Shown here: in pieces, positions 1 to 64,000 of the stretch
Layout: every line of letters begins with the position of its first letter
How positions within the stretch are numbered: position 1 is the first letter of the stretch
Assembly: GCA_019055375.1 (NCBI GenBank)
Contig: JAHQIW010007161.1
Location: 18,708-82,707 of the forward strand
DNA: 64,000 bases
DNA from: Parelaphostrongylus tenuis
Lineage: Eukaryota; Nematoda; Chromadorea; Rhabditida; Metastrongylidae
Reading direction: 5' to 3'
Made by a program: the position numbers and the translations under genes
Notes under the pieces: generated by a model
Told to the model about the DNA's origin: nothing
What the model saw: the letters and a program-made list of their open reading frames with translations, nothing else
The model's database searches: none

Positions 1-235
1 AATGCAGTTTTAAGAGAGTTTTCAAGAACAGTCGAATATAAAGGTGAACTACCATATTTAACGAAATTTTACTTTTTTATTCAAAAATTGAAATAGTGCA
101 TCAAAGGGCTCAGTCGTGACAGCTTGAGAGTGCTGATGAAATGTTAGGTTATTATATTCGTTGTGATCAGAGTCATGAATTTCTGTCCAAAACTGAAAAT
201 ATCCGTAATGCCATTAGTAATCTTCTATTCGTTAC

Positions 236-331
236 TTTGGACTGCAGGCACCACTCCGCATCCAAACACGGCCAAAATTGTGGCCAGCAGCGAAAATATA
301 AAGGGATTGGAACGTCTCACCTTGTTTTAGG
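236..331 (-). pseudogene. Exon 1 remnant of the SCVP-like gene
   Basis: The minus strand reads NPFIFSLLATILAVFGCGVV followed by PA, then a GTAACG donor at about 235. No ATG is present at the expected place. Exons 2 and 3 would lie to the left of base 1, so the rest of the copy cannot be judged. Its upstream region is split by the A foldback at 527-1069. Confidence 0.5.
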
Positions 332-613
332 AAAAACGATTTTTGCTTTCTAAAGGCTAGGAGATATTCAAATTCAACTGTGGGCAAGTTTACATTTTCT
401 GCATCAGATCATTCACGAGGAAGCAGCAAAACTGCCACCTGACAGTTATACGTGATTGACACCATTTTGGGGCTAATAAAGTTGCAAGAGCTTCAGAGAT
501 TCCCAATTCCCTCAACTCAAAGCAATACTTTTGCTATCGATCGCTCTTTTACAGGCCCACTCAAAACGAAATAATCTGATAAGGATATGAAATGTTTTGA
601 GGCGATAGGTCTA

Positions 614-660
614 GTGCTATATATGCCTATTTCATCCAATTGGGACTCATCAGTGGCATC
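614..660 (-). ncRNA. Hammerhead ribozyme motif, lineage A, partly decayed
   Basis: On the minus strand CTGATGA is followed by GTCC-CAATT-GGAT and GAAA, so the catalytic core is intact. The stem I 5' strand has mismatches, stem II closes with a G-U pair, and the stem III palindrome is broken (TAGGCATATAT). Cleavage is possible but likely weak. Confidence 0.6.
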
Positions 661-972
661 CTTCCTCGGGTTCCATCGATCCCTTGAGGCCAAATAATCC
701 TCTAAAACAATCGACTTTGAGTCGAAAATAATCACCTTAAGTCGGATGACGGTATTACCTAGCGTTGTGGTGACCGGCAGTTGTGTTTTGCGCGGGTCTG
801 TAAAAGAGCGGTCGATAGCAAAGGAATGATTCATCATAAAAGCCGCAAGCTCGACTGCTGGTCACTACAACGTCAGGTAATGCCATCATCCGACTCTGAG
901 TGATCGATTCTTACTCGGCTTCAGTTCCTTTAGAGGATTATTTAGCCTTAAGGGACTGATGGAGCAGAGGGA

Positions 973-1024
973 GGGTGCTATTGATGGGTCCCAATAGGAC
1001 GAAGTAGGCGCCAATATAGCACTA
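973..1024 (+). ncRNA. Hammerhead ribozyme relic, lineage A
   Basis: GGTGCTA is followed by TTGATGG instead of CTGATGA, then the perfect stem II GTCC-CAATA-GGAC, and GAAG instead of GAAA. The stem I partner TAGCAC is present. Core changes at C3, A9 and the last A make it almost certainly inactive. Confidence 0.55.
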
Positions 1025-1079
1025 AACCTATCGGCTCAAAAACATGTCATATCCTTATCAAAGTAAAACTTTCAAAGTA

Positions 1080-1870
1080 CATATGGTAGATTCTACTAGA
1101 GCACGGAAACATCGGTTAGTGGTGTAAAAGACTTGCCAAATGTGAATGACAATCAGCTGCGTAGAACGGAACACTTGAACAGTTGCAATTGATGCGCCAA
1201 TTTTTAACGTAGCGTAGCCGTAACTTAGTTCACTCCTCCTAATTTCTGATGCTACGTGATGAAATCACGACTTTCCTAAAAATAATATACTCATTATCGA
1301 AAAAGCGCCGAAATCACAAGCTCACTCTTGTGGAAGGTCTGCAGAAGCAGATGCAGACTCATAGAAACGAACTATACTATCTTTTGGGTAACATATTTTA
1401 CTGAAAAGCAGAGATTATGTCTGATAAACACTCGTATTTGCATTGTCCTTTTCCATTCAGTGCGTCTACGAAATATTCTTCATTGATGGAAAGGCCGACT
1501 AATATCCGAAACTAGAAAGATAACCCTACAGGATACTTTTCAAGGATTCAAAAACAGGCGGAAACATACATGTCACCAATCTATCACCAAAATCACGAAC
1601 CAAAATGGGAAACCGCATCAGAATTAGTGTTAGAAGAGACAACTACATGAGGGCATTATATTTGTTGTGAGCAGAATAATCCTACATTTTGATGAGTTTG
1701 CCAATGAATCGAAATGGGAAAACACAGTCGACATTGATAAGAACGCAAGTGAGGTGACGCTGAGCAGAAGTTTTCTTTCTCACCTTGTTTGTTTTCAAGT
1801 TTTTCATCACGATGATTATCTATGGGGCTCCCTCAACTCTCGCAGTCGTAACGTACAAATAAACTAAGAT
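1080..1870. repeat. Diverged copy of the duplicated upstream block
   Basis: From about 1640 the text TTTGTTGTGAGCAGAATAAT, then a run ending GAATCGAAATGGGAAAA, parallels 55745-55806. The open frame at 1667-1867 is the decayed counterpart of the 55773-56102 frame. No functional gene is visible. Confidence 0.4.
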
Positions 1871-2087
1871 TTGTTTTTGCACATTTCGAATAGCAAAGTC
1901 GCTTTTCATTGTGCAATGGTTTCAAATTCTTTGATGAGTTATCTCGCTGCTAGAAATTGGAGGACTAATCTGAAATATCCGAAGAGTGATTATCATACAT
2001 TGAGTTATGAATTCAACTGATGCAATATTAATCAATCAGAATTCATTTATTCAAGCGTTTGTTTCGGTGGTATGATCTTGTAGTATA

Positions 2088-2427
2088 CCCAATAATGTGG
2101 AGTGTTGTGCAAAAACATTTGCATCAGCCGGCATTCGAACTCAGATCTTACTCTTTATGTTAGCGTATAGCGAACAAGCGGTTAAATATCCTACTGATTA
2201 TTGATACCCAATATCTGTCAGCATAAGTAGGTTTAATGCCGATAACGGCTGCCTCGCCAGACCGTAGACGGTTGGCTGTTGACAGATAACGCGTTTGTAG
2301 CGTAAAAAGAGTGCTGTGCAAAACGAGTGTCGATGGTGCAACGGTCAGCATACGCTTCCGGAAATAGTGAAATCTAGGTTCAAATCCCGGCTGACGCAAA
2401 TGTTTTGGTACAGTACTCCACATTATT
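2088..2427. mobile_element. tRNA-like foldback element T1
   Basis: The terminal inverted repeats CAATAATGTGGAGT (2090-2103) and ACTCCACATTATTG (2414-2427) bound the element. The right arm holds a plus-strand tRNA-like module at about 2328-2398 with box-A-like TGGTGCAACGG and box-B GGTTCAAATCC in a T arm CTAGG-TTCAAAT-CCCGG. The left arm carries part of the inverted module. Related copies are at 31729-32209, 35450-35700 and 53450-53912. Confidence 0.65.
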
Positions 2428-2429
2428 GA

Positions 2430-3700
2430 CTCAGTATTCTAAGCTCTTAAAGTTACTAAAGATAACCACTAAAAACAACATTTTCAAAACATATATTGCC
2501 GTGTTTTATGAGAGGGAAAACTGCGATCAATGCTGTTCCAGTATTTTCGCTGGTGATTAATAGTAGCACTCATTCTCAAGTTCACATAATTACTATTCGG
2601 CAAACGATGAATCGCTTTCGAACTTTGAAGAGCTTTTCATTGAAGGCTATACCTACAACGAATTGTCTAATCTCCTAAAAGACATTTCCTTCCTAGTGAG
2701 ACTTCTAACCGAGCAATGTGCGACATAAAGTGTGAAGCAGAAAATTTCACTCCTCCCGAAGATTAGTGCGACTTGCACGGCTTCGGCCGCAAAAAATGCC
2801 GTTTTGTTCATTCCTCAATACCAAATCATAAGTACTGCGAATGCTGTTTGATTATAGACCCTGTTAAGTGAGTGATGATGAAAGAGACACTTTTATTTTG
2901 TTTCAGTTGAACTGATAATCAACGAACAGTTTTGCTATACTGTCCACTCTGCACCTTCACTCGTCGTCAGTAATGAGAGCTTCATAAACTGAGATCCAAT
3001 TCACTGAATGCTGTACTACTTTTTGCTGTTGTCGTCCATTGGCGAAAAGCCGGAATCGCGCTTTTCTCTTTTTTGTAAGGCGTAGAAATATTTGCTCTGG
3101 GATGCTTTTTTGGATGAAAAATTTTCTAAATGCCCCTAAAAGCCTAGGACTGATTTGGACGAATTTATCGCTGATTGAAAGAAAACTATGCTTCGCACTT
3201 TTGAGATGATCTTTCCGAGACATTTGCAGAAAAAAATAGACCACCGAACTGCTACATAGATTAGATGAGACTCCATTATAAACCGAGGTGATGGTGCGAT
3301 CAACACTTTTTTTCGCTGTTATGCTCCCAATACCCAACGTACAGCTTTCTGAGTTCTCATAGCGCTTTCTAATATGAGCTTAGCAGTTACTTTCTAAGGG
3401 AAGAAGAGGAGCTTACTCGTTGGAGGCGGTTACCAACCAGCTCCGAGCGCACTTTCTGGCCATTTGTTAGCAGAATTTTCGCCATTATAACCATTCTTCA
3501 TGAGCTTAACTGAAATAGCACAATACTTCGAGAATGCCACCATCGCCGTGAAGAGAGTGGAATGCGCAAGGTGAAATCAGTGAGCCAAAATTAGTCGCTC
3601 CACCTTCCAGGTCATCTTATAAACATTATAATGAGAAACATGAGAGTAAAAAGATGATTAAGATTAGTATTTGCCAATTACATCGCTTTATAATATCCTA
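2430..3700. other. No gene recognised
   Basis: The open frames at 2496-2678 and 2957-3337 have no recognisable motif and no supporting splice context. The sequence is AT-rich and resembles other intergenic DNA here. Confidence 0.4.
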
Positions 3701-4475
3701 TATCAGCCAAGCGGAGCGAATATCGAGCGACGTCGACGTGTGGACAGGGTAATTTTCGATCAAATTGCACGAAAACAACATCAATGATCAAGGAATTGAT
3801 TACGACCTTCCATTCACTGTTGAGATAATGGATATCTCAAATGCTCAAGTCAGGCCGATCTAGGACGGGAAGTCAATAGAATGAGCGACTCATTTCTACA
3901 GCTAAACAAAAAGAAGCTAACTGCTTGAGGAGCTCTCAAAATCGAAAATGTCATGGAGAGATTAAAGTACATCCAACTTTTTGTTCACCTATTCGACACG
4001 GCGATTATCGCTACCTACAAACGCTTCAAAAATCTAGTCGCTAATTAAGAAGGGTGAAAGATCACTCGGCGTTCCTGAACGCGCAATTTGAAGGTCGATG
4101 CAGGAGCATCTCTCAAATAGGAGAAGGATCAAGTTTGTGCTGCATAAATCATCCAGAGTCAAAGACGCCGCTTTCTACACTAGGTTGCCGAAGATCGATT
4201 GAGACAGACAAGTAGTGCATATCAATGACAACTGATTAGCGAGAACCGTTAACGACCGCATTCTTCGGAGTTCTAAACGCACAGCAGTAAGTTCACCTGA
4301 TGTGGACTGATCTACTTATGAAAAGCTTTGAAGAAAGACATGACGCCTAGCTAATGAATGCAGATGAAAGATTCTCTACTAGTTTCTCGTTCACGAGAAA
4401 CGGAAAAATGGAAGACTTACTGACGTGTGCTTGAGTCATTCGACGGTGAGTGGGCCAACATGTGATGCAGGTGAT
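3700..4475 (+). pseudogene. RTE retrotransposon fossil, 3' part
   Basis: The start, ATATCAGCCAAGCGGAGCGA at 3700-3719, matches the NISQAERM coding segment of the RTE copies at 42690-44880 and 47570-48455. The end, GGAAAAATGGAAGACTTACT near 4400, matches the final REKWK segment, followed by a GTGATGCAGGTGATAG tail like theirs. Many stops and indels intervene, so this is an old copy. Confidence 0.7.
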
Positions 4476-4858
4476 AGAAACCGAAACAAAAAATAATGTT
4501 GTGGGACATTTATGGTACTATAATGAAATGGTTTTGCCACAGCACTTGCCAAAACTCTTCAGTTCAGTACATTTTCGCATTGAAAGTGCAGTAGGATTAC
4601 TCAAACAAGATTGTTCGCAGTCAGTAATTCAAACAAAGCGACACGAAACTGCTAAATCTCGGAATTGCTCCAAGACAAAAGTACTAGAACATGGAAGTGA
4701 TTCCAGGACCGACAATCTATTAACCTCGACATCATTTGTATAACTAAGTGACCTCTTCTGTTTAGCAATTCCGAAGTGTTATTGATATTATTTATTGAAT
4801 AACGCAAAGCATAGAACAATACAGTTAATAATACAACATGAATATTACAACAGTCGTG

Positions 4859-4898
4859 GTGCCTCACGTTTCGGCAAGTTTCGCCATCTTCAGAGCTT
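4859..4898 (-). ncRNA. Hammerhead motif of PLE-1, lineage B, decayed
   Basis: The minus strand reads AAGCT-CTGAAGA-TGGC...GCC-GAAA-CGTG-AGGC. The U7A change in CTGAAGA is tolerated by hammerheads, but the cleavage-site base is G, which normally blocks cleavage, and stem I pairs poorly. It marks the PLE terminal repeat. Confidence 0.65.
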
Positions 4899-5167
4899 GG
4901 GAAGGTCAAATTGATTTGCAAATTAATAAACCAAAGGCCTTCGTAACCCTAGCAGAAAACGCAAGAGATAATTTTGTGGGTCGCATGGGAAAAACCTCAT
5001 TTTAAAAAACACTCATCGTTTAGGTGTTTTGCGCCTCTCAATCAATCATTGAAGATCTGCCACTTCGAGTCTGTGCTTAAGTGTAACCCTGCCTGGCTCA
5101 GGCCGGGAATCTTAGCCTGAGGTATGGTGCGAGGTCACGCGATATTACGAGGCCTCCTCTTTGCGGT

Positions 5168-5437
5168 TCATTTTTGAGCCTTTGCTATGGATCCAAAAAG
5201 TTTCAAAGTTTTATGCTTAGATATTTCTGATTCCTGTGCGAGGAGCGTAAATTTAACGTCAAAATTTGCTTCTTTATGCTTTTGTTCCTTATGCGTGCCT
5301 AGTGGGGCTTTTGGATCGGAGTTACGTTCTCCAGCTAGGTGCTCATTTACGCGGATGCAGAGTGGTTTACCCGTTTCGCCAATATACTTATCCCCGCATA
5401 TCTCGTAAGAGATTAGGTAAATTGCACCCAATCTCAT
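5168..5437 (-). pseudogene. PLE GIY-YIG endonuclease domain
   Basis: The minus-strand frame reads GAIYLISYEICGDKYIGETG, then an arginine in CIRVNEHLAGE and a histidine in GTHKE. This is the GIY-YIG fold signature with A-I-Y in the first motif and Y-I-G in the second, plus the catalytic Arg. It lies downstream of the RT as in canonical PLEs and would nick target DNA to prime reverse transcription. A partial copy lies at 41740-41905. Confidence 0.85.
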
Positions 5438-5814
5438 GCAGTCGCCGTCTCTGCCGTTTGGGAAAACTTTGCAGTCATTGGTTTCGCATAGGCGATCATA
5501 TAGTCGGTTGCGGACTAATTGTCGTTCTAGTGTTTTTAGTGGTATCTTGACTACTGCTACCGAATTATCTAAACTGCTTCTTAAGCAGCGTTTAATGGCT
5601 GCACTTACTCAGTTAGAAATAAAAGGCAGGATGAATGGAACTTTATCCTTGCCAGACCTTCCGTATAGGGCCTCCGAATTTTCTCTAATTCTAGCTTGAG
5701 AAGCTCCTATCGTGTTGTAGCCATTAGAGATGGCTAGTTTTCGCGCTGAGCTCAGCGATTCTACCTTATGTTCTTTTCTTGTGCACACATTAGCAGCTGT
5801 TCGAAATACGTTTT

Positions 5815-6612
5815 TTACAAGTGCTCACTTTGTGCGCAAGGTATGAGCAGATAGGTAATGAACCAGGATGTTTTTGTAGTTCGGTTTGTGATACCATTTT
5901 GTATTGTAGCAGTTTCTGGGGAGAGGTTAACTTGAACGTTTAAAATTGGAAGCCAATTTGCCTTAGGTTTCTCACGGGTGAACTTGATGTAATCTGACTG
6001 ACTGTTTAACAACTCAAAACATTTGCTCATCTCTTCTTGTGTTGGACAGGCGACAAAGCAATCATCTGTGAACCTGCAATAGAGTAACGACCGGAGATCA
6101 ATTATTGGGGCCTCTACTTCAGACATAAAAGCGATGACAAGGGTCGGAGCTAGTCGTTGTCCCATTGCCAGCCCTCTGATCTGCGCAAAATACTTCCCAG
6201 ACTATCTAAAGAATGAGCAGCTTAGCCACTTTTTTCAGAGAGCCATGCCCTGCCGAATGGAGAAGCCATACATGTTCGTAGTTCTTTCGTGCTCCGTTAG
6301 AAGCTGGCATATGGCTTGCATTGCAAACTCATTCAACACGTTTGTATGAGGAGCGATCACGTCGAAAGATTCCATTACGTACGCGTTGCTGGGAGACGCG
6401 TTACGTAGACGATCCAAGAACATTTGGGTATTGGTAAGATGGGCTGGAATGTGTTTTAGTAGTTGGACTAGTAATAAGTTTAAAAACCACGTTATTCTAT
6501 CCGTTGGCCCCTCTATACAGCTGATGATGGGTCTAACTTTGAGGTTTGATGGATCAGTAGACACAAGATCATCAGTGCATGTCAACTTGTGATTCTTAAT
6601 GAGTAAGTACAA
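5815..6612 (-). pseudogene. PLE reverse transcriptase, frameshifted
   Basis: The segment 6612-6235 has KVRPIISCIEGPTDRITW and motif A as SFDVIAPHTNV with its aspartate kept, then stops. The segment 6165-5815 starts MGQRLAPTLVIAFMS and carries the catalytic motif C as RFTDDCF, where PLEs usually have R-Y-I-D-D-C. Both catalytic aspartates remain, but the reading frame is interrupted near 6200. The RT would copy PLE RNA at the nick made by the linked endonuclease. Fragments of the same protein recur at 59170-59640. Confidence 0.85.
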
Positions 6613-6993
6613 GACGGGGCATGATCATGGATCGAGTTTAAGCTGAGAAATACGGAAGTTCTTAACCAGCCGATCTTGCTATTTTTATCCATTCACTATT
6701 CGACTTCCGATATTGTTTTTGAAGTTCCTTATCAAATGATGGACGATAAAGTGTAGCGTCCTTTAGGTGTTTTTTTCGTTATCTCAACCCAACCGATGGG
6801 GAATTACAACGAACTCTCCTCGCTTATCACTAACTGATGGTTAAATGGTTTTGGACTTCATTGGCTTCCGTATCTATCGTATACCGTTCTTCTGCGTTGA
6901 TGTCAGGTTAGAGCTAAATTTTTTCGAGGATAGTGATTAAGAATTCTAAGAGTCTCGTCCGAAAATATGCGAAAATTGACATCTACTTTGTTA

Positions 6994-7693
6994 TTAGGGC
7001 CTTGCTGTCCAAAGAGCGTGTTGGTAAGGAGGTGTTGGTAATGCACCCAAATTTTGCTGTTCATGCCTGTTAGATGTTTCTATTCTGACTTTATAGTGGA
7101 GGCGATCTTGAAGCTCTTGTAAATTGCGTGTGATACTGCACAGGGTTTCCTTGCATGGTTGCGCTGGTAAGAAATCGGGCCCATTTCCAGGAGCGATCGC
7201 GCATTTTCGGGGAGAGTCATGCCTCTTAACACGGTGATCCTTGATTTTTTCGGCATTATTGATGTTAGCTTGACTCTTAGGGCTTTCGTTGTCGGTGCGA
7301 AAGTGTTTTGTCGAAGTATGTCTATGCAGTTTATTCAAAAGATTTTCAAATTTTTTGTGTGAGGTTACTTTAGCACTTGACCTAATAGATTCGTAAATCA
7401 AAATTGATCCACCCTTGATTTTCCTCCAAAGGCGATCCTTTAAACACTGAACACAATAATATTCTTTCGACTCACACTTTTTAAATTGAGAATACATTAA
7501 ATATTGTTTAAATCGAAGTGATTTTTGTAGGAGTCTTATTTCGATGCGCAATATTCGTTGGTCGTCCTCTGGTCGTCCGCATACTTCGTGTAATCCTTTT
7601 CGTTTGATGAAATTTAGGATGACTCAATGTTTCAAGCAGCGACGGAGAAATGAAATCGTTTGTCCAGCTAAGACAATCTTTTGCCTCAGTCAC
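6994..7693 (-). pseudogene. PLE N-terminal region
   Basis: Two overlapping minus-strand frames (7693-7508 and 7551-6994) belong to the region upstream of the RT. A related stretch occurs at 9830-10190, where AAAATTTGCGAAAATTGATA matches 6964-6983. Basic residues and ESPKSQ-type polar text are visible, but I recognise no named motif. The frame is broken near 7520. Confidence 0.55.
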
Positions 7694-8331
7694 AGGGTCT
7701 CTTTCACTAGTCGGAAATATTTGGCTGGAACAGTTTGTAATAGATCCCAGGACCGACTATCTAGTAATCTCGGCATGGTTTGAATAAATAGGCAGAGGGA
7801 GACGGCGTAAGTTTAGGTCCAATATACCTCATCTCTTGTTGGGCATGTGGCGACGCCGTAAAAGATAGAATTATTTATGTACCCACAAAAGAGCACCTGA
7901 AGGGAAAGTCGAAATCGCAGAAGAACTTCCTTTGGCGCACATAAGATAGAAGGGCATGAGAGTAACGTCTCCGAGGTGGTAGCTAAAATTTTGGACAAGG
8001 AGACAAAAACACAACGCGAAGGATTCTTAAGATTTTTTGGGAAAGCTTAAAAAGCCCAGAAATGAACAGAAAGAGAGAAAGCGTCTGAATATAGAAGATG
8101 ATATAATGTCATTTTACACCAATTTTTTATTTTTTAGTTCCATCAAAGGTAATTTTTCATAGTGTGCGACAATACAGTGATAAACTGATATACAGATGAT
8201 TGAGCGGTGGGTTCGGTGCAATAGCAGAACATTAATTTTTGAATCATACCTCTTCTGTCGACGGCTTTTCATAGACCCCTTCAAAATGATATAATTTGTA
8301 AAGGTATAACAGGTCTGAACTGTTAAGTCTA

Positions 8332-8379
8332 GTGCTATACAGGTACCTGTTTCGACCTCTTGGGACTCATCAGTATCAC
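8332..8379 (-). ncRNA. Hammerhead ribozyme, lineage A, near-intact
   Basis: On the minus strand GTGATA, CTGATGA, stem II GTCC-CAAGA-GGTC, GAAA, the palindrome ACAGGTACCTGT, cleavage base A, then TAGCAC. The core and cleavage triplet GUA are intact. One mismatch in stem I and a T-T mismatch in stem II may slow it. It lies in a partial A repeat (about 8255-8490) with the left-end phrase CTTCTGTCGACGGC. Confidence 0.75.
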
Positions 8380-8708
8380 TCTTCTTTGGTTCAACCGATT
8401 CTCAAGGTTAAGTAATCCTCTGTGAATGAATCGACACCGAGTAATAAATCACCAAAAGTCAGATGACGGAGCTGCCTAAATCTTGATTTTTTCTGCTTAC
8501 TGACTTTAAATAAAGAAAAGACTCCTCCTGTAGACAAGAACTTTTCATAGGACTGGAAGTAATCATTGGCTTGAATCTTTTGAAGTTGCTCTAAGCGACT
8601 AAAGCTCGAATCCTTGTCTATTTTCTACTTGCTCCTTTTTTGAAAAAAACCGTTTCATCACGCTGTCGCATCCAAAATAAAATTGTGTTTGCACCGGCCG
8701 TGCCATTT

Positions 8709-8936
8709 CACCGTAATATGTGTAAAGTAAAAGCAATTTCCATGGCATGTTGTTTGCGTGTTGAAAGATCCGGTTCTACTGGGGCCCTGCGTATTCCGTA
8801 ATTTTCTGGCCTTGCACCGATCGTCTCACCACCTGACTCCATGGCCGGGAGAGCCCAGTGTGCGGGGTACTGATGCTGGCCTTGCTGGTTCTGCAGATTG
8901 ATCTTTCTCAGATTTTCTTGATTGGAGTTTGCCTGA
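8709..8936 (-). other. Orphan coding-like stretch, unrecognised
   Basis: One minus-strand frame is open for about 75 codons in a locally GC-richer island. It reads QANSNQENLRKI, later PAHWALPAMESGG, PENYGIRRAPVEPD and KQHAMEIAFTL. The amino-acid mix looks like a real protein, with a Gln/Asn-rich start. No convincing splice acceptor is visible on the left, although CG followed by GTGAAA could be a donor. It could be an isolated exon or a piece of a mobile-element ORF. Confidence 0.35.
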
Positions 8937-9294
8937 GCTATTTCAGGTCTTCAAGATGTCCATTCTAATAAATTTCCTTTCGGAGACGGATCCAATGCTT
9001 GGACTTCCTACCATTTGATTTGGAGATGGTGTCAAACTTGAAATCAAAAGGTAAAAGTAGGAATGAAAACTTTGACCGACCGATCACGGATAATGTAAAC
9101 AAGCCTAACGCCACTGCATCCAGTCCACCGTGTGCTACACTACTTTTATATAAACTGCAATGCTATTATAATTCACTGGAAAAAATGTACTAGTCGTATC
9201 GAGCACAATTCTCTCTTTATAGGACACAGCAACATTCGTTCTAAAGTGTAGCTTTGAGCAGAGGGATATTCCATGTTTTGGGCTGATAGGTCTA

Positions 9295-9342
9295 GTGGTA
9301 TACAGGCTCCTGTTTCGTCCTACTGGGACTAATCAGTACTGC
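9295..9342 (-). ncRNA. Hammerhead relic, lineage A
   Basis: The minus strand has CTGATTA (G8 replaced by T), perfect stem II GTCC-CAGTA-GGAC, GAAA and the stem III strands ACAGGAGCCTGT, then A and TACCAC. Loss of G8, a catalytic base, should inactivate it. Confidence 0.6.
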
Positions 9343-9633
9343 CATACCTCGGTTCAGCCAATCCCCTGTAGTTAAATAATCCTCTAAAGGAATTGACGCG
9401 AGTAAAAAATCACCCCTAGTCAGGTGTTGTACATACCTGACATTGTGGTGACCGGCAGCCGAGTCCGTAGTTGTCAAAAAGCGGACAATAGAAGAGGGTT
9501 GTTTTGACAGCTACGTACTCGACTGGTGGTCACCACAATGTCAGGTAAGTGCATCATCTAACTTGGGGTGATTTACTAGTCGGCGTCGATTTCTTTATAA
9601 AGATTATTTAGCTTCGTCTGCTGAACGGAAGGG

Positions 9634-9682
9634 GTGGTACTGATGAGTCTCAATAGGACAAAACAGGCGCCCTCTATACCAC
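9634..9682 (+). ncRNA. Hammerhead motif, lineage A, one core change, compensated stem I
   Basis: GTGGTA-CTGATGA-GTCT-CAATA-GGAC-AAAA, then CAGGCGCCCTCT, A and TACCAC. Stem I is GTGGTA with TACCAC, whereas 60791-60838 has GTGCTA with TAGCAC: both strands changed together and pairing is kept. GAAA has become AAAA, so activity is doubtful. Confidence 0.65.
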
Positions 9683-9829
9683 TAAAACTATCAGCTCAAA
9701 ACATGTAATGTCCTTATCAGATTATGTCATTTTGAGCGGGTCTGTGAAAGAGGTCGATAGAAGAGGTTTAAGCAGAAGTTTCTGATTATCTATTGACTTA
9801 GGGCACGATTGAGAGTCATTGATAGCCGA

Positions 9830-10375
9830 AAATTTGCGAAAATTGATATCTACTTTATTATTAGGGCCTTGTTGCTCAAAGAACGCTCAAGGAGAAGGCG
9901 GTGTTGGCAATGCCCCTACATTTTGTTGTTGTTCGTGCCTTGATTCTAGTCTAGCTTTATAGCGGAGCCGATCTTGAAGGTCTTGCAAATTGCATGCGAT
10001 ACTACACAGAGTTTCCTCAGAAATGGGTTATGCTGGTGAGAAACTTGGGCCCGTTTCCAAGAGCGGGCGCGCACTATCGGGGAGAATCATGCCTCCGAAC
10101 ACGGTGACCCTCGATTTTTCTGGCATAGTGTTGATGCTAGATAGACACTTAGATCTTTCATCAACGGTAATATAGTGTTTTGTTGAAATAGTTTGCTAAT
10201 CAACTTGACCTTTCCAGGCTCTAAAGATGGCGAACCTTGGCAAAACGTAATCCACCAGACTGTTGTAATATTCGTGCTGCATTATTAACTGTATCTTTGT
10301 ATGCCTCGCTGATATTCAATGAATAATATGAATAACACCTCGGAGCCGCTAAACAGAAGAAAATACTCATGAAAG
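9830..10375. mobile_element. PLE mosaic: N-terminal fragment joined to an opposed terminal repeat
   Basis: From 9830 to 10190 the sequence matches 6960-7330 of PLE-1 (minus-oriented N-terminal region). From 10197 it switches to the PLE terminal repeat in plus orientation (ATCAACTTGACCTTTCCAGG, then AATAACACCTCGGAGCC). The hammerhead here (about 10215-10255) reads CTAAAGA and CAAA, so it is dead. The junction suggests template switching or an inverted pseudo-LTR. Confidence 0.7.
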
Positions 10376-10379
10376 TGAT

Positions 10380-11880
10380 TACTGGGCTTCAATCGCTCGT
10401 AAATGATACATAACACGGCCTATGATTATACAGAGCTGACGGTGCTTTCATTTTGCCATTCGTCAAATAAACAAAAGAGGTGAGGGTTCTAGTCCCGCCT
10501 AAGCACTTCATTTACCGAAATCCAATCCAGCGTATGCTGCCCTGCTTCATAAAAGTGGAAGACGAGTGCCACTAACGAAAATGTCGGAGTCGCATTGAGC
10601 GCTTTTTCTCTTGCGTAAGACACAGCATTGTTTGTTTTAGAGTGTTGCTTCGGATAAAATTTTCGAATTGCTCTAAAAACCTAGAATATGATGGAGCTGT
10701 TGATTGCTATGGTAAGAGTATTAAGCCCTAGATTTTGAGATGCTCATTTAAACATATTTGAAGAAATGAAATAGATCATTGAAATATGATGAGGCTACAT
10801 TATGAAAAGAACAACAAATTTGTTCTGCCTGCAAGACGTAGAGAATTCAAGAAATTGTATAGACGTTCACCTTGACGAGAAACGCGAAAAGTTTGAGAAG
10901 GTGAGCAAACTTTTCCCCAGTGTCAGAACACTTTCTTTCATAACAAGGTTCACTGTGCTTTTCATATCTATAGATACAGTGGCAATTTCGTTCTAGTAAA
11001 GACTCTTTTTTACCACGATAGGATTTGTTGTCCTGCTGTAATTCCTTTTCTCATTCTTACGCTGGTATGGTTCTGGAGATATGATATTACTCACCTGTTT
11101 GTGAGTTATTCAGCGAAGTGGTTTAGAAGTTTTCAGGAATTATTCGATTCACTCTCCGACAAATCGGTGTCACAGGTGATGTAGATATAAGACCCTAATG
11201 AGAGCATCAAAACTCAGCAAACCTCATTGTTTGGTAAAATCGCCGCCAAAAGCTTACGCGACGAATGTTGTGCTTCGTCTCTGTCAGCCGATATCTTATA
11301 CAGATAACTCTAATAAATGCGATTATGATTTTGGCGTTTTGATGATTTTGAATGACCTATATCTGAAGATGTAAGAATTTTGCGTCACAGCATCAGAAAT
11401 GAGTAAGCGAAGGCCAAATTCAAGCCACGCTACTTGTAGAATTGACGCATTCACCAAAAGTTTTGTTTGAGAGGTCTCTTCTCGCAGATTGGTGTTATTC
11501 ACTATTTGACGTGCATTCACATCGCCAACCGATTTTTCCAAGCTTGACAGATTTTGTCAGAAAACGTGCATCGAAATATTTTGCTTTGCATGGAGTGAAC
11601 TGGAAAATCCTGCAGTTGCCAAAAAACGCAACTTTTCCCTATGCGCACCCATTTTCAAAGCCTTGAGAAAACGCGTTCTTTGCCTTTTCTGGAGGCTCAA
11701 TAGTCATTCAATAGCCTTAATCTCGAGAATTTCAATGATACACTTGATTTTTGAAAACATATCTTATAAATATATGCTACATACTCGCGTATTCTCCTCG
11801 GATTACAATTATTATTCTAAACTTCCAACGAACACTCGATATCACAGATCTAGAAGATTTCAATGGCATACTTTCTGATC
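10380..11880. other. AT-rich sequence with diverged duplicated-block DNA
   Basis: Parts near 10440-11230 resemble the segments at 35310-36370 and 55000-55530, for example GTCATTCGTCAAATAAA in both. Short open frames (10802-10996, 11323-11541, 11442-11666, 11663-11878) show no motif. No gene is recognised. Confidence 0.35.
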
Positions 11881-11884
11881 TTAC

Positions 11885-11985
11885 ATTAATCTTTATTTGT
11901 CGACTTTCTTTTTAGGCAGTTCGCCCTCTTCAGAGCCTGGGAAGATCAAGTTGTTCGCAATCCAATCAAACCTTAAGATAGAGAT
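11885..11985 (-). mobile_element. PLE terminal-repeat fragment with dead hammerhead
   Basis: The minus strand reads CCAGGCT-CTGAAGA-GGGC...TGCC-TAAA; the GAAA has become TAAA. The flanks GCGAACAACTTGATC match the PLE ends at 4900 and 26190. It abuts an RTE fossil. Confidence 0.6.
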
Positions 11986-11989
11986 AACC

Positions 11990-12480
11990 GCTGAGTCGAA
12001 AAAGTAGACACAATGTTAATGTTTTTCATTCTCCTCACGCGTCTTCGATGCTTCTGTACACATCTACGCTCACCGAGCCGCTGGTTTCGTTTTGCTGGGC
12101 TCTGTAAGTAATCCGTTTATCATATTGAATTCCTATTTTAGATAGGCCTAATTTTATCATCCAGAGATATCGATTTCGTCAGGTGTAAATAGATATTCAG
12201 AATCAATTTCCTAATCATGTCGTTTTGGTGATACACCACTCTTTCCACGAGCGTTTTTGGAATCTCAACATCCGCTACGCCTGGCTTCTATTTAAGGTTA
12301 TAAGAACAATGTTATGAGCAAGGAGATGTTCCAATTTTTTACTATCGAATTTTACTCGCATGTCATCCTATATTCAATCTTCAAAACACGAAATGGAAGG
12401 TGGCTGTGAATGCTTTAGACATCATTGAACCGCCTTGTCGAACCACCACTCCCTTTTGGTCGATAATAGTACGGTTAAAG
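11990..12480 (-). pseudogene. RTE retrotransposon fossil
   Basis: CTGAGTCGAAAAAGTAGACA (11991-12010) corresponds to CGAGTCAAAAAGGTGGACAC (43179-43198). The stretch at 12440-12480 (GTCGAACCACCACTC then GTCGATAATAGTA) corresponds to the RT segment near 43640. Stops and indels are frequent. Confidence 0.6.
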
Positions 12481-12519
12481 TGTGGTGATATTATAGTCAA
12501 TAGCCATACAGATTGGTCA

Positions 12520-12700
12520 GCTTGATTAAATTTCTGTAGTGAAATGGCTGGAAACTACATCCTGGAGCTGATTGAGAACCGTGCAATAAATAACCCCTCC
12601 TTTTCTTCTGGAAGACACTGGCAAGTTCCCCAGTAGCATGCACCATGTTCAGAACCTTGAAAGCTGTACGCTGGATATTAGCAGCACAATAGAGCGAAAA
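12520..12700 (-). repeat. Repeat shared with 25078-25290, identity unknown
   Basis: AAATGGCTGGAAACT and the following 150 bases align with 25092 onward. Both copies directly follow RTE fossils, so this may be a variant upstream part of an RTE subfamily. In the 25044-25277 copy the frame stays open for 77 codons; here it has stops. Confidence 0.45.
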
Positions 12701-13190
12701 AATTGGTCTTCATTCTCTTAACCTCAGAAGGATCTTGGATGTAGCAGCTGAGAAGGACGAGTATGGAGAGGCTACAAAGTTTTTAAAATTATTCCAGGCC
12801 TTTTGACTTTCGATTCTCTAAGGTGACTATCTCTACCCATAATATACCCATTAATGCTGAGTCATATACAAAATTTTGAAGGTCGAGAGGGATTTAAACA
12901 CGCATTTCATCCTTTCTGACGTGCACACTAACCATTGTGTCACCGACAGTCATTCTGCATTCACCCGTTCTATAATACATGCACACTTATAATATATGTA
13001 TACTTGCATACAAAAGTCATATAGAAAATTTGATATTGCCACTGGCAGTTTCACTGAAACTATGGGCTTTGAATATCTTTCCTGGTTAGTTCTACATGAA
13101 TTACATTGACTTTATAACAAAAGACCAGGCTTTTTCAAAATTATTGTTGCAGATTTCAACGCAATTGTCGGGCTTAGAAAAACGGCTGAA
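12700..13190. other. No gene recognised
   Basis: AT-rich intergenic DNA without an open frame of note or recognised repeat. Confidence 0.4.
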
Positions 13191-13244
13191 GAGCATCACT
13201 TGGGACGCACAAGCATGATTAGAACGAAGGGCATTTTTGATAAT

Positions 13245-13650
13245 GATTTTTTGAGCCACGCATGTGGTCTGTTATAGGGCAACATAGAGCCCGGTACACG
13301 TGATTCGATTTGTAGGCATATTGAAATTTGAGCGTGGTCTTGAAAAAAACGAGACAAAAGGCTTGACATGCCAAACAATATCAGCTAAGAGCAATCGAGT
13401 GGACAACACCTTTTAAATCATTCAAACTTTCATTCAGTGATAATTTCACTAGATAGATCGTGTGAAATATTCTTCGTCGTCTACTCATAGTATGGGGTTG
13501 GGTCTCCCAGAGAGGATTGGCTAGAGACGAGGGGCACCGTCCGACTGACAAGAGTGTCAAGGTCGAAACATGTGTATGAGCTGTATAAGCTGCCCTATAA
13601 CAGACCACATGCGTGGAGCACTCCAGAGAGCACTCAAATTGAAAGGTAGA
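13245..13650. mobile_element. Foldback element of the F family, decayed
   Basis: The left arm GAGCCACGCATGTGGTCTGT (13251-13270) is the complement of the right arm ACAGACCACATGCGTGG (13601-13617). Each arm carries part of an F ribozyme: a truncated one at 13290-13312 (GGTACACGTGATTCGAT) and a fuller one at 13538-13586. Confidence 0.65.
13538..13586 (+). ncRNA. Hammerhead relic, lineage F
   Basis: GTCCGA-CTGACAA-GAGTGTCAAGGTC-GAAA-CATGTGT-A. CTGACGA has become CTGACAA (G8 to A), and the 3' strand of stem I (TGAGCT) pairs poorly. It is likely inactive. Confidence 0.55.
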
Positions 13651-15320
13651 GCGAACAATATGAGAACCTCGTAGAGTCTATCATTACACCTAGAACGTCT
13701 ATGGTAATTCACAATTCTAAAGTCCCACACTCAAAAGTGGACGTCGTAGTCAATCAGCGGAAGTGCCACGTAAAAATGCCGAATCTTGGTGAATAGAATG
13801 TTCTACGTAACTTAAGCTTCTGTTGCTGTGCGATTTTAAACGAATCAGACTAATATCTAAGTCATCTGGACTGCTTCTTCTCATCACCATGAATAGTCTG
13901 ACTCAAAACCATGATTTACAAGTAAAAAGAGATAAGCACTATAGACTGCAGAATTCCCATTGGCGCCTTGTAGAATGCCGCCCAGTATGTCAAGAAAAAG
14001 GTAACGAGAAATACTGTGAAACACAAAAAACGAGATGACGTGACTACAAAAGAGGAAGAGGGATTGACACTTGTTCGGAAATTGGGCGCAAACTTGCAGA
14101 TGTCGTCGAATTCTCAGCAGCGACGCTGTGTTGATCATCCAATCAATTCCACACCAGCTGCAGTTGTCTTTTCACTTACAATAGCAGGCTATTTCTCTTA
14201 GCTGTGATGAACAAGGTATCTGAAGCGACATTAATACTTTGCGCTATTAGTGAAAGGATACATCACAAGCGGTGTGTTCGATACCCGCTGTTTTTTTCAT
14301 CTTGCCTAACCCACTAGCACACCTACTACTATGAGGATTCCGACACTCCCTGCTTTTGAAATCACCTAGTCATATCCACCTTTCTGAGTGGGTCTACCAA
14401 CATCTCGTGTGTTGTTTCAACTGCAGTTTAAAAATCTTGTTTTCATCATTAACGTTGCGATATGCTGCTCAAAGTGATTATCTCAGCATTCTTAGGGAAA
14501 AAAGAGTTGAGGTGTTCTTACTCTGACTGAAGGGGCATTTGAGAAACGGGATCAAACCAACGCTTTTTTTTTCCTGATGAACTGTATCACTGATCGTTTC
14601 TTTAGCCCAGTATTATTTTAGTTATTTTATACACGTGGTCCATCGGTAGTTAAATTGCCTGATTTGTTCGCTGTAACAGAAAAAAATATTTGTTTCACAT
14701 TTAAGCATTTTTGTCAGATAAATTTTTTCATGAGTAATTAATAATCATTAGGTAGGACAAATCTTAACAATTTCAAAGGTGTCCTTCGTTTTTGAAAACG
14801 ACGTCTCGGAGTAGTGCAGGAGTCAAAAGAAGATTGGTCATGGAAATTTAGGTTATTTTCCATGATCCGCATCCTGTTATGTTTAGTCGGTACACTTCAA
14901 TTTTCAAAATGGCTTCCCTAACGCATTCTAATAGTGAAAATCAAAATATCTCTCACGCGCGAGCATTTTTCACTGCAGAAGCTTTTTCGCCAGAATTCTA
15001 ATATTTCTTCTCAAGCTTAAATCTCGACAATGTCTATAATGACTTTGTTTTGAAAAGAATTCCTTATTGTACTGCAGCAGTCAAAAGAAGATTATGTTTC
15101 GCATTTGGTTGATATGTTGCTAAATGCCTAAATGCACGGTGACTTGAGGCCAATGTCACACCACCCCTCCCCACCCCTCCCACTCCTATAGGAGTGCGAA
15201 AATCAATCTGCTTTTGACTGTTACAGTTCTCTAAGGATTCCTCTAAGAATAAAACTTGGCTTTTGAAATTACTGAGATTTGCACTATATAGATATTGATT
15301 TTTTACAGAAAAACTTTATG
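13650..15320. other. No gene recognised
   Basis: Short open frames (13823-14038, 13884-14138, 14016-14201) overlap on both strands and carry no motif. Text such as GTGCAGGAGTCAAAAGAAGATT (14813) and GCAGCAGTCAAAAGAAGATT (15075) marks a dispersed AT-rich repeat also seen near 38850. A C-rich run lies at 15160-15185. Confidence 0.4.
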
Positions 15321-15329
15321 CCTGATAAT

Positions 15330-15645
15330 CATTATTTGAGCCACGCATGTCAGTGGTTTGTCAATGAGGGCTGACTTATAGAGCCCGATACACGTGTTTC
15401 GATCTTGCGATCTCGTCAGTCGGGCAGTTGCCCTTTCTCGTCTTTTGCTAATCTCTGTGGGTGCTCCAGTCCTCACAATAAGAGTTAGCGACGACGTACG
15501 TTTTACACTCTCTGTCCAGTGAAGAACTCACCAAACACAGAGTGTTGTACACTCGAATGCTCGTGGCTGGTATATTTAATATAACATATCTTTCATTTCG
15601 AGTGTTTTCTTAAGACCACAGCTCAAATTTCAATATGCCTGATAA
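15330..15645 (-). mobile_element. F-family element with intact hammerhead
   Basis: It matches the inverted copy at 17935-18265 nearly end to end: TTTGAGCCACGCATGTC, the ribozyme, the TTAGCGACGACG segment, GTGTTGTACACTC, GCTCGTGGCTG, then CGAGTGTTTTCTTAAGACCA. No ORF is present. It looks like a non-autonomous ribozyme-bearing unit of about 315 bp. Confidence 0.7.
15383..15425 (-). ncRNA. Hammerhead ribozyme, lineage F, intact
   Basis: The minus strand gives GCCCGA, CTGACGA, stem II GATC-GCAA-GATC (perfect, capped by a GNRA-type tetraloop), GAAA, the palindrome ACACGTGT, cleavage base A, then TCGGGC. Stem I (GCCCGA with TCGGGC) is perfect over 6 bp. All invariant core bases are present (position 7 is C, which is allowed). 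Cleavage is predicted between the bases pairing with 15389 and 15388. Stem III has no room for a loop, suggesting a dimeric form. Confidence 0.88.
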
Positions 15646-15984
15646 TCATTATTTGAGAACTTGAGAAAACTTGAGAACTGAGAAAAACTTTATTCGGCGA
15701 GCACATCTTGATAGGTAAATTAACACGTTTGCAGTCGTCTTGAAATGGCCTTGCAAACATTCTCCAACTAGTATCTCTATATTCAGTAATAAGGCAACGA
15801 CCGCAGCATTTTCTCTGATTCATGAACGGAGAGAATTTTCTATATAAATTGTCTATTTACAAATTTCTCATGTGTTCTGAAAGAAAGCGCTAAATAAAAC
15901 TTCATCACATTGTACGCTTTGAATTGATTGCTGCTGTAATGCCAGGCAAATAACGACAAATAAAAATGTTTGCTTCAGAGAAAT

Positions 15985-16345
15985 CCCGGTTGAAATTCAG
16001 TTTTCCTCCGACAGTGGCAACTGCCGAGAAGAAGTGCTATCCGATGGACCAGATGGCAACAATCGAATTGCTCTGTACACAACACTTCGCCACATTGCAT
16101 TTGACCATTTCGCCAAGACAATGTTTGTGGTTTGCAGAGATCTTTTTTTCACAAAGCAATGTTGTATAACATGAAAAATAAAAGCCATACAGAGAGAGAG
16201 ACCCCGAAATTGTCAGGTGTGGGCTAAGCATAGGCGTTATCATCACTTTCGCATTCTTAAGTGGTACGGTTCATGCCTGGTTGCCTGCATTCAAGCGAAT
16301 TGCCGTCACCGTGCTGTCGACAGCAAAGCAACTCATTTACATAGT
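15985..16345 (+). repeat. Family-U repeat, copy 1 (decayed exon)
   Basis: After AAATTCAG the frame reads FPPTVATAEKKCYP and then shifts. The downstream part (GAGAGACCCCGAAATTGTCA to about 16345) matches the copies at 19490, 32440 and 52850. Exonic origin is inferred from the 32536-32784 copy. Confidence 0.55.
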
Positions 16346-16414
16346 TTTTCCTTCAACTCGAAAGACCGACTTTCTTGAAACCTCGGCATGTTAATAATAT
16401 AAAACTTTGAAAAT

Positions 16415-16946
16415 GAGAAGAAAAGCTTAGAAAACTAATCTTTATTTAAAGCTTCACGAGGTTGGTATCTTTTCCCAATCGATTGCTCTTCTTTCCGGTC
16501 GATGGGTTTTCTCGATTGCTTGTGGCTGACGTTTCGGCAAATATGCCTTCTTCAGAGCCTGAACGTATTATTCGTTGCAGCTTTACTTATATGACTATAC
16601 AATAAGGAAAGAGAAAAAAAAATAAAATTATTTGAAAATCTAAGGTATTGTAAGCGAAAATCGATTCAGGGAAAACCACTCACCTAACCATCTAATCCAG
16701 GGACTACCTATGTTGTTAGCGCCAGGGTGACGTATGAACCCGCCCCCATGTCAATAGATCAAACTATGCATAGGTGTCAGCTGGGACCCATGCTAGAAAA
16801 TTAATCTGAGATAAGGTGCCATATGGTTGGTTATGTTAAGGCACTCTCCCTTTTTGTTCATTTGCGGGTGAAGCTCGTGAAGCTTTAAAATAAAGACCTC
16901 GTGAAGCTTTAAATAAAGATTAGTTTTCTAAGCTTTTCTTCTCTTT
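16415..16946. mobile_element. Terminal-inverted-repeat element with intact B ribozyme
   Basis: The left end (16418-16466: GAGAAGAAAAGCTTAGAAAA, then a run ending CTTCACGAGG) is the near-perfect complement of the right end (16895-16946). The interior carries a PLE-type hammerhead on the minus strand and no ORF. It may be a non-autonomous PLE derivative or a MITE that captured a PLE terminus. Confidence 0.7.
16524..16559 (-). ncRNA. Hammerhead ribozyme, PLE lineage B, intact core
   Basis: The minus strand gives GGCT-CTGAAGA-AGGCATATTTGCC-GAAA-CGT-C-AGCC. Stem I is GGCT with AGCC, stem II GGCA with TGCC, stem III the minimal palindrome ACGT, and the cleavage triplet is GUC. Position 7 is A, which is not a conserved position. 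This is the minimal PLE-type hammerhead; such short stem III ribozymes are known from PLE terminal repeats. Confidence 0.85.
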
Positions 16947-17365
16947 TTCCTTCAAGTTGATGTTTCCGGTACCAAACTCAGTAAAGAATCGAAACGCTCC
17001 TCGCCTGGACACAAATCCTTGGGCCTTTGCACAGTTGTTGTTCTCGAAGGTGGTCTGTGCATCACGTCCCAGTTCGTGCTCGTAAGGCAGCAAATTGCAA
17101 TAAAGTCTTCGTTGGACGGCCATAATGCAACAAGTATAAATAAATTTGCTGCCAAAAGATTATTTAGGAAATTCTGCACCAAGAGGTGTTGATTTGTTGC
17201 CTGGGAGATGGCACAAAGTGTTCAGGCTATTATACATAATACTAGGCCTCCAACTAAGTTCGCGAACTTGCTTCAAAAAAATTCAAAATTTATTTTTCCA
17301 AGTAGTCGAAAGCTTCAAAAAACATTAATTAAAACGTTTTTTGTTTTTCTATTTGCAACTTTATG

Positions 17366-17929
17366 CTAACGCACCAACATCAACTCAATTCCACGCTCTT
17401 GATATTCATTATTCTTTGATGCAAACCAACTAGCAAATTTTCGACTTAAATGATTGATGTATGAAAGCTTCTTCTTGTCCAACAAGTGCTCCAATGACCT
17501 AAAGGGATGGAAATGGGACGGAGACAGAATTGGCAAATACGGAGGATGATCTAAGTGCTCCCAGCCCAAATCCGTCAACTTCTTCCTCGTCTCCTTGGCA
17601 ACGTGTGACATTGCATTGTCTTGTAGCAAAATGACTTGGCGGCTACGGTGACGTGGAACTGATTGCTTGTGACGGTCGAGTTGCTGACAGTATCGCTCAG
17701 GGTTGATGGTCTGCCCGGCATGCAGCAAGTCCCAATCAACTGTCACACTGCGGTCCCAGAAAATGATCAACATTGCTTTTGGCCCAAATCGATCTGATCT
17801 CGATGCTGGTGTTCCTTGCCGATATGGTCCCAAAAAATTCTGCACAAAACAGGTAAAGCCAAATCTGTTTCTGCGGAAAATTTTTATTTTCTGAACCAAG
17901 TTCGGAAACCTAGTTGGAAACGTAATCAT
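17366..17929 (-). pseudogene. mariner transposase, C-terminal two thirds, catalytically dead
   Basis: The 187-residue frame has mariner motifs: KAMLIIFWDRSV with the first catalytic Asp, a TINPERYCQQL block, LLQDNAMSHVAK with the second Asp, and WEHLDHPPY. Exactly 34 residues after the second Asp the third acidic residue is His (SPSHFHPF, where active elements have P-S-D), so the DD34D triad is broken. The N-terminal DNA-binding region is missing because an F-family element abuts at 17935. The copy is dead by truncation and by the Asp-to-His change. Confidence 0.88.
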
Positions 17930-17934
17930 AAATC

Positions 17935-18265
17935 ACGCTTTACACTCTATGTTCAGTGAAAAACTCACCAAACACAATGTTGTACACTCTGTTGCTCGTG
18001 GCTAGTATATTCAATATATCATAACTTTCGTTTCGAGGCGTTTGTCGTCGCTAACTCTTAGTGTGGGGACTGGAGCACCCAGAGAGATTAGCAAAAGACG
18101 AGAAAGGGTTGTTGCCCGACTGACGAGATTGCAAGATCGAAACACGTGTGTCGGGCTCTATAAGTCAGCCCTGTTTGACAGACCACAGACGTGCGTGGCT
18201 CAAAAATGGTTGCAAGGCATAATGAAATTTGAGCTGTGGTCTTAAGAAAACACTCGAATCGAAAG
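17935..18265 (+). mobile_element. F-family element, inverted copy
   Basis: This is the reverse complement of 15330-15645 with about 10 percent divergence by eye, including the segment CTAACTCTTAGTGTGGGGAC and the ribozyme. Its left end truncates the mariner copy. With 15330-15645 it forms a 3-kb-spaced inverted pair. Confidence 0.7.
18114..18156 (+). ncRNA. Hammerhead ribozyme, lineage F, cleavage base changed
   Basis: GCCCGA-CTGACGA-GATT-GCAA-GATC-GAAA, the palindrome ACACGTGT, then G and TCGGGC. The core and stems match 15383-15425, but the cleavage-site base is G instead of A, and GUG is not a substrate for hammerheads. It would fold but probably not cut. Confidence 0.8.
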
Positions 18266-18599
18266 TTGTTCCAAGAAAATTGTTTGGGTTATGTACGTAA
18301 TTTAAAGCATTTCGTTTTCTTTGAAAGGCGCTACCACAACTCTTGCAAATGTAAGCATAGGGACCAGAATTTTCAAAATGCTTTGAACAACTGCGGTTTT
18401 CTTGTTTATCATTTTGAAGGTCTTTCATGAGATATAGGGTAAGTTCCACAGTACGACAGAAAATTTCCAGTTTTTTAAAATGCAAGCGTTTCATTCCCAT
18501 TTTCACTAATCAACTTTCATGTGGACCTCTACTTCTACTTACCAGTAAGGAACAGAATCAACCTCCACATTCGCCTATCTTAATATACCTCGCTCAGAC

Positions 18600-18700
18600 A
18601 ATGTATAGTCTGATAACATATCTTGAGCCTTTTATGAGGTCTGTTCTGGCACTTATACACCGTTTCGACACGTATTTCGGCATAGAGCCTCATGCGATGA
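18600..18700 (-). ncRNA. Relic of lineage G ribozyme repeat
   Basis: TTGAGCCTTTTATGAGGTCT, then GCACTTATACAC and CGACACGTATTTCGGC, parallels 49584-49641. The CTGACGA core is lost (CATGAGG). Confidence 0.45.
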
Positions 18701-19056
18701 TTTTGTAAATGATAACAAACTTGCAATCTCTGATGGTCGATCAATGCACAAGATGTACTTCGAAAAATATTTCACAGCCCGTTTTTTTTAGATGGCGAGC
18801 AAGCCGTTATGGTCGTGCTCATGTGTATGCCCAAGCTACTGGAACATTCGCCAACATACCATAGCTTTTGAGCATAAATCCCATTTGGTATATTTAAAAA
18901 AATTGATTAAAACAGCAGTATAATGATATTATGTATAATGATATGAATATAATGAGTATAATGATATGAATGAATGATTCTTCTCAATTGCTTCTTAACA
19001 AGGCACTATTTTGAATCGTCATGTTATCCACTACTATATATATGTATATATATATA

Positions 19057-19350
19057 TGAGCGCACGTGGCGCAGTGGTTAGAGGTGCTCTGCGTCGCACA
19101 CGAGGTCAATGGTTCGATCTCGTGCTCATGGCCCACCAAGCCATCCATCCCTCCGGGGTCGGTAAATTTATACCAGACAAGTCTCAGACTAAGGGATAAG
19201 CAGCACTGATTCGGTTCAGCGGGAGGCCACCGCGAGTCATTGTAAAGGCCAGATATGCATTCAGTCACCTCAAACGAAGTTAAAAATTGAAGTCAAATGC
19301 ATGGCGCATCCCTCAGGGATTGATCAACGCCGAGAGCTTTATCCTTTTTT
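19057..19350 (+). repeat. tRNA-derived SINE, copy 1
   Basis: The head reads GAGCGCACGTGGCGCAGTGG, with a box-A-like TGGCGCAGTGG and box B GGTTCGATCTC about 40 bases on. The body includes CCCTCCGGGGTCGGTAAATT and GGAGGCCACCGCGAGTC; the tail ends in TTTATCC repeats. It sits between TA-rich microsatellites. Transcription by RNA polymerase III and mobilisation by an RTE-type machinery are inferred. Confidence 0.85.
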
Positions 19351-19489
19351 ATCCTTTATATATATTATATATATATATAATGCATTACTCTGATTTACCA
19401 GCGTCCACATGACTTTTCAGCTTATTGTTGCTGCAAGGTCACAATAAAATTGGCCACATGAAGATTTTTGTCTTAAGTCCATCAAAGGC

Positions 19490-19850
19490 TAGCTTCAGTT
19501 TCCGCCGACAGTGGCAGTTGCCGAGAAGAAATGCAATCCATATGCACCCTTTGCTAACAGTCGAACCGCGCGGTTCAATACACTTTGCCACATCGTCCTT
19601 GACCAAGTCGCCATGACGATGTTTGTGGTCTGAACACAATTCTTTACAAAGCGAAATGTTATCAGGGGAAGAATGCAATCAAGCCGAGAGAGATTCTGAA
19701 ATTGTCAAGGAGTGGGCCTGATACAGGTGCTATTGTCACCTTAGGATCCTTTGGCAGCATACATCTTTGCGGGGCTGCGTCTTTATGACTGCAAATTCCC
19801 GTCACGGTGTTGCCAACAACAATGCAACCCCTCTCCATCATGGTGACTGA
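19490..19850 (+). repeat. Family-U repeat, copy 2 (decayed exon)
   Basis: After GCTTCAG the frame reads FPPTVAVAEKKCNPY, then TARFNTLCHIVLDQVAMTMF and VV before a stop. Upstream, an ATG at about 19407 starts MTFQLIVAA, similar to MIYQFILAL at 52796, so a short first exon may exist. One nonsense codon breaks it. Confidence 0.55.
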
Positions 19851-20197
19851 AAGGAGCTATGATTCTCAGAAAGGCTTGTTCTCCTCTCAGGATAAGAGAA
19901 TGAACAAATAGCTGAAAGCAGGTTTGGGAGCTGATTTTTAAACTTCTCCAAAACTTTTTGACTTACAAAGTGGCATTTGAATACTACACTATGTTCAGAG
20001 GTACCTATGAAAAATTTCTTCAAAAATAACATCGCTTTCAAAATTTCAGTTTTCCTGCTTCCTAGTGGTTTTGCCCATAGCACGGAGCTCTTTCTACTAT
20101 TTTTAAAAACCTTGTTGTTGTAAAGAATATCATTTATTTTTACAGTTATTTAATAAGTATTGCGATTCTGCTCCAAAATTCTTAATTAATTTAATAT

Positions 20198-21036
20198 TCA
20201 ACACCTACACATAGTTGTCATATCTGCTGGACCAACATGGACTTTCGAACACATCAATGGTGTGTAAGTGACTGTTACATTAAGTTGACTCAAAATGGAC
20301 GAAATTACGGCATCAGGTAGGAGTGCACTACGACCTTGGTTTTGAAGAATGTCAAAGACCTAAAGAGCAATAATTTTTTACGGCTCAAAGACTTTGCGTG
20401 GAAGTGCTTTTACTCAATCAATGTGAGACGATGAGAGTTATATCAGCACTGAGAAGTATACCTCTCAAGAGAAAATTCGACCACCTTTCTACACACTTCT
20501 CAATCATCACGAAAAGATGATAACGCTCGAGTCTAAGTATTACAATTCACTGTTTGCATTACAAGACGTTCTACAAATCCTCTAGCTCCCGCCTCGCTAG
20601 TTTGTATACCAGGGACTCGGGCTGGAGCATCGGCTGCGGTGGAGTAAACCATGACAACAGGCAAAGTGAGGTCAGTGGCGATGAAACTTGCAGTTCTAGC
20701 TGCAATGGACTTTCGCGGCTTTTACGATGATTAGTGAAAAGTTAAAAGTCAAATCGATCAAATAATTGTATTATCAAGCGGGCTTTAACTTTTTTCTATT
20801 CAATTTAGATTTGTTATCAGAAAACCAGAAATATGAGCTTCACAGTGTTAATATAGCGTTAAATATATTCATTCTAACTAGAATTCATAAAGTACTACCT
20901 ACTTCTGAAATATCATAGTACCATAGCAATCTTGTTATCCATTACCTTGACCTGCAGGCATCACTCCACATCCAAACACTGTGGAGAGAAAGACCAGCAG
21001 CAAAATCGTAAAGGGATTAGTTGGAAGTCTCGCCAT
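20198..21036 (-). CDS. Small secreted nematode protein, three exons, intact (SCVP-like gene 2)
   Basis: Minus-strand exons are 21036-20946, 20699-20551 and 20359-20198, giving 133 residues without a stop. The N-terminus MARLPTNPFTILLLVFLSTV is a clear signal peptide followed by GCGVMPAGQ. Exon 2 encodes LTLPVVMVYST, a proline/valine stretch and GFVERLVMQT; exon 3 encodes VFDILQNQ, SALLPDAVISSILSQL, YTPLMC and ends CRC. Donors are GTAATG and GTGAAT; acceptors are TTGCAG and CTTTAG. A TTTTTAG acceptor near 21064 lies about 27 bases before the ATG and could accept a spliced leader. The intron phases (1, then 0) match the 30729-31558 gene. The C-terminus differs between the two genes after the conserved cysteine, so the tail evolves fast. 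Family assignment to SCVP is from memory. Confidence 0.8.
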
Positions 21037-21039
21037 GTT

Positions 21040-22400
21040 TGTAGGAACATTAATTTGTGGCTGCTAAAAAACGAAACAATTCTTGTGGATTTTGTTGCGG
21101 TCGAATTTATCAACTTCTGCATTAGGCCATTCACTGCGCTGCAGCGGATTGAGTACCTATCATGAGTTACGCTAACTTGAAGCTAACTCTTTGAACTTGA
21201 AACTTATAGTTGTTCTTGATTCGCTTGATTCAGGCCAAATCCTTTGAAGCACGCTTTGCGACAGATTTGTCAAAGCGTGAGGAAACTTGCAATTAAAATG
21301 AAATGCGTGCCAAATTCTAAGTAACATTGAGCTGCGAGGAAGAGAACACTCTAACAGGAATTTCTGAAAATGACACATTCTCTCATGTGTGGCGGCTTGT
21401 TCCCGCCTCCCACCCTCATATTTGATGTTGCGCAATAAAAACTTGACTTTCCTGAAATTAAAATAACGGCAGTCAATAACGTCGACTTTATAAGTGCATT
21501 TTTTTAGGGAAATGCTGCAAAAGTAAACTTTGGATAAGAACGAAACTCAGCTAATGCATCAAGAGGTTTTTGGCTACAAATTTTCGAGAAGCTGAGATTG
21601 CATTCGCTGAACTTTGATGTTCTCATTAGCCTCTCTTGAATGTAAACCAGCGAAATCGTTTTTTTCTCGATAGGAAAGCCGAGTTATACCTATTAAAGGA
21701 GATTTTACAGAATTTCGCCGAAGTATTCAGATACAGACGGGACACCGTGACGAAGTGATTGTGATGCTCGTCGCGGCGCGCGTTTAGCCGAACTCCATTT
21801 TCAACTCTCTTCGGCAGTCAGCAACAACGCCCTGTGGAAAAACACAGCAAGATTGCAAAGAGACTTGGTCAATCAATATTCTACGCCGTCCAAGAAGAAG
21901 ACAAATAATGAAATGCGTGCTAGAAGTGCTGGAATCCGCACAGTGCAAAAAATGCTGTAATGACGGATCAAATAAAGTTCTAAGTTCAGATACAACCAGG
22001 CAATAACTTGTCATCTGCATCGATATGAAAGTGGGAGTTGGTTGCCAAAAAGATAAATTTATAAGGACCCAGATATTAATATGAGCTGAATATTGTCACA
22101 ACTTGATGACTTACCATTGGTACACTGGGCGTTGTTAAGAACTGAAGTGAAGTTACGCTAAGGAAAAGCTTTCTTGCTCAGCTTCTAGAGTGTTCCAGCT
22201 TTTTCATCAAAGTAGATGCTAATGGAACGAACTTAATTTCTGCGGTTTTCTCTCTAAGTGCAGACAAAAAAAATCTTTCTTTATACATTTCGTATAGCGG
22301 AGTCTTACTTAATTTGCACAACGTCTACAAATTTTTTTACTAGTGGCTCACCACATTAACGTAAGTATTATGAAAGATCGTCTGTCAAATCCGATACGAA
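21040..22400. other. Diverged duplicated-block DNA and unrecognised sequence
   Basis: The stretch 21060-21670 resembles 55000-55530 (upstream block of the secreted-protein genes). The stretch 21700-22400 contains short open frames (21784-22020) with no motif. Confidence 0.35.
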
Positions 22401-22426
22401 GTTTTCTCATGATAATTGCTTAATGT

Positions 22427-22560
22427 GGGGCGTGCACTAACGAGGAACGCGAGACCTCCGAAACACCGGTGGATGGCCCTGGCGCACCAACCTCGCTTAG
22501 GCTTTATTCTTCTTTTTAAAATTATTCTGAATGTATATTGCTTAGTTTTTAGAGACAGTC
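22427..22560 (+). ncRNA. Hammerhead relic, lineage C
   Basis: GTGGGGCG, then CTAACGA for CTGACGA, an expanded stem II, GAAA, ACACCGGTGG, A and TGGCCC. The downstream text CTGGCGCACCAACC to ACAGTCGAT matches the C palindrome arms at 58920-59010. G5 is changed, so it is inactive. Confidence 0.6.
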
Positions 22561-22654
22561 GATGCCATAGATCGGTTTTCATCCTGTCAAGAATCATACA
22601 TTTTCAAGACTGAAAATATCTGAAGTACTATGTGAATATTCCTCTTAATACCTT

Positions 22655-22770
22655 AACCGGCCGGCACCACTGCACGTTCTAACACCGCCGCGATTGTGGC
22701 CAACAACAAAACCATGATGTAGTCGGCAGGAACTCCCGCTTTGTTCACAAGAAAAACCATTTTGAGGCCC
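22655..22770 (-). pseudogene. Exon 1 remnant of the SCVP-like gene with a stop
   Basis: The minus strand reads MVLLLATIAAVLERAVVPAG then TAA where the intact genes have a Gln codon, followed by a GTAT donor. No exon 2 or 3 is visible to the left, where a decayed C-type ribozyme repeat sits (22427-22560). This is a dead, truncated copy. Confidence 0.55.
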
Positions 22771-22779
22771 TAAATAGCT

Positions 22780-24180
22780 GACCAATCATGAACTCAACTC
22801 AAGCAAATTCATAATTTTCGTACCAGATAATTCACAGGGCAACAACGAATTTGGTGCTCAGCACTTGAACGTGAGTGGTGTCGCTTTGGCTCCTTTTCGA
22901 AATTTTCAAGAGTATCAAAGGTTTAATTCGCTTAAAGCAAGATATTTTATAAGGCTTGTGACAGAATGTGTCAGAGCACGGAGTTCATCGAATAACAAAA
23001 TGAAGTACATGTCAGAATTCCAATGACAATAAGCTGCATAATAGACCACTAAATAAAAACTCTAAAAAGCACCATTTCTTCAAGTGGTGCAGCTTAAGGT
23101 TCTCGCCTTCTCATTTCAGATGATGCGATATAAAATCCCCACTTTCTCGGAAATAAATATTAACAATCGACAGAACATCAAACTTATATAAGCACTTTTG
23201 AGAAAATTTTGCAAAAGAAGATATTGATTAACAGATACGAAACATAACTTCGCTGCGAAACATGGCCACAATTTTCTGTAAAGCAAAGTTCGCTTCTATC
23301 TAATTGAGGTGCTCTATCCTCCTACATTTAGTATACCACTAATGGAGAGGTCGAGTGATACCCAAAATAAAAACTTCCACGGAGTTTTGCTGAAGGGTTC
23401 ACAATCAGGTAGGTGATTACATGTCTCCAAGGAAGAAAAATCGTTGCCGTGTCAAATTGCCGTAAGGGGAAAATTTCATGAAGGGATCAAATCTTGTCAT
23501 GAAAAAAGCAAGTCTTAGTTTCAATGAAAATGTCAATTGCACAATATATGTGCACACCAGACGCTTAATCAACCCAGTGTGATGACGCTAAGCAAAGGTT
23601 TCATTGCTTATCTTCTTAAACGCTTCAAGTTTTTCTCAAGGTGGATGCTTATGAAACGCCCTCAAGTTTTCCACAATCTACACAAAAAAAGAAGCTTTTA
23701 TGCAATTTGCATGAAGTTTTCTTTCGTTTATGCAATAACTCAATAATCTATTCCCTCTTTTTCATAGCGCTTTGAAAAAATCATCCCGAAAGCACGAAGC
23801 ATAGTTTTCTCATGATAAACAATCTTTGCGATTGAAGAGGAAATAGCTCCGTTCTACAGCATTTCCCTGTTGTTGCAATTTCGTGTTGTTGTAATTTCCT
23901 GTTGGAGCAATTCCCTGTTAGAGCAGATCCGTATTGTGACAGTTTCGTGTAGAATCAGTTCTAGATTTTGACACTTCCGTATCGATTTACTTTAATTGCA
24001 AATTGACGTGCAATATCGCTATAACAATCCCCCACAACTTCAGTACTACGTAATAAGATGGTGCACTAATATAACGATTCTGAACACTGCCGTCCCTAAG
24101 TCTTCTTATCGAAGATCATATGGCCACATTTATTCCACAACACTATTTTGTATAGCTTGCCATCGTCAGGTGACTTGAGC
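22780..24180. other. Diverged duplicated-block DNA with short tandem repeats
   Basis: The sequence resembles the 29100-30720 block. At 23860-23990 a degenerate tandem repeat of roughly 18 bases is visible (TGTTGTTGCAATTTCGTGTT and onward); related strings lie at 29370-29420, 35198-35268 and 56040-56085. Confidence 0.4.
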
Positions 24181-25040
24181 GCGCTTCAGTAGACCACCCA
24201 CTTTCCCGCTTTGCGTGTAAGAGATCCACAATATATTCTTCGGATTGCGAGCATTCGTTGGGCGTCAACTTTTTCGTTTAGGCATTTCGGAAAAAATCGG
24301 TCGTCGTTGAGACGTATTATAGGTCCTTCTCGCTCGATCATCGACAGACTGGCGTATAGAACAGCGTCTTTCATTTCAAATCGTTGACGTAGTTTAGAAC
24401 TTAAATTTTCTTTTACCATTTGAAAAATATGGGATACTCCTGAGGCGACTTTTTGACTGCGCGTTCAAAATGCGAAGTGATTTTCATCCTGATCAACTGC
24501 GAGCTGATCCCGAAGCATACTGTAAGATAAATATAATGGCTAAAACGAAAAGGTGGGGACAAAGTTAGATGTTCGTCATTCCCTTCATTGCATCCTTGAT
24601 ACTATTGACCGGCAGGCCACTAGATTCATACTGGTCAGCTCTGAGTTAGGTAGTTCATCACATTAACTTACTATCTCCTAAAAGTGAAAATCATGCACTT
24701 AGAGATAGTCACTTCATACAGAATGAACAGAAATTCAAAACCAATCCTTTCATTTTCCACATCGTTCTCGTGTTATTAAGACAAAGACGCACCGTTTCCA
24801 TAAGCGTTGACAAAATTGATACATTCTCTTACCTGACTGATACTTGACGTTATCAAGGCGGTGCCATTGGCAAACCGAGGATGAAGTGATTCGCGAAAAT
24901 CAAGTTTCTCTTAATTTTCTCTCATTCCGTTGATTACAAAACGATCTGGAATGTGGCTGTGATCGATTTTTCCATACTCAATCTCCTTGTTGAGCCTCTC
25001 CTTCTTTAGGTCGATGGAATTATCGTTGCAGTATGATGAC
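24180..25040 (-). pseudogene. RTE retrotransposon fossil
   Basis: GGGATACTCCTGAGGCGACT (24429-24448), GACTGCGCGTTC and AAAAGGTGGGGACA correspond in order to 43066-43200. At 24990-25040 GTTGAGCCTCTCC and TCGTTGCAGTATG correspond to the RT segment near 43640-43690. The 24186-24419 frame covers the C-terminal part out of phase. Confidence 0.65.
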
Positions 25041-25077
25041 ACTTCAGATAGTAGCTCTTAAGTAATAGTAAAATTGG

Positions 25078-25290
25078 CCAATTTCTGCACTCAAATGGCT
25101 GGAAACTGTACTCGAAGATGGTTCAAAGAAACCTTCAATAAACAGGTTCCTCTCTTCACCTATAGTAGAGATTGATAAACTGCCCACTAAACAGCACCAC
25201 GTCCAGTTCTGAGCAAGCTCTACGTTGAATATCAAAAATAAAAACACGAAAATATGGCACTTTTCCATCAACTGCACCCTGTTCTAACCC
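25078..25290 (-). repeat. Repeat shared with 12520-12700, one frame open
   Basis: The 77-codon frame (25277-25044) begins with a hydrophobic MEKCHIFVFLFLIFN, then QNWTWCCLVGSL, and could look like a secreted peptide. However, it sits immediately upstream of an RTE fossil and its homologue at 12520 is full of stops, so a mobile-element origin is more likely. Confidence 0.35.
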
Positions 25291-25990
25291 CTTGAAAGAA
25301 CGTGTTCTTGGCTGTTTTTGAAGGTTATTTAATCGATCGATAACTTAAATCAAAGGACTTTGAATGAAGTAGTTAATTTTCGAAACCGCTCTATTATTCA
25401 TGTGAAACAGGAAAAATTTTGTTTCTTACTCGAACATATCTCGCTTAATAAAGCAGTTACTTCGAACTTTCCTTGAGTAATCGATATAAGAAATCTCAAG
25501 GGTGATGCATTTGATTTTGAGAAGGACTTCTTGATGCGCTGTAACAATGAAGATTTCGGAAGAAGAAGAGCAAGACGAATCGAACATTCGCAAATGTTGC
25601 ATCGAAAAGGCAGGGTGGCGTAGCTGCCATATTGCGAAAGACCTTTTCACATACCGGCAGAGCATGGCGACTTGGTGTTAATGTTGCACTGCGTAAAACT
25701 TAACATTCTTTTGACCTACAGCGCAATAAAAGTTCCATTCAAAATCAAACACAGTTGGAATCGACGAGATTTGAGCTGTCGATGATTGCTAAAAGTCTAA
25801 AAGAAAAGCTTTGTTCAGCGAGAAGTATTCTAATGAAAAGCCTAATTTTAGTCCTTCTCTTACAGCTCAATAATATAGCCATATTGAAAACGAAGTACAC
25901 CTCGCAGAAACACGTATCTCTCATCAAAGGATCAAATAGAGGTGCAGGTGACGAAAATCGTTTAGATTTGTAGTAATTCCCAAGACCAAC
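25290..25990. repeat. AT-rich dispersed repeat
   Basis: The segment 25720-25950 (ending AAACGAAGTACACCTCGCAG) resembles 39310-39400 and 39650-39760. No gene is recognised. Confidence 0.4.
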
Positions 25991-26215
25991 TATCGTTTAA
26001 CCTCGGCGTAGTAGATATAGATCAGAATTTTTTCTGTTGAGCAGTTTCGAAGTGTTAAATATTCTTATTGAAAGAGTGCAGCAATACACCAATTCAGTGA
26101 GTAATGCAGCATAATGAGTACGATAATTGTGGTGGTTTGCATTTCGGCTAGATTGGCCATCTTCGGAGCCTGGCAAGGTCATATTGATTCGCAATCATTG
26201 ATTTGAAATGGTATT
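25970..26215 (-). mobile_element. PLE terminal repeat, solo copy
   Basis: It aligns with 4695-4925: CAAGACCAACTATC, TTCGAAGTGTTA, then the decayed hammerhead (CCGAAGA for CTGAAGA, GAAA kept) at about 26129-26171, and TCATATTGATTCGCAATC. Confidence 0.65.
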
Positions 26216-26359
26216 TCAAATGATATTTCAAAGTCAATTATGGAACAACTACAGCAACAGAGTAGCAATAGATAAGGGAACAAGGAAATTCTATGAATAA
26301 GCAAGCGTCGGCAATGTGAGAAATGTCGGTTGCTGCTTCGAATGGAAAAAAGAAAGAAT

Positions 26360-26910
26360 GGCTACAATACACGTGTTTCCTCTTTCTAGCCTCGTCAGTT
26401 GCACGGTGCCTTACGGTTCAGTCAGTTCCGCGGGGAGATTTTCCCTGCTAAGGGAAACCAACTCCGTATGATTTGAACGCGCGATCAAAAGAAAAGAAAA
26501 CAATAAGTGGACAGAATAGTACACTCGATTGTTCTTGGCTAATAATCGTGAAATATCGTATGCATGGCTCAAAAATAAATATGAGGCAAACTAAAATTCG
26601 AGTGTGATCTCAAGAAACATTCGAAACGAATGGTATGATATTTCACGAGTACTAGTCAAGAGCAATCGAGTGTACATCACTGCCCATACGTGACTTTATT
26701 ACTCAATGGCGCGTGTAAACCGTACAGTTCTCTTAGCAAAGTATATCTCCCCGCGTAACTGACTGAACCGTGAGGCAACGTGCAGTTGACTAGTCTGGAA
26801 GGCCAAACACGTATATTCCACTGTATACGCCCCATAACAAACCATATCTATGGCTCAAAAAATTAACAGGCTTACTGGATTTGACTGTAATCTCAAGAAA
26901 CACTCGAAAC
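26360..26910. mobile_element. Foldback element of the G family
   Basis: Left-arm text AATACACGTGTTTCC, CCTCGTCAGTTGCACG, ACGGTTCAGTCAGTTCCGCG and GGGAGAT is mirrored in the right arm at 26729-26815. A ribozyme relic lies in each arm. The 26470-26700 centre includes an F-like segment (CTCGATTGTTCTTGGCTAAT). Confidence 0.65.
26366..26412 (-). ncRNA. Hammerhead motif, lineage G, stem II decayed
   Basis: The minus strand gives CGTGCAA-CTGACGA, a loosely pairing 12-base stem II region, GAAA, the palindrome ACACGTGT, A, then TTGTAG. Core bases are present but stem II no longer pairs well. Confidence 0.55.
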
Positions 26911-27500
26911 GAATCGAATTTGAATTACTTAGTCAAATGGGCATTGTTGGAGTTCTGCGTTTCTGAGACTGCTGTAAATGAAGTGGAGTATGTGGGTAAT
27001 CGTTCTGCTTCCAGTATAGTAAAATAGACAGATACAAATAGATGTTGCACTAATATAATTATGTATAGCAGTCAACACAGATGCAGTTGCAAACTCATCG
27101 GGTTTTCGGAGAATTTAACGAATCTTGCAGTTGACACGGTCTGGCATAAAGGACACAAGAGGCAGCGCGCAAGTGTGCAGAAACAATGCGTCTCAGTACG
27201 CAATCTTCTACAATTGAAGATGACGTTGGATCAAGGATGGTCAGGTTTGTAGTAAACAGCCTGTTCAACAAAAGAACACTTTTTATAGAGCGATAACTGT
27301 CCAAAAGTGTGCCTTTCTCTCTAGCTGAACGCAAGAGTCAGAAAAGAGTACACGCATTTTTTCTTTATTTCATGTCAGTAAAATGTTTCTTCACTTGGTT
27401 ACATGGACACGCTTTGTGGATTCCTGAAAGGTTGCACGCAAGGAGATATTTGGATGTAAAAAGTGTGATCCAGGAGAATTATAAGTTCATAAGTTAATTT
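26910..27500. other. No gene recognised
   Basis: Frames 27061-27252 and 27309-27497 have no motif; the sequence is non-repetitive as far as I can see. Confidence 0.35.
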
Positions 27501-27539
27501 TTTTGAGCTTGTCATTTGAAGTATAGGTGAAGAGTTAGC

Positions 27540-28520
27540 TATAACGATCGAGGATTATTTTAATAGACTTATTATCTAGAAGCGCAGTGATGGTTCTTAA
27601 CTCTCTCGAGGACAATCAGGATATTGTGGAATCCTCTCCCTCACCATCAACAATTTATCTGACAGAGTATACCTTGTTGCCATCTTCAGTAGCAACAGTC
27701 GCTATTCTGAACAAGAGGAAAAACACGAGTAAACAGCCATGCTACACACTTTGCACAGAATAGAGGTCAAAGAAATTCACACTGAGTTTAAAAACTGCGT
27801 TAGGTAAAATGCTGATTGACTGAAGGCTGTCAAGCATGAAAGAAAACTTTATCCATCAAAGAAAAGCTGCAAAAGGAGATTTTGAAAAATTCATACGTAT
27901 TTACAATTTGCTTTATGATGGCATCACGCATACGCACTATATGTTGACAAGATGACTGTTTCAGAGTTCTGATAATTGGCCAACACTTGGTGACCTATTA
28001 TTGGGTAATAAATCGGCTGAACTTTAGTTGAATCCATCGCTCAACGATAGGTTGCAGACGACAGAACTAGAAGAGAACTGTCAATTCATCACCCACATCA
28101 GTTTATAAATTTTAATGGTAAGGCGTACTGATATAAAGTAACAACGTAGACCTGTCGTTGGGAAGTTCTGAGTCAAAGGTATGTCGAACCTGGAGCAATA
28201 GTTTCCCAATAAAATGAGTGGTCATTCTGAGAACGTCAGCACGTTTTGGTCTGACACCATAAAGAATACATAGAGAGCTCTTTGTGAAAAATTTTAGTAA
28301 GGTCTGATAGGGTTCATTGACTCAGTTTTAGTCGCATGCGTCCATCTTAATGCACAAGTAAGAGCAAAGTTTGCCGTGAATGCTTCTTTCAGCACATTAA
28401 GCTTCCGATAGTTCCTATTTTTACAATGCTTTTCTTTGTCATGGATCTTTTACTCAGTTGATATCCTGAACATTGAAAATGTTATATCAAACGGATCGTG
28501 AACAGCTACACATAGCCCCT
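27540..28520. repeat. Dispersed repeat of about 1 kb, copy 1
   Basis: It aligns with 45080-46480 in the same orientation: AGAGTATACCTTGTTGCC against AGAATATACCTTAGTACA, GCAACAGTCGC, GTCAGCACGTTTTGGTCTGA against GCAGCACGTTTTGATCTGAT, and TAGGGTTCATTG. Content unknown; no intact frame. Confidence 0.5.
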
Positions 28521-29100
28521 AATAATTTACAGATAGGAGATTTTTTTCTTCAAATCAATCGCTCAATTGAACCCTGGTTGCCCTAGTTCCGTGTTTGCAT
28601 GTTGAATTTTTGAATTGAAGACACTTCAGTGGCACGAAAAGATGTTTAATCAGTATGGAAACTTGTATGAACTATGATTGGAGTATGTAAAAGAAGTTTG
28701 CGTGCAGAGTGCACATACATCAATGTGTTTGAGAGTATTGCACATTATCAGTTTCTATGCTCACAATCCTTCATGAAACGTTGGTCCTATATGATTTGCT
28801 TGTAAACACTTGCACTACACCCTGACTTCTTCCACACCCTTTTCACATACTCATTTGTAATTACCACAGTGCACAATCTTCATAATGCACATTTCCTACA
28901 CACAATTACAACAGATCCGAAACTAAATAGTGGTGACAGAAGAGGAGCTCCAGTGTGTAGTAGTAGCAGGTGCCTTTGGTAGGGTATTCCTCCGAATATC
29001 GAACACACAAGGAACACCACGTGATACAAGTAGATTTTTTCACCAAACGACTTAAAGAGATATGATGCTTAACAAAACTCTGCACTAAGTTGACCTTCTG
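28520..29100. other. No gene recognised
   Basis: The frame 28906-29106 has no motif. Confidence 0.35.
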
Positions 29101-30720
29101 GGTCACACATTTACGCGATGTGGAAATTGGAACGCTTGCTGTTGCCCGCTCTAGTCACTCGGCAGTCAGTGGGACGTTAGACGAACGTCTGAATATTTGT
29201 ACAAAATAATGTTGTATAAACATGGTCATGCTACCTTTGATAGAGTGCTCTTGCAGCGAAGTGGTGGAAATCTGTTGACTTAGCATAGTATATATTGAAC
29301 GTGCAAAGAATATACTACAGTGAAGCTGTTCTTCGTTTAGCAATTCAACTAATACGACAAAGAATCGCTAGAACATGAAACTGCTTTAACACGGAAGTGT
29401 TAAGGCGCGAAACTGCTTACTCAGCACCAATCTTCGCTTGTAAAAAACTCATATCAAAGCCCATGATTATGCAGAGCTTAAGGTGTTCTCGATTCGTGAT
29501 TAGCGAAATGGTCAAAACAAATCTCATTGCGTTTTGAGACAAAGAATTCTCGACAACATTCTGAAAATGAGTGAAATTTTCTGCTTCACACACCACGCCA
29601 CTCTCCGTCACCCGTGTTACATTCTTAGCTTGTCCTCTATATGTTTCCATATCGGTGCACTCCAGTTTCATCAAAGTGTGTATTATTCTGCCTCATAATA
29701 GGATTTGCTGCCTTTATGAGTTCTTTCCTCCACGACCAACTCCGAAGTAGTGTCTTTATTCTTTGCTAATTTTGGTGGATTCTTGGTAAAAAGCTGTCAC
29801 TTCTACTTCAAATAATTCAGTGAAATTTTCCATTTCGGTGTTGTTATCTTTTCAATGACCATGCAGATTTTTAGGGCTACTAAATCTGAAACGCTAATGA
29901 GAATATCACGACTTAACAAACGCGATTTCTACTTCCCAAAAGTCGTTTGCAGAAACTTTTCAAAGCGAACATTGTGCTTCGCTTTCACTGCAGTATATGT
30001 ACTTTTGAAATTTGCTACTAAAAGAACAAAGTGCAATAAGCAGGATCTTATGTTGCACCATGAGAAATAAATAGACGGAAATTGTCACTTGAGGACTCAA
30101 TACATTCACTGATTTTTCTCTTTTAATAGCCAGCAGCTTATTGCCACCAGTTGACGTGTATTTCACTTCATTGATCGATTCCCTCATGCTTCGGATAATC
30201 TGTCACAAAGAGAGCTTTGAAAGATTTTGTTTCGAAGCAAGTGAGTTCCGATGCTCTGAAGCTCTTGGAAAATATAAAGAGCTGCCAAGGAAACACCACC
30301 CACGTACGAGTGATGCATGCCATATCAGTTATTGCCTTAAAAAAGGATAAAAAGATAAAGCTCTCGGCGTTGATCAATCCCTGAGGGATGCGCCATGCAT
30401 TCGACTTCAATTTTTAACTTCGTTTGAGGTGATTGAATGCATATCTGGCCATTACAATGACTCGCGGAGGCCTCCCGCTAAAATGAGTCAGTGCTGCTTA
30501 TCCTCCCAGACAAGTCTGAGACCTGTCTGGTACCAATTTACCGACCCCGGAGGGATGGATGGCTTGGTGAGCCATGAGCGCGAGATCGAACCATTGACCT
30601 CGTGTGCGACGCAGGGCACCTCTAACCACTGCGCCACATGCGCTCATGTTATTGCCTTATTAGTGATATAATGTGAAAAATGGTAAATTTGTAAACAGTT
30701 GAGGTTGCTTCGCTTTCAGG
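29100..30720. repeat. Duplicated block upstream of secreted-protein gene 1
   Basis: This region matches, in the same relation to the gene, the sequence at 55000-56300 upstream of the 54061-54965 pseudogene. Weaker matches lie at 1080-1860, 21060-21670 and 22780-23760. It contains an 85-codon divergent open frame (29417-29674, minus) whose translation matches the frame at 55773-56102: both read KLEC near the start, VVCEA or MVCEA, and LLQAKIGA or FLQAKIGA near the end. Whether this frame is translated is uncertain; high DNA similarity alone could explain it. A SINE has inserted at 30340-30647. Confidence 0.6.
30340..30647 (-). repeat. tRNA-derived SINE, copy 2, with target-site duplication
   Basis: The minus-strand head is ATGAGCGCATGTGGCGCAGT; box B (rc GAGATCGAACC) and the CTCCGGGGTCGG body match the other copies. 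It is flanked by the direct repeat GTTATTGCCTTA at 30328-30339 and 30648-30659, a 12-bp target-site duplication that proves insertion. It lies about 80 bp upstream of the intact secreted-protein gene. Confidence 0.92.
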
Positions 30721-30728
30721 AACGAAAA

Positions 30729-31558
30729 ATGAATTTTCTTGTTAATTTGGCGAGAATTCCGAGCGATCCCTTCATGATTACACTGTTAGCCACAATCTCG
30801 GCAGTGTTTGGATGTGGAGTGATGCCTGCAGGTCGAAGTAATGATTAGAAGATGTTATGACACTGCAGATTTTCGCAATTCTAAAAAGAAGTTTATGAAC
30901 CTAATCAAGATGAAATTGTTTAGGAATTCATCAATAGCCTAAAGCTAGAGATATTCGAATCGTCTGATATAAGAGTTTAAATTTTGTAAGAATAGGTAGT
31001 GAAAATTTTTTAACATGGTAATTTAGATTTGATTTATTCGCCACAAACACCACGAAATCTTTGTAGTGAGCACTAGAAACTTCACTGTCACTGGCTTTAC
31101 TTTGCCTGTCGCCATGGTCTACTCTACTGCGCCCAGTGTGCCGACCCAGGTCCCTGGTATTGCAACTAGCGAGACAGGAGCTAAGGGATTTGTTCAGCGC
31201 CTTGTAATGCAAACAGTGAGCTACTTGATTTTGAAGGTTTTCTGTGAAATCTAATGAGACGTAAGGAATGAGCTAGACATTATGTCAGCCTCTCAGTGTT
31301 AACTGTTTTGCATAGCTGTGCATAAACTGAGTGGAGGTGCTTCCAAGTAAACTTTTTGAAATAATGAAGAGATTCGCTTTTCAGGTCTTTGACGTTCTAG
31401 AAATCCAAGCTCGTAGCGCACTCTTGCCTGATGCCATCATTTCGGCTATTTTGAATCAACTCCTTGTGACAGTCTCATACACACCCTTGATGTGTGCGAA
31501 TGTGCGTTTCGGTTTGACGGACCAAAATGAGCGTGGGTATATTATCCGTGATTCTTAG
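30729..31558 (+). CDS. Small secreted nematode protein, three exons, intact (SCVP-like gene 1)
   Basis: Exons are 30729-30837, 31067-31215 and 31385-31558, joining in frame to 143 residues. Exon 1 has an N-terminal hydrophobic segment (ITLLATISAVFG) ending before a cysteine and CGVMPAG, which looks like a signal peptide. Exon 2 carries GFTLPVAMVYST and GFVQRLVMQT; exon 3 carries SALLPDAIISAILNQL and YTPLMC. Donors are GTAATG and GTGAGC; acceptors are TTTGTAG and TTTTCAG. A TTTCAG acceptor at 30714-30719 lies 9 bases before the ATG, as expected for spliced-leader trans-splicing. Exon 2 has the same length (149 nt) as in the minus-strand paralogue at 20198-21036, and the protein is conserved, so the model is well supported. 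The length and motifs recall the nematode SCVP family from memory. The function is unknown; export from the cell is inferred. A divergent duplicated segment lies upstream (29100-30720). Confidence 0.8.
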
Positions 31559-31728
31559 AGATCTGAAGCTGAAATACAACAAGTATCAAAAAAAAGTTTG
31601 CCTATTTCTTTTATCCTCCGAATGTAAACAGCTGTCAGAGAATTATCAGAAATGTCCTCGAGATGGGGAAATGTTAATTCCTTCTTATTTAATCGCTTCT
31701 GGCTATCTTAAGATGTTTAAAGTATATC

Positions 31729-32209
31729 CGTTGATGTAGAGTGATGTGTAAAACCTTTGCATTAGTTGGGACTCAGACCCACATCGCACATATCCGGGAG
31801 CACGTGCACTAATCCGTTACCCCTTTAATACCCATTTGCTCGCCACTCTTCATACGCTACAACGCATTTATCTGTCAACGACCAGCCGTCATGGCCTGGC
31901 CCAGCTAGTCGCTTATCGACATTGAACCCAGTATACCTGAAACATCATACCACCGTTGAAAGCGAATAAATATAAAGGAATTTTATTTGATCATCTAATA
32001 CCCAATATCTGTCAGCATGATCTGGTTTAGGCCGTTGGCGGCTGGTCGCTGGCAGATAGATGCGTTGTAGAGTAGAAAGAGTAGTGAGCACAACAGGCGT
32101 CAATAGTGCAACGAGTCAGAGCACGCGCTTGCGGATAAGTGAGGTGCGAATTCGAGTCTCAACTGACGCGAATGTTTGCAAGTTCTGCACATCACTCTAC
32201 ATCAGTGGG
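31729..32209. mobile_element. tRNA-like foldback element T2
   Basis: The ends CCGTTGATGTAGAGTGATGT and ACATCACTCTACATCAGTGG are inverted repeats. The right arm carries a tRNA-like module (32096-32167) with acceptor strands GCGTCA and TGACGC. The left arm carries its inverted counterpart (31757-31835), so both modules point outward. Confidence 0.75.
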
Positions 32210-32535
32210 TATATGAGGAAAACTATTATCACATCAACAAGGTGTAAACATCGACTTTCATGCTGTTTAGATAAATTTTCTATGTCTTTTTTTTGGAGAA
32301 TAGTACAACATTCAAGTTTCATATGATGTTCCAAAGTGTTTCGAATATAAAAGATAATTGGCGCTTAAAAGTCTTTTCAGTCTTCTGCTGTATTGAAAGA
32401 ACATGCCTTTTGACGTTACTAGTTTATTGTAGTCAATTCGATGGAAATGAGTTGCATCATTGTCGACAACACGGTAGCAGCAATTTGCTCTAATATGAAT
32501 GCTAGAATGCAGAGATGTATGCTGCCACCCCCGGC

Positions 32536-32784
32536 TCAGGATGTGATGATAACGCCTGTGCCTGACCCGCACTTGACAATTTCGGGCTCTCTCTCGGTAT
32601 GAATCTCATTTTTTTCGCACAGCTTTGTTTCGTGATAAACGAATTCTTCGCAGACCACAAACATTATCATGGCGAACTGGTCTAAAACCATGTGGCAAAG
32701 TGCAGTGAATCGAGCGATTCGAATGTTGGCATCGGTTCCATTTAGATCGCACTTCTTCTCGGCATTTGCTACTGTCGACTGAAA
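32536..32784 (-). other. Family-U exon, open copy, unrecognised secreted-type protein
   Basis: After a TTCAATTTCAG acceptor at 32785-32795 the minus strand is open for 82 codons to a TGA at 32538-32536. It reads TVANAEKKCDLN, ARFTALCHMVLDQFA, MFVVCEEFVYHETKLCEK and EIVKCGSGTGVIITS, with five cysteines. Copies at 15985, 19490 and 52850 keep the same frame, with AEKKC and ALCHIVLDQFAKT conserved, so this was a coding exon of a multicopy family. A candidate first exon upstream (near 32880) is broken by a stop. I do not recognise the family. Confidence 0.5.
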
Positions 32785-32799
32785 CTGAAATTGAACTGT

Positions 32800-33700
32800 A
32801 TTTTATTCGAAGAAAATATTTTCATTGGGCCGTTATTCATTGTAACATAACATCAGCAATAAACGGAGACATCATCTCAAAGTTGATTAGTCATAATAAT
32901 GCAATATTCAGCATCGAACTGTATAATGTGATGAACTCAGATTTAGCGCTTTTTTGAAGAAACTGATAAACTTGTGAATTAAAATTCATTAAGAAAATCC
33001 TACCGTTTGTAACTCGAAAGTCTAGTGTTCTTAAAAAACTAGCCGAAGAAGGATTACAAGGTTGAAAACATTAAAAGATTCGCAGTGAATGACTAGAATG
33101 GGATCTACTGCGACAGCACTTTGTCTTATTAGAAATATACTCGTGTGTCATCGAGAAGTGATCATGTTTCTTAGAGGAACACGTGTTCAGACATCCAAGT
33201 CCTGAGTAGTATAGCTATATCCACAGCTATCACTCCAGAAAAATGTGAAGGCTTACCAAAAATAATGGAGTTATGACTTATCACTAAACGCTTGGACTAC
33301 GACGCTTCATGTTGTTGACGACATATCAAGTAAATGAGAGAATGCGACTCTTTTCGCGTAACTCGCCTTTTATTCAGTTTTTCTGTGGTTTTCGTGTAGT
33401 CTTTTGCGATGAAATATAAAAGCCATCTTTTCCAAGATAGTTATCAAACATTCTCATTTCTGAAACGTATATCAGTCTTCAACAGACCTCTTTCATAAAG
33501 TGATCTATATTCAGTTGGTAGCGAGAGAGCATGGCTTGCTCCCAGGTACTGAATGAGAAATTCAAGCGCGAACCCTTTTCTGTAATGAAGAAAACGTAGT
33601 GACATATACGGAGAACCCTTTGAGAGTCCAAATTTATCTCTATATAGATCTGTTCCATGCATACAATAGCGATGGTACATCATAGCAATCATGTAGGAAT
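32800..33700. other. No gene recognised
   Basis: Frames 32766-32957 and 33444-33824 are not supported; the latter reads through a C-family repeat fragment (33705-33785). Confidence 0.35.
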
Positions 33701-33704
33701 GAGG

Positions 33705-33785
33705 ATTCAATATAATTCCAAAAAAGAATGATTTAAGCTCCAAAAAGGGTTTTTGGGGTTTCAAAAACAGTCGATCTTTTGATAT
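33705..33785 (-). repeat. Fragment of C-family palindrome arm
   Basis: ATAATTCCAAAAAAGAATGA and GGGGTTTCAAAAACAGTCGA match 58668-58740. No ribozyme core is included. Confidence 0.6.
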
Positions 33786-33917
33786 AGGAATGAGGATTAT
33801 TGGCCAAAAATTGTAAATATTCACCTTGAATTATTTTAAGTCTCCTCTATGAAGATAAGGTGGAGACGTTTAATACTGGTCCTGTAGACACTTCTCAGGC
33901 ATTTTATTGATCCTTGT

Positions 33918-34094
33918 TCACAGTGTTTCCGCCGTGCACATCCCAGTACTCCGAGCATTTGATTCAGTTCGTTTTTCCTCTTCTTCTTGAACGTCGTGGA
34001 ATACTGTTTGAGCTGGTCTCCTCAAAATCTCGAGAATAGCCTGGCGGTGACGCTCCATAGGGCGCTCGATGTAGAGTGATAATGTTTGTGACCT
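33918..34094 (-). other. Possible terminal exon of an unrecognised gene
   Basis: A TTTCTTTGCAG acceptor precedes an open minus-strand frame reading SLYIERPMERHRQAILEILR, then RPAQTVFHDVQEEEEKRTES to a TGA. The charged, helix-like composition and the splice site suggest a real last exon. Upstream exons were not found with confidence; 34490-34753 is an open but anonymous frame on the same strand. Confidence 0.35.
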
Positions 34095-34099
34095 GCAAA

Positions 34100-35195
34100 G
34101 AAATCCTTCCCCATAAAACAAAGTTGTATGAATAGAAGAACGAAAGTCATACTAAGAGAGATCCTGAATCGATTCACTGAGCTAAATTACTCACAGACAA
34201 CTTTGGGAAAATTCGATGGTTGACTACTTTTTGCTGACGGCCTCTTATAACATCATATTCAGTGAGGAGGAGAGTCTTCAACTATATCACGAAAGCGATG
34301 TTCTTGATTAAGAAATTAGTCTTTTGAACATCCTCACATACTATTTTGAATCTTTACAGCAGGTTTAAATATGGTCGACGAGATAAATTTTCATTATTAG
34401 TCGTAATCTATCGACTGGAAAGGTAATGACACAAAACCACGTGCTATCACCATGACTAACGTCTCTCAATCCCAGATGCAAAGTAGAGTTTAGTGTGAGT
34501 CATAGGCCACTGATAGGCGGTAGCGCCGAAGCGTGCGTGTGCCTCTAACGAATCTCGAAAAGGCTCTAAACTCTATCACAAACGTCACTAAAGACTCAAA
34601 ATATGCTACCAGATTAGACGTTATATTGAGCGAGGTTTCAAGAAACAGTTGATTTGAAGATTGCACGATTCTTAGAGCCTTCGATGAGATTGGTGAGTGT
34701 GAGGTGCTGATGAAGACAAAATCGAATCTGGGCAGATGGTTAGGACAGTTCAAAGAAGGCAGTTTTGACCTTGTAGACGGCCTCGTTCTGACCGGTAATC
34801 CGCATTAAGCGAAAGTGACTTGCAAGTTGCTTTGGATGGTGCATTCACTCTTGATCGAGCACTAGTGGTTTGGCTGAAAAGCTTGGTGTTTCACTGCGCG
34901 CCTTTGTCATCAAGTTGACCAATTTGACTTTGTCCGCAAAAAGCCTCTTCAGGATCCACATGATTTCATCGACAATGGTGGGCCACACTTTGGAGGATAG
35001 TTGTGATGTTTATGTCGTTGATTGCTCATATAAACGAAAACTTCAAAAGTTTATCACAATTATGCTCCACCATGTATTCGACTGAATTATTTTGTCCCAA
35101 CAGTGGCTGAAAATCATTAATTTAGTACAGCAATTTTTGAAAGTACCCGAGAATGCTATAAAGAGACTGTTCGTCATTTATCATTTCAAAAAGGG
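34100..35195. other. No gene recognised
   Basis: The frames 34490-34753 (minus) and 34870-35085 (plus) show no motif. No repeats are evident. Confidence 0.35.
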
Positions 35196-35270
35196 CAACA
35201 TGAAACTACTATGACACGGATTGTTTCAACACGGAACTGGCGCAACACGGAAGTGCTTATTCGCTCTAAT
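35195..35270. repeat. Short tandem repeats around AACACGGAA
   Basis: GACACGGATTG, CAACACGGAACTG and CAACACGGAAGTG follow one another at about 17-base spacing. Similar strings flank the duplicated blocks at 29370-29420 and 56040-56085. Confidence 0.55.
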
Positions 35271-35372
35271 AATTCGTAAAAAAGTCATATTAGGGTCTAT
35301 GACTTTATTCCGCTGACGCTGCTTTCAATTTGTCATTCGTCAAATAAATAAATATGACACATTAGTTAGAAA

Positions 35373-35705
35373 TCATTTCTATTTGACCGCCCATTGCGGT
35401 GTCATGATGTTATGTGCAAACATCATAACACCGCAATAGGCGGTCAAATGAAAATGATTTTCATTTGATTATCAAAACCCAATATCTGTCAACAAAAGTG
35501 GGTTCAATGTCGATAATGACTGCCCCGCCACACCGGAAACGGTTGGCTGTTGACAGATAATGCTTTGTAGAGTAGAAAGAGTGGAGTGCAAAGCGAGCGT
35601 CGGTGGTGCAACGATCTAGTACATGCTCCCGGCAAGAGTAAAATCTGGGTTCAAATCCCGGCTAATGCAAAAGTTTTCGCACACCACTCTACATTATTAG
35701 GTTTA
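35373..35705. mobile_element. tRNA-like element T3 with a perfect hairpin at its left end
   Basis: A hairpin spans 35373-35458 (ATTTGACCGCCCATTGCGGT against ACCGCAATAGGCGGTCAAAT, small central loop near 35415). To its right is the T-family right arm: CCAATATCTGTCAAC, then a tRNA-like module (35600-35670) with T arm CTGGG-TTCAAAT-CCCGG and box A TGGTGCAACGA, ending at CCACTCTACATTATTAGG. The usual left arm is replaced by the hairpin. Confidence 0.65.
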
Positions 35706-35709
35706 TGAT

Positions 35710-37100
35710 AGACTAGGTTCGAAGTCAGAGAATCCTTGATGACTTATTGAAAATGGGTGAAAATCTCTGTTTCACACAAACATCCTCTCTCTACTGAGAG
35801 GATAATGATACTGCATACGGGAGTGAATGCGTTTTGAAATTTTAATGCGCTGGAGGTACACTCGTCAGCAGAAGTGCTTCGCTACCCGTAATACATTTTA
35901 TCGTATGCTAAACTGCTCTTATCTGGACTGGAAGATGATTGCTAAGGTCACCCACTAGCGAAAATGTCGCCATCGTTATGAGCGCAGTTTTGTCCCTTTT
36001 AAGACACAGCAATATTTGCTCCAAAGTGTTGTTTTGTACAAAAATTCCAGAATAATCCGAGAACCTAGGATACGCTTGAGTCGAAGTGATTGTTTCATAA
36101 GGAAATTGCACTACAGAATTTTTCAGAATTGATACGAACCGCTGAACCGTAGTATAGTTGAAATTAGACTTCATGGAAAGTGTACAACAACAAAAGTTGT
36201 TTTTCCTGTTCTTCATTCAGAAATTGCTAGAAGTTGAGATTGGTACACAAACACCCACCGTGACGAAAAAGGTGAAACGTTTAAGAAGGTCTACGAAGAA
36301 GCCTATGCTCAATGTCATTCCGCATGATTTTTTGTCAACGTTCACTGTACCCACTTCGATATATTAGCCATTTTTTGAACTCTGAGATTTTTCTATTACA
36401 CGATGAGATCTTTTTTGCAATTTTTTTGCCTACTGTCAATTCTGATACAGCTACAAATTTGTTTCTTCTTGTTAATTTATCTTGATGACATGCCATTACT
36501 CGCCTGTTTCTAAACCCTTCAAGTCTCTGTTTGAGGTATCAGTCACCCTCAAAGTTAACTAAGGCGATTGCCGCTGCTTATATAGTGCTGTCAAAAACGT
36601 TCCGTAGCAGGAGTTATGCCTGTCTTGTCAACCGATATCTTCTTTTACGAATTACCTCTCAAAAAAGCACTTATATAATCGTCGTTTTGTTGAATGCAGA
36701 TATTTTTTTATCGAGAATTTGCAGATTCTTTGTCTCAGCATCGAAATTGAGCAAGCGGAAATCAATTTGAGACGCGCAATTTGTGGAATTGGCTCACTCA
36801 TAGAAATTTCTGTCAAAGTCGTCACTGCAATTCACTCCACCAACCAATTCCCCTCTCCTTTGTATTAGTAGAGCTTCTCACTGTAAGTACATCAAGAGAT
36901 TTCGCTTCAAATCATGCGAGTTGGAACAATTAAAGCGTTTGGGAAGTTAAAGAGCTGTCAGTGCGGTGTCTTCCACGTATAGTAAGAGTTGAGTACCAAT
37001 ACCGCTGCTGCCTTGTGAAAGATCAAATGTAAAAAAATGCGGATCTTGCTTTACTCAAAACTACAATATTTCTTGAATTTTTAGGAGGTAAAAACTGACA
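35710..37100. other. Diverged duplicated-block DNA
   Basis: The sequence upstream of the 37108-37920 pseudogene is a diverged relative of 10430-11230 and 55000-55530. Open frames 35908-36216, 36158-36367 and 36531-36770 are not supported. Confidence 0.35.
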
Positions 37101-37107
37101 TTCTTTC

Positions 37108-37920
37108 AAAAATGTCAAGCATTCGGCCGGTCCCTTTATATTTCGCTGCCAGCTGCAATCCCGACAGTGTTTGAATGTGAAGCGTTACCTGCAGGTCAAG
37201 GTACTAAATAGAATGCTGTGGTGCCACAAATGTCCCACATACCACTTAGATGTCTATGAATATTGACCAGAATGATGTTTCTTTGGCACTGCAATCCGGC
37301 TTTTCATATTGGAGGAAAGTGAATTTTAGATTCAGAAAATGTGGAAAATTATTTACAAAGGCCACTGATTATTTATTTTTAACTATAAAAACCAAAAAAC
37401 TTTATGGCAGTGAACTAAAAACTGCACCTCAACTAGCTTCACTTTGCCTGTTGCCATGGTTTACTCTACTAAAGCCGATGCCGTGACCCACTTTCCTGGC
37501 ATTGCAACTACCAAAGCAGTGACTAAAGAATTTGTAGAACGCCTAGTGATGCAAACAGTAAGCTGCAACACTTGAATGTCAAGTGTTCTCTTCCTTTCGA
37601 GTTGTCTGCAAGGGCGTACGCAGCAAGCTTCAAATTTCTACAATACATCGGCCTTGTTGTTAATATGGCCTGCGTGGCGGCGTATAATGTAATTGGATAC
37701 CAGATTCAACTAGACCACTCGAACCGTAAAGTTGATGTTTAGGTCTTAGTCGTTCTCGAATCCAAGCTCGTAGACGCACTCCTACCTGATTTTGTTATTT
37801 TGGATATTTCGAGTCAAGTGAGTGTAACAATCACTTTTGCGCCATTGTTGTGCGTGAAGGGATATGACGATATGAGTAGGTATTTAGTAGTAAACGATCT
37901 GAAAGATTTCATGCAAAAAT
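37108..37920 (+). pseudogene. Broken fourth copy of the SCVP-like secreted protein gene
   Basis: Exon 1 remains (37115-37205) show the signal segment and CCTGCAGGTCAAG followed by GTACTA, but one base is missing so the frame shifts. Exon 2 (about 37415-37561) keeps TLPVAMVYST, PGIATT and FVERLVMQT before a GTAAGC donor, yet lacks the residues that normally precede TLPV and has no clear acceptor. Exon 3 starts after GATGTTTAG near 37743 and is open to a TAA near 37920, with ALLPD and PLLC retained. The layout matches the intact genes. Confidence 0.65.
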
Positions 37921-38418
37921 AAGGCACATAATTGAAAAGCAGGACAATGTTCATTATTTCTTAAAAGACGAACAATTACCAAGCAATCACTACAGAAATC
38001 TGTGATGATATTGTTTAATCACTAAGGGACGATGTGTACCTGCTGAGGTACATGAATGCTTGGAGGCCTTTCTCGCTGGCAAAACTTTTCTCTCAGATAT
38101 TTGGCAATCAGTCGAAAGCTTAATTATCTGCGATTTTAACAGCACCTTTGAATTTTGATATAACTTTTTATTACATTGTAGCAACGGAAATAAAATCATG
38201 TTTCACATTCAAATTGCTTTATTTCCTCGACTAAGACTTATTTAGTCAAGCGCCATTTCGACCTCGTGCAAAAACGTATCTCTTGATCTTTTTCAGTGTT
38301 TAAATAGTCTTTCCATAGCAAAAATCAAGAGAATTTGAATGGCGTAATTCGTCTCCAAAAAAGCATCTCCACTGTGCTGAAAATGCGAACATAAAATTTT
38401 GTTCCATATTGAAAGATT

Positions 38419-38721
38419 CCAGCGTATGTGGGGCAGTGGTTAGAGGTGCTCTGCATCGCACACGAAGTTAATGGTTCGATCTCACGCTCAGGGCTCACCA
38501 AGTCATCCATTCCTCCGGGCTCGGTAAATTGGTACCGACTGGTCGCAGACCTGTCTGGGTGGATAAGCAGCACTGACTCGGTTTAGCGGAAGGCCACCGC
38601 GAGTCATTGTAAAGACCAAATATGCATTCAGTCACTTCAAACGAATTTAAATATTGAAGACGAATGCATGGCGCATCCCTCATGGATTGATCAAGGCCGA
38701 GAGCTTTATCCCTTATCCTTT
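38419..38721 (+). repeat. tRNA-derived SINE, copy 3, with target-site duplication
   Basis: The head GTGGGGCAGTGGTTAGAGGT, box B GGTTCGATCTC, body CCTCCGGGCTCGGTAAATT and TTTATCC tail match copies 1 and 2. The direct repeat ATTGAAAGATT (38408-38418 and 38722-38732) is an 11-bp target-site duplication. Confidence 0.92.
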
Positions 38722-38739
38722 ATTGAAAGATTTCCAACT

Positions 38740-39850
38740 GAACAAAGCTTTTCCTTCGAAGTTTGACTAACCAGTCAATAGATCAAATTTTAAGGATTCC
38801 AATGACTTACTTGGTTTTTATAAAGGACCTGGTATTATGCAGCAGCAACTAAAAGAAAACTGAGTTTTGCAGAAAATGAATCACTTCAACTATCTTCTCT
38901 TCGCAACGATGTATGGGAAAAAAACGTATTATTCATCGTTTTTAGTGTTTAAAAAATCAATCGATAGCACAAATCAAAGCAAGTTGAATGGCATATTTCA
39001 TTTTCAAAAAGGTCTTGTTATTGCGTGAAAGAGCGAGATAAAATTTTATTTCTTATTAGAAAATTTATAACGACCAGAGCCTCTCTCTTATGATTTTCAA
39101 CAGTGTTTTTATATTTTTGGACAGATATCTTATTGTTTTATAAGGACCAGAAGAAAACTGGGTTTCGCACTCGCTGCTTTCTTCCAGCTTTGCAAAGCCC
39201 AATCTTGTTTTGGCTGTTAGAGCGTTGTAAGAGGTTGATATTCAAAACCAAAAAATTATTGGAACTCCTAAAATCTATTCTCGATTAATTACTAAAACTC
39301 CAGCTTTGGTCAGCGAAAAATCTCTGGATGAAAAACCAAAATTCATTTTTGCTCTTCCAGCCCAATAAAAAATCGTTTTTGGAAACGAAATACACCACTA
39401 AAGCTCTTATGATCTGGACTATCGAATGGTTAACTGAACAATAAAAAGGACCGAGCAGTGCGTTTTCCAAGGCATCAAAGTGAGAAGCGGTTAAAAAGTG
39501 ATCCGGTTTTGCGAAATCTAATCTTCTTTTGGCTGTTACAGCGAAATGTGTAGTCCATTTCGAAAATTAGATAAATTGTTGGAATTCCTAAGAGTTTATC
39601 TATCAACTGATCATTAAAACTCTGAAAGGAACGCTTTTTTCAGCGAGAATCTTTGAATGAGGAACGAAATGTTAATTTTGTTTTTTTTTTTCAGCGCAAT
39701 ACCAAGATCTTTTTGAAGATGGAATATACCATCCAAATTCTTTTGATTCAGACCACCGAATGATTATTAAATCGTAAAAAACAAGAGCAAAATAAGGTTT
39801 TTTTTCTCAAAAGTAGAAATGGCGCTTAGCTAACCGAAGAGTACTATTGG
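38740..39850. repeat. AT-rich repeats in tandem
   Basis: The segment 39150-39480 is followed by a diverged direct copy at 39490-39800: TTTGGCTGTTAGAGCG against TTTGGCTGTTACAGCG, ATTATTGGAACTCCTA against ATTGTTGGAATTCCTA, and CAGCGCAAT or CAGCCCAAT. Relatives occur at 25720-25950 and 38280-38400. No gene is recognised. Confidence 0.5.
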
Positions 39851-41290
39851 TTTTTTGAGAGGTTATAATTGTACGCTGTAAAAGCGAAAAGATGATTGCA
39901 TTTTACGCCTAAAATGTTCTATCTCTGCTTATACGTCATGATCGGTTTATCGGTAGTTTAAGTGAAGTTTTTATGGAAGAAGGGCTTCATTTTTAAGAAG
40001 AAGACGAAAAATTATGGTGGAAAATGTTTTGAAAATATATGCAGCAGATCGAAGAATCATGTGTGAAAAAACTCCCTACGTTCCCCATGAAAAACCCATC
40101 CTTGCAAAACGAATTTCATTTCCACCTGTTCTCGAACAATTTTTTCCTCATTGTATCTATGTTTTTGTTATTATTTGATAGCTTAAAAAATGCTGATACT
40201 GCCACCTAATTTGTTTCATGAAAAATTTTCTGCAGTAAGCTCTACTAAACGAAAGAAAATAATATTTTGCTTTCGGTGCAATCGGCACTATGTTTGAACT
40301 ATACAGCAGGTTTTATTGGCAATTATGTATTGAAATTTTGGTTTTAAGGAAGCATTATTGCAACTACATGACAGATCGTATTTGAAGGAATACCTACAAG
40401 TGCATTCTGGTAAGAGGAACGTCCAGTGATCCTGAAATTCAATACTTTTCAATGAAACAACAGCGTCTTTCAGATAACACCGCATTTCAAATATTTTTAA
40501 GAATTCTTTCGACGAGATTGTATGAGTTCACTTCAAAGACAAAGTTTTTCCAATTCCAAATATCAACTAATACTTATGCGGAGGAATTTCCAAACTTGGT
40601 TAGAATTAGGTCTTGGTAGAGAATGCATTCATCATGTTGTGGGCTACTTCCGCGGAAAGAGTGCAAATTACTCATCACCAATTTCGAAACTTTACACAGG
40701 TGTTATAGATTTTCTTCTTGGAATATTCAAAAATCACCAATTGATACAATCTATATTAGCCTTTAAGAAACTACCTCCGCTCATAAATCAGCATCGGTCC
40801 ACAATTCCGACTCGCTGCGCTAACTCATGCTTCGTGCAATCAAAAAGTGCTGTATCACATTCTCTTATGCTGACTAACAGTAGATCTTTATAACGTGTGA
40901 AATTTGCAACTCACTGCTGAGCCTTGCTTTTCGAAAGACTTCCCTAGTGCGATATACCAACAAAAAGAAACGTGCATCTCATTTTTGAAGTAGGCAAGTC
41001 TCTTGGGTGGCCTGGATTTGTGGGCAGTTATATAGCAAAATTTGTATATCAGAGGCATTTTAACGTCGTATCAAAGTACCACAAATAACCCAAAAATTTT
41101 GACAAAACAGAGGGAGAAATCCTAACTAAAAACGAAAAGCGCGCAAAACTGCGCAAATCGCGCTGTACTCGTCGATTTCTATAGCCGTCCCCTAGGGGTT
41201 AAACAACTGTTACCATACTTTCTATCGCCTGTTTGTATTTCAGAAAATAATAAAAATAACTGTATTCTCATACCTGTTGCATTTTTGCTT
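39850..41290. other. No gene recognised
   Basis: The 123-codon frame 40522-40893 has no motif or splice support; I cannot call it a gene. Confidence 0.35.
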
Positions 41291-41309
41291 CTAATTCTCA
41301 AATATCACA

Positions 41310-41920
41310 GATGGAACTAATTCCAGAGCCGACTATTCATTAATATCGGCATAGTTGAGATAAATCATTAGTTTCACCTGTTAAGCAGTTCCAAGGTGTT
41401 ATTAACAGTATTTGTTGAATATCAGTGATGTAGCGCAATTATGTAGTGTAGTACTACAGCACAGAAAAAACAATAATCGTATATTGCTTTACGTTTCGGC
41501 GAGCATGGAAAGGTTAAGTTGATCCGCAATCCAGTCGGTCAGAAACCTCCATATCCTCATCAAAAAAAAAGTAAGAAACGGATATTTGGATGGCTTAGTA
41601 AAATCCTTTGCAAAACACTGTTCGCTTGAATGTTTTAGTTCCAATTCTTCAGAGAAGAGCAGTCACTGAAGAATGCAGTCAATGCATGAGTGGGGCTATG
41701 CCTAACTCAATCCGGAAAGACTAGCCTGAGTTATGGTACAAGATCACGCGTGACTACGAGGCACTTTGCTTTTATTTTTGGACCTTTACTATTTATCCAA
41801 AGGACTTCAAAATTTTGCGAGTGGATGTTTTTGATTCTTGCGTGAAGACAGCGAATTTAACGTTAAAATCTGCTCGTTTATGTTTTTGTTTCCCTAGACG
41901 TGCCTTTTGGGTACATAGTA
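41310..41920 (-). mobile_element. PLE 3' end (PLE-3), minus orientation
   Basis: It aligns with 4695-5300 of PLE-1: CCAGAGCCGACTATTC, TTCCAAGGTGTTATTA, the terminal repeat (with part of the hammerhead deleted around 41495-41510), TCGCAATCCAGTC, the spacer and the start of the GIY-YIG domain (41740-41905). It stops at an inverted junction near 41920. Confidence 0.7.
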
Positions 41921-42600
41921 AAAGCCTAAAAATGAACCGCAAAGAGGAGTGGCCGTCGTAATAACGCGTGTCTCGCGCTATATCTCAGCTTAATCTTCGC
42001 GACCAGGGTCAGGAGCAACCTCACTTATGCACTGCCTCTCGCGGCTGGTCTTCAATGAATAGTTGAAAGACCTAGGAAATCAAAACAGTGAGTGTTTCAG
42101 AATGAAGCTTTTACAATTCGATCCAAAATCGTTTCTTACGTGTTCACCTGAGGTTATGAAAGTTCTGACTGAGTGGATTGCAGATCAGTTTGATCTTTCC
42201 ATGTTATAAAGAAGGCGAGCCTTGCCGAAACATTGGCCAATGTACGATTATTGGAATATCTGTACTGTATTGCTACATTATAGTACTGCGCTGATCACTG
42301 ATTCAATAAATACTGATAACTTAGCTCTAGCTGGCACGAGGTTGGCAGACAACGTCGATGTTGTCGTTGTTTGTTGTTGTACGCTGATCGCTGTACGGAT
42401 TGCTAGCTAACGTTTCGGAGACACCGCCTCGTCGTCTACCAGCTTCCTGCCACCTAGAGAGTTAAGTTAGCATATTTGATTGATAATTAACTTTGATGCT
42501 GAGGTTAATAGAGAGTCGATTTCACGAGCTTTTGCGCCAATAAATAGTGTTATTAACACTTCGGAGTTGCTTAGTAGAATAAACTACTGAATATGAAATA
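41921..42600 (+). mobile_element. PLE 3' end (PLE-4), plus orientation, back to back with PLE-3
   Basis: AAAAATGAACCGCAAAGAGG (41930-41949) matches the complement of 5155-5174 and continues through the spacer to a terminal repeat at 42195-42585 (AATAGTGTTATTAACACTTC). A dead hammerhead lies at 42206-42245 (TATAAAGA, GAAA kept). A D-lineage insert interrupts it near 42330-42480. Confidence 0.7.
42401..42440 (-). ncRNA. Hammerhead relic, lineage D
   Basis: The minus strand reads GACGACGA-GGCGGTGTCTCC-GAAA-CGTT-AGC. Stem III and the cleavage side match 46601-46636, but the CTGANGA core is altered to ACGACGA. Confidence 0.5.
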
Positions 42601-42817
42601 CCAACTCCTGTTTGTATCCGATACTGCAGCAGTTGTTCCCTCGAATAGCTGCTACTTTCCTTTCTCTTCTACGCTTATCCTATCGCATCACCTATATCAC
42701 CTGTCGTCCCGTTGATCGTCGATTGACTAGAGAGTGTACCAGCAACTCTTCCATTTTTCCCTGTCGCGTGCAAGAGTAGCCCAGTGGGTTCTCCTTCCTC
42801 TGGGGAATAGCTGAGCA

Positions 42818-44210
42818 TCATATCTTTCTTGCATAGCTTTCGTGAAAAAGTCGGACAAACGGGTCGGTGATCTTCCTGTGGAGCGCTTGATGTCCCGAGA
42901 AATCCAGTCGGTAACGGCTCTCATTCACCGGTTGCCGTTGGAGAGCATTACGTGTCCGGCCCACCTTGTTTTCGATATCCTGGCGTGCATGACGGCGTCT
43001 TTGATTCGATCGCTGACGCAGGACCTTAAAACTTCGGATTCTTTCTCTCATTTGCGAAATACGGAATACTCCTAGCATCGACCTTTCGACTGCGCGTTCG
43101 ATAACGCCAACTGACCTTTCATCCTGCTTACGTAGCGACCATGTTTCTGCTGCATTCGTTACGGCAGGGATAATTGTCGAGTCAAAAAGGTGGACACGGA
43201 GTCGGATGTTCTTTGTCCTCTTCACTATATCTTCGACCCCCTTAAACGTTCCCCAAGCCGCCCGTTTCCTCCTGCTCAACTCTGGAGCTAGGTCGTTCAT
43301 TATGTTGATTTCACGGTTTAGATAGACATAACTAAAGCAATCGGAGATTGTCGTTCCGTTGAGCGTGAATGGTACATTCAAAACCCATCCGTTCCTCATG
43401 AACATCGTTTTCGTTAGATCCAGTTGAAGACCAATGTTTCCACAGGCGTTATCGAAATCGATCAGCATTCGTTCCGCTTGACTGATGTTAGGTGTTATGA
43501 AGACCATATCGTCAACAAAGCAAAGATAGTTTAAATGTCGACCGTCAATTTTCACTCCCATATTGTCCCATTCTAATGTTCACATGATGTTTTGTAGAGT
43601 TGCAGTGAATAATTTTAGCGAAATTGTATTGCCATGTCGAACCGCTCTCCGTACGTCAATGGTAATATTGTTGCAGAATGGAGATATTTTGCTGGTGAAA
43701 TCTTTATAAAGCATACGAAGGATTACAATGTACCGAGTAGGGATGCCCTGGTTATCCAGTGCCTCTAAACCGCTTCTATTTTCATTGACTTAAAGGTCGA
43801 TGGAAGTGAGACAGAGTGGTTATTTGTACTCTCGTAAAGTTTCAATGATTCTTATAATCGTGTGGATGTGGTCTATGGTATCAAATCCTTTTCGGAACCC
43901 TGTTTGTTCGCATGGCTGTCCTTCGTCCAATGTTCTGTCAATACTGTTTAAGATGACTCGAGATAATAGTTTATAGACAACGGACAGCAAGCAGATTGGG
44001 CGATATGCCAATGTGGTGAAGGTCACCTTTTTTGAACAACAGTACGGTCTTGCTGGTTTTCCATTGAATAGGCACCTTGCATTCTGACAGGTAGCGAGTG
44101 AAGAGGCGAGCCAGGGTGTTGATGAGAACTGGCTGTAGGTTTTTCAGGTGTTGTGTTCTAATCCTGTCTAAAACGGGTGTTGTTCTGTTCTTCATCGACC
44201 GATATAGCAT
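42818..44210 (-). pseudogene. RTE reverse transcriptase and C-terminal region
   Basis: From 44210: KTVLLFKKGD, then AYRPICLLSVVYKLLSRVIL and QTGFRKGFDTIDHIHT (44026-43820), NTISLKLFTATLQ (about 43640), a TGA stop near 43578 where the paralogous frame continues, then LCFVDDMVFITPN (43520-43480) with the catalytic FVDD, NISQAERML, MLGVFRISQMRERIRS, a frameshift near 43010-42950, and finally LARDREKWKS. Catalytic aspartates remain, but the protein cannot be made in one piece. Confidence 0.88.
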
Positions 44211-44245
44211 GTCGGACTTCGCAATGGAGAAGAGGTGGGAACAAT

Positions 44246-44835
44246 TTATTTGTCCTCTTTCAATTTATATGACGGTAAGAGGACATGGCTAACGAAGAGA
44301 TCCGAGTAGTATTGGTGGATGATTTTCTCCATAGCCCTTCTCGAAGCTGTAAGTGCCCCGTCAGAGCATCGAAGTGCAATCATCTTGGTCTTATAATAGG
44401 CAAAGCCTCGCTCTTTCCAGCTTCTGCAGCTTCTGCCATAACTGCTGCTCGTCTCTCTTTGAGGTCTTCTTTTATCGCTTCTCTGCAGCGTTTCGCAAGT
44501 TCGGCAGAAAGGCTTCGGTTGCCTGTAGCTCGAGCGATTCCACGTTGACGTATCAGCTCGAGCGTCTGCGGAGACAAGCGTTTCTTTGTGACCTAACAAC
44601 CTTCGGCTTTCATAGCGCTAACGTGAAGATATTCAACGAGCCAATTATATTCTTCGTCGATGTTGCCGGCAACGGTATCATCCCAAGAGCAGATTAATGA
44701 TTTGAATACATCCCAGTTTATGGTAGCTACGGGACTTTGTTGTTTGAACTTAGCGGCTTTCTCTCCTCTCCGCAAAAAAAGAGAATTTTGCGCAAAGGAG
44801 GCGATAGTCTGATCCCGTGTAGAACTCAGGAACAA
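44246..44835 (-). pseudogene. RTE linker between endonuclease and RT
   Basis: Frames 44835-44593 and 44599-44246 contain FLRRGEKAAKFKQQSP, TINWDVFKSL, DEEYNWLVEYLH, and an arginine- and alanine-rich helix (LAKRCREAIKEDLKERRAAV). This matches the region between EN and RT in nematode RTE elements. The frame changes near 44595. Confidence 0.75.
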
Positions 44836-45079
44836 CAGCGACGTCGGTCAGGCGAAACCTTCGATTTACTAAGGTGAACAGGTAGTTGGTAATCACTCAT
44901 GAGTGTATGTGAAAGCTATGTTTAACCCGAGAATTTTTGAATGTAAGAAGTGTGATGTGAAGGAATTTTGATTTACTAACTAGAAATCCTGAAGCACGCC
45001 ATTCGAGTTATCGACAAGTGTTAATCAAAAGCACAGAAACTACTTTCAGGACTCATTGCATGCAAGCAATTCGAACTAC

Positions 45080-46480
45080 TTTTCACAAGACACTAAGGTT
45101 ATCGCGGTCCCTCGCCTTTAATGGCCTAACTGATAGAATATACCTTAGTACAGACAGCAACAGTCGCCTATGCCGAATAACAAAATCGTAGTGCGACTCT
45201 CTTTGGCCTTCTGGGTACAATAGAGTGGAGCCTCTCCTTGCCTCCGTTTTCGCTCATTGCTTCGTTGGATAAAACTTTGGAGACTGTAAGACGCAGTGAG
45301 AAACGTTAGCAGCAAAGTAAAGTGCTCAGAAGGAGGTGTACGGAGAATTAAATAGCTTCTTCTATTTTGCTTTATAATGCACTGAAATAAATCATCTTGC
45401 ATTAGTATTATTGCTAACATGATTTTTGTCTTTCAACATTTTCCACATGTGTTGAAACATATTTTTTCATCAGAGTAGAAGGGAAAGAGGCAAGGTAATA
45501 TCGATTAGAGATCTGGAAATTTTTAACGCATTAAAAAAGCACAGTCAGCGCCGAAGTAAGTGACGAGAAAAAACGCGTGTATAGAAATCATATGCTTTGA
45601 GAGACTGTTTCATAAGAAAATCTTCGTGGTAGATCTTTTCAGCAAATTGGTATAACTATCATCCACGTACGATTTAGTATCTAATAGTTAGTTAATATCA
45701 GGGGACCCGTTATAGGGCATTAAGAATTGGTTGCTCTTCGATCTGAGCGACGCAATTCAACGTTTGGGTGCAAGCGACAGAAAGTAAAGTAAATTGTCAC
45801 CTTATCTTTGAAAAAGTAATAGAACAAATTGCCACCTTACCTCCCAGAGGTAGTTAATTTTTCCTAGAAAATACCTGATAGGAGCGGTTTGATTTTTGCA
45901 GAAAAAAAGGACGGACAAACACGTGGGCTTTCCGACAATGAAGTATTCATTCAAGACAAAAGCACCACTAGAGTGAAAAAAACGGAAAAAATAAAAGTAA
46001 TGAAAAATAATCGTAATAAAATCCCGATAAAAAAGTAGACGCACACGCCTATCTTTCAGCACAGAGCGCTCTGATCTCTGAAATTTTAGGGTATTTCTAG
46101 AATCACGAGTACTAGTGCTATGAAGTAAGAAGTTAAGAAATTTCAAGCAACGGTTATGTTGAATTTGCGCCAATGAGTGCCGCTTACAATCAATGGCCAT
46201 TATGAAAATGCAGCACGTTTTGATCTGATACTGTGAAAATTATTTAGATAGTTCCAAGCGAAAAAATGGAGTAGGGTTCATTGCGAAGGTTAAGCTGCTT
46301 TCCATCTCATGCACTCATCGCAACCGCGAGTAGAAGGTCTAGGTCTACCGTACTAATTCCAAAGCATATTGGGCCTTCATTAGTTTTTTCACGAAGTTTT
46401 CTTTGTTACACTATTTCTATTATACTTAATCGATTTCCTAATCAATGAAAGTGTCGTATCAAACTGCCAGTAAACAGTTA
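45080..46480. repeat. Dispersed repeat of about 1 kb, copy 2
   Basis: This is the counterpart of 27540-28520. Frames 45145-45420 and 45802-46200 (minus) lie within it and are not supported by the other copy. Confidence 0.45.
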
Positions 46481-46544
46481 CTTTCTGAACTTGAGAACTT
46501 ATGAATAGAGAGATTTTTCTCAAAAGAACCTCATTCATTCGACA

Positions 46545-46720
46545 TGATTCTTACAGATAGTGCTAACACATTAACAAATAGTGATACCAGTGTACGTCCA
46601 GGCTCTGAAAAAGGCGGTGTCTCCGAAACGTTAGCCAGCTATCCGTACAGCGATCTACAATCAACATTCAACAACGACATCAACAACGTCGTCTACCAAT
46701 CTGGCGCTATCTTAGTGCTA
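46545..46720 (+). mobile_element. PLE terminal-repeat fragment, lineage D
   Basis: AGGCTCTGAAAAAGGCGGTG and the following CGTACAGCGATC, ACAACGACATCAACAACGTC match the complement of 42330-42440. A hammerhead motif is inside. Confidence 0.6.
46601..46636 (+). ncRNA. Hammerhead motif, lineage D, one core change
   Basis: GGCT-CTGAAAA-AGGCGGTGTCTCC-GAAA-CGT-T-AGCC. Stem I pairs, stem III is the ACGT palindrome and the cleavage triplet is GUU, but G8 is A, so cleavage is unlikely. Confidence 0.6.
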
Positions 46721-46739
46721 AGTTTTCATAGTCAAATCA

Positions 46740-47270
46740 ATGAGCTTTAAATATTTTTCGAAAGCTCAAATCCCGATGATTTCGAAAATATGCGTGGTTT
46801 GTATGAAGTCTTGTTTATGGTAGAGCAAAAATAATATTATGCTTCACTCTTAGATTGATAATATGATAGCTTGTTTTGAGTATTTAGGTCCAAAAATTTA
46901 ATTGAAACGAAAGATGAACCTGACTAAGTAACAAAATCGAGTCATGCACAGCGATTTCAATCGCAGCTCCGAAAGAGTGTGATTTTTGTCGGCGATTTAT
47001 GATTTTCATTCCGTCTCGAGAACACTTCTAAGTTTCTTCTTAAATTTTGAAAAACACATTTTCTTCTACGCGCTCATATACTTTTGGTGCGTTATCTATG
47101 AGAGCAAAACGTGACATTCTCTTCTCTCTCAGAGCGCTGAGTGAAATCTCTTCAAGAAACAAACGTTGCTTTGGAACTATCGAGATTTCTCCTACTCAGT
47201 GATTACCAAGAGTCTGATGAAAATCTCATAATTATTTCTTGAGCCGACATGTCATGTGGTGTGTTAATGG
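46740..47270. other. No gene recognised
   Basis: AT-rich sequence without a supported frame. Confidence 0.35.
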
Positions 47271-47570
47271 GCTCTTGCACTACTCCATGCACGTGTTTGG
47301 ACCTGAAATTGTCGCCGAACATGCGATGTTATACACTCGATTTCTCTTTGGCTGATATTCTATAATACAACACCTTTTTTTCAAGTGTTTTCTTAAGACC
47401 ACGCTCAAACTTCAAATATCTCATGATTATTCTTTGAGCCAGCTGTCGTGTGGTCTGGTAATGGGCTCTTGTACAGCCCGATACACGTGCTTTGACCTTA
47501 TGTGGTCATAATAATACACACGAACAAAAGGTATGATATTATAAAAGTACCAGCTAAAAAACAATCGAGT
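47270..47570 (-). mobile_element. F-family fragments in tandem
   Basis: Two units each read GTGTGGTCTGGTAATGGGCT-like text followed by a CACGTG ribozyme remnant (47290 and 47480), about 195 bp apart. The 47475-47515 remnant keeps GCCCGATACACGTG but lacks GAAA and the CTGACGA core. The RTE-2 fragment begins directly after. Confidence 0.55.
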
Positions 47571-48455
47571 GCGTGAAAACTGGTGGTCGACAATTAGACC
47601 ATCTTCGCTTTGCTGACGATATCGTTCTCATAACACCAAACATCAGCCAAGCGGAACGAATGTTGACCGATTTCGATAACGCCTGTGGAAAGATTGGTCT
47701 TCAACTGAATCTAACGAAAACGATGTTCATGAGGAACAGATGGGTTTTGAATGCCCCATTCACGCTCGACGGAACGACATTCTCCGAATGCTCCAGTTAC
47801 GTCTATCTAGGTCGTGAAATCAACATGATAAACGACCTAGCTCAAGAGTTGAGCAAGAAGAAACGAGCGGCTTGGGGAACGTTTGAGAGCATCGAAGATG
47901 TAGTGAAGAGGACTAAGAACATCCGACTCCGTGCCCACCTTTTCGACTCGACAATTATTCCTGCCCTAACGTATGCAGCAAAAACCTGGTCGTTACGTAA
48001 GCACGTTGAAAGATTACTTGGCGATATCGAACGCGCAGTCGAAAGGTCGATGCTAGGAGTATCCCGTATCTCGCAAATGAGAGAAAGGATCCGATCTTCC
48101 GACCTACGTCAACGATTGAAAATCAGAGACACCGTTCTACGCGCCAGGATATCGAAAATAAGGTGGGACAAACACGTGATTCGCTTTAACGACAACCGAT
48201 GGACGAGACCCGTTACCGACTAGATTCCTCGAGACGTCAAGCGCTCCATAGGAAGACCACCGACCCGTTGGTCCGATTTCTTCACGGAAGTGATAGAAGA
48301 AAGATATGATGCTAAACGAATCCCTAGAGCGAGGAGCACCTACTGGGCTACTCTTGCACGCGACAGGGAAAAATGGAAGAGTTTCTGGTACCTGCTCGAG
48401 TCACTCGACGATCAGCGGGACGACAGGTGATACAGGTGATACAGGTGATTCAATA
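47570..48455 (+). mobile_element. RTE retrotransposon (RTE-2), 5'-truncated, nearly intact 3' ORF
   Basis: From the RT active site (LRFADDIVLITPN) the frame runs 216 codons, then one TAG at 48221-48223 where the paralogue has Trp (TDW), and continues in the same frame to a TGA at 48428-48430, ending REKWK, then DDQRDDR. The 3' tail is three tandem TGATACAG-type units. A single nonsense change is the only visible lesion after the truncation, so insertion was recent. Confidence 0.9.
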
Positions 48456-48459
48456 TAGT

Positions 48460-49560
48460 GCTATGTTGGCTGTTTTTCAGACTGTCGAATGATTGTTAAA
48501 GCCAAGGAAAAAACGAAAAACGTCCCCTTCCGAGAGAGTTATAGACCACTGAAACCCAAGTAGTCCAGACCGTTTTTTTTTAAATTTAGGCCAATAGGTC
48601 TCAGTCATTTAGCCATCCATGTGACCTATCACCGCTATCGCTCAAAGGGATAAATACAGAGGATAAGCAGAAGTGTCATTCACAGCATATGACACGAAAG
48701 TTTCTTCATTATGCACAAGAACTGGAGAAGAGGCAGAAACTAAAAGATAAATAGGCTATCTGAAAGGAAGATGGATTGCCTGTCAAAAAAAAAAAAAAAA
48801 TTGCGGAGAATCCACATCAAAACTGATTCAGATAGCGAAAAACAGAATGAAGATTTCATTCATCCCATTTGTTCATTACGGATTACCTAAAAATTAGGCC
48901 TCGTAGACATTGCGTTTTGTCCAGCTGTCCAAAAATTTCAGATAAACAGCTCCAAATCTCTCTGAGCACCCAGTGTTTACAGGGTTCCGAAAGGCACAAA
49001 ATCAGATCAAAAAGATTACAGAAATGGAAAACAGGTAGACTCGTTGCTACGGCTGCATTTCAAGAATAGCCACTCATCAAAAAACCCGTGGCTTTGTTCA
49101 TCAGTATCATCAATCACAACCATCGTGCAATGTTCCAAAAGTGCTTTCGCTTTGATGATCAGGTTAATAAATATTGCTTCCAGCAGTTGGAAAATAGCGT
49201 ATAATAATGTTGACTTGGAAATAAAATAATCTCTTATCATTCTCTTTCAAATCTCTCCGATTTTACTCTCTAATTTTTTTTCATGAAATTATTCGAAAAT
49301 TATTTCGTAATTTGACATCGAAAACTGAAGTTGAGATGTTGGATCACATGTAGACCTAGTCGACTTTTATAATTGTTTTCAGAAGCGTTATATCACAGCC
49401 TGTGTCTAAGACTTCACCCTCTTCTACGTCAGGATGATCGACGCAGTTGAACACGTGACCACCAACACCACCATCATCATCTCCGGCAACTCCTGATCCA
49501 GACATATCTTAAACTCCGAAAAGTCTAGAAACTAACTGCTTTTATAAATTGAGTTAATTC
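48460..49560. other. No gene recognised
   Basis: It includes a 15-base A run at 48787-48801 and anonymous frames (48869-49069, 49016-49240). At 48470-48500 the phrase CAGACTGTCGAATGATTGTT matches the AT-rich repeat at 39420 and 39760. Confidence 0.35.
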
Positions 49561-49569
49561 AATAAACTT

Positions 49570-49850
49570 GTTTTATAAGATATTTTGAGCCTTTCATAAG
49601 ATCTTTTATAGCACTTACACAGTGCACGACACGTGTTTCGGCGTTATTACCTCGTCAGTTGCACGGTGCCTTTCGGTTCAGTCGCTTTCGCCGACCAGAT
49701 TTTCCTCAATGTGATAGAATCACCAAGCGGGCAGTGCTGTGCAGTCGATTCCTCGTAGCTGGTAAAATGTATATTGTCACACCTTTTTTTACAACTGTTT
49801 TTGAGCGAGGTCTCAAAAACAGTTGAAGAGGCAGGTATTTCGATAGAGTT
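49570..49850 (-). mobile_element. G-family element
   Basis: TTTTGAGCCTTTCATAAGAT, the ribozyme and GGTGCCTTTCGGTTCAGTCG match 18600-18700 and 26390-26440. A hairpin CAACTGTTTTTGAGCGAGGT with CTCAAAAACAGTTG lies at 49792-49825. Confidence 0.6.
49622..49667 (-). ncRNA. Hammerhead ribozyme, lineage G, core intact
   Basis: The minus strand gives GTGCAA-CTGACGA-GGTAATAACGCC-GAAA, the palindrome ACACGTGT, cleavage base C, then GTGCAC. All core bases are present. Stem I has one mismatch next to the core followed by five pairs; stem II is short. Confidence 0.75.
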
Positions 49851-49904
49851 GTTACAAAAAATCTTACACCTCAATTAGCTCAGTGAATCCGTATAAGTCA
49901 ACAT

Positions 49905-50015
49905 CATAGCTGTATAGTACTAGACCTATTGGTTCAAAACACTCCATATCCTTATCCGATTCTATCGTTTTGAGCGTGTCTGTAAAAGAGCGGTCGATAG
50001 CAGAGGTATCAAATC
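49905..50015 (+). mobile_element. A-family fragment, right end
   Basis: CTGTATAGTACTAGACC, CTTATCCGATT, then GTCTGTAAAAGAGCGGTCGA and TAGCAGAGG match the A elements. Only the 3' strand of the ribozyme remains. Confidence 0.65.
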
Positions 50016-50510
50016 TAAAGTGATTTGCAATAAAATATACTGTCCATATAGAAACCGGCGAAAACACTGTGAATAGTGAGTAAAGCCATCAGTGTTCTCC
50101 TAACTGCCATAGTTTGAATATGCTACTCTATAGGTGAGTCGACGATCGTGTGCACTCAGATTAGCAGTTCATACGATGGATAGCATGAACGGAGAGCTCT
50201 TACAAGTAGCGTTGCTGAATGAGTCCGTCAAATCCCTTTATTGACGCGATGTACTGTAGGGAAATATCTTGAACGTGACATTCCACCGCAAAGCATATTA
50301 GCTGCCGATTTTGGCTGGCTAAAAATTTGCGATGAAATCTGGTTTTTCTGACTGGCTAACTTTTTTCGAAGCCATAACAAGGCAAGAAAATTTCTTCACA
50401 GTAATCTAGCTCAGCAAAAATTTCTGACAAAACCCTTCTCAAAGAAATCAAAAATCCAACTTTTATTATTATCCGGCATTAAGATTTAAGGCTTCGTCAC
50501 GGACTATCGT
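50015..50510. other. No gene recognised
   Basis: No open frame or repeat recognised. Confidence 0.35.
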
Positions 50511-50558
50511 TTTTTTTTTTGAAGCTTACAGTACGTTAGTATATTTATTCGAAAACCG

Positions 50559-50593
50559 ATGACCGGTGTTTCGGCAGTCTGGCCTATCTAGAA
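50559..50593 (-). ncRNA. Hammerhead relic, unit 1 of the E array
   Basis: The minus strand reads TCTAGATA-GGCCAGACTGCC-GAAA-CACCGGTC. Stem II (GGC with GCC) and GAAA remain; the CTGANGA core is degraded. Confidence 0.45.
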
Positions 50594-50869
50594 GATTCAT
50601 TCCATATCATATCTAAGTGTTCAGATATTTCCTATATTTAAAGAAACAAGTGCAGAATGAATCAGTCCGAATGTCTAATTACCTTAGAGAAAACACCTTA
50701 TTTAACTTCTTAGATAGGAATAGTCACCGATCGACGCTTTATAAAAGTGTAGGAAGACAGTTTCTTGGTTTCTCATTGAGCCGCTAGAAAGTATAGAACC
50801 CTTATAGAGGTAATTTCTTATTTTTTTTTTTGGCCAGACGCGAGGTTTCATAACACTATTAATTCAAGA

Positions 50870-50905
50870 AGCTGACATTTCGATAGTTTCGTCTTAGTCA
50901 GAACC
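50870..50905 (-). ncRNA. Hammerhead motif, lineage E
   Basis: The minus strand gives GGTT-CTGACTA-AGACGAAACTATC-GAAA-TGT-C-AGCT. The cleavage triplet is GUC and GAAA is present, but G8 has become T and stems are weak, so it is probably inactive. Confidence 0.55.
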
Positions 50906-51249
50906 TGAAAGATCAGGTTGCCCACTAAACTGGTGGAAATCTTGTCGACCTTCCCGACAAGTCTACCTATCGAAGAGAAAACACCATTCAACTACTTGTG
51001 TCAAAAGTAATCGACGGTTCAAAAAGGGTGTAGGAAAACGGTTTCTTGTTCTTTCAATGAACCATTAGAAAACTAAACACCCTTTATAAAGGTGATGTTT
51101 CCTTCTTAAGCCAGTTACGAGAGTTTATAACACTATTTCTCAAAACAGCTCACTTCTCTGCAGTTTCGCTTCTTTCAAACACTAACGTGATCAGGTTGAC
51201 CACTAACCGTATAGAAGTCATGCCGGCCTCTCCGGCAACTTCGCAGTCT

Positions 51250-52770
51250 GTCCCGTAAAGGTCACTAGTTGCGATAGTGTTGATATGAGTGAGTTCTCAT
51301 TTTCAAGATTATTTTTGAAAGTTATATTTTTTAGAATAAATAATAAAATCACAAGCAGAAGCTTTTTTCCAACAATTTCCACCACTTTGTCGTTATTAAT
51401 GCAATAAATCCTAGTAAATGCTGTGCAATATAACGAGGGATTTCATAAAAAAATGTACGAAGTTTTAAACGTTAAATGTCCTCAAATAGGAGCCACTACA
51501 ACATTTGCGATAGCAGGCATGCAGACGAAGACGTCCAAACCGCCTTGAGCAACTACGATCATTTTTTTCGATCTTTGATGAGACATGAGACTTCACATGT
51601 CGACAGGAAAATAGCTAATTACAAGGTGCAAAATTCTTTTATTTTTTAATCTAATCAATCGAAATCCGTAGCGGATATGAGAAACACTTTTGACGTAAAA
51701 AACCTGATCTCGACAGTTCTATGCCACACAAAATGTGAAAACTTTAATATTCTAATCATTTACTGTTCTTCTACATTCTTCGCATTTGCAAACGAAAAGA
51801 AATTTAATACTTTTTATTAGACGGCGACAAATGATTATTCGACCTCATCTGCTGGGCAAGAGAATTTTACAGGGGAGTTAGAAACCTTTCAGTAGCTTAA
51901 ATCTCTTGCTGGAGCAGTACGTTGCCGGTTCCCCAAAACACCCTTTTGTAACGACATAAAATCCAAACCAAAACTATGTTTCATATCACTACACGTTTTT
52001 CAGTATTTTTCGATAGCACATGTCTCATGGAACGCAATTGTGGCTGCTTGTGGAAAAGCATTTTTGATAGCGTCGCTGGACCAAAAAAACATTTATGCTT
52101 TAAACCTTGCCGAACAGAGATCTTTCTTCGGAGTACTAGCATTTATTCAATAGCGTAGGCTTGAATTAAACCAATGCTGTGCTTGTTTTCTGAGAAAGAC
52201 CATTTCACTGCAGTGTAGCAGAGAAAATAAGATCGAGTTCACATCACCGGCAAGTTTCTTTACCGGCTAATCTAAGCGTCAAGGGCGGGGCGATCGATCA
52301 ATAACTTGGAGTGTGAGGAAGTGGGGGACGTAACTTGATATTGAATTGCGGTTTTCTTCTCCGCTTTGAAAGGAGCTCCGGATAAAACGACTGAATCAGA
52401 TATTATGGATTTTCTCTACACGTTCATATGCTTTTCGTGCTTTCAGTTAATTATACGCGTTATAATAAAGTCCTCTGGCAGGTGCGAAACATAAAATTTT
52501 TTCGTGGATGCTATAGCGTTTAGAGGGCTGTTTTTGAAAACCGTCCACGTAATAATCTAGCAAGTGATTCAGACTATCGAATGATTTCTAACAATCCTTC
52601 GAAATGTTCATGTCCAGCAAAGGAGGCCGAATACTTACTTGTGGCCGTCTAATAGAAACGAACCACAAGTCCTTGAGTGATTTCTACTCGCAACGTTTGC
52701 AGCAGATTATAAGAGAGCGCCAACTCTAAATCTATCATATTGAATAGTTTGATGCAATCTTAATTGCGTT
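51250..52770. other. AT-rich repeat sequence, no gene recognised
   Basis: The segment 51950-52600 resembles 38280-39480 and 61380-61600 (GTTCATATACTTTTCGCTCT against GTTCATATGCTTTTCGTGCT). No supported frame. Confidence 0.35.
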
Positions 52771-52849
52771 ACTTTGACTCATAAGCACCCACATGATCTA
52801 TCAGTTTATTCTTGCTCTAATGCTACAACATATTCGTCAAATAAGACAC

Positions 52850-53235
52850 ACGGCACAGTTCATTCTCAATTTCCACCAACGGTGGCAATCGCAGAAAAGA
52901 AGTGCGATCCAAACGTACCCAATGCCATCATTCAAACACCTCGATTCACCGCACTTTGCCACATCGTTCTTGACCAGTTCGCCAAGACGATACTGGTAGT
53001 CTGCAAAAAGATCTTAGTTCGCAAAACAATGTTGTACAGATAAGAATAATGATACCCATACAGAAAGAGATCCCGTAAATGTCAAGTGCGGGTCAGGCAC
53101 AGGCGTTATCATCACCTTGGGATCGGGGGTGGCACTATACATTTCTGCATTCTAGCATCCATATTAGAGCAAATTGCTGTTACCGTGTTGTCGGCAATGA
53201 TGCAACTCATTTCCATCGTCTTCACTACAGTGAAA
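52850..53235 (+). repeat. Family-U repeat, copy 4 (exon mostly open)
   Basis: The frame reads SQFPPTVAIAEKKCDPNVPN, then TPRFTALCHIVLDQFAKTIL and VVCKKILVRKTMLYR before a stop; further on DPVNVKCGSGTGVIITL returns in the same relation as at 32536-32784. An ATG at about 52796 starts MIYQFILALMLQ, a possible signal exon shared with the 19407 copy. Confidence 0.55.
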
Positions 53236-53449
53236 TTTTAGCGTTAAATAGACCTGTTCTTTTAATGCAGCAAAAGACTGAGAATGCTTTTGCGTGCTAA
53301 TTATCTTATATATTTGAAACACTTTGGACCATCACTTAAGACTTGAGTACTGTCCTAGTCTCGAAAAAAGATATACAAAATTAGTTTGAAAGAGCATCGA
53401 AGTCAAGTGTTTGCTCTCTGTTGCCGTTACAACAGTTTTCCCATATGCT

Positions 53450-53912
53450 CACTAATGTAAAGTGATGTCCAAAACTTTCGCGGCAGTCGAGACTTGAATT
53501 CACATCTTATTTCAAGAAGCGCGTGCTCTTACTCATTGCACTGTTGCCGACTGCTTTGCTCACCACTCTTTCTACTTTACAACGCACATATCTGTGAGCG
53601 ATTAATCGTCATTAGCCTGACCCATGTCGCGCTGACAAATACTGGGTATTAGATGATCAAATGAAATTCCTTTTTATTCAACCACCTGGTATGAATGTTT
53701 CAAGTATACCGAGTTCAATGACGATAAGCGGCTGCCTAGGCCATGCCGTTGACGGCCGACCGCTGACAGATAAATGTGTTGTAGTGCAGAAAGAGTGGTG
53801 AGCAAAAGGCACCAGTAGTGCAACCGGTTAGAGCACGCGCTCCTGAATGGAGTTAAATGTGGGTTTGAGTACCATTTGATGCGAACGTTTCACACATCAC
53901 TCTGCATCAGTG
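53450..53912. mobile_element. tRNA-like foldback element T4
   Basis: The ends CACTAATGTAAAGTGATGT and CATCACTCTGCATCAGTG are inverted repeats. The right arm has a tRNA-like module at 53803-53882 (AGTGCAACCGGTTAGAGCAC in the D-arm region, box-B-like GGGTTTGAGTACC). The left arm holds the inverted counterpart (53475-53560). Confidence 0.75.
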
Positions 53913-54060
53913 GGTATACGTAAAACATTATAACACCGCTAGAAGTGATTAAATAGAAAGGAATTATTTTTTCCCCATATTCTAAGATCCTTTCTGATAA
54001 TTCTCCTACAATCGCGTACGATAGGGAGATTAATTGAAGTAGATGTACTATTTTTGATAC

Positions 54061-54965
54061 TTATCGTATTTCAGCTTCAAATCTCTTAGCATCACGGATT
54101 GAATACCCATGCTCATTTTGGCCCGTCAAACCGAAACGCACATTCGTACACATCAACGGTGTGTAGGAGAATATCACGGCGAGTTGACTCAAAGTGGCCG
54201 AAATAATAGCATCAGGTAGGAGTGCACTTCGAGCTCGGCTTTCTAAAACATCAAAGACCTGAATAGCGGAGTTTTTCTTTATTTAAAATGTCCACTTAGA
54301 ACACCTCAACTCAATTTATGAGCAGCTATGCAAAACAAGTTAGCAGGCTGGGCTGGGAGAGGCTGATCTATTGTTAGAATAATGAAGCTCATTCCTTACG
54401 CCTTGCTAGATATCCAAAAAAACTTATAAAGTAAAGAGTAGCTGGGCTGAACAAATCGCGCAGCTTCTGCCTAGCTAGTTGCACTACCACGGATCTGGGT
54501 TGGAACATTGGGTGCAGTAGAGTAGACCATCGCTACAGGCAAAGTAAAGCCAGTGAGAGTAAGGTTGTAAAGCCAGTGATAGCAAAATTTATAGTGCTCA
54601 CTACAAAAGACCCGTGGTGTTTGTGGCGAATAATCAGAAATTGAATTATTATGTTGAAAAATTTTGTCACTTCTTTTTTTCTTGCAAAATCTAAATTCGT
54701 ACATCAGAAGTCTTGGATTTCTTAGCTGTAGGCTATCAATGGATTACTAAACTATTTCATTTTGGTTAGGATTCGTGAACTTTTCTTTTTTAATTGGGGA
54801 TATCTGTAGTGCCATTACATCCTTTATTCATTACTTTGACCTGCAGGCATCACTCCACGTTTAACAGCAGTTGAGATTGTGGCCAGCAGCGAAATTATGA
54901 AGGGATCGCTCGGAATTCTCGCAAAGTTCGTAAGGATTTCACTCTCCGTTCCTGAAAAGCTAAGG
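54061..54965 (-). pseudogene. Broken third copy of the SCVP-like secreted protein gene
   Basis: Exon 1 (about 54846-54965), exon 2 (about 54466-54608) and exon 3 (54258-54061) lie in the same order and strand as in the intact minus-strand gene. The start codon has become GTG and exon 1 has lost one base before the signal segment. Exon 2 contains a roughly 23-base internal duplication around GFT that shifts the frame, and it has lost the normal donor. Exon 3 is still open for 65 codons and keeps SALLPDAIISA, YTPLMC and VRFGL, closely resembling the 30729-31558 gene. The decay looks recent and confined to the first two exons. Confidence 0.7.
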
Positions 54966-54999
54966 AACGTTTATTAGCTCAACTCTTGACAAATTTACC

Positions 55000-56300
55000 A
55001 TTTTTCACATAAGATCACCTATAGGACATTAACTGATTTGGCACTCATCATATATGGGTGAAGTTCCTCGGCAGCTTTCTAGAATTCCCAAGAGCTTCAG
55101 AGGTTTCTAGCTCGCTTGCTTCAAACAAATTCTTTTAAAGCACGATTTGTGATAGATTCTCTGAACCATGACGGTATCGATCAATGAATTGAAATGCATG
55201 CCAACTGAGTGGCAGTAAGCTGCGGCGGCTATTATAAATAATGATAAATGATAAATGGCTATTACAATGATAGAATTAGTGAAGGCATCAATTCCGTGAA
55301 AGATAGTTCCCGTCTATTCATTTCTTATGCTGCAACACAAAATTCTGCTTCTCCAGGAAACGAAATATTCGCAATTGACAAGATACTGCAGTTACACCTC
55401 GCTTTTTTAGTAGAAAAATTGAAAAAGTACATGTATCGATCGGTTGAAGCGAAGCACAATTTCCGCTACAAAAGGTTTCTGCAAATAATTCTTGAGAAGC
55501 ACAGAAAGAAGTTTGTTAAGCCATGATATTCTCATTGGCGTCTCAGATTTAGTAACCCAAAAATTCTGTATCGTCATGGAAAAGCTGACAACGTCGAACT
55601 GGAAAATTTAACAGAATTTCTTCAAGTAAAAGTGACAAGCAAGGAAAACAGCATTTTACCAAAAATTCACCAAAATGTGGAAGCAACAAAAAAAAACTAT
55701 TTCACAGTTCGTTGTGGAAGTAAGGACTCATGAAGGTAGTAGATCTTTTTGTGAGGCAGAGTAATCCACACTTTGATAAAATTGGAATGCATCGAAATGG
55801 GAAAATGTAGGAGACATGCTAAGAATACAGCAAAGGTGACGCAGAGTGGCATGGTGTGTGAAGCAAAAAATTTCCCTCATTTTCGTAATGTTGTCGAAGA
55901 TTCTCCGTCTTCAAATGCAGTGAGATTTGTTCTAACCATTTCGCTAATGGCTAATCGAAAACACACTGAGCTCTGTATAATCATAGGCTATGTTATGAGT
56001 CTTTTACAAGCGAAGATTGGTGCTAAATTAGCAGTTCCGCGCATCAGCACTTCCGTGCTAGAGCAGTTACATGTTTTAGCGATTCTTTGTCGTATTAGTT
56101 GAATTGCTAAACAGAACAACTCCTTTTCAATACAATACTACGCTAAGTTATCGGTTTTCGACCACTACGCTGCAAAAGTACTCTATCAAAGGTCGCATGA
56201 CCATGTTTACACAACATTATTTTGTGTGAGTATTCAAATGTGCTTCACTTAACGTCCCACTAACTGCCGAGTGACTAAAGCGGACATCAGCAGAAGTTCC
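55000..56300. repeat. Duplicated block upstream of the 54061-54965 pseudogene
   Basis: This is the counterpart of 29100-30720 in inverted orientation. It includes a 109-codon open frame at 55773-56102 (plus), related over its first 85 residues to 29417-29674 (minus). It ends near the phrase CGTCCCACTAACTGCCGAGT, whose complement occurs at 29158-29175. It marks a segmental duplication that carried the secreted-protein gene with its upstream DNA. Confidence 0.55.
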
Positions 56301-56545
56301 AGTTTTCATATAGCGTAAAAGAGTAACTAGAAGGTTAACTTAGTCGCAGAGATTTCTTAGAATCATAACTATAATCAAGGTTCTTGGTGAAAAAACCAAC
56401 CCGTTTCGCGTGGCGTTTTTGTGTACGCAATAGTCCAAAGAACGCAATGGGAATGACTCTCGTTAATCAGCTGCTGTTCCATGTATCCGGTTTTAGCAGC
56501 TGATGTTGACTTACTGTAAGTTCACGATGAATTGTGGTCTTGTGA

Positions 56546-56755
56546 TTGCCAAACTTTCTCGATCCCATGTTACTAAAAGTTTTTCGCCCTAAATTTAGTT
56601 TATCGGAGGACTTAGATGAAATCGTGCTTATGCAATTGGAGAGGTTAACCAAACTGTCTTACAAACTGCCCCTTCTTAGAAACTTGCACGACGTTGAATA
56701 TATCTTCCTGAGAGCTTTGGTTTACGTCAGACAATTTTGTTCTCTCGAAGTCTAG
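56546..56755 (+). other. Possible exon fragment, anonymous
   Basis: The frame reads LSEDLDEIVLMQLERLTKLS, then YKLPLLRNLHDVEYIFLRAL and VYVRQF. The helical leucine-rich pattern is faintly like a nuclear-receptor ligand-binding domain helix pair, but this is weak. The other strand also has an open frame (56467-56652). Confidence 0.25.
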
Positions 56756-56759
56756 ATAT

Positions 56760-58380
56760 GATATTCCGATTCTATCTAATTATAAGGGAACAAAGGAAAA
56801 ACCGACCTCATTCGCTAGAGAGCGACTTTAAATAAGAGTATTGATAACCATTCGAAAGCTGAGACTTCATGCTACGGCCAAACACGCCTGTTTTAGAAAA
56901 AATCTCTATTTGACGTTGCTACAGATGGAGATTTCTTGCGCTGCAGACGCAATATTTCTTGCTGGACAGAGCTTTTTCTGTAGGCTATTAGAAATTGTAA
57001 AATAACGTAATAGTTACTGATTCCGACGCTGTGTTTGTAATCTGAAAAAAAAAACGGTTGCCTGAAACGCATATGGTAGAGTGAGCTAAATACGTGCGCT
57101 AGCGCGATGTCGTAAGACTGGTGCAAAGTCTGTCGATCACCTGACCAACGCAAGTGGCTACCTCAGTCAGCCGCATATTTATTGGTCAAAGATCTTCTTA
57201 ACTGCAGATGAAGATTCTACTTATTTTACCTGCTCCACTTTAAAAAAAAATGGTCTTTTCAGTATATAAGCACAGCGTTGGATTCAGAAAAGATGATGCT
57301 ATCGTATGATTAGCAATAGTCCAAAGAAAGAGCTCTTCCTGACGAGAATTATGCGTGTTTGAGAAATGTTTTGTGTGAATTTCGCAGCGTTATAGAAGAG
57401 CCTTTTTTTAAACCGGCGAAGTGGGGTTGTAGCTTGAAATTCAGGCTTTACAATGGTCACTATCACCTCTATGAAAACTTCTCCAGCAAATGAGATCGGT
57501 TTTTCATTTGTCCCCTTATAATGAAAAAGAGCCGATATTCCATACCAGATCCTGATGTCTCGTATAGTTCAGATATCTCATGAAAATTCAATGAAGAATA
57601 TTTCAATTGCCTATTTATTATAGAAAAGCCATACCGTTTGACTAGTTTTGCGAAAAAAGTCACCAGTATGCTGTCATACATCGTATGAATATTCTTCAAA
57701 TAATGATCAACCTGAGGAAAGGTGTGATGTTGTCTGCGATATTCAGGCGCTCTCCTCTTTTATTCATTCTTAAGCTCTCACGATTTATCCAAAAGCCTCA
57801 AGATTTTTTTGTGGTGACGTTCTTCACTGGTAAGAACGGTAACCAGCGGTAAACTACGTAATACCCACCCCAGGATTCACTTCCAATCCAGAGTCATTAC
57901 CATTAGGCCTCGTTTTTTGTTAAATGCATCATCACATGTCTTACTTGAGATCTGGTATTATGGTATGTTGAATCTGAACTCATGAAATCTCTACTGTTAG
58001 TATATTTCAAATATACCTCCGTTTTGCAAAAGCACAGAGTTTTCGAGAGCATCGTTCTTTCCACACCTCTGAATAGCCTACATCGTTTGTTATAAAAGAT
58101 AGTTTTCAAAGTGTCTTTATTTTGAGCTTGGCATGCTATCGCTTTTCATCATGAGCCAATCTCTTTTATTTCCTAACTAAAACCGCAGCCAACTGACATG
58201 ATTCTTGTTGCTTCAATATAACCACCCTAATCTCTTCTCCTCGCGTGCAAACATTCGTAGCTTTTCTTTACGTACTTCATACAAATGTGTTTTTTGTGAG
58301 TGTAGGATGAGAGGAGAAGAAGTGTACCACTATGGTTCATCGCTTAGCTTTCAAAGCCATCCAGTATCGAAGCGATTTTT
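56760..58380. other. No gene recognised
   Basis: Frames 56893-57153, 57469-57699 and 57903-58109 (minus) have no motif. Confidence 0.35.
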
Positions 58381-58443
58381 CAAAAGGTGAATTTAGGGAT
58401 TCCAAAAAAGAATGCTTTAAACTCAAACGGGGTTGATACGCCA

Positions 58444-58491
58444 GGGTCATACACCGATGTTTCGGAGGTCCGTCCTCCTCGTCAGTGACCC
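58444..58491 (-). ncRNA. Hammerhead ribozyme, lineage C, left arm, intact core
   Basis: The minus strand gives GGGTCA-CTGACGA-GGAGG-ACGGA-CCTCC-GAAA, stem III ACATCGGTGT (one wobble), cleavage base A, then TGACCC. Stems I and II are perfect (6 and 5 bp). Confidence 0.87.
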
Positions 58492-58874
58492 CCGCCCCAC
58501 ATTCAGCCCTGCATTGAAGCAAGGAGGGAGGCGTATGTGGTGATGCCACAGTGTACAATGACACTGGTCCATCACCACCTCTCAGTCGATAGATTTTTGC
58601 TGTTAGATCAAAACTAATTCAAAAGATCGACTGTTTTTGAAACCCCGAAAAAAAACAACATTCAACATAATTCCAAAAAAGAATGCTGAAAGAATTATGT
58701 TGAATGTTGTTATTTTTTCGGGGTTTCAAAAACAGTCGATCTTTTGAATTAGTTTTGATCTAACAGCAAAAATCTATCGACTGAGAGGTGGTGATGGACC
58801 AGTGTCATTGTACACTGTGCCATCACCACATACGCCTCCCTCCTTGCTTCAATGCAGGGCTGAATGTGGGGCGG

Positions 58875-58922
58875 GGGTCACTGACGAGGAGGACGAACCT
58901 CCGAAACACCGGTGTATGACCC
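58875..58922 (+). ncRNA. Hammerhead ribozyme, lineage C, right arm, intact
   Basis: GGGTCA-CTGACGA-GGAGG-ACGAA-CCTCC-GAAA, the perfect palindrome ACACCGGTGT, A, then TGACCC. Stem I 6 bp, stem II 5 bp, core complete, cleavage predicted between 58916 and 58917. The spacing is identical to the left-arm copy. Confidence 0.9.
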
Positions 58923-59169
58923 TGGCGTATCAACCCCGTTTGAGTTTAGAGCATTCTTTTGTTGGAATTATGTTGAATGTTGTTTTTCTTCGGGGTTTCA
59001 AAAACAGTCGATCTTTTGAATTTGAATTTAGTGAATCGAATATGGGAGGCAATTTTCTTATTTTTCGTTTTGTGAACATGATAGAGTACACTCTGACTGC
59101 TCATTCAATAATTTGAAACAATTGTCAATCTTCTCTGTGATAACAAGCAATCATTACGTATCAACAGTC

Positions 59170-59640
59170 TAGTCATCGACAACGCTAAGAAATGGCGCTT
59201 ACAATCCGGGCATGAAGGCAGGCGAGGCTTTGTGCCAATCGTTGCCCCGTTGTCACACTCTCAATTCGTGAAATTTTTTTTCACGACTCATAGGTTGAAC
59301 ATCTTGTACACTATTTCAAAAAAAGTTATAGGAGGCATGGGCTTTTGAACCAGTAAGTCACAAATGCCGATTTTTCTCCAATTTTTATTAGTCGTTCGTA
59401 TATGGCTTGTATTGCAGAGTCATTCGAGACATTTATGTAGAATGCGGTAACATAGAATGGCCCCATTACGCAGGCGACTTTGGTTGCACACGTCTATATG
59501 GTCTAGGAAGTTTGATAGTGGTAAGATGAGGTGGTTTAGACTTCAATAAAGAAGAGATCATGGCACTGGGAAATTATGTTGTCTTAAATCTCTTAAGAGA
59601 AAATTCCATTATCAAGCGGTAACGAAAAACCTCTAGATCG
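59170..59640 (-). pseudogene. PLE reverse-transcriptase fossil
   Basis: TATGGCTTGTATTGCAGAGT (59400-59419) and GGTAAGATGAGGTGG (59520-59534) correspond to 6309-6328 and 6435-6449 of PLE-1; TGCCAATCGTTGCCCCGTTG matches 6150-6165. Many indels. Confidence 0.6.
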
Positions 59641-60690
59641 TGGATTTGGAATGATCTCTAATTCGTCCAATACATTTTTAAATTAGAGAGTTGATAGTGT
59701 TTCTGTGTTCAAATTGTAAATCATGCATTAAACAGCAATGTTTTCTAGCAAAACGCTCCGATTATCAGTATTAAACTTCAATGTTGACTAATTAGTTATT
59801 CTTTCATATACGCTGCACGTCATCAGATTTTGCTATTGGAATGCGAGCACTTCTTGATTTAGATTCGTTTGCACGTACTTAATATCCCAAAGATCTTCCA
59901 ACAATTGGCATGTTGTTCCGACTACTGCTTGAAGAGCTTCTTGAATGTCGTCGAATACTGGTCGAGTCAAATCATGTAAACGAACACAGCGTCGATAAGA
60001 CGTTTTTATACGATTGCAAGAGAGTATTAGTGGAGTTGGTCAAAGCTCACCTTCCTTCATGATAGCTTCCTAATAACGTGCAAGGCTGACAACCAGGCAA
60101 GCGCCCTTCGTTAAAAACTAGCTAACTCTTTGTATTAAAACTTGATTAGAACATCTAGTTAATCGCATACTCGGTAAACATTGAGAACTCTGGGAAATAT
60201 TTACTTGAAAGTAAGAAGGTCTCTCTCCTCACAGGGCTGCCAAGGAATATATGGTTAGCTGCTTCACGATTATTACTCTGTGGGAAGCTTTTGGAATACT
60301 TGCCTGTCAAATTATTCATCCACTTTTGTAATCTGGTGAAGTCTATTCAGAGATTCCTGCTTAAATAATAACTGAGGCACCCGTTCTTATGCAGTGACAT
60401 TTCTCTTCCCATCTCCTTTCTTTATTACCCGCTTTGAATTTGTATCAGCACACTGTTTTCACTTAACTGGCGTCCCTTGCCTAGGGGAAGAGTTTGAGGT
60501 TCTTTTTCTAATCCGAGAGAAATGAAGATAGATCCAATTCTACTGTACATGAATTTTTTATAAGAGTGTTAGTAATAATTGGAAAGCGTAGATCCTTGGC
60601 TACTGCTCTACGAAACCTTTTCGGCATTCAGAATAAAATTATATGTTATGGTAACGACTGCTTTTTTGCTCCTTTGCTCATATTTCTCTG
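59640..60690. other. No gene recognised
   Basis: No supported frame or repeat. Confidence 0.35.
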
Positions 60691-60790
60691 GAAAAAAAAC
60701 TCTTTCTCTGCTATCGACCGCTCTTTTACGGACCCGCTCAAAATGATTTGATCTGATAAGGATATTACATGTTTTGAGCCGATAGGTCTA

Positions 60791-60838
60791 GTGCTATATA
60801 GGCGCCTATTTCGTCCTATTGGGACTCATCAGTAGCAC
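60791..60838 (-). ncRNA. Hammerhead ribozyme, lineage A, intact
   Basis: The minus strand gives GTGCTA-CTGATGA-GTCC-CAATA-GGAC-GAAA, the perfect palindrome ATAGGCGCCTAT, cleavage base A, then TAGCAC. Stem I (6 bp) and stem II (4 bp) are perfect and all core bases match consensus. Cleavage is predicted between the bases pairing with 60797 and 60796. Confidence 0.92.
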
Positions 60839-60938
60839 CCTACCTCGGTTCCGTCGATCCCTTGAGGTGAAATAATCATCTAAAGGAATCGGCGCCGAGA
60901 AAACTAAGCACCCAAAGTAAAGACGGAACCGAGGGAGG

Positions 60939-60986
60939 GTGCTACTGATGAGTACCAAAAGGACGAAACAGGCGCCTATGTAGCAC
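60939..60986 (+). ncRNA. Hammerhead motif, lineage A, right arm, cleavage base changed
   Basis: GTGCTA-CTGATGA-GTAC-CAAAA-GGAC-GAAA-CAGGCGCCTAT-G-TAGCAC. The core is intact, but the cleavage base is G, one stem II pair is lost and stem III has one mismatch, so it probably folds without cutting. Confidence 0.8.
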
Positions 60987-61029
60987 TAGACCTATCGGCT
61001 TAAAACATGTAATATCCTTATCAGATTAA

Positions 61030-63600
61030 AAATTCTTTCCTCAGATTACTGATAATCTTTCAATCGCTCAAGTCTCAAAAGATTCAAAAATGCGTTTGCC
61101 TTTCGAAAAGATTCTCATAACAGTGCAGTAACAGAAAGAAAACATTTGTAATACACACACACGTTTTTCTCATAGGACAGAGCTCCTTTATACATCAACG
61201 CTGTGCTTACATTTTGGAAAGACAGTTTTTCTGCAATGTTGCAAGAAAAATAGGATTGGCTCACATATGCTGACATTTGTTTTTTGGCCAATTCACGGGC
61301 TGGAGGCTGGGAGAATGCCCGCGATTCCAACAAAGAAATAGATTGATGGCGCTTCCTCGCATGTGATGGCGATAATTGTTATTTGATTCCGCCTTTTTTC
61401 ATCACTTCTAAAAAACTCTGAATAAAACCAACGTTTCAGATACTACAAGGTTTCCTCTCCATGTTCATATACTTTTCGCTCTTCCAACGAATTATACGCA
61501 TAAAAAAATGAAGACGCGACGGGTGTACAACATAATTTATTTTTGAGTGTTGCAGCGTTAAAAAAGTTTTTTCTTGAAAAAGCACAGACCGTAGTAGCTA
61601 GAGATTTAAGCTTCCAAACTATCACTCACACACTTGTGGAAAGTTATTGTGAGCTAAAGGAGTCAATGGTTCACGGATAACAGGTAAGAACCCGTTTGTC
61701 TTCCTTCACATCAGCAGTTGCCGCTTTTTTGAACTTTATTGCTCAGGAACTATATTTTATACTTTAGTCATTCGAGCAAATAATAATGAATTTCGTCTTC
61801 AATTAATTCTTCATCAAAAGCAAAGCTGAAAAGGCTGGAGATGTGCACGACAACAAGGACATTTGTGCACCTGTAGATAGAAAAACGATATAAATGGATC
61901 GGATCATGAACACAAAAATAGTGATAGAGGCGGGAATGTACTTAAGAGAGCTAGACCCTCGATTAGGGCCAATCTAGTCGATGTGTTGATTTATTCTGAA
62001 TACCAGTATAATTTTTTTTGTCACTCTATGCTTGATATTTATATCTGACTAAAGAATTACTCTCAGGAATGGGCAAACTTTGCCATGATCAGAATTGTCG
62101 GTGTGTGCTTCAAAAAAACTGTTAGATTTTATGATTCAAAGACTTCTGCGCCTAACTTGGGCTTATGGAGGCTATCTCTGCGGGTTTGAAGAGCTGACAA
62201 TGACTAGATCCGTTTATGTGTTGACTTGATACTAACGTTAGTCAGACAATGCAATTCATTATAAACGATGAGGCCGTATAAGATTAGAACGCTGGTTGCA
62301 TTACCGAAATTTGAAACGAACTACGAAGCTAGTTAACAATGCGCTCCTTAAGAATTTATAGATATGACAAAAAGAGCTTAAAAAGTTGTTTACTTGTATC
62401 GATTTATACTGAGTTCCAGTACACAATCTTCTAGAACTTGAGACAGTGCTGAATCAATAGTTATTAGGTTTATGAATAGGCCTTTTCACTAATATCTGTA
62501 AAGAGATGATTTATTATTGCTCTCTGTGACGACCTTCGATTTGCGCCTTCTTTGGAGTTAAGAACTCTTTTGACGAAAAAGAAGGGAAAACCACTTCTTG
62601 GCTTGTAATCTAAGGAAAGTGTCGCTTCAAAATTGACCACAAACGAAAGTTAGGGAATTGCAAAAGTGAGAACGACAAATGGTTTGAAATAAGTGCCTAT
62701 AAGTGAATTTTTTCACGGCGATGCCGCTTCAAAGGTTCCTCTGGAAATGTACTCACACCTATCGAGAACTAGCCGTAGTCATTGGCAGGAGTTAAGTGAA
62801 TGATTTCATGAAAGAAGCATTTTAACTTCACGTGTTTAGACTTTCAGACCTTGAGTCTATCTAGTCCTCGGTAACAATTGTATAAGTAAACTTCAGTTGT
62901 CTAAGACATTTTGAATGTTCCCATTTCTACTTAGTAATCAATCCTGAGAATGGTCTCTGAAACGTTTCTGTCAGCAAATGATCAATGCTTTGAATCACGT
63001 GCACATTTCATACAACAATTGAAAAACACTGCAAAAGATTCAGTAGATATCATCGCATTTATTCCAGCATTGTGACAAGAAGCACTGAAAACAAAGGTTA
63101 CAGATAACAGCTTCAATATTTATTCCAATTAAAATAACAATCACAAAAAAATTGTTGTAATCGAGAGAGTTTGAAATTTTTCATCAATTTAGCCACGAAT
63201 GACCTCGAGGTGATATGGCCGAAGAGGCCTTAAAGCCTCAATAGGGACCAGACTCTATGGGGTGATTCATTTTGACATATAAGACTATAAGATATCGATC
63301 ATAGAAGGGCTTATTATGCAAAGTTTGTAAGAAGGTTTTAAGCTTTTTCAAGGTTGATACGTCACGTTCTGTTTGTGGCTTACACGCATTTTGACGAAAT
63401 CATAGCCATTCGTTCCTCATGATAAAGACGGGCACCGAAGACGGTACACTCTCGCCAAGAGTAAACATGGTTGCCAACGTATTTACAGTCGATGCCTTGC
63501 AATCAGTACAGGCAATATATATCACCGTCCGATCGAATGATCTTTATAACCTCGCATTTTGAATGTTCTTAAGCGACGTGCCATAAATCAGTAGAATGGA
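61030..63600. other. No gene recognised
   Basis: Frames 61115-61333 and 61443-61625 (minus) are not supported; 61380-61600 resembles the AT-rich repeat at 52400-52520. The remainder is anonymous. Confidence 0.35.
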
Positions 63601-63635
63601 AGCTAAAAGCTAGGTTAGAAACAGTCGATTCAGAA

Positions 63636-63821
63636 GTGATATATATTGCTCACACCAGCCGCAAGGAATCGACTGTGGATACGCTGGCAGCCATAATTTC
63701 TCTTGAGAAAGCGCACTATTTTTCGACGCCTATTTTTATCACAGGGGCGATTGCCTGTGATGATGGCGATGGCTTCGAAACGAGCTCAATCCACGAAAGG
63801 AACGTAGCGTATCTACCTTGA
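63636..63821 (+). other. Anonymous open frame at the window end
   Basis: It reads IYIAHTSRKESTVDTLAAII, then KAHYFSTPIFITGAI and DDGDGFETSS. The composition is protein-like, but no domain, splice site or second copy supports it. Confidence 0.2.
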
Positions 63822-64000
63822 AGAGGCTTGAAACATTTTCACAGACTATATACTGAATGTTTCAAGGGTGAAATTATAGGGAACTGTGCATCGAAAGATA
63901 GTATGACATACAAAATTGCTCACCCTGAAACAATCCGTCGAGCCTACGTTGACTTCACACGCGCCGTGCGCATCGTGTTACAATGACAATATGGTAGTTT

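What the first reader, a model, noticed from the sequence alone, without database searches (positions are those of the whole stretch)
527..61025. Exceptional density and diversity of hammerhead ribozymes: about seven lineages in 64 kb
Seen directly: around twenty CTGANGA...GAAA motifs on both strands, grouped by stem sequences into lineages A to G. At least five are intact with paired stems I and II and a valid cleavage triplet (15383-15425, 16524-16559, 58444-58491, 58875-58922, 60791-60838). Hammerheads are known from PLE terminal repeats and from retrozymes. This many lineages side by side in one nematode locus, mostly in foldback elements without ORFs, may be a poorly described ribozyme-based mobilome.
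Basis: partly seen in the sequence, partly recalled or inferred. Interest (0 to 1): 0.92.

Follow-up and report, generated by a model that had tools for sequence, protein, structure and literature searches.

The report
Hammerhead ribozyme retroelements with Penelope-type insertions
A roundworm genome carries many short mobile elements with self-cutting RNA, and nearly all well-bounded inverted copies examined of one family bear a two-ended insertion scar like that of Penelope elements, which suggests what moves them and how.

Summary
The hammerheads are real but fewer than claimed: four window copies pass a three-helix test; Rfam finds one, below its cut-off. Instead of seven lineages I find four retrozyme-like families (A-D; B and D related) plus minimal hammerheads of a broken Penelope-like element (PLE) in the same window. 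Remaining motifs look like chance.

The larger result is how they insert. All 83 inverted family-A copies examined are head-to-head. Of 46 distinct ones bounded by 10-16 bp target duplications (mostly 12-13), 43 have one outer 3' end near unit position 0 (alpha) and the other near 46 (beta); none has both at one site, after setting aside one apparent assembly palindrome. Inner junctions vary, and most arms cross the uncut ribozyme site. Duplication-bounded foldbacks of C (4 of 4), B (2 of 2) and the PLE (3 of 3; spacing 44 nt) fit. Copies without a duplication fit less well.

A lizard PLE enzyme starts at two adjacent RNA sites and extends both strands (PMC11167929). Best reading: PLE machinery inserts retrozymes by priming both target strands on one circular or multimeric RNA. 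Published work calls PLEs only a strong candidate.

The parts
60707..61027 (.). A1: family A head-to-head foldback; left arm (-) ends at site beta (unit 44), right arm (+) at site alpha (unit 2)
   Evidence: duplication AAAAACTCTTTC / AAAAATTCTTTC at 60695-60706 and 61028-61039
60791..60838 (-). intact type I hammerhead of A1, triplet AUA, helix III AUAGGCGCCUAU
60939..60986 (+). second A1 hammerhead, degenerate (helix II mismatch, G at position 17)
   Evidence: sequence read directly
525..1067 (.). A2: family A foldback, ends at unit 49 and 5, no accepted duplication
8240..8448 (-). A3: single-orientation family A copy, inside the PLE, no accepted duplication
9264..9770 (.). A4: family A foldback, ends at unit 276 and 50, inside the PLE, no accepted duplication
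49913..50009 (+). A5: family A fragment whose 5' end (unit 238) lies at the hammerhead cleavage site (after unit 239)
15320..15680 (-). B1: family B copy, slightly more than one unit, 3' end at TTATCAGGC
   Evidence: 13-bp duplication AGAAAAACTTTAT at 15307-15319 and 15681-15693 read
15383..15425 (-). intact type I hammerhead of B1, triplet GUA, helix III ACACGUGU
17935..18265 (.). B2: family B head-to-head copy, short left arm (-) ending off-site at unit 160, right arm (+) ending at unit 68; hammerhead at 18120 has G at position 17; no accepted duplication
13238..13616 (.). B3: diverged family B foldback, ends at unit 18 and 317, no accepted duplication
58400..59022 (.). C: family C foldback, arms 98% complementary; left arm ends at unit 3, right arm at unit 59
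   Evidence: duplication TGAATTTAGGGA / TGAATTTAGTGA at 58388-58399 and 59023-59034
58444..58491 (-). intact type I hammerhead, left arm of C
58875..58922 (+). intact type I hammerhead, right arm of C
33708..33784 (.). miniature C foldback (77 bp), ends at unit 11 and 58
   Evidence: 14-bp duplication TAGGAATGAGGATT
22418..22563 (+). diverged C fragment
26366..26914 (.). D1: family D foldback; left arm stops at the hammerhead cleavage position, right arm at unit 71; no accepted duplication
49580..49705 (-). D2: family D copy with hammerhead core at 49636-49658
4703..10367 (-). broken Penelope-like element with inverted terminal copy 10189-10360; left 3' end at beta, right 3' end at alpha
   Evidence: duplication CATGGAAGTGATT / CATGAAAGTGATT at 4690-4702 and 10368-10380
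5171..5608 (-). GIY-YIG endonuclease fragment of the PLE
   Evidence: PF01541 E 0.022, below its cut-off; 26 homologs, several named GIY-YIG in strongylids
5818..6201 (-). reverse transcriptase fragment of the PLE
   Evidence: PF00078 E 4.5e-07
4869..4893 (-). minimal PLE-type hammerhead motif near the PLE 3' end
16409..16949 (.). PLE-type minimal hammerhead (16524-16559 -) in an element with 54-bp, 98% inverted ends
41402..42319 (.). old PLE-related palindrome

Best explanation
The window lies in a strongylid nematode genome with short non-coding retrozymes (units of about 273-317 nt, type I hammerhead) and a Penelope-like element (PLE). Shown from sequence, mainly for family A: many copies sit between 12-13 bp target duplications; most loci examined hold two head-to-head arms; in duplication-bounded copies one arm ends at RNA site alpha and the other at site beta, about 44-48 nt downstream; the inner junction differs from site to site; arms run across the uncut ribozyme site; some single-orientation copies run two to three laps; and the three inverted PLE copies seen have the same kind of ends. 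Inferred: the ribozyme makes unit RNAs that are circularised or used as multimers. A PLE-encoded GIY-YIG/RT complex makes a staggered cut. Both target 3' ends prime reverse transcription on the same RNA, one at alpha and one at beta, and the two cDNAs are then joined.
For: Head-to-head in 83 of 83 inverted clusters of family A, 0 tail-to-tail. 43 of 46 duplication-bounded insertions alpha/beta, 0 alpha/alpha, 0 beta/beta; medians -3 and 46. In the set chosen by ribozyme score 46 of 68 loci are inverted. Duplication finder control: 4 of 134 shifted boundaries. Arms of one insertion are more alike than the median of arms of different insertions in 42 of 45, Wilcoxon p 1.7e-7. At least 42 of 45 alpha arms and 42 of 45 beta arms cross the cleavage site. 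Multi-lap copies: L035 3.03, L056 3.38, L061 2.03 units. Family C 4 of 4 and B 2 of 2 duplication-bounded foldbacks fit. PLE 3 of 3: window, L109, L110; alpha AAGATACT to beta CCTGG is 44 columns in the alignment. Published PLE enzyme: two adjacent start sites, both strands cut and extended, 'tail' between the sites (PMC11167929). Published A. vaga PLE: head-to-head inverted pLTR, 9-bp duplication, 31-bp tail on one of the inverted pLTRs (PMC3846280).
Against: 37 of the 83 inverted clusters were dropped, mostly for want of a 10-16 bp duplication; by their ends 22 of these 37 fit alpha/beta and 15 do not: L082, L093, L097 read alpha/alpha, L002 and L045 near alpha/alpha, L098 beta/beta, nine have an end off-site. 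L045 has an 11-bp duplication and would be an alpha/alpha case; I set it aside because its flanks are inverted copies of each other. Three of the 46 have one end off-site (L053 -29, L059 16, L042 16). Ends include bases between the last aligned base and the duplication; by strict mapping the figures were 28 of 30 and 13 of 18. Of the B foldbacks without an accepted duplication only L024 fits; L061, L057, B2 and B3 do not; C copy L055 and D1 do not. The other arm is an insertion's single best match in only 3 of 52. Only three PLE pairs were seen. No shared sequence or proven structure at PLE and retrozyme start sites. The window PLE is broken and I did not establish that an intact one exists. 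No RNA data.
Confidence: 0.8

Rival explanations
1. RTE/LINE machinery moves the retrozymes and the foldbacks are ordinary L1-like twin priming.
For: RTE-type RT fragments are in the window; twin priming is known for LINEs (recalled).
Against: Two preferred start sites with one at each end, with spacing close to that of the genome's own PLE. LINE twin priming uses one fixed 3' end plus a variable internal point (recalled). The ends of RTE copies in this genome were not examined.
Confidence: 0.09
2. Foldbacks form by self-priming (snap-back) of a single cDNA, as proposed for PLEs on an antisense template (PMC3846280).
For: Head-to-head layout; published proposal for bdelloid PLEs.
Against: The two inner ends are not close: 4 of 45 within 10 nt, 3.3 expected by chance. 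It does not predict alpha at one end and beta at the other.
Confidence: 0.05
3. They are DNA foldback transposons or MITEs that happen to carry ribozymes.
For: Inverted repeats and target duplications.
Against: The two termini differ (alpha against beta), inner junctions differ between insertions, and tandem multimers and single-orientation copies also exist.
Confidence: 0.02
4. Post-insertion inverted duplication or assembly artefact.
For: L045 has inverted flanks and looks like one.
Against: Duplications flank the whole foldback at 46 distinct places in family A alone.
Confidence: 0.03

Closest known systems
Metazoan non-LTR retrozymes (Cervera and de la Pena 2020, PMC7229834)
   Same: Type I hammerheads, units of 273-317 nt, GC 42-46%, tandem copies, duplications longer than 4 bp, PLEs in the same genome.
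   Different: Mostly head-to-head inverted insertions with two preferred 3' ends; nematode host. The words 'inverted' and 'nematode' have 0 occurrences in that paper's main text.
Penelope-like elements (PMC11167929, PMC3846280)
   Same: Head-to-head inverted ends, tail on one side, duplications of about 9-13 bp, hammerhead, start inside the RNA.
   Different: Retrozyme units have no room for an RT or endonuclease and carry three-helix type I hammerheads; the one-end-alpha, one-end-beta rule is counted here on many insertions.
Schistosome W elements / SMalpha (PMC8490949)
   Same: Repeats in a parasitic worm, some with type I hammerheads shown active.
   Different: 'Head-to-head' has 0 occurrences there; the 'inverted' passages seen speak of repeats within elements.

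Membership tests
Metazoan non-LTR retrozyme | type I hammerhead with helices I, II and III | tested here: met
   A, B, C; covariation for A. The window's D copies fail the strict test
Metazoan non-LTR retrozyme | 150-450 bp units that also occur in tandem, low GC | tested here: met
   units 284, 317, 273, 289 nt, GC 0.42-0.46; trimer L035
Metazoan non-LTR retrozyme | no LTR, tRNA primer site or polypurine tract; duplications longer than 4 bp | tested here: inconclusive
   duplications mostly 12-13 bp; primer site and polypurine tract were not scanned for
Metazoan non-LTR retrozyme | expressed as circular RNA | not testable with these tools
   no RNA data held
Plant LTR retrozyme | type III hammerhead and 4-bp duplication | tested here: not met
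   type I layout; duplications mostly 12-13 bp
Penelope-like element (4703-10367) | telomerase-like RT plus GIY-YIG endonuclease | tested here: inconclusive
   general RT domain, GIY-YIG below the Pfam cut-off but with GIY-YIG-named homologs; frames broken; no tree built for the RT
Penelope-like element (4703-10367) | inverted terminal copy with a tail on one side and a target duplication | tested here: met
Penelope-like element (families A-D) | own RT and endonuclease | tested here: not met
   units of 273-317 nt have no room for them
DNA foldback transposon | same termini at both ends | tested here: not met

The most novel reading that the evidence does not exclude
Each insertion is written from a single ribozyme-made RNA circle held by a PLE enzyme dimer. 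One protomer extends one target strand from site alpha, the other extends the opposite strand from site beta about 45 nt away, and they do not share a site. Bilateral priming, not a one-sided copy, would then be the normal retrozyme life cycle and the origin of PLE inverted ends and tails.
Probability: 0.5. Interest if true: 0.85.

Novelty: new variant of a known kind. Interest (0 to 1): 0.72.

Why it matters
The machinery that moves animal retrozymes is an open question; PLEs were named as a strong candidate because both carry type I hammerheads, occur in tandem and coexist (PMC7229834; PMC7761336). A shared, specific insertion scar is stronger evidence and gives start sites to test. The one-site-per-end pattern also bears on why PLEs have inverted ends and an optional tail, and it suggests that one RNA serves both target strands.

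Tried and rejected
Rfam at gathering score: no hammerhead in the window, so I used motif, helix and covariation tests. I first took the 24-bp direct repeat around B1 for a target duplication; it is terminal redundancy of the unit, and a 13-bp duplication lies around it. Hairpin around site alpha: in family A 30-35 of 32-35 rows pair at each of 7 positions, but with almost no covariation and no energy signal; for the PLE no covariation. Not claimed. Clustering of inner ends at the ribozyme cut site: 1 of 90 within 5 nt, 3.5 expected, so rejected as the rule, though A5, L069 and one arm of D1 do stop there. Motifs at 45440, 57339 and 59802 were left as chance. Rfam MIR7723/MIR6024 matches on the C foldback are below their cut-offs and follow from the inverted arms.
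Full report
WHAT IS THERE. The window lies in a 481.5 Mb assembly (G000 contig C4843). Its retroelement RT ORF has its best matches in Parelaphostrongylus tenuis, then other strongylid nematodes; the GIY-YIG ORF is likewise closest to P. tenuis (71%), with further named hits in Angiostrongylus, Ancylostoma and Nippostrongylus. The species itself is not identified. Four copies pass a three-helix test, against 1 hit in 60 shuffled windows. Rfam has none at its cut-off and one relaxed hit. In 80 distinct family-A hammerheads aligned without structure, 93.2% of cells pair, against 24-49% when slid, with 52 both-side changes against at most 35 in 500 shuffles; that control does not remove relatedness. 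In 114 of the 123 three-helix hammerheads found in the window and the loci then held (not all distinct), helix III is a palindrome with little or no loop. Salamander hammerheads with a weak helix III and palindromic loop work best as dimers (PMC7229834).

FAMILIES. A (unit 284 nt), B (317), C (273) and D (289), GC 0.42-0.46. B and D share sequence. Minimal CTGAAGA...GCCGAAACG motifs belong to PLE ends (16409-16949 and 4869; that such minimal forms mark PLEs is from PMC7761336). A PLE with broken frames spans 4703-10367, with RT and GIY-YIG fragments, an inverted copy at its far end and a 13-bp duplication with one mismatch. Two family-A copies lie inside it.

THE INSERTION RULE. I collected family-A copies in two ways: with the A1 foldback as query (40 candidates scored of 2396; loci L009-L048) and by ribozyme score (68 of its 69 places held as L001-L008 and L049-L108, C3498 not fetched). 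In the second set 46 of 68 loci hold an inverted pair. These loci are not all distinct, and a foldback can carry two ribozymes, so foldbacks are favoured in it too. Over both sets there are 121 family-A clusters: 83 inverted, all with 3' ends outward, 0 tail-to-tail, and 38 single-orientation. I kept 46 distinct inverted insertions with a 10-16 bp duplication (at most one mismatch); one is window copy A1 (L009). Of the 46, 43 have one end within 15 of unit 0 and the other at 30-65; medians are -3 and 46. None has both ends at one site; three have one end off-site (L053, L059, L042). In one search an end includes bases between the last aligned base and the duplication; by strict mapping the figures were 28 of 30 and 13 of 18 in the two sets. 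Duplication lengths: 12 (18), 13 (13), 14 (6), others 9; AT 75%. The finder gives 4 of 134 at shifted boundaries. Alpha is on the left in 26 of 46.

DROPPED ROWS. I dropped 37 inverted clusters: those without such a duplication or with a shorter, longer or low-complexity one (L014, L030 and L039 read as 18, 25 and 17; L101 low-complexity), second copies of the same insertion (L006, L020, L033), and L045, whose flanks are inverted copies of each other. By their ends 22 of the 37 fit alpha/beta. Fifteen do not: L082, L093 and L097 read alpha/alpha, L002 and L045 near alpha/alpha, L098 beta/beta, and L014, L038, L050, L051, L065, L074, L087, L094 and L101 have an end off-site (my count).

WHAT THE INSIDES SAY. 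In 45 of the 46 that have exactly two arms, the 5' ends are spread over the unit, are not close to each other (4 of 45 within 10 nt, 3.3 expected) and do not sit at the cleavage site (1 of 90 within 5 nt, 3.5 expected). So the centre is made anew by joining two cDNAs rather than by snap-back. For hits of the foldback query the sum of the two inner positions is biased by the search; their spread is not. At least 42 of 45 alpha arms and 42 of 45 beta arms cross the cleavage site, and some single-orientation copies run 2-3.4 laps (L035, L056, L061), so the template was circular or multimeric. Arms within an insertion are more alike than the median between insertions in 42 of 45 (p 1.7e-7), as expected if one RNA served both strands; shared subfamily could add to this, and the other arm is the single best match in only 3 of 52. 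A few copies stop at the ribozyme cut (A5, L069, one arm of D1), as run-off on cut RNA would.

OTHER FAMILIES AND THE PLE. Of foldbacks with a duplication of 10 bp or more, C fits in 4 of 4 (window 58400-59022; window 33708-33784; L056; L097, whose beta end reads 75 rather than about 59) and B in 2 of 2 (L043, L076). Of those without, L024 (B) fits; L057, L061, B2 and B3 (B), L055 (C) and D1 do not, and L034 and L104 (D) are undecided. For the PLE, all three inverted pairs seen fit: the window copy, L109 (ACTTTTATTTCT, 12 bp) and L110 (ATTTTCTTAGTT, 12 bp; its beta end is 11 nt longer). The stretch between alpha (AAGATACT) and beta (CCTGG) is 44 columns in the alignment of 11 copies (counted). 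The top PLE hits were ranked by full length, which favours beta ends, so I draw no frequency from them.

COMPARISON. The lizard PLE protein initiates at two adjacent internal RNA sites, cuts and extends both strands, and the 30-40 bp genomic tail lies between the sites; no strand difference in start site was seen in vitro (PMC11167929, parts 1-2 of 4 and passages). A bdelloid PLE has a head-to-head inverted pLTR, a 9-bp duplication and a 31-bp tail optionally on one of the inverted pLTRs; its authors favoured self-priming on an antisense template (PMC3846280, passages). Animal retrozymes were described as tandem repeats with PLEs as the strong candidate mover (PMC7229834, parts 1-4 of 6 and passages; PMC7761336, passages). 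My searches for retrozymes or hammerheads with nematodes, inversions or target priming and for Penelope with hammerhead, pLTR or twin priming listed no paper that by title and abstract start joins these; the lists were cut at 25 of 594 and of 83,907, and the library lacks most subscription papers. The PLE tail on one side is thus known. New here, as far as these searches show, are the same scar on retrozymes, the counted alpha/beta pattern with its inner-junction evidence, and strongylid retrozymes.

LIMITS. Counts are lower bounds from a capped search. Only family A was sampled in depth. Activity of the ribozymes, RNA circles and an intact PLE are not shown. The PLE label rests on an RT domain, GIY-YIG homologs and end structure, not on a tree.

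Noticed in passing
window 2327-2398, 35597-35669, 53809-53883: Three tRNA-like genes; at least the first two lie inside a dispersed repeat (2195-2427 against 35466-35698, 82%), so perhaps a tRNA-derived SINE rather than tRNA genes.
   Followed up: partly
window 17369-17932 (-): Mariner-type transposase fragment (PF01359, E 1.1e-10) between family B copies B1 and B2.
   Followed up: no
window 42687-44143 and 47558-48440: Retroelement RT fragments (RVT_1) of two copies in opposite orientation.
   Followed up: no
window 58569-58797: The C foldback scores as a miRNA precursor (MIR7723, E 6.8e-19, below its cut-off); transcripts of such foldbacks could feed small-RNA pathways.
   Followed up: no
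window 19056-19357, 30339-30647, 38421-38724: A 300-bp repeat in three copies at 86-92% identity, of unknown kind.
   Followed up: no
L024 1276-1780: A family-A foldback directly beside the end of a family-B foldback.
   Followed up: no
units A and B: Both alpha sites fall at or just after TTATCAG, inside a CTCAAA...TTTGAG inverted repeat; possible RT recognition element, unproven.
   Followed up: partly
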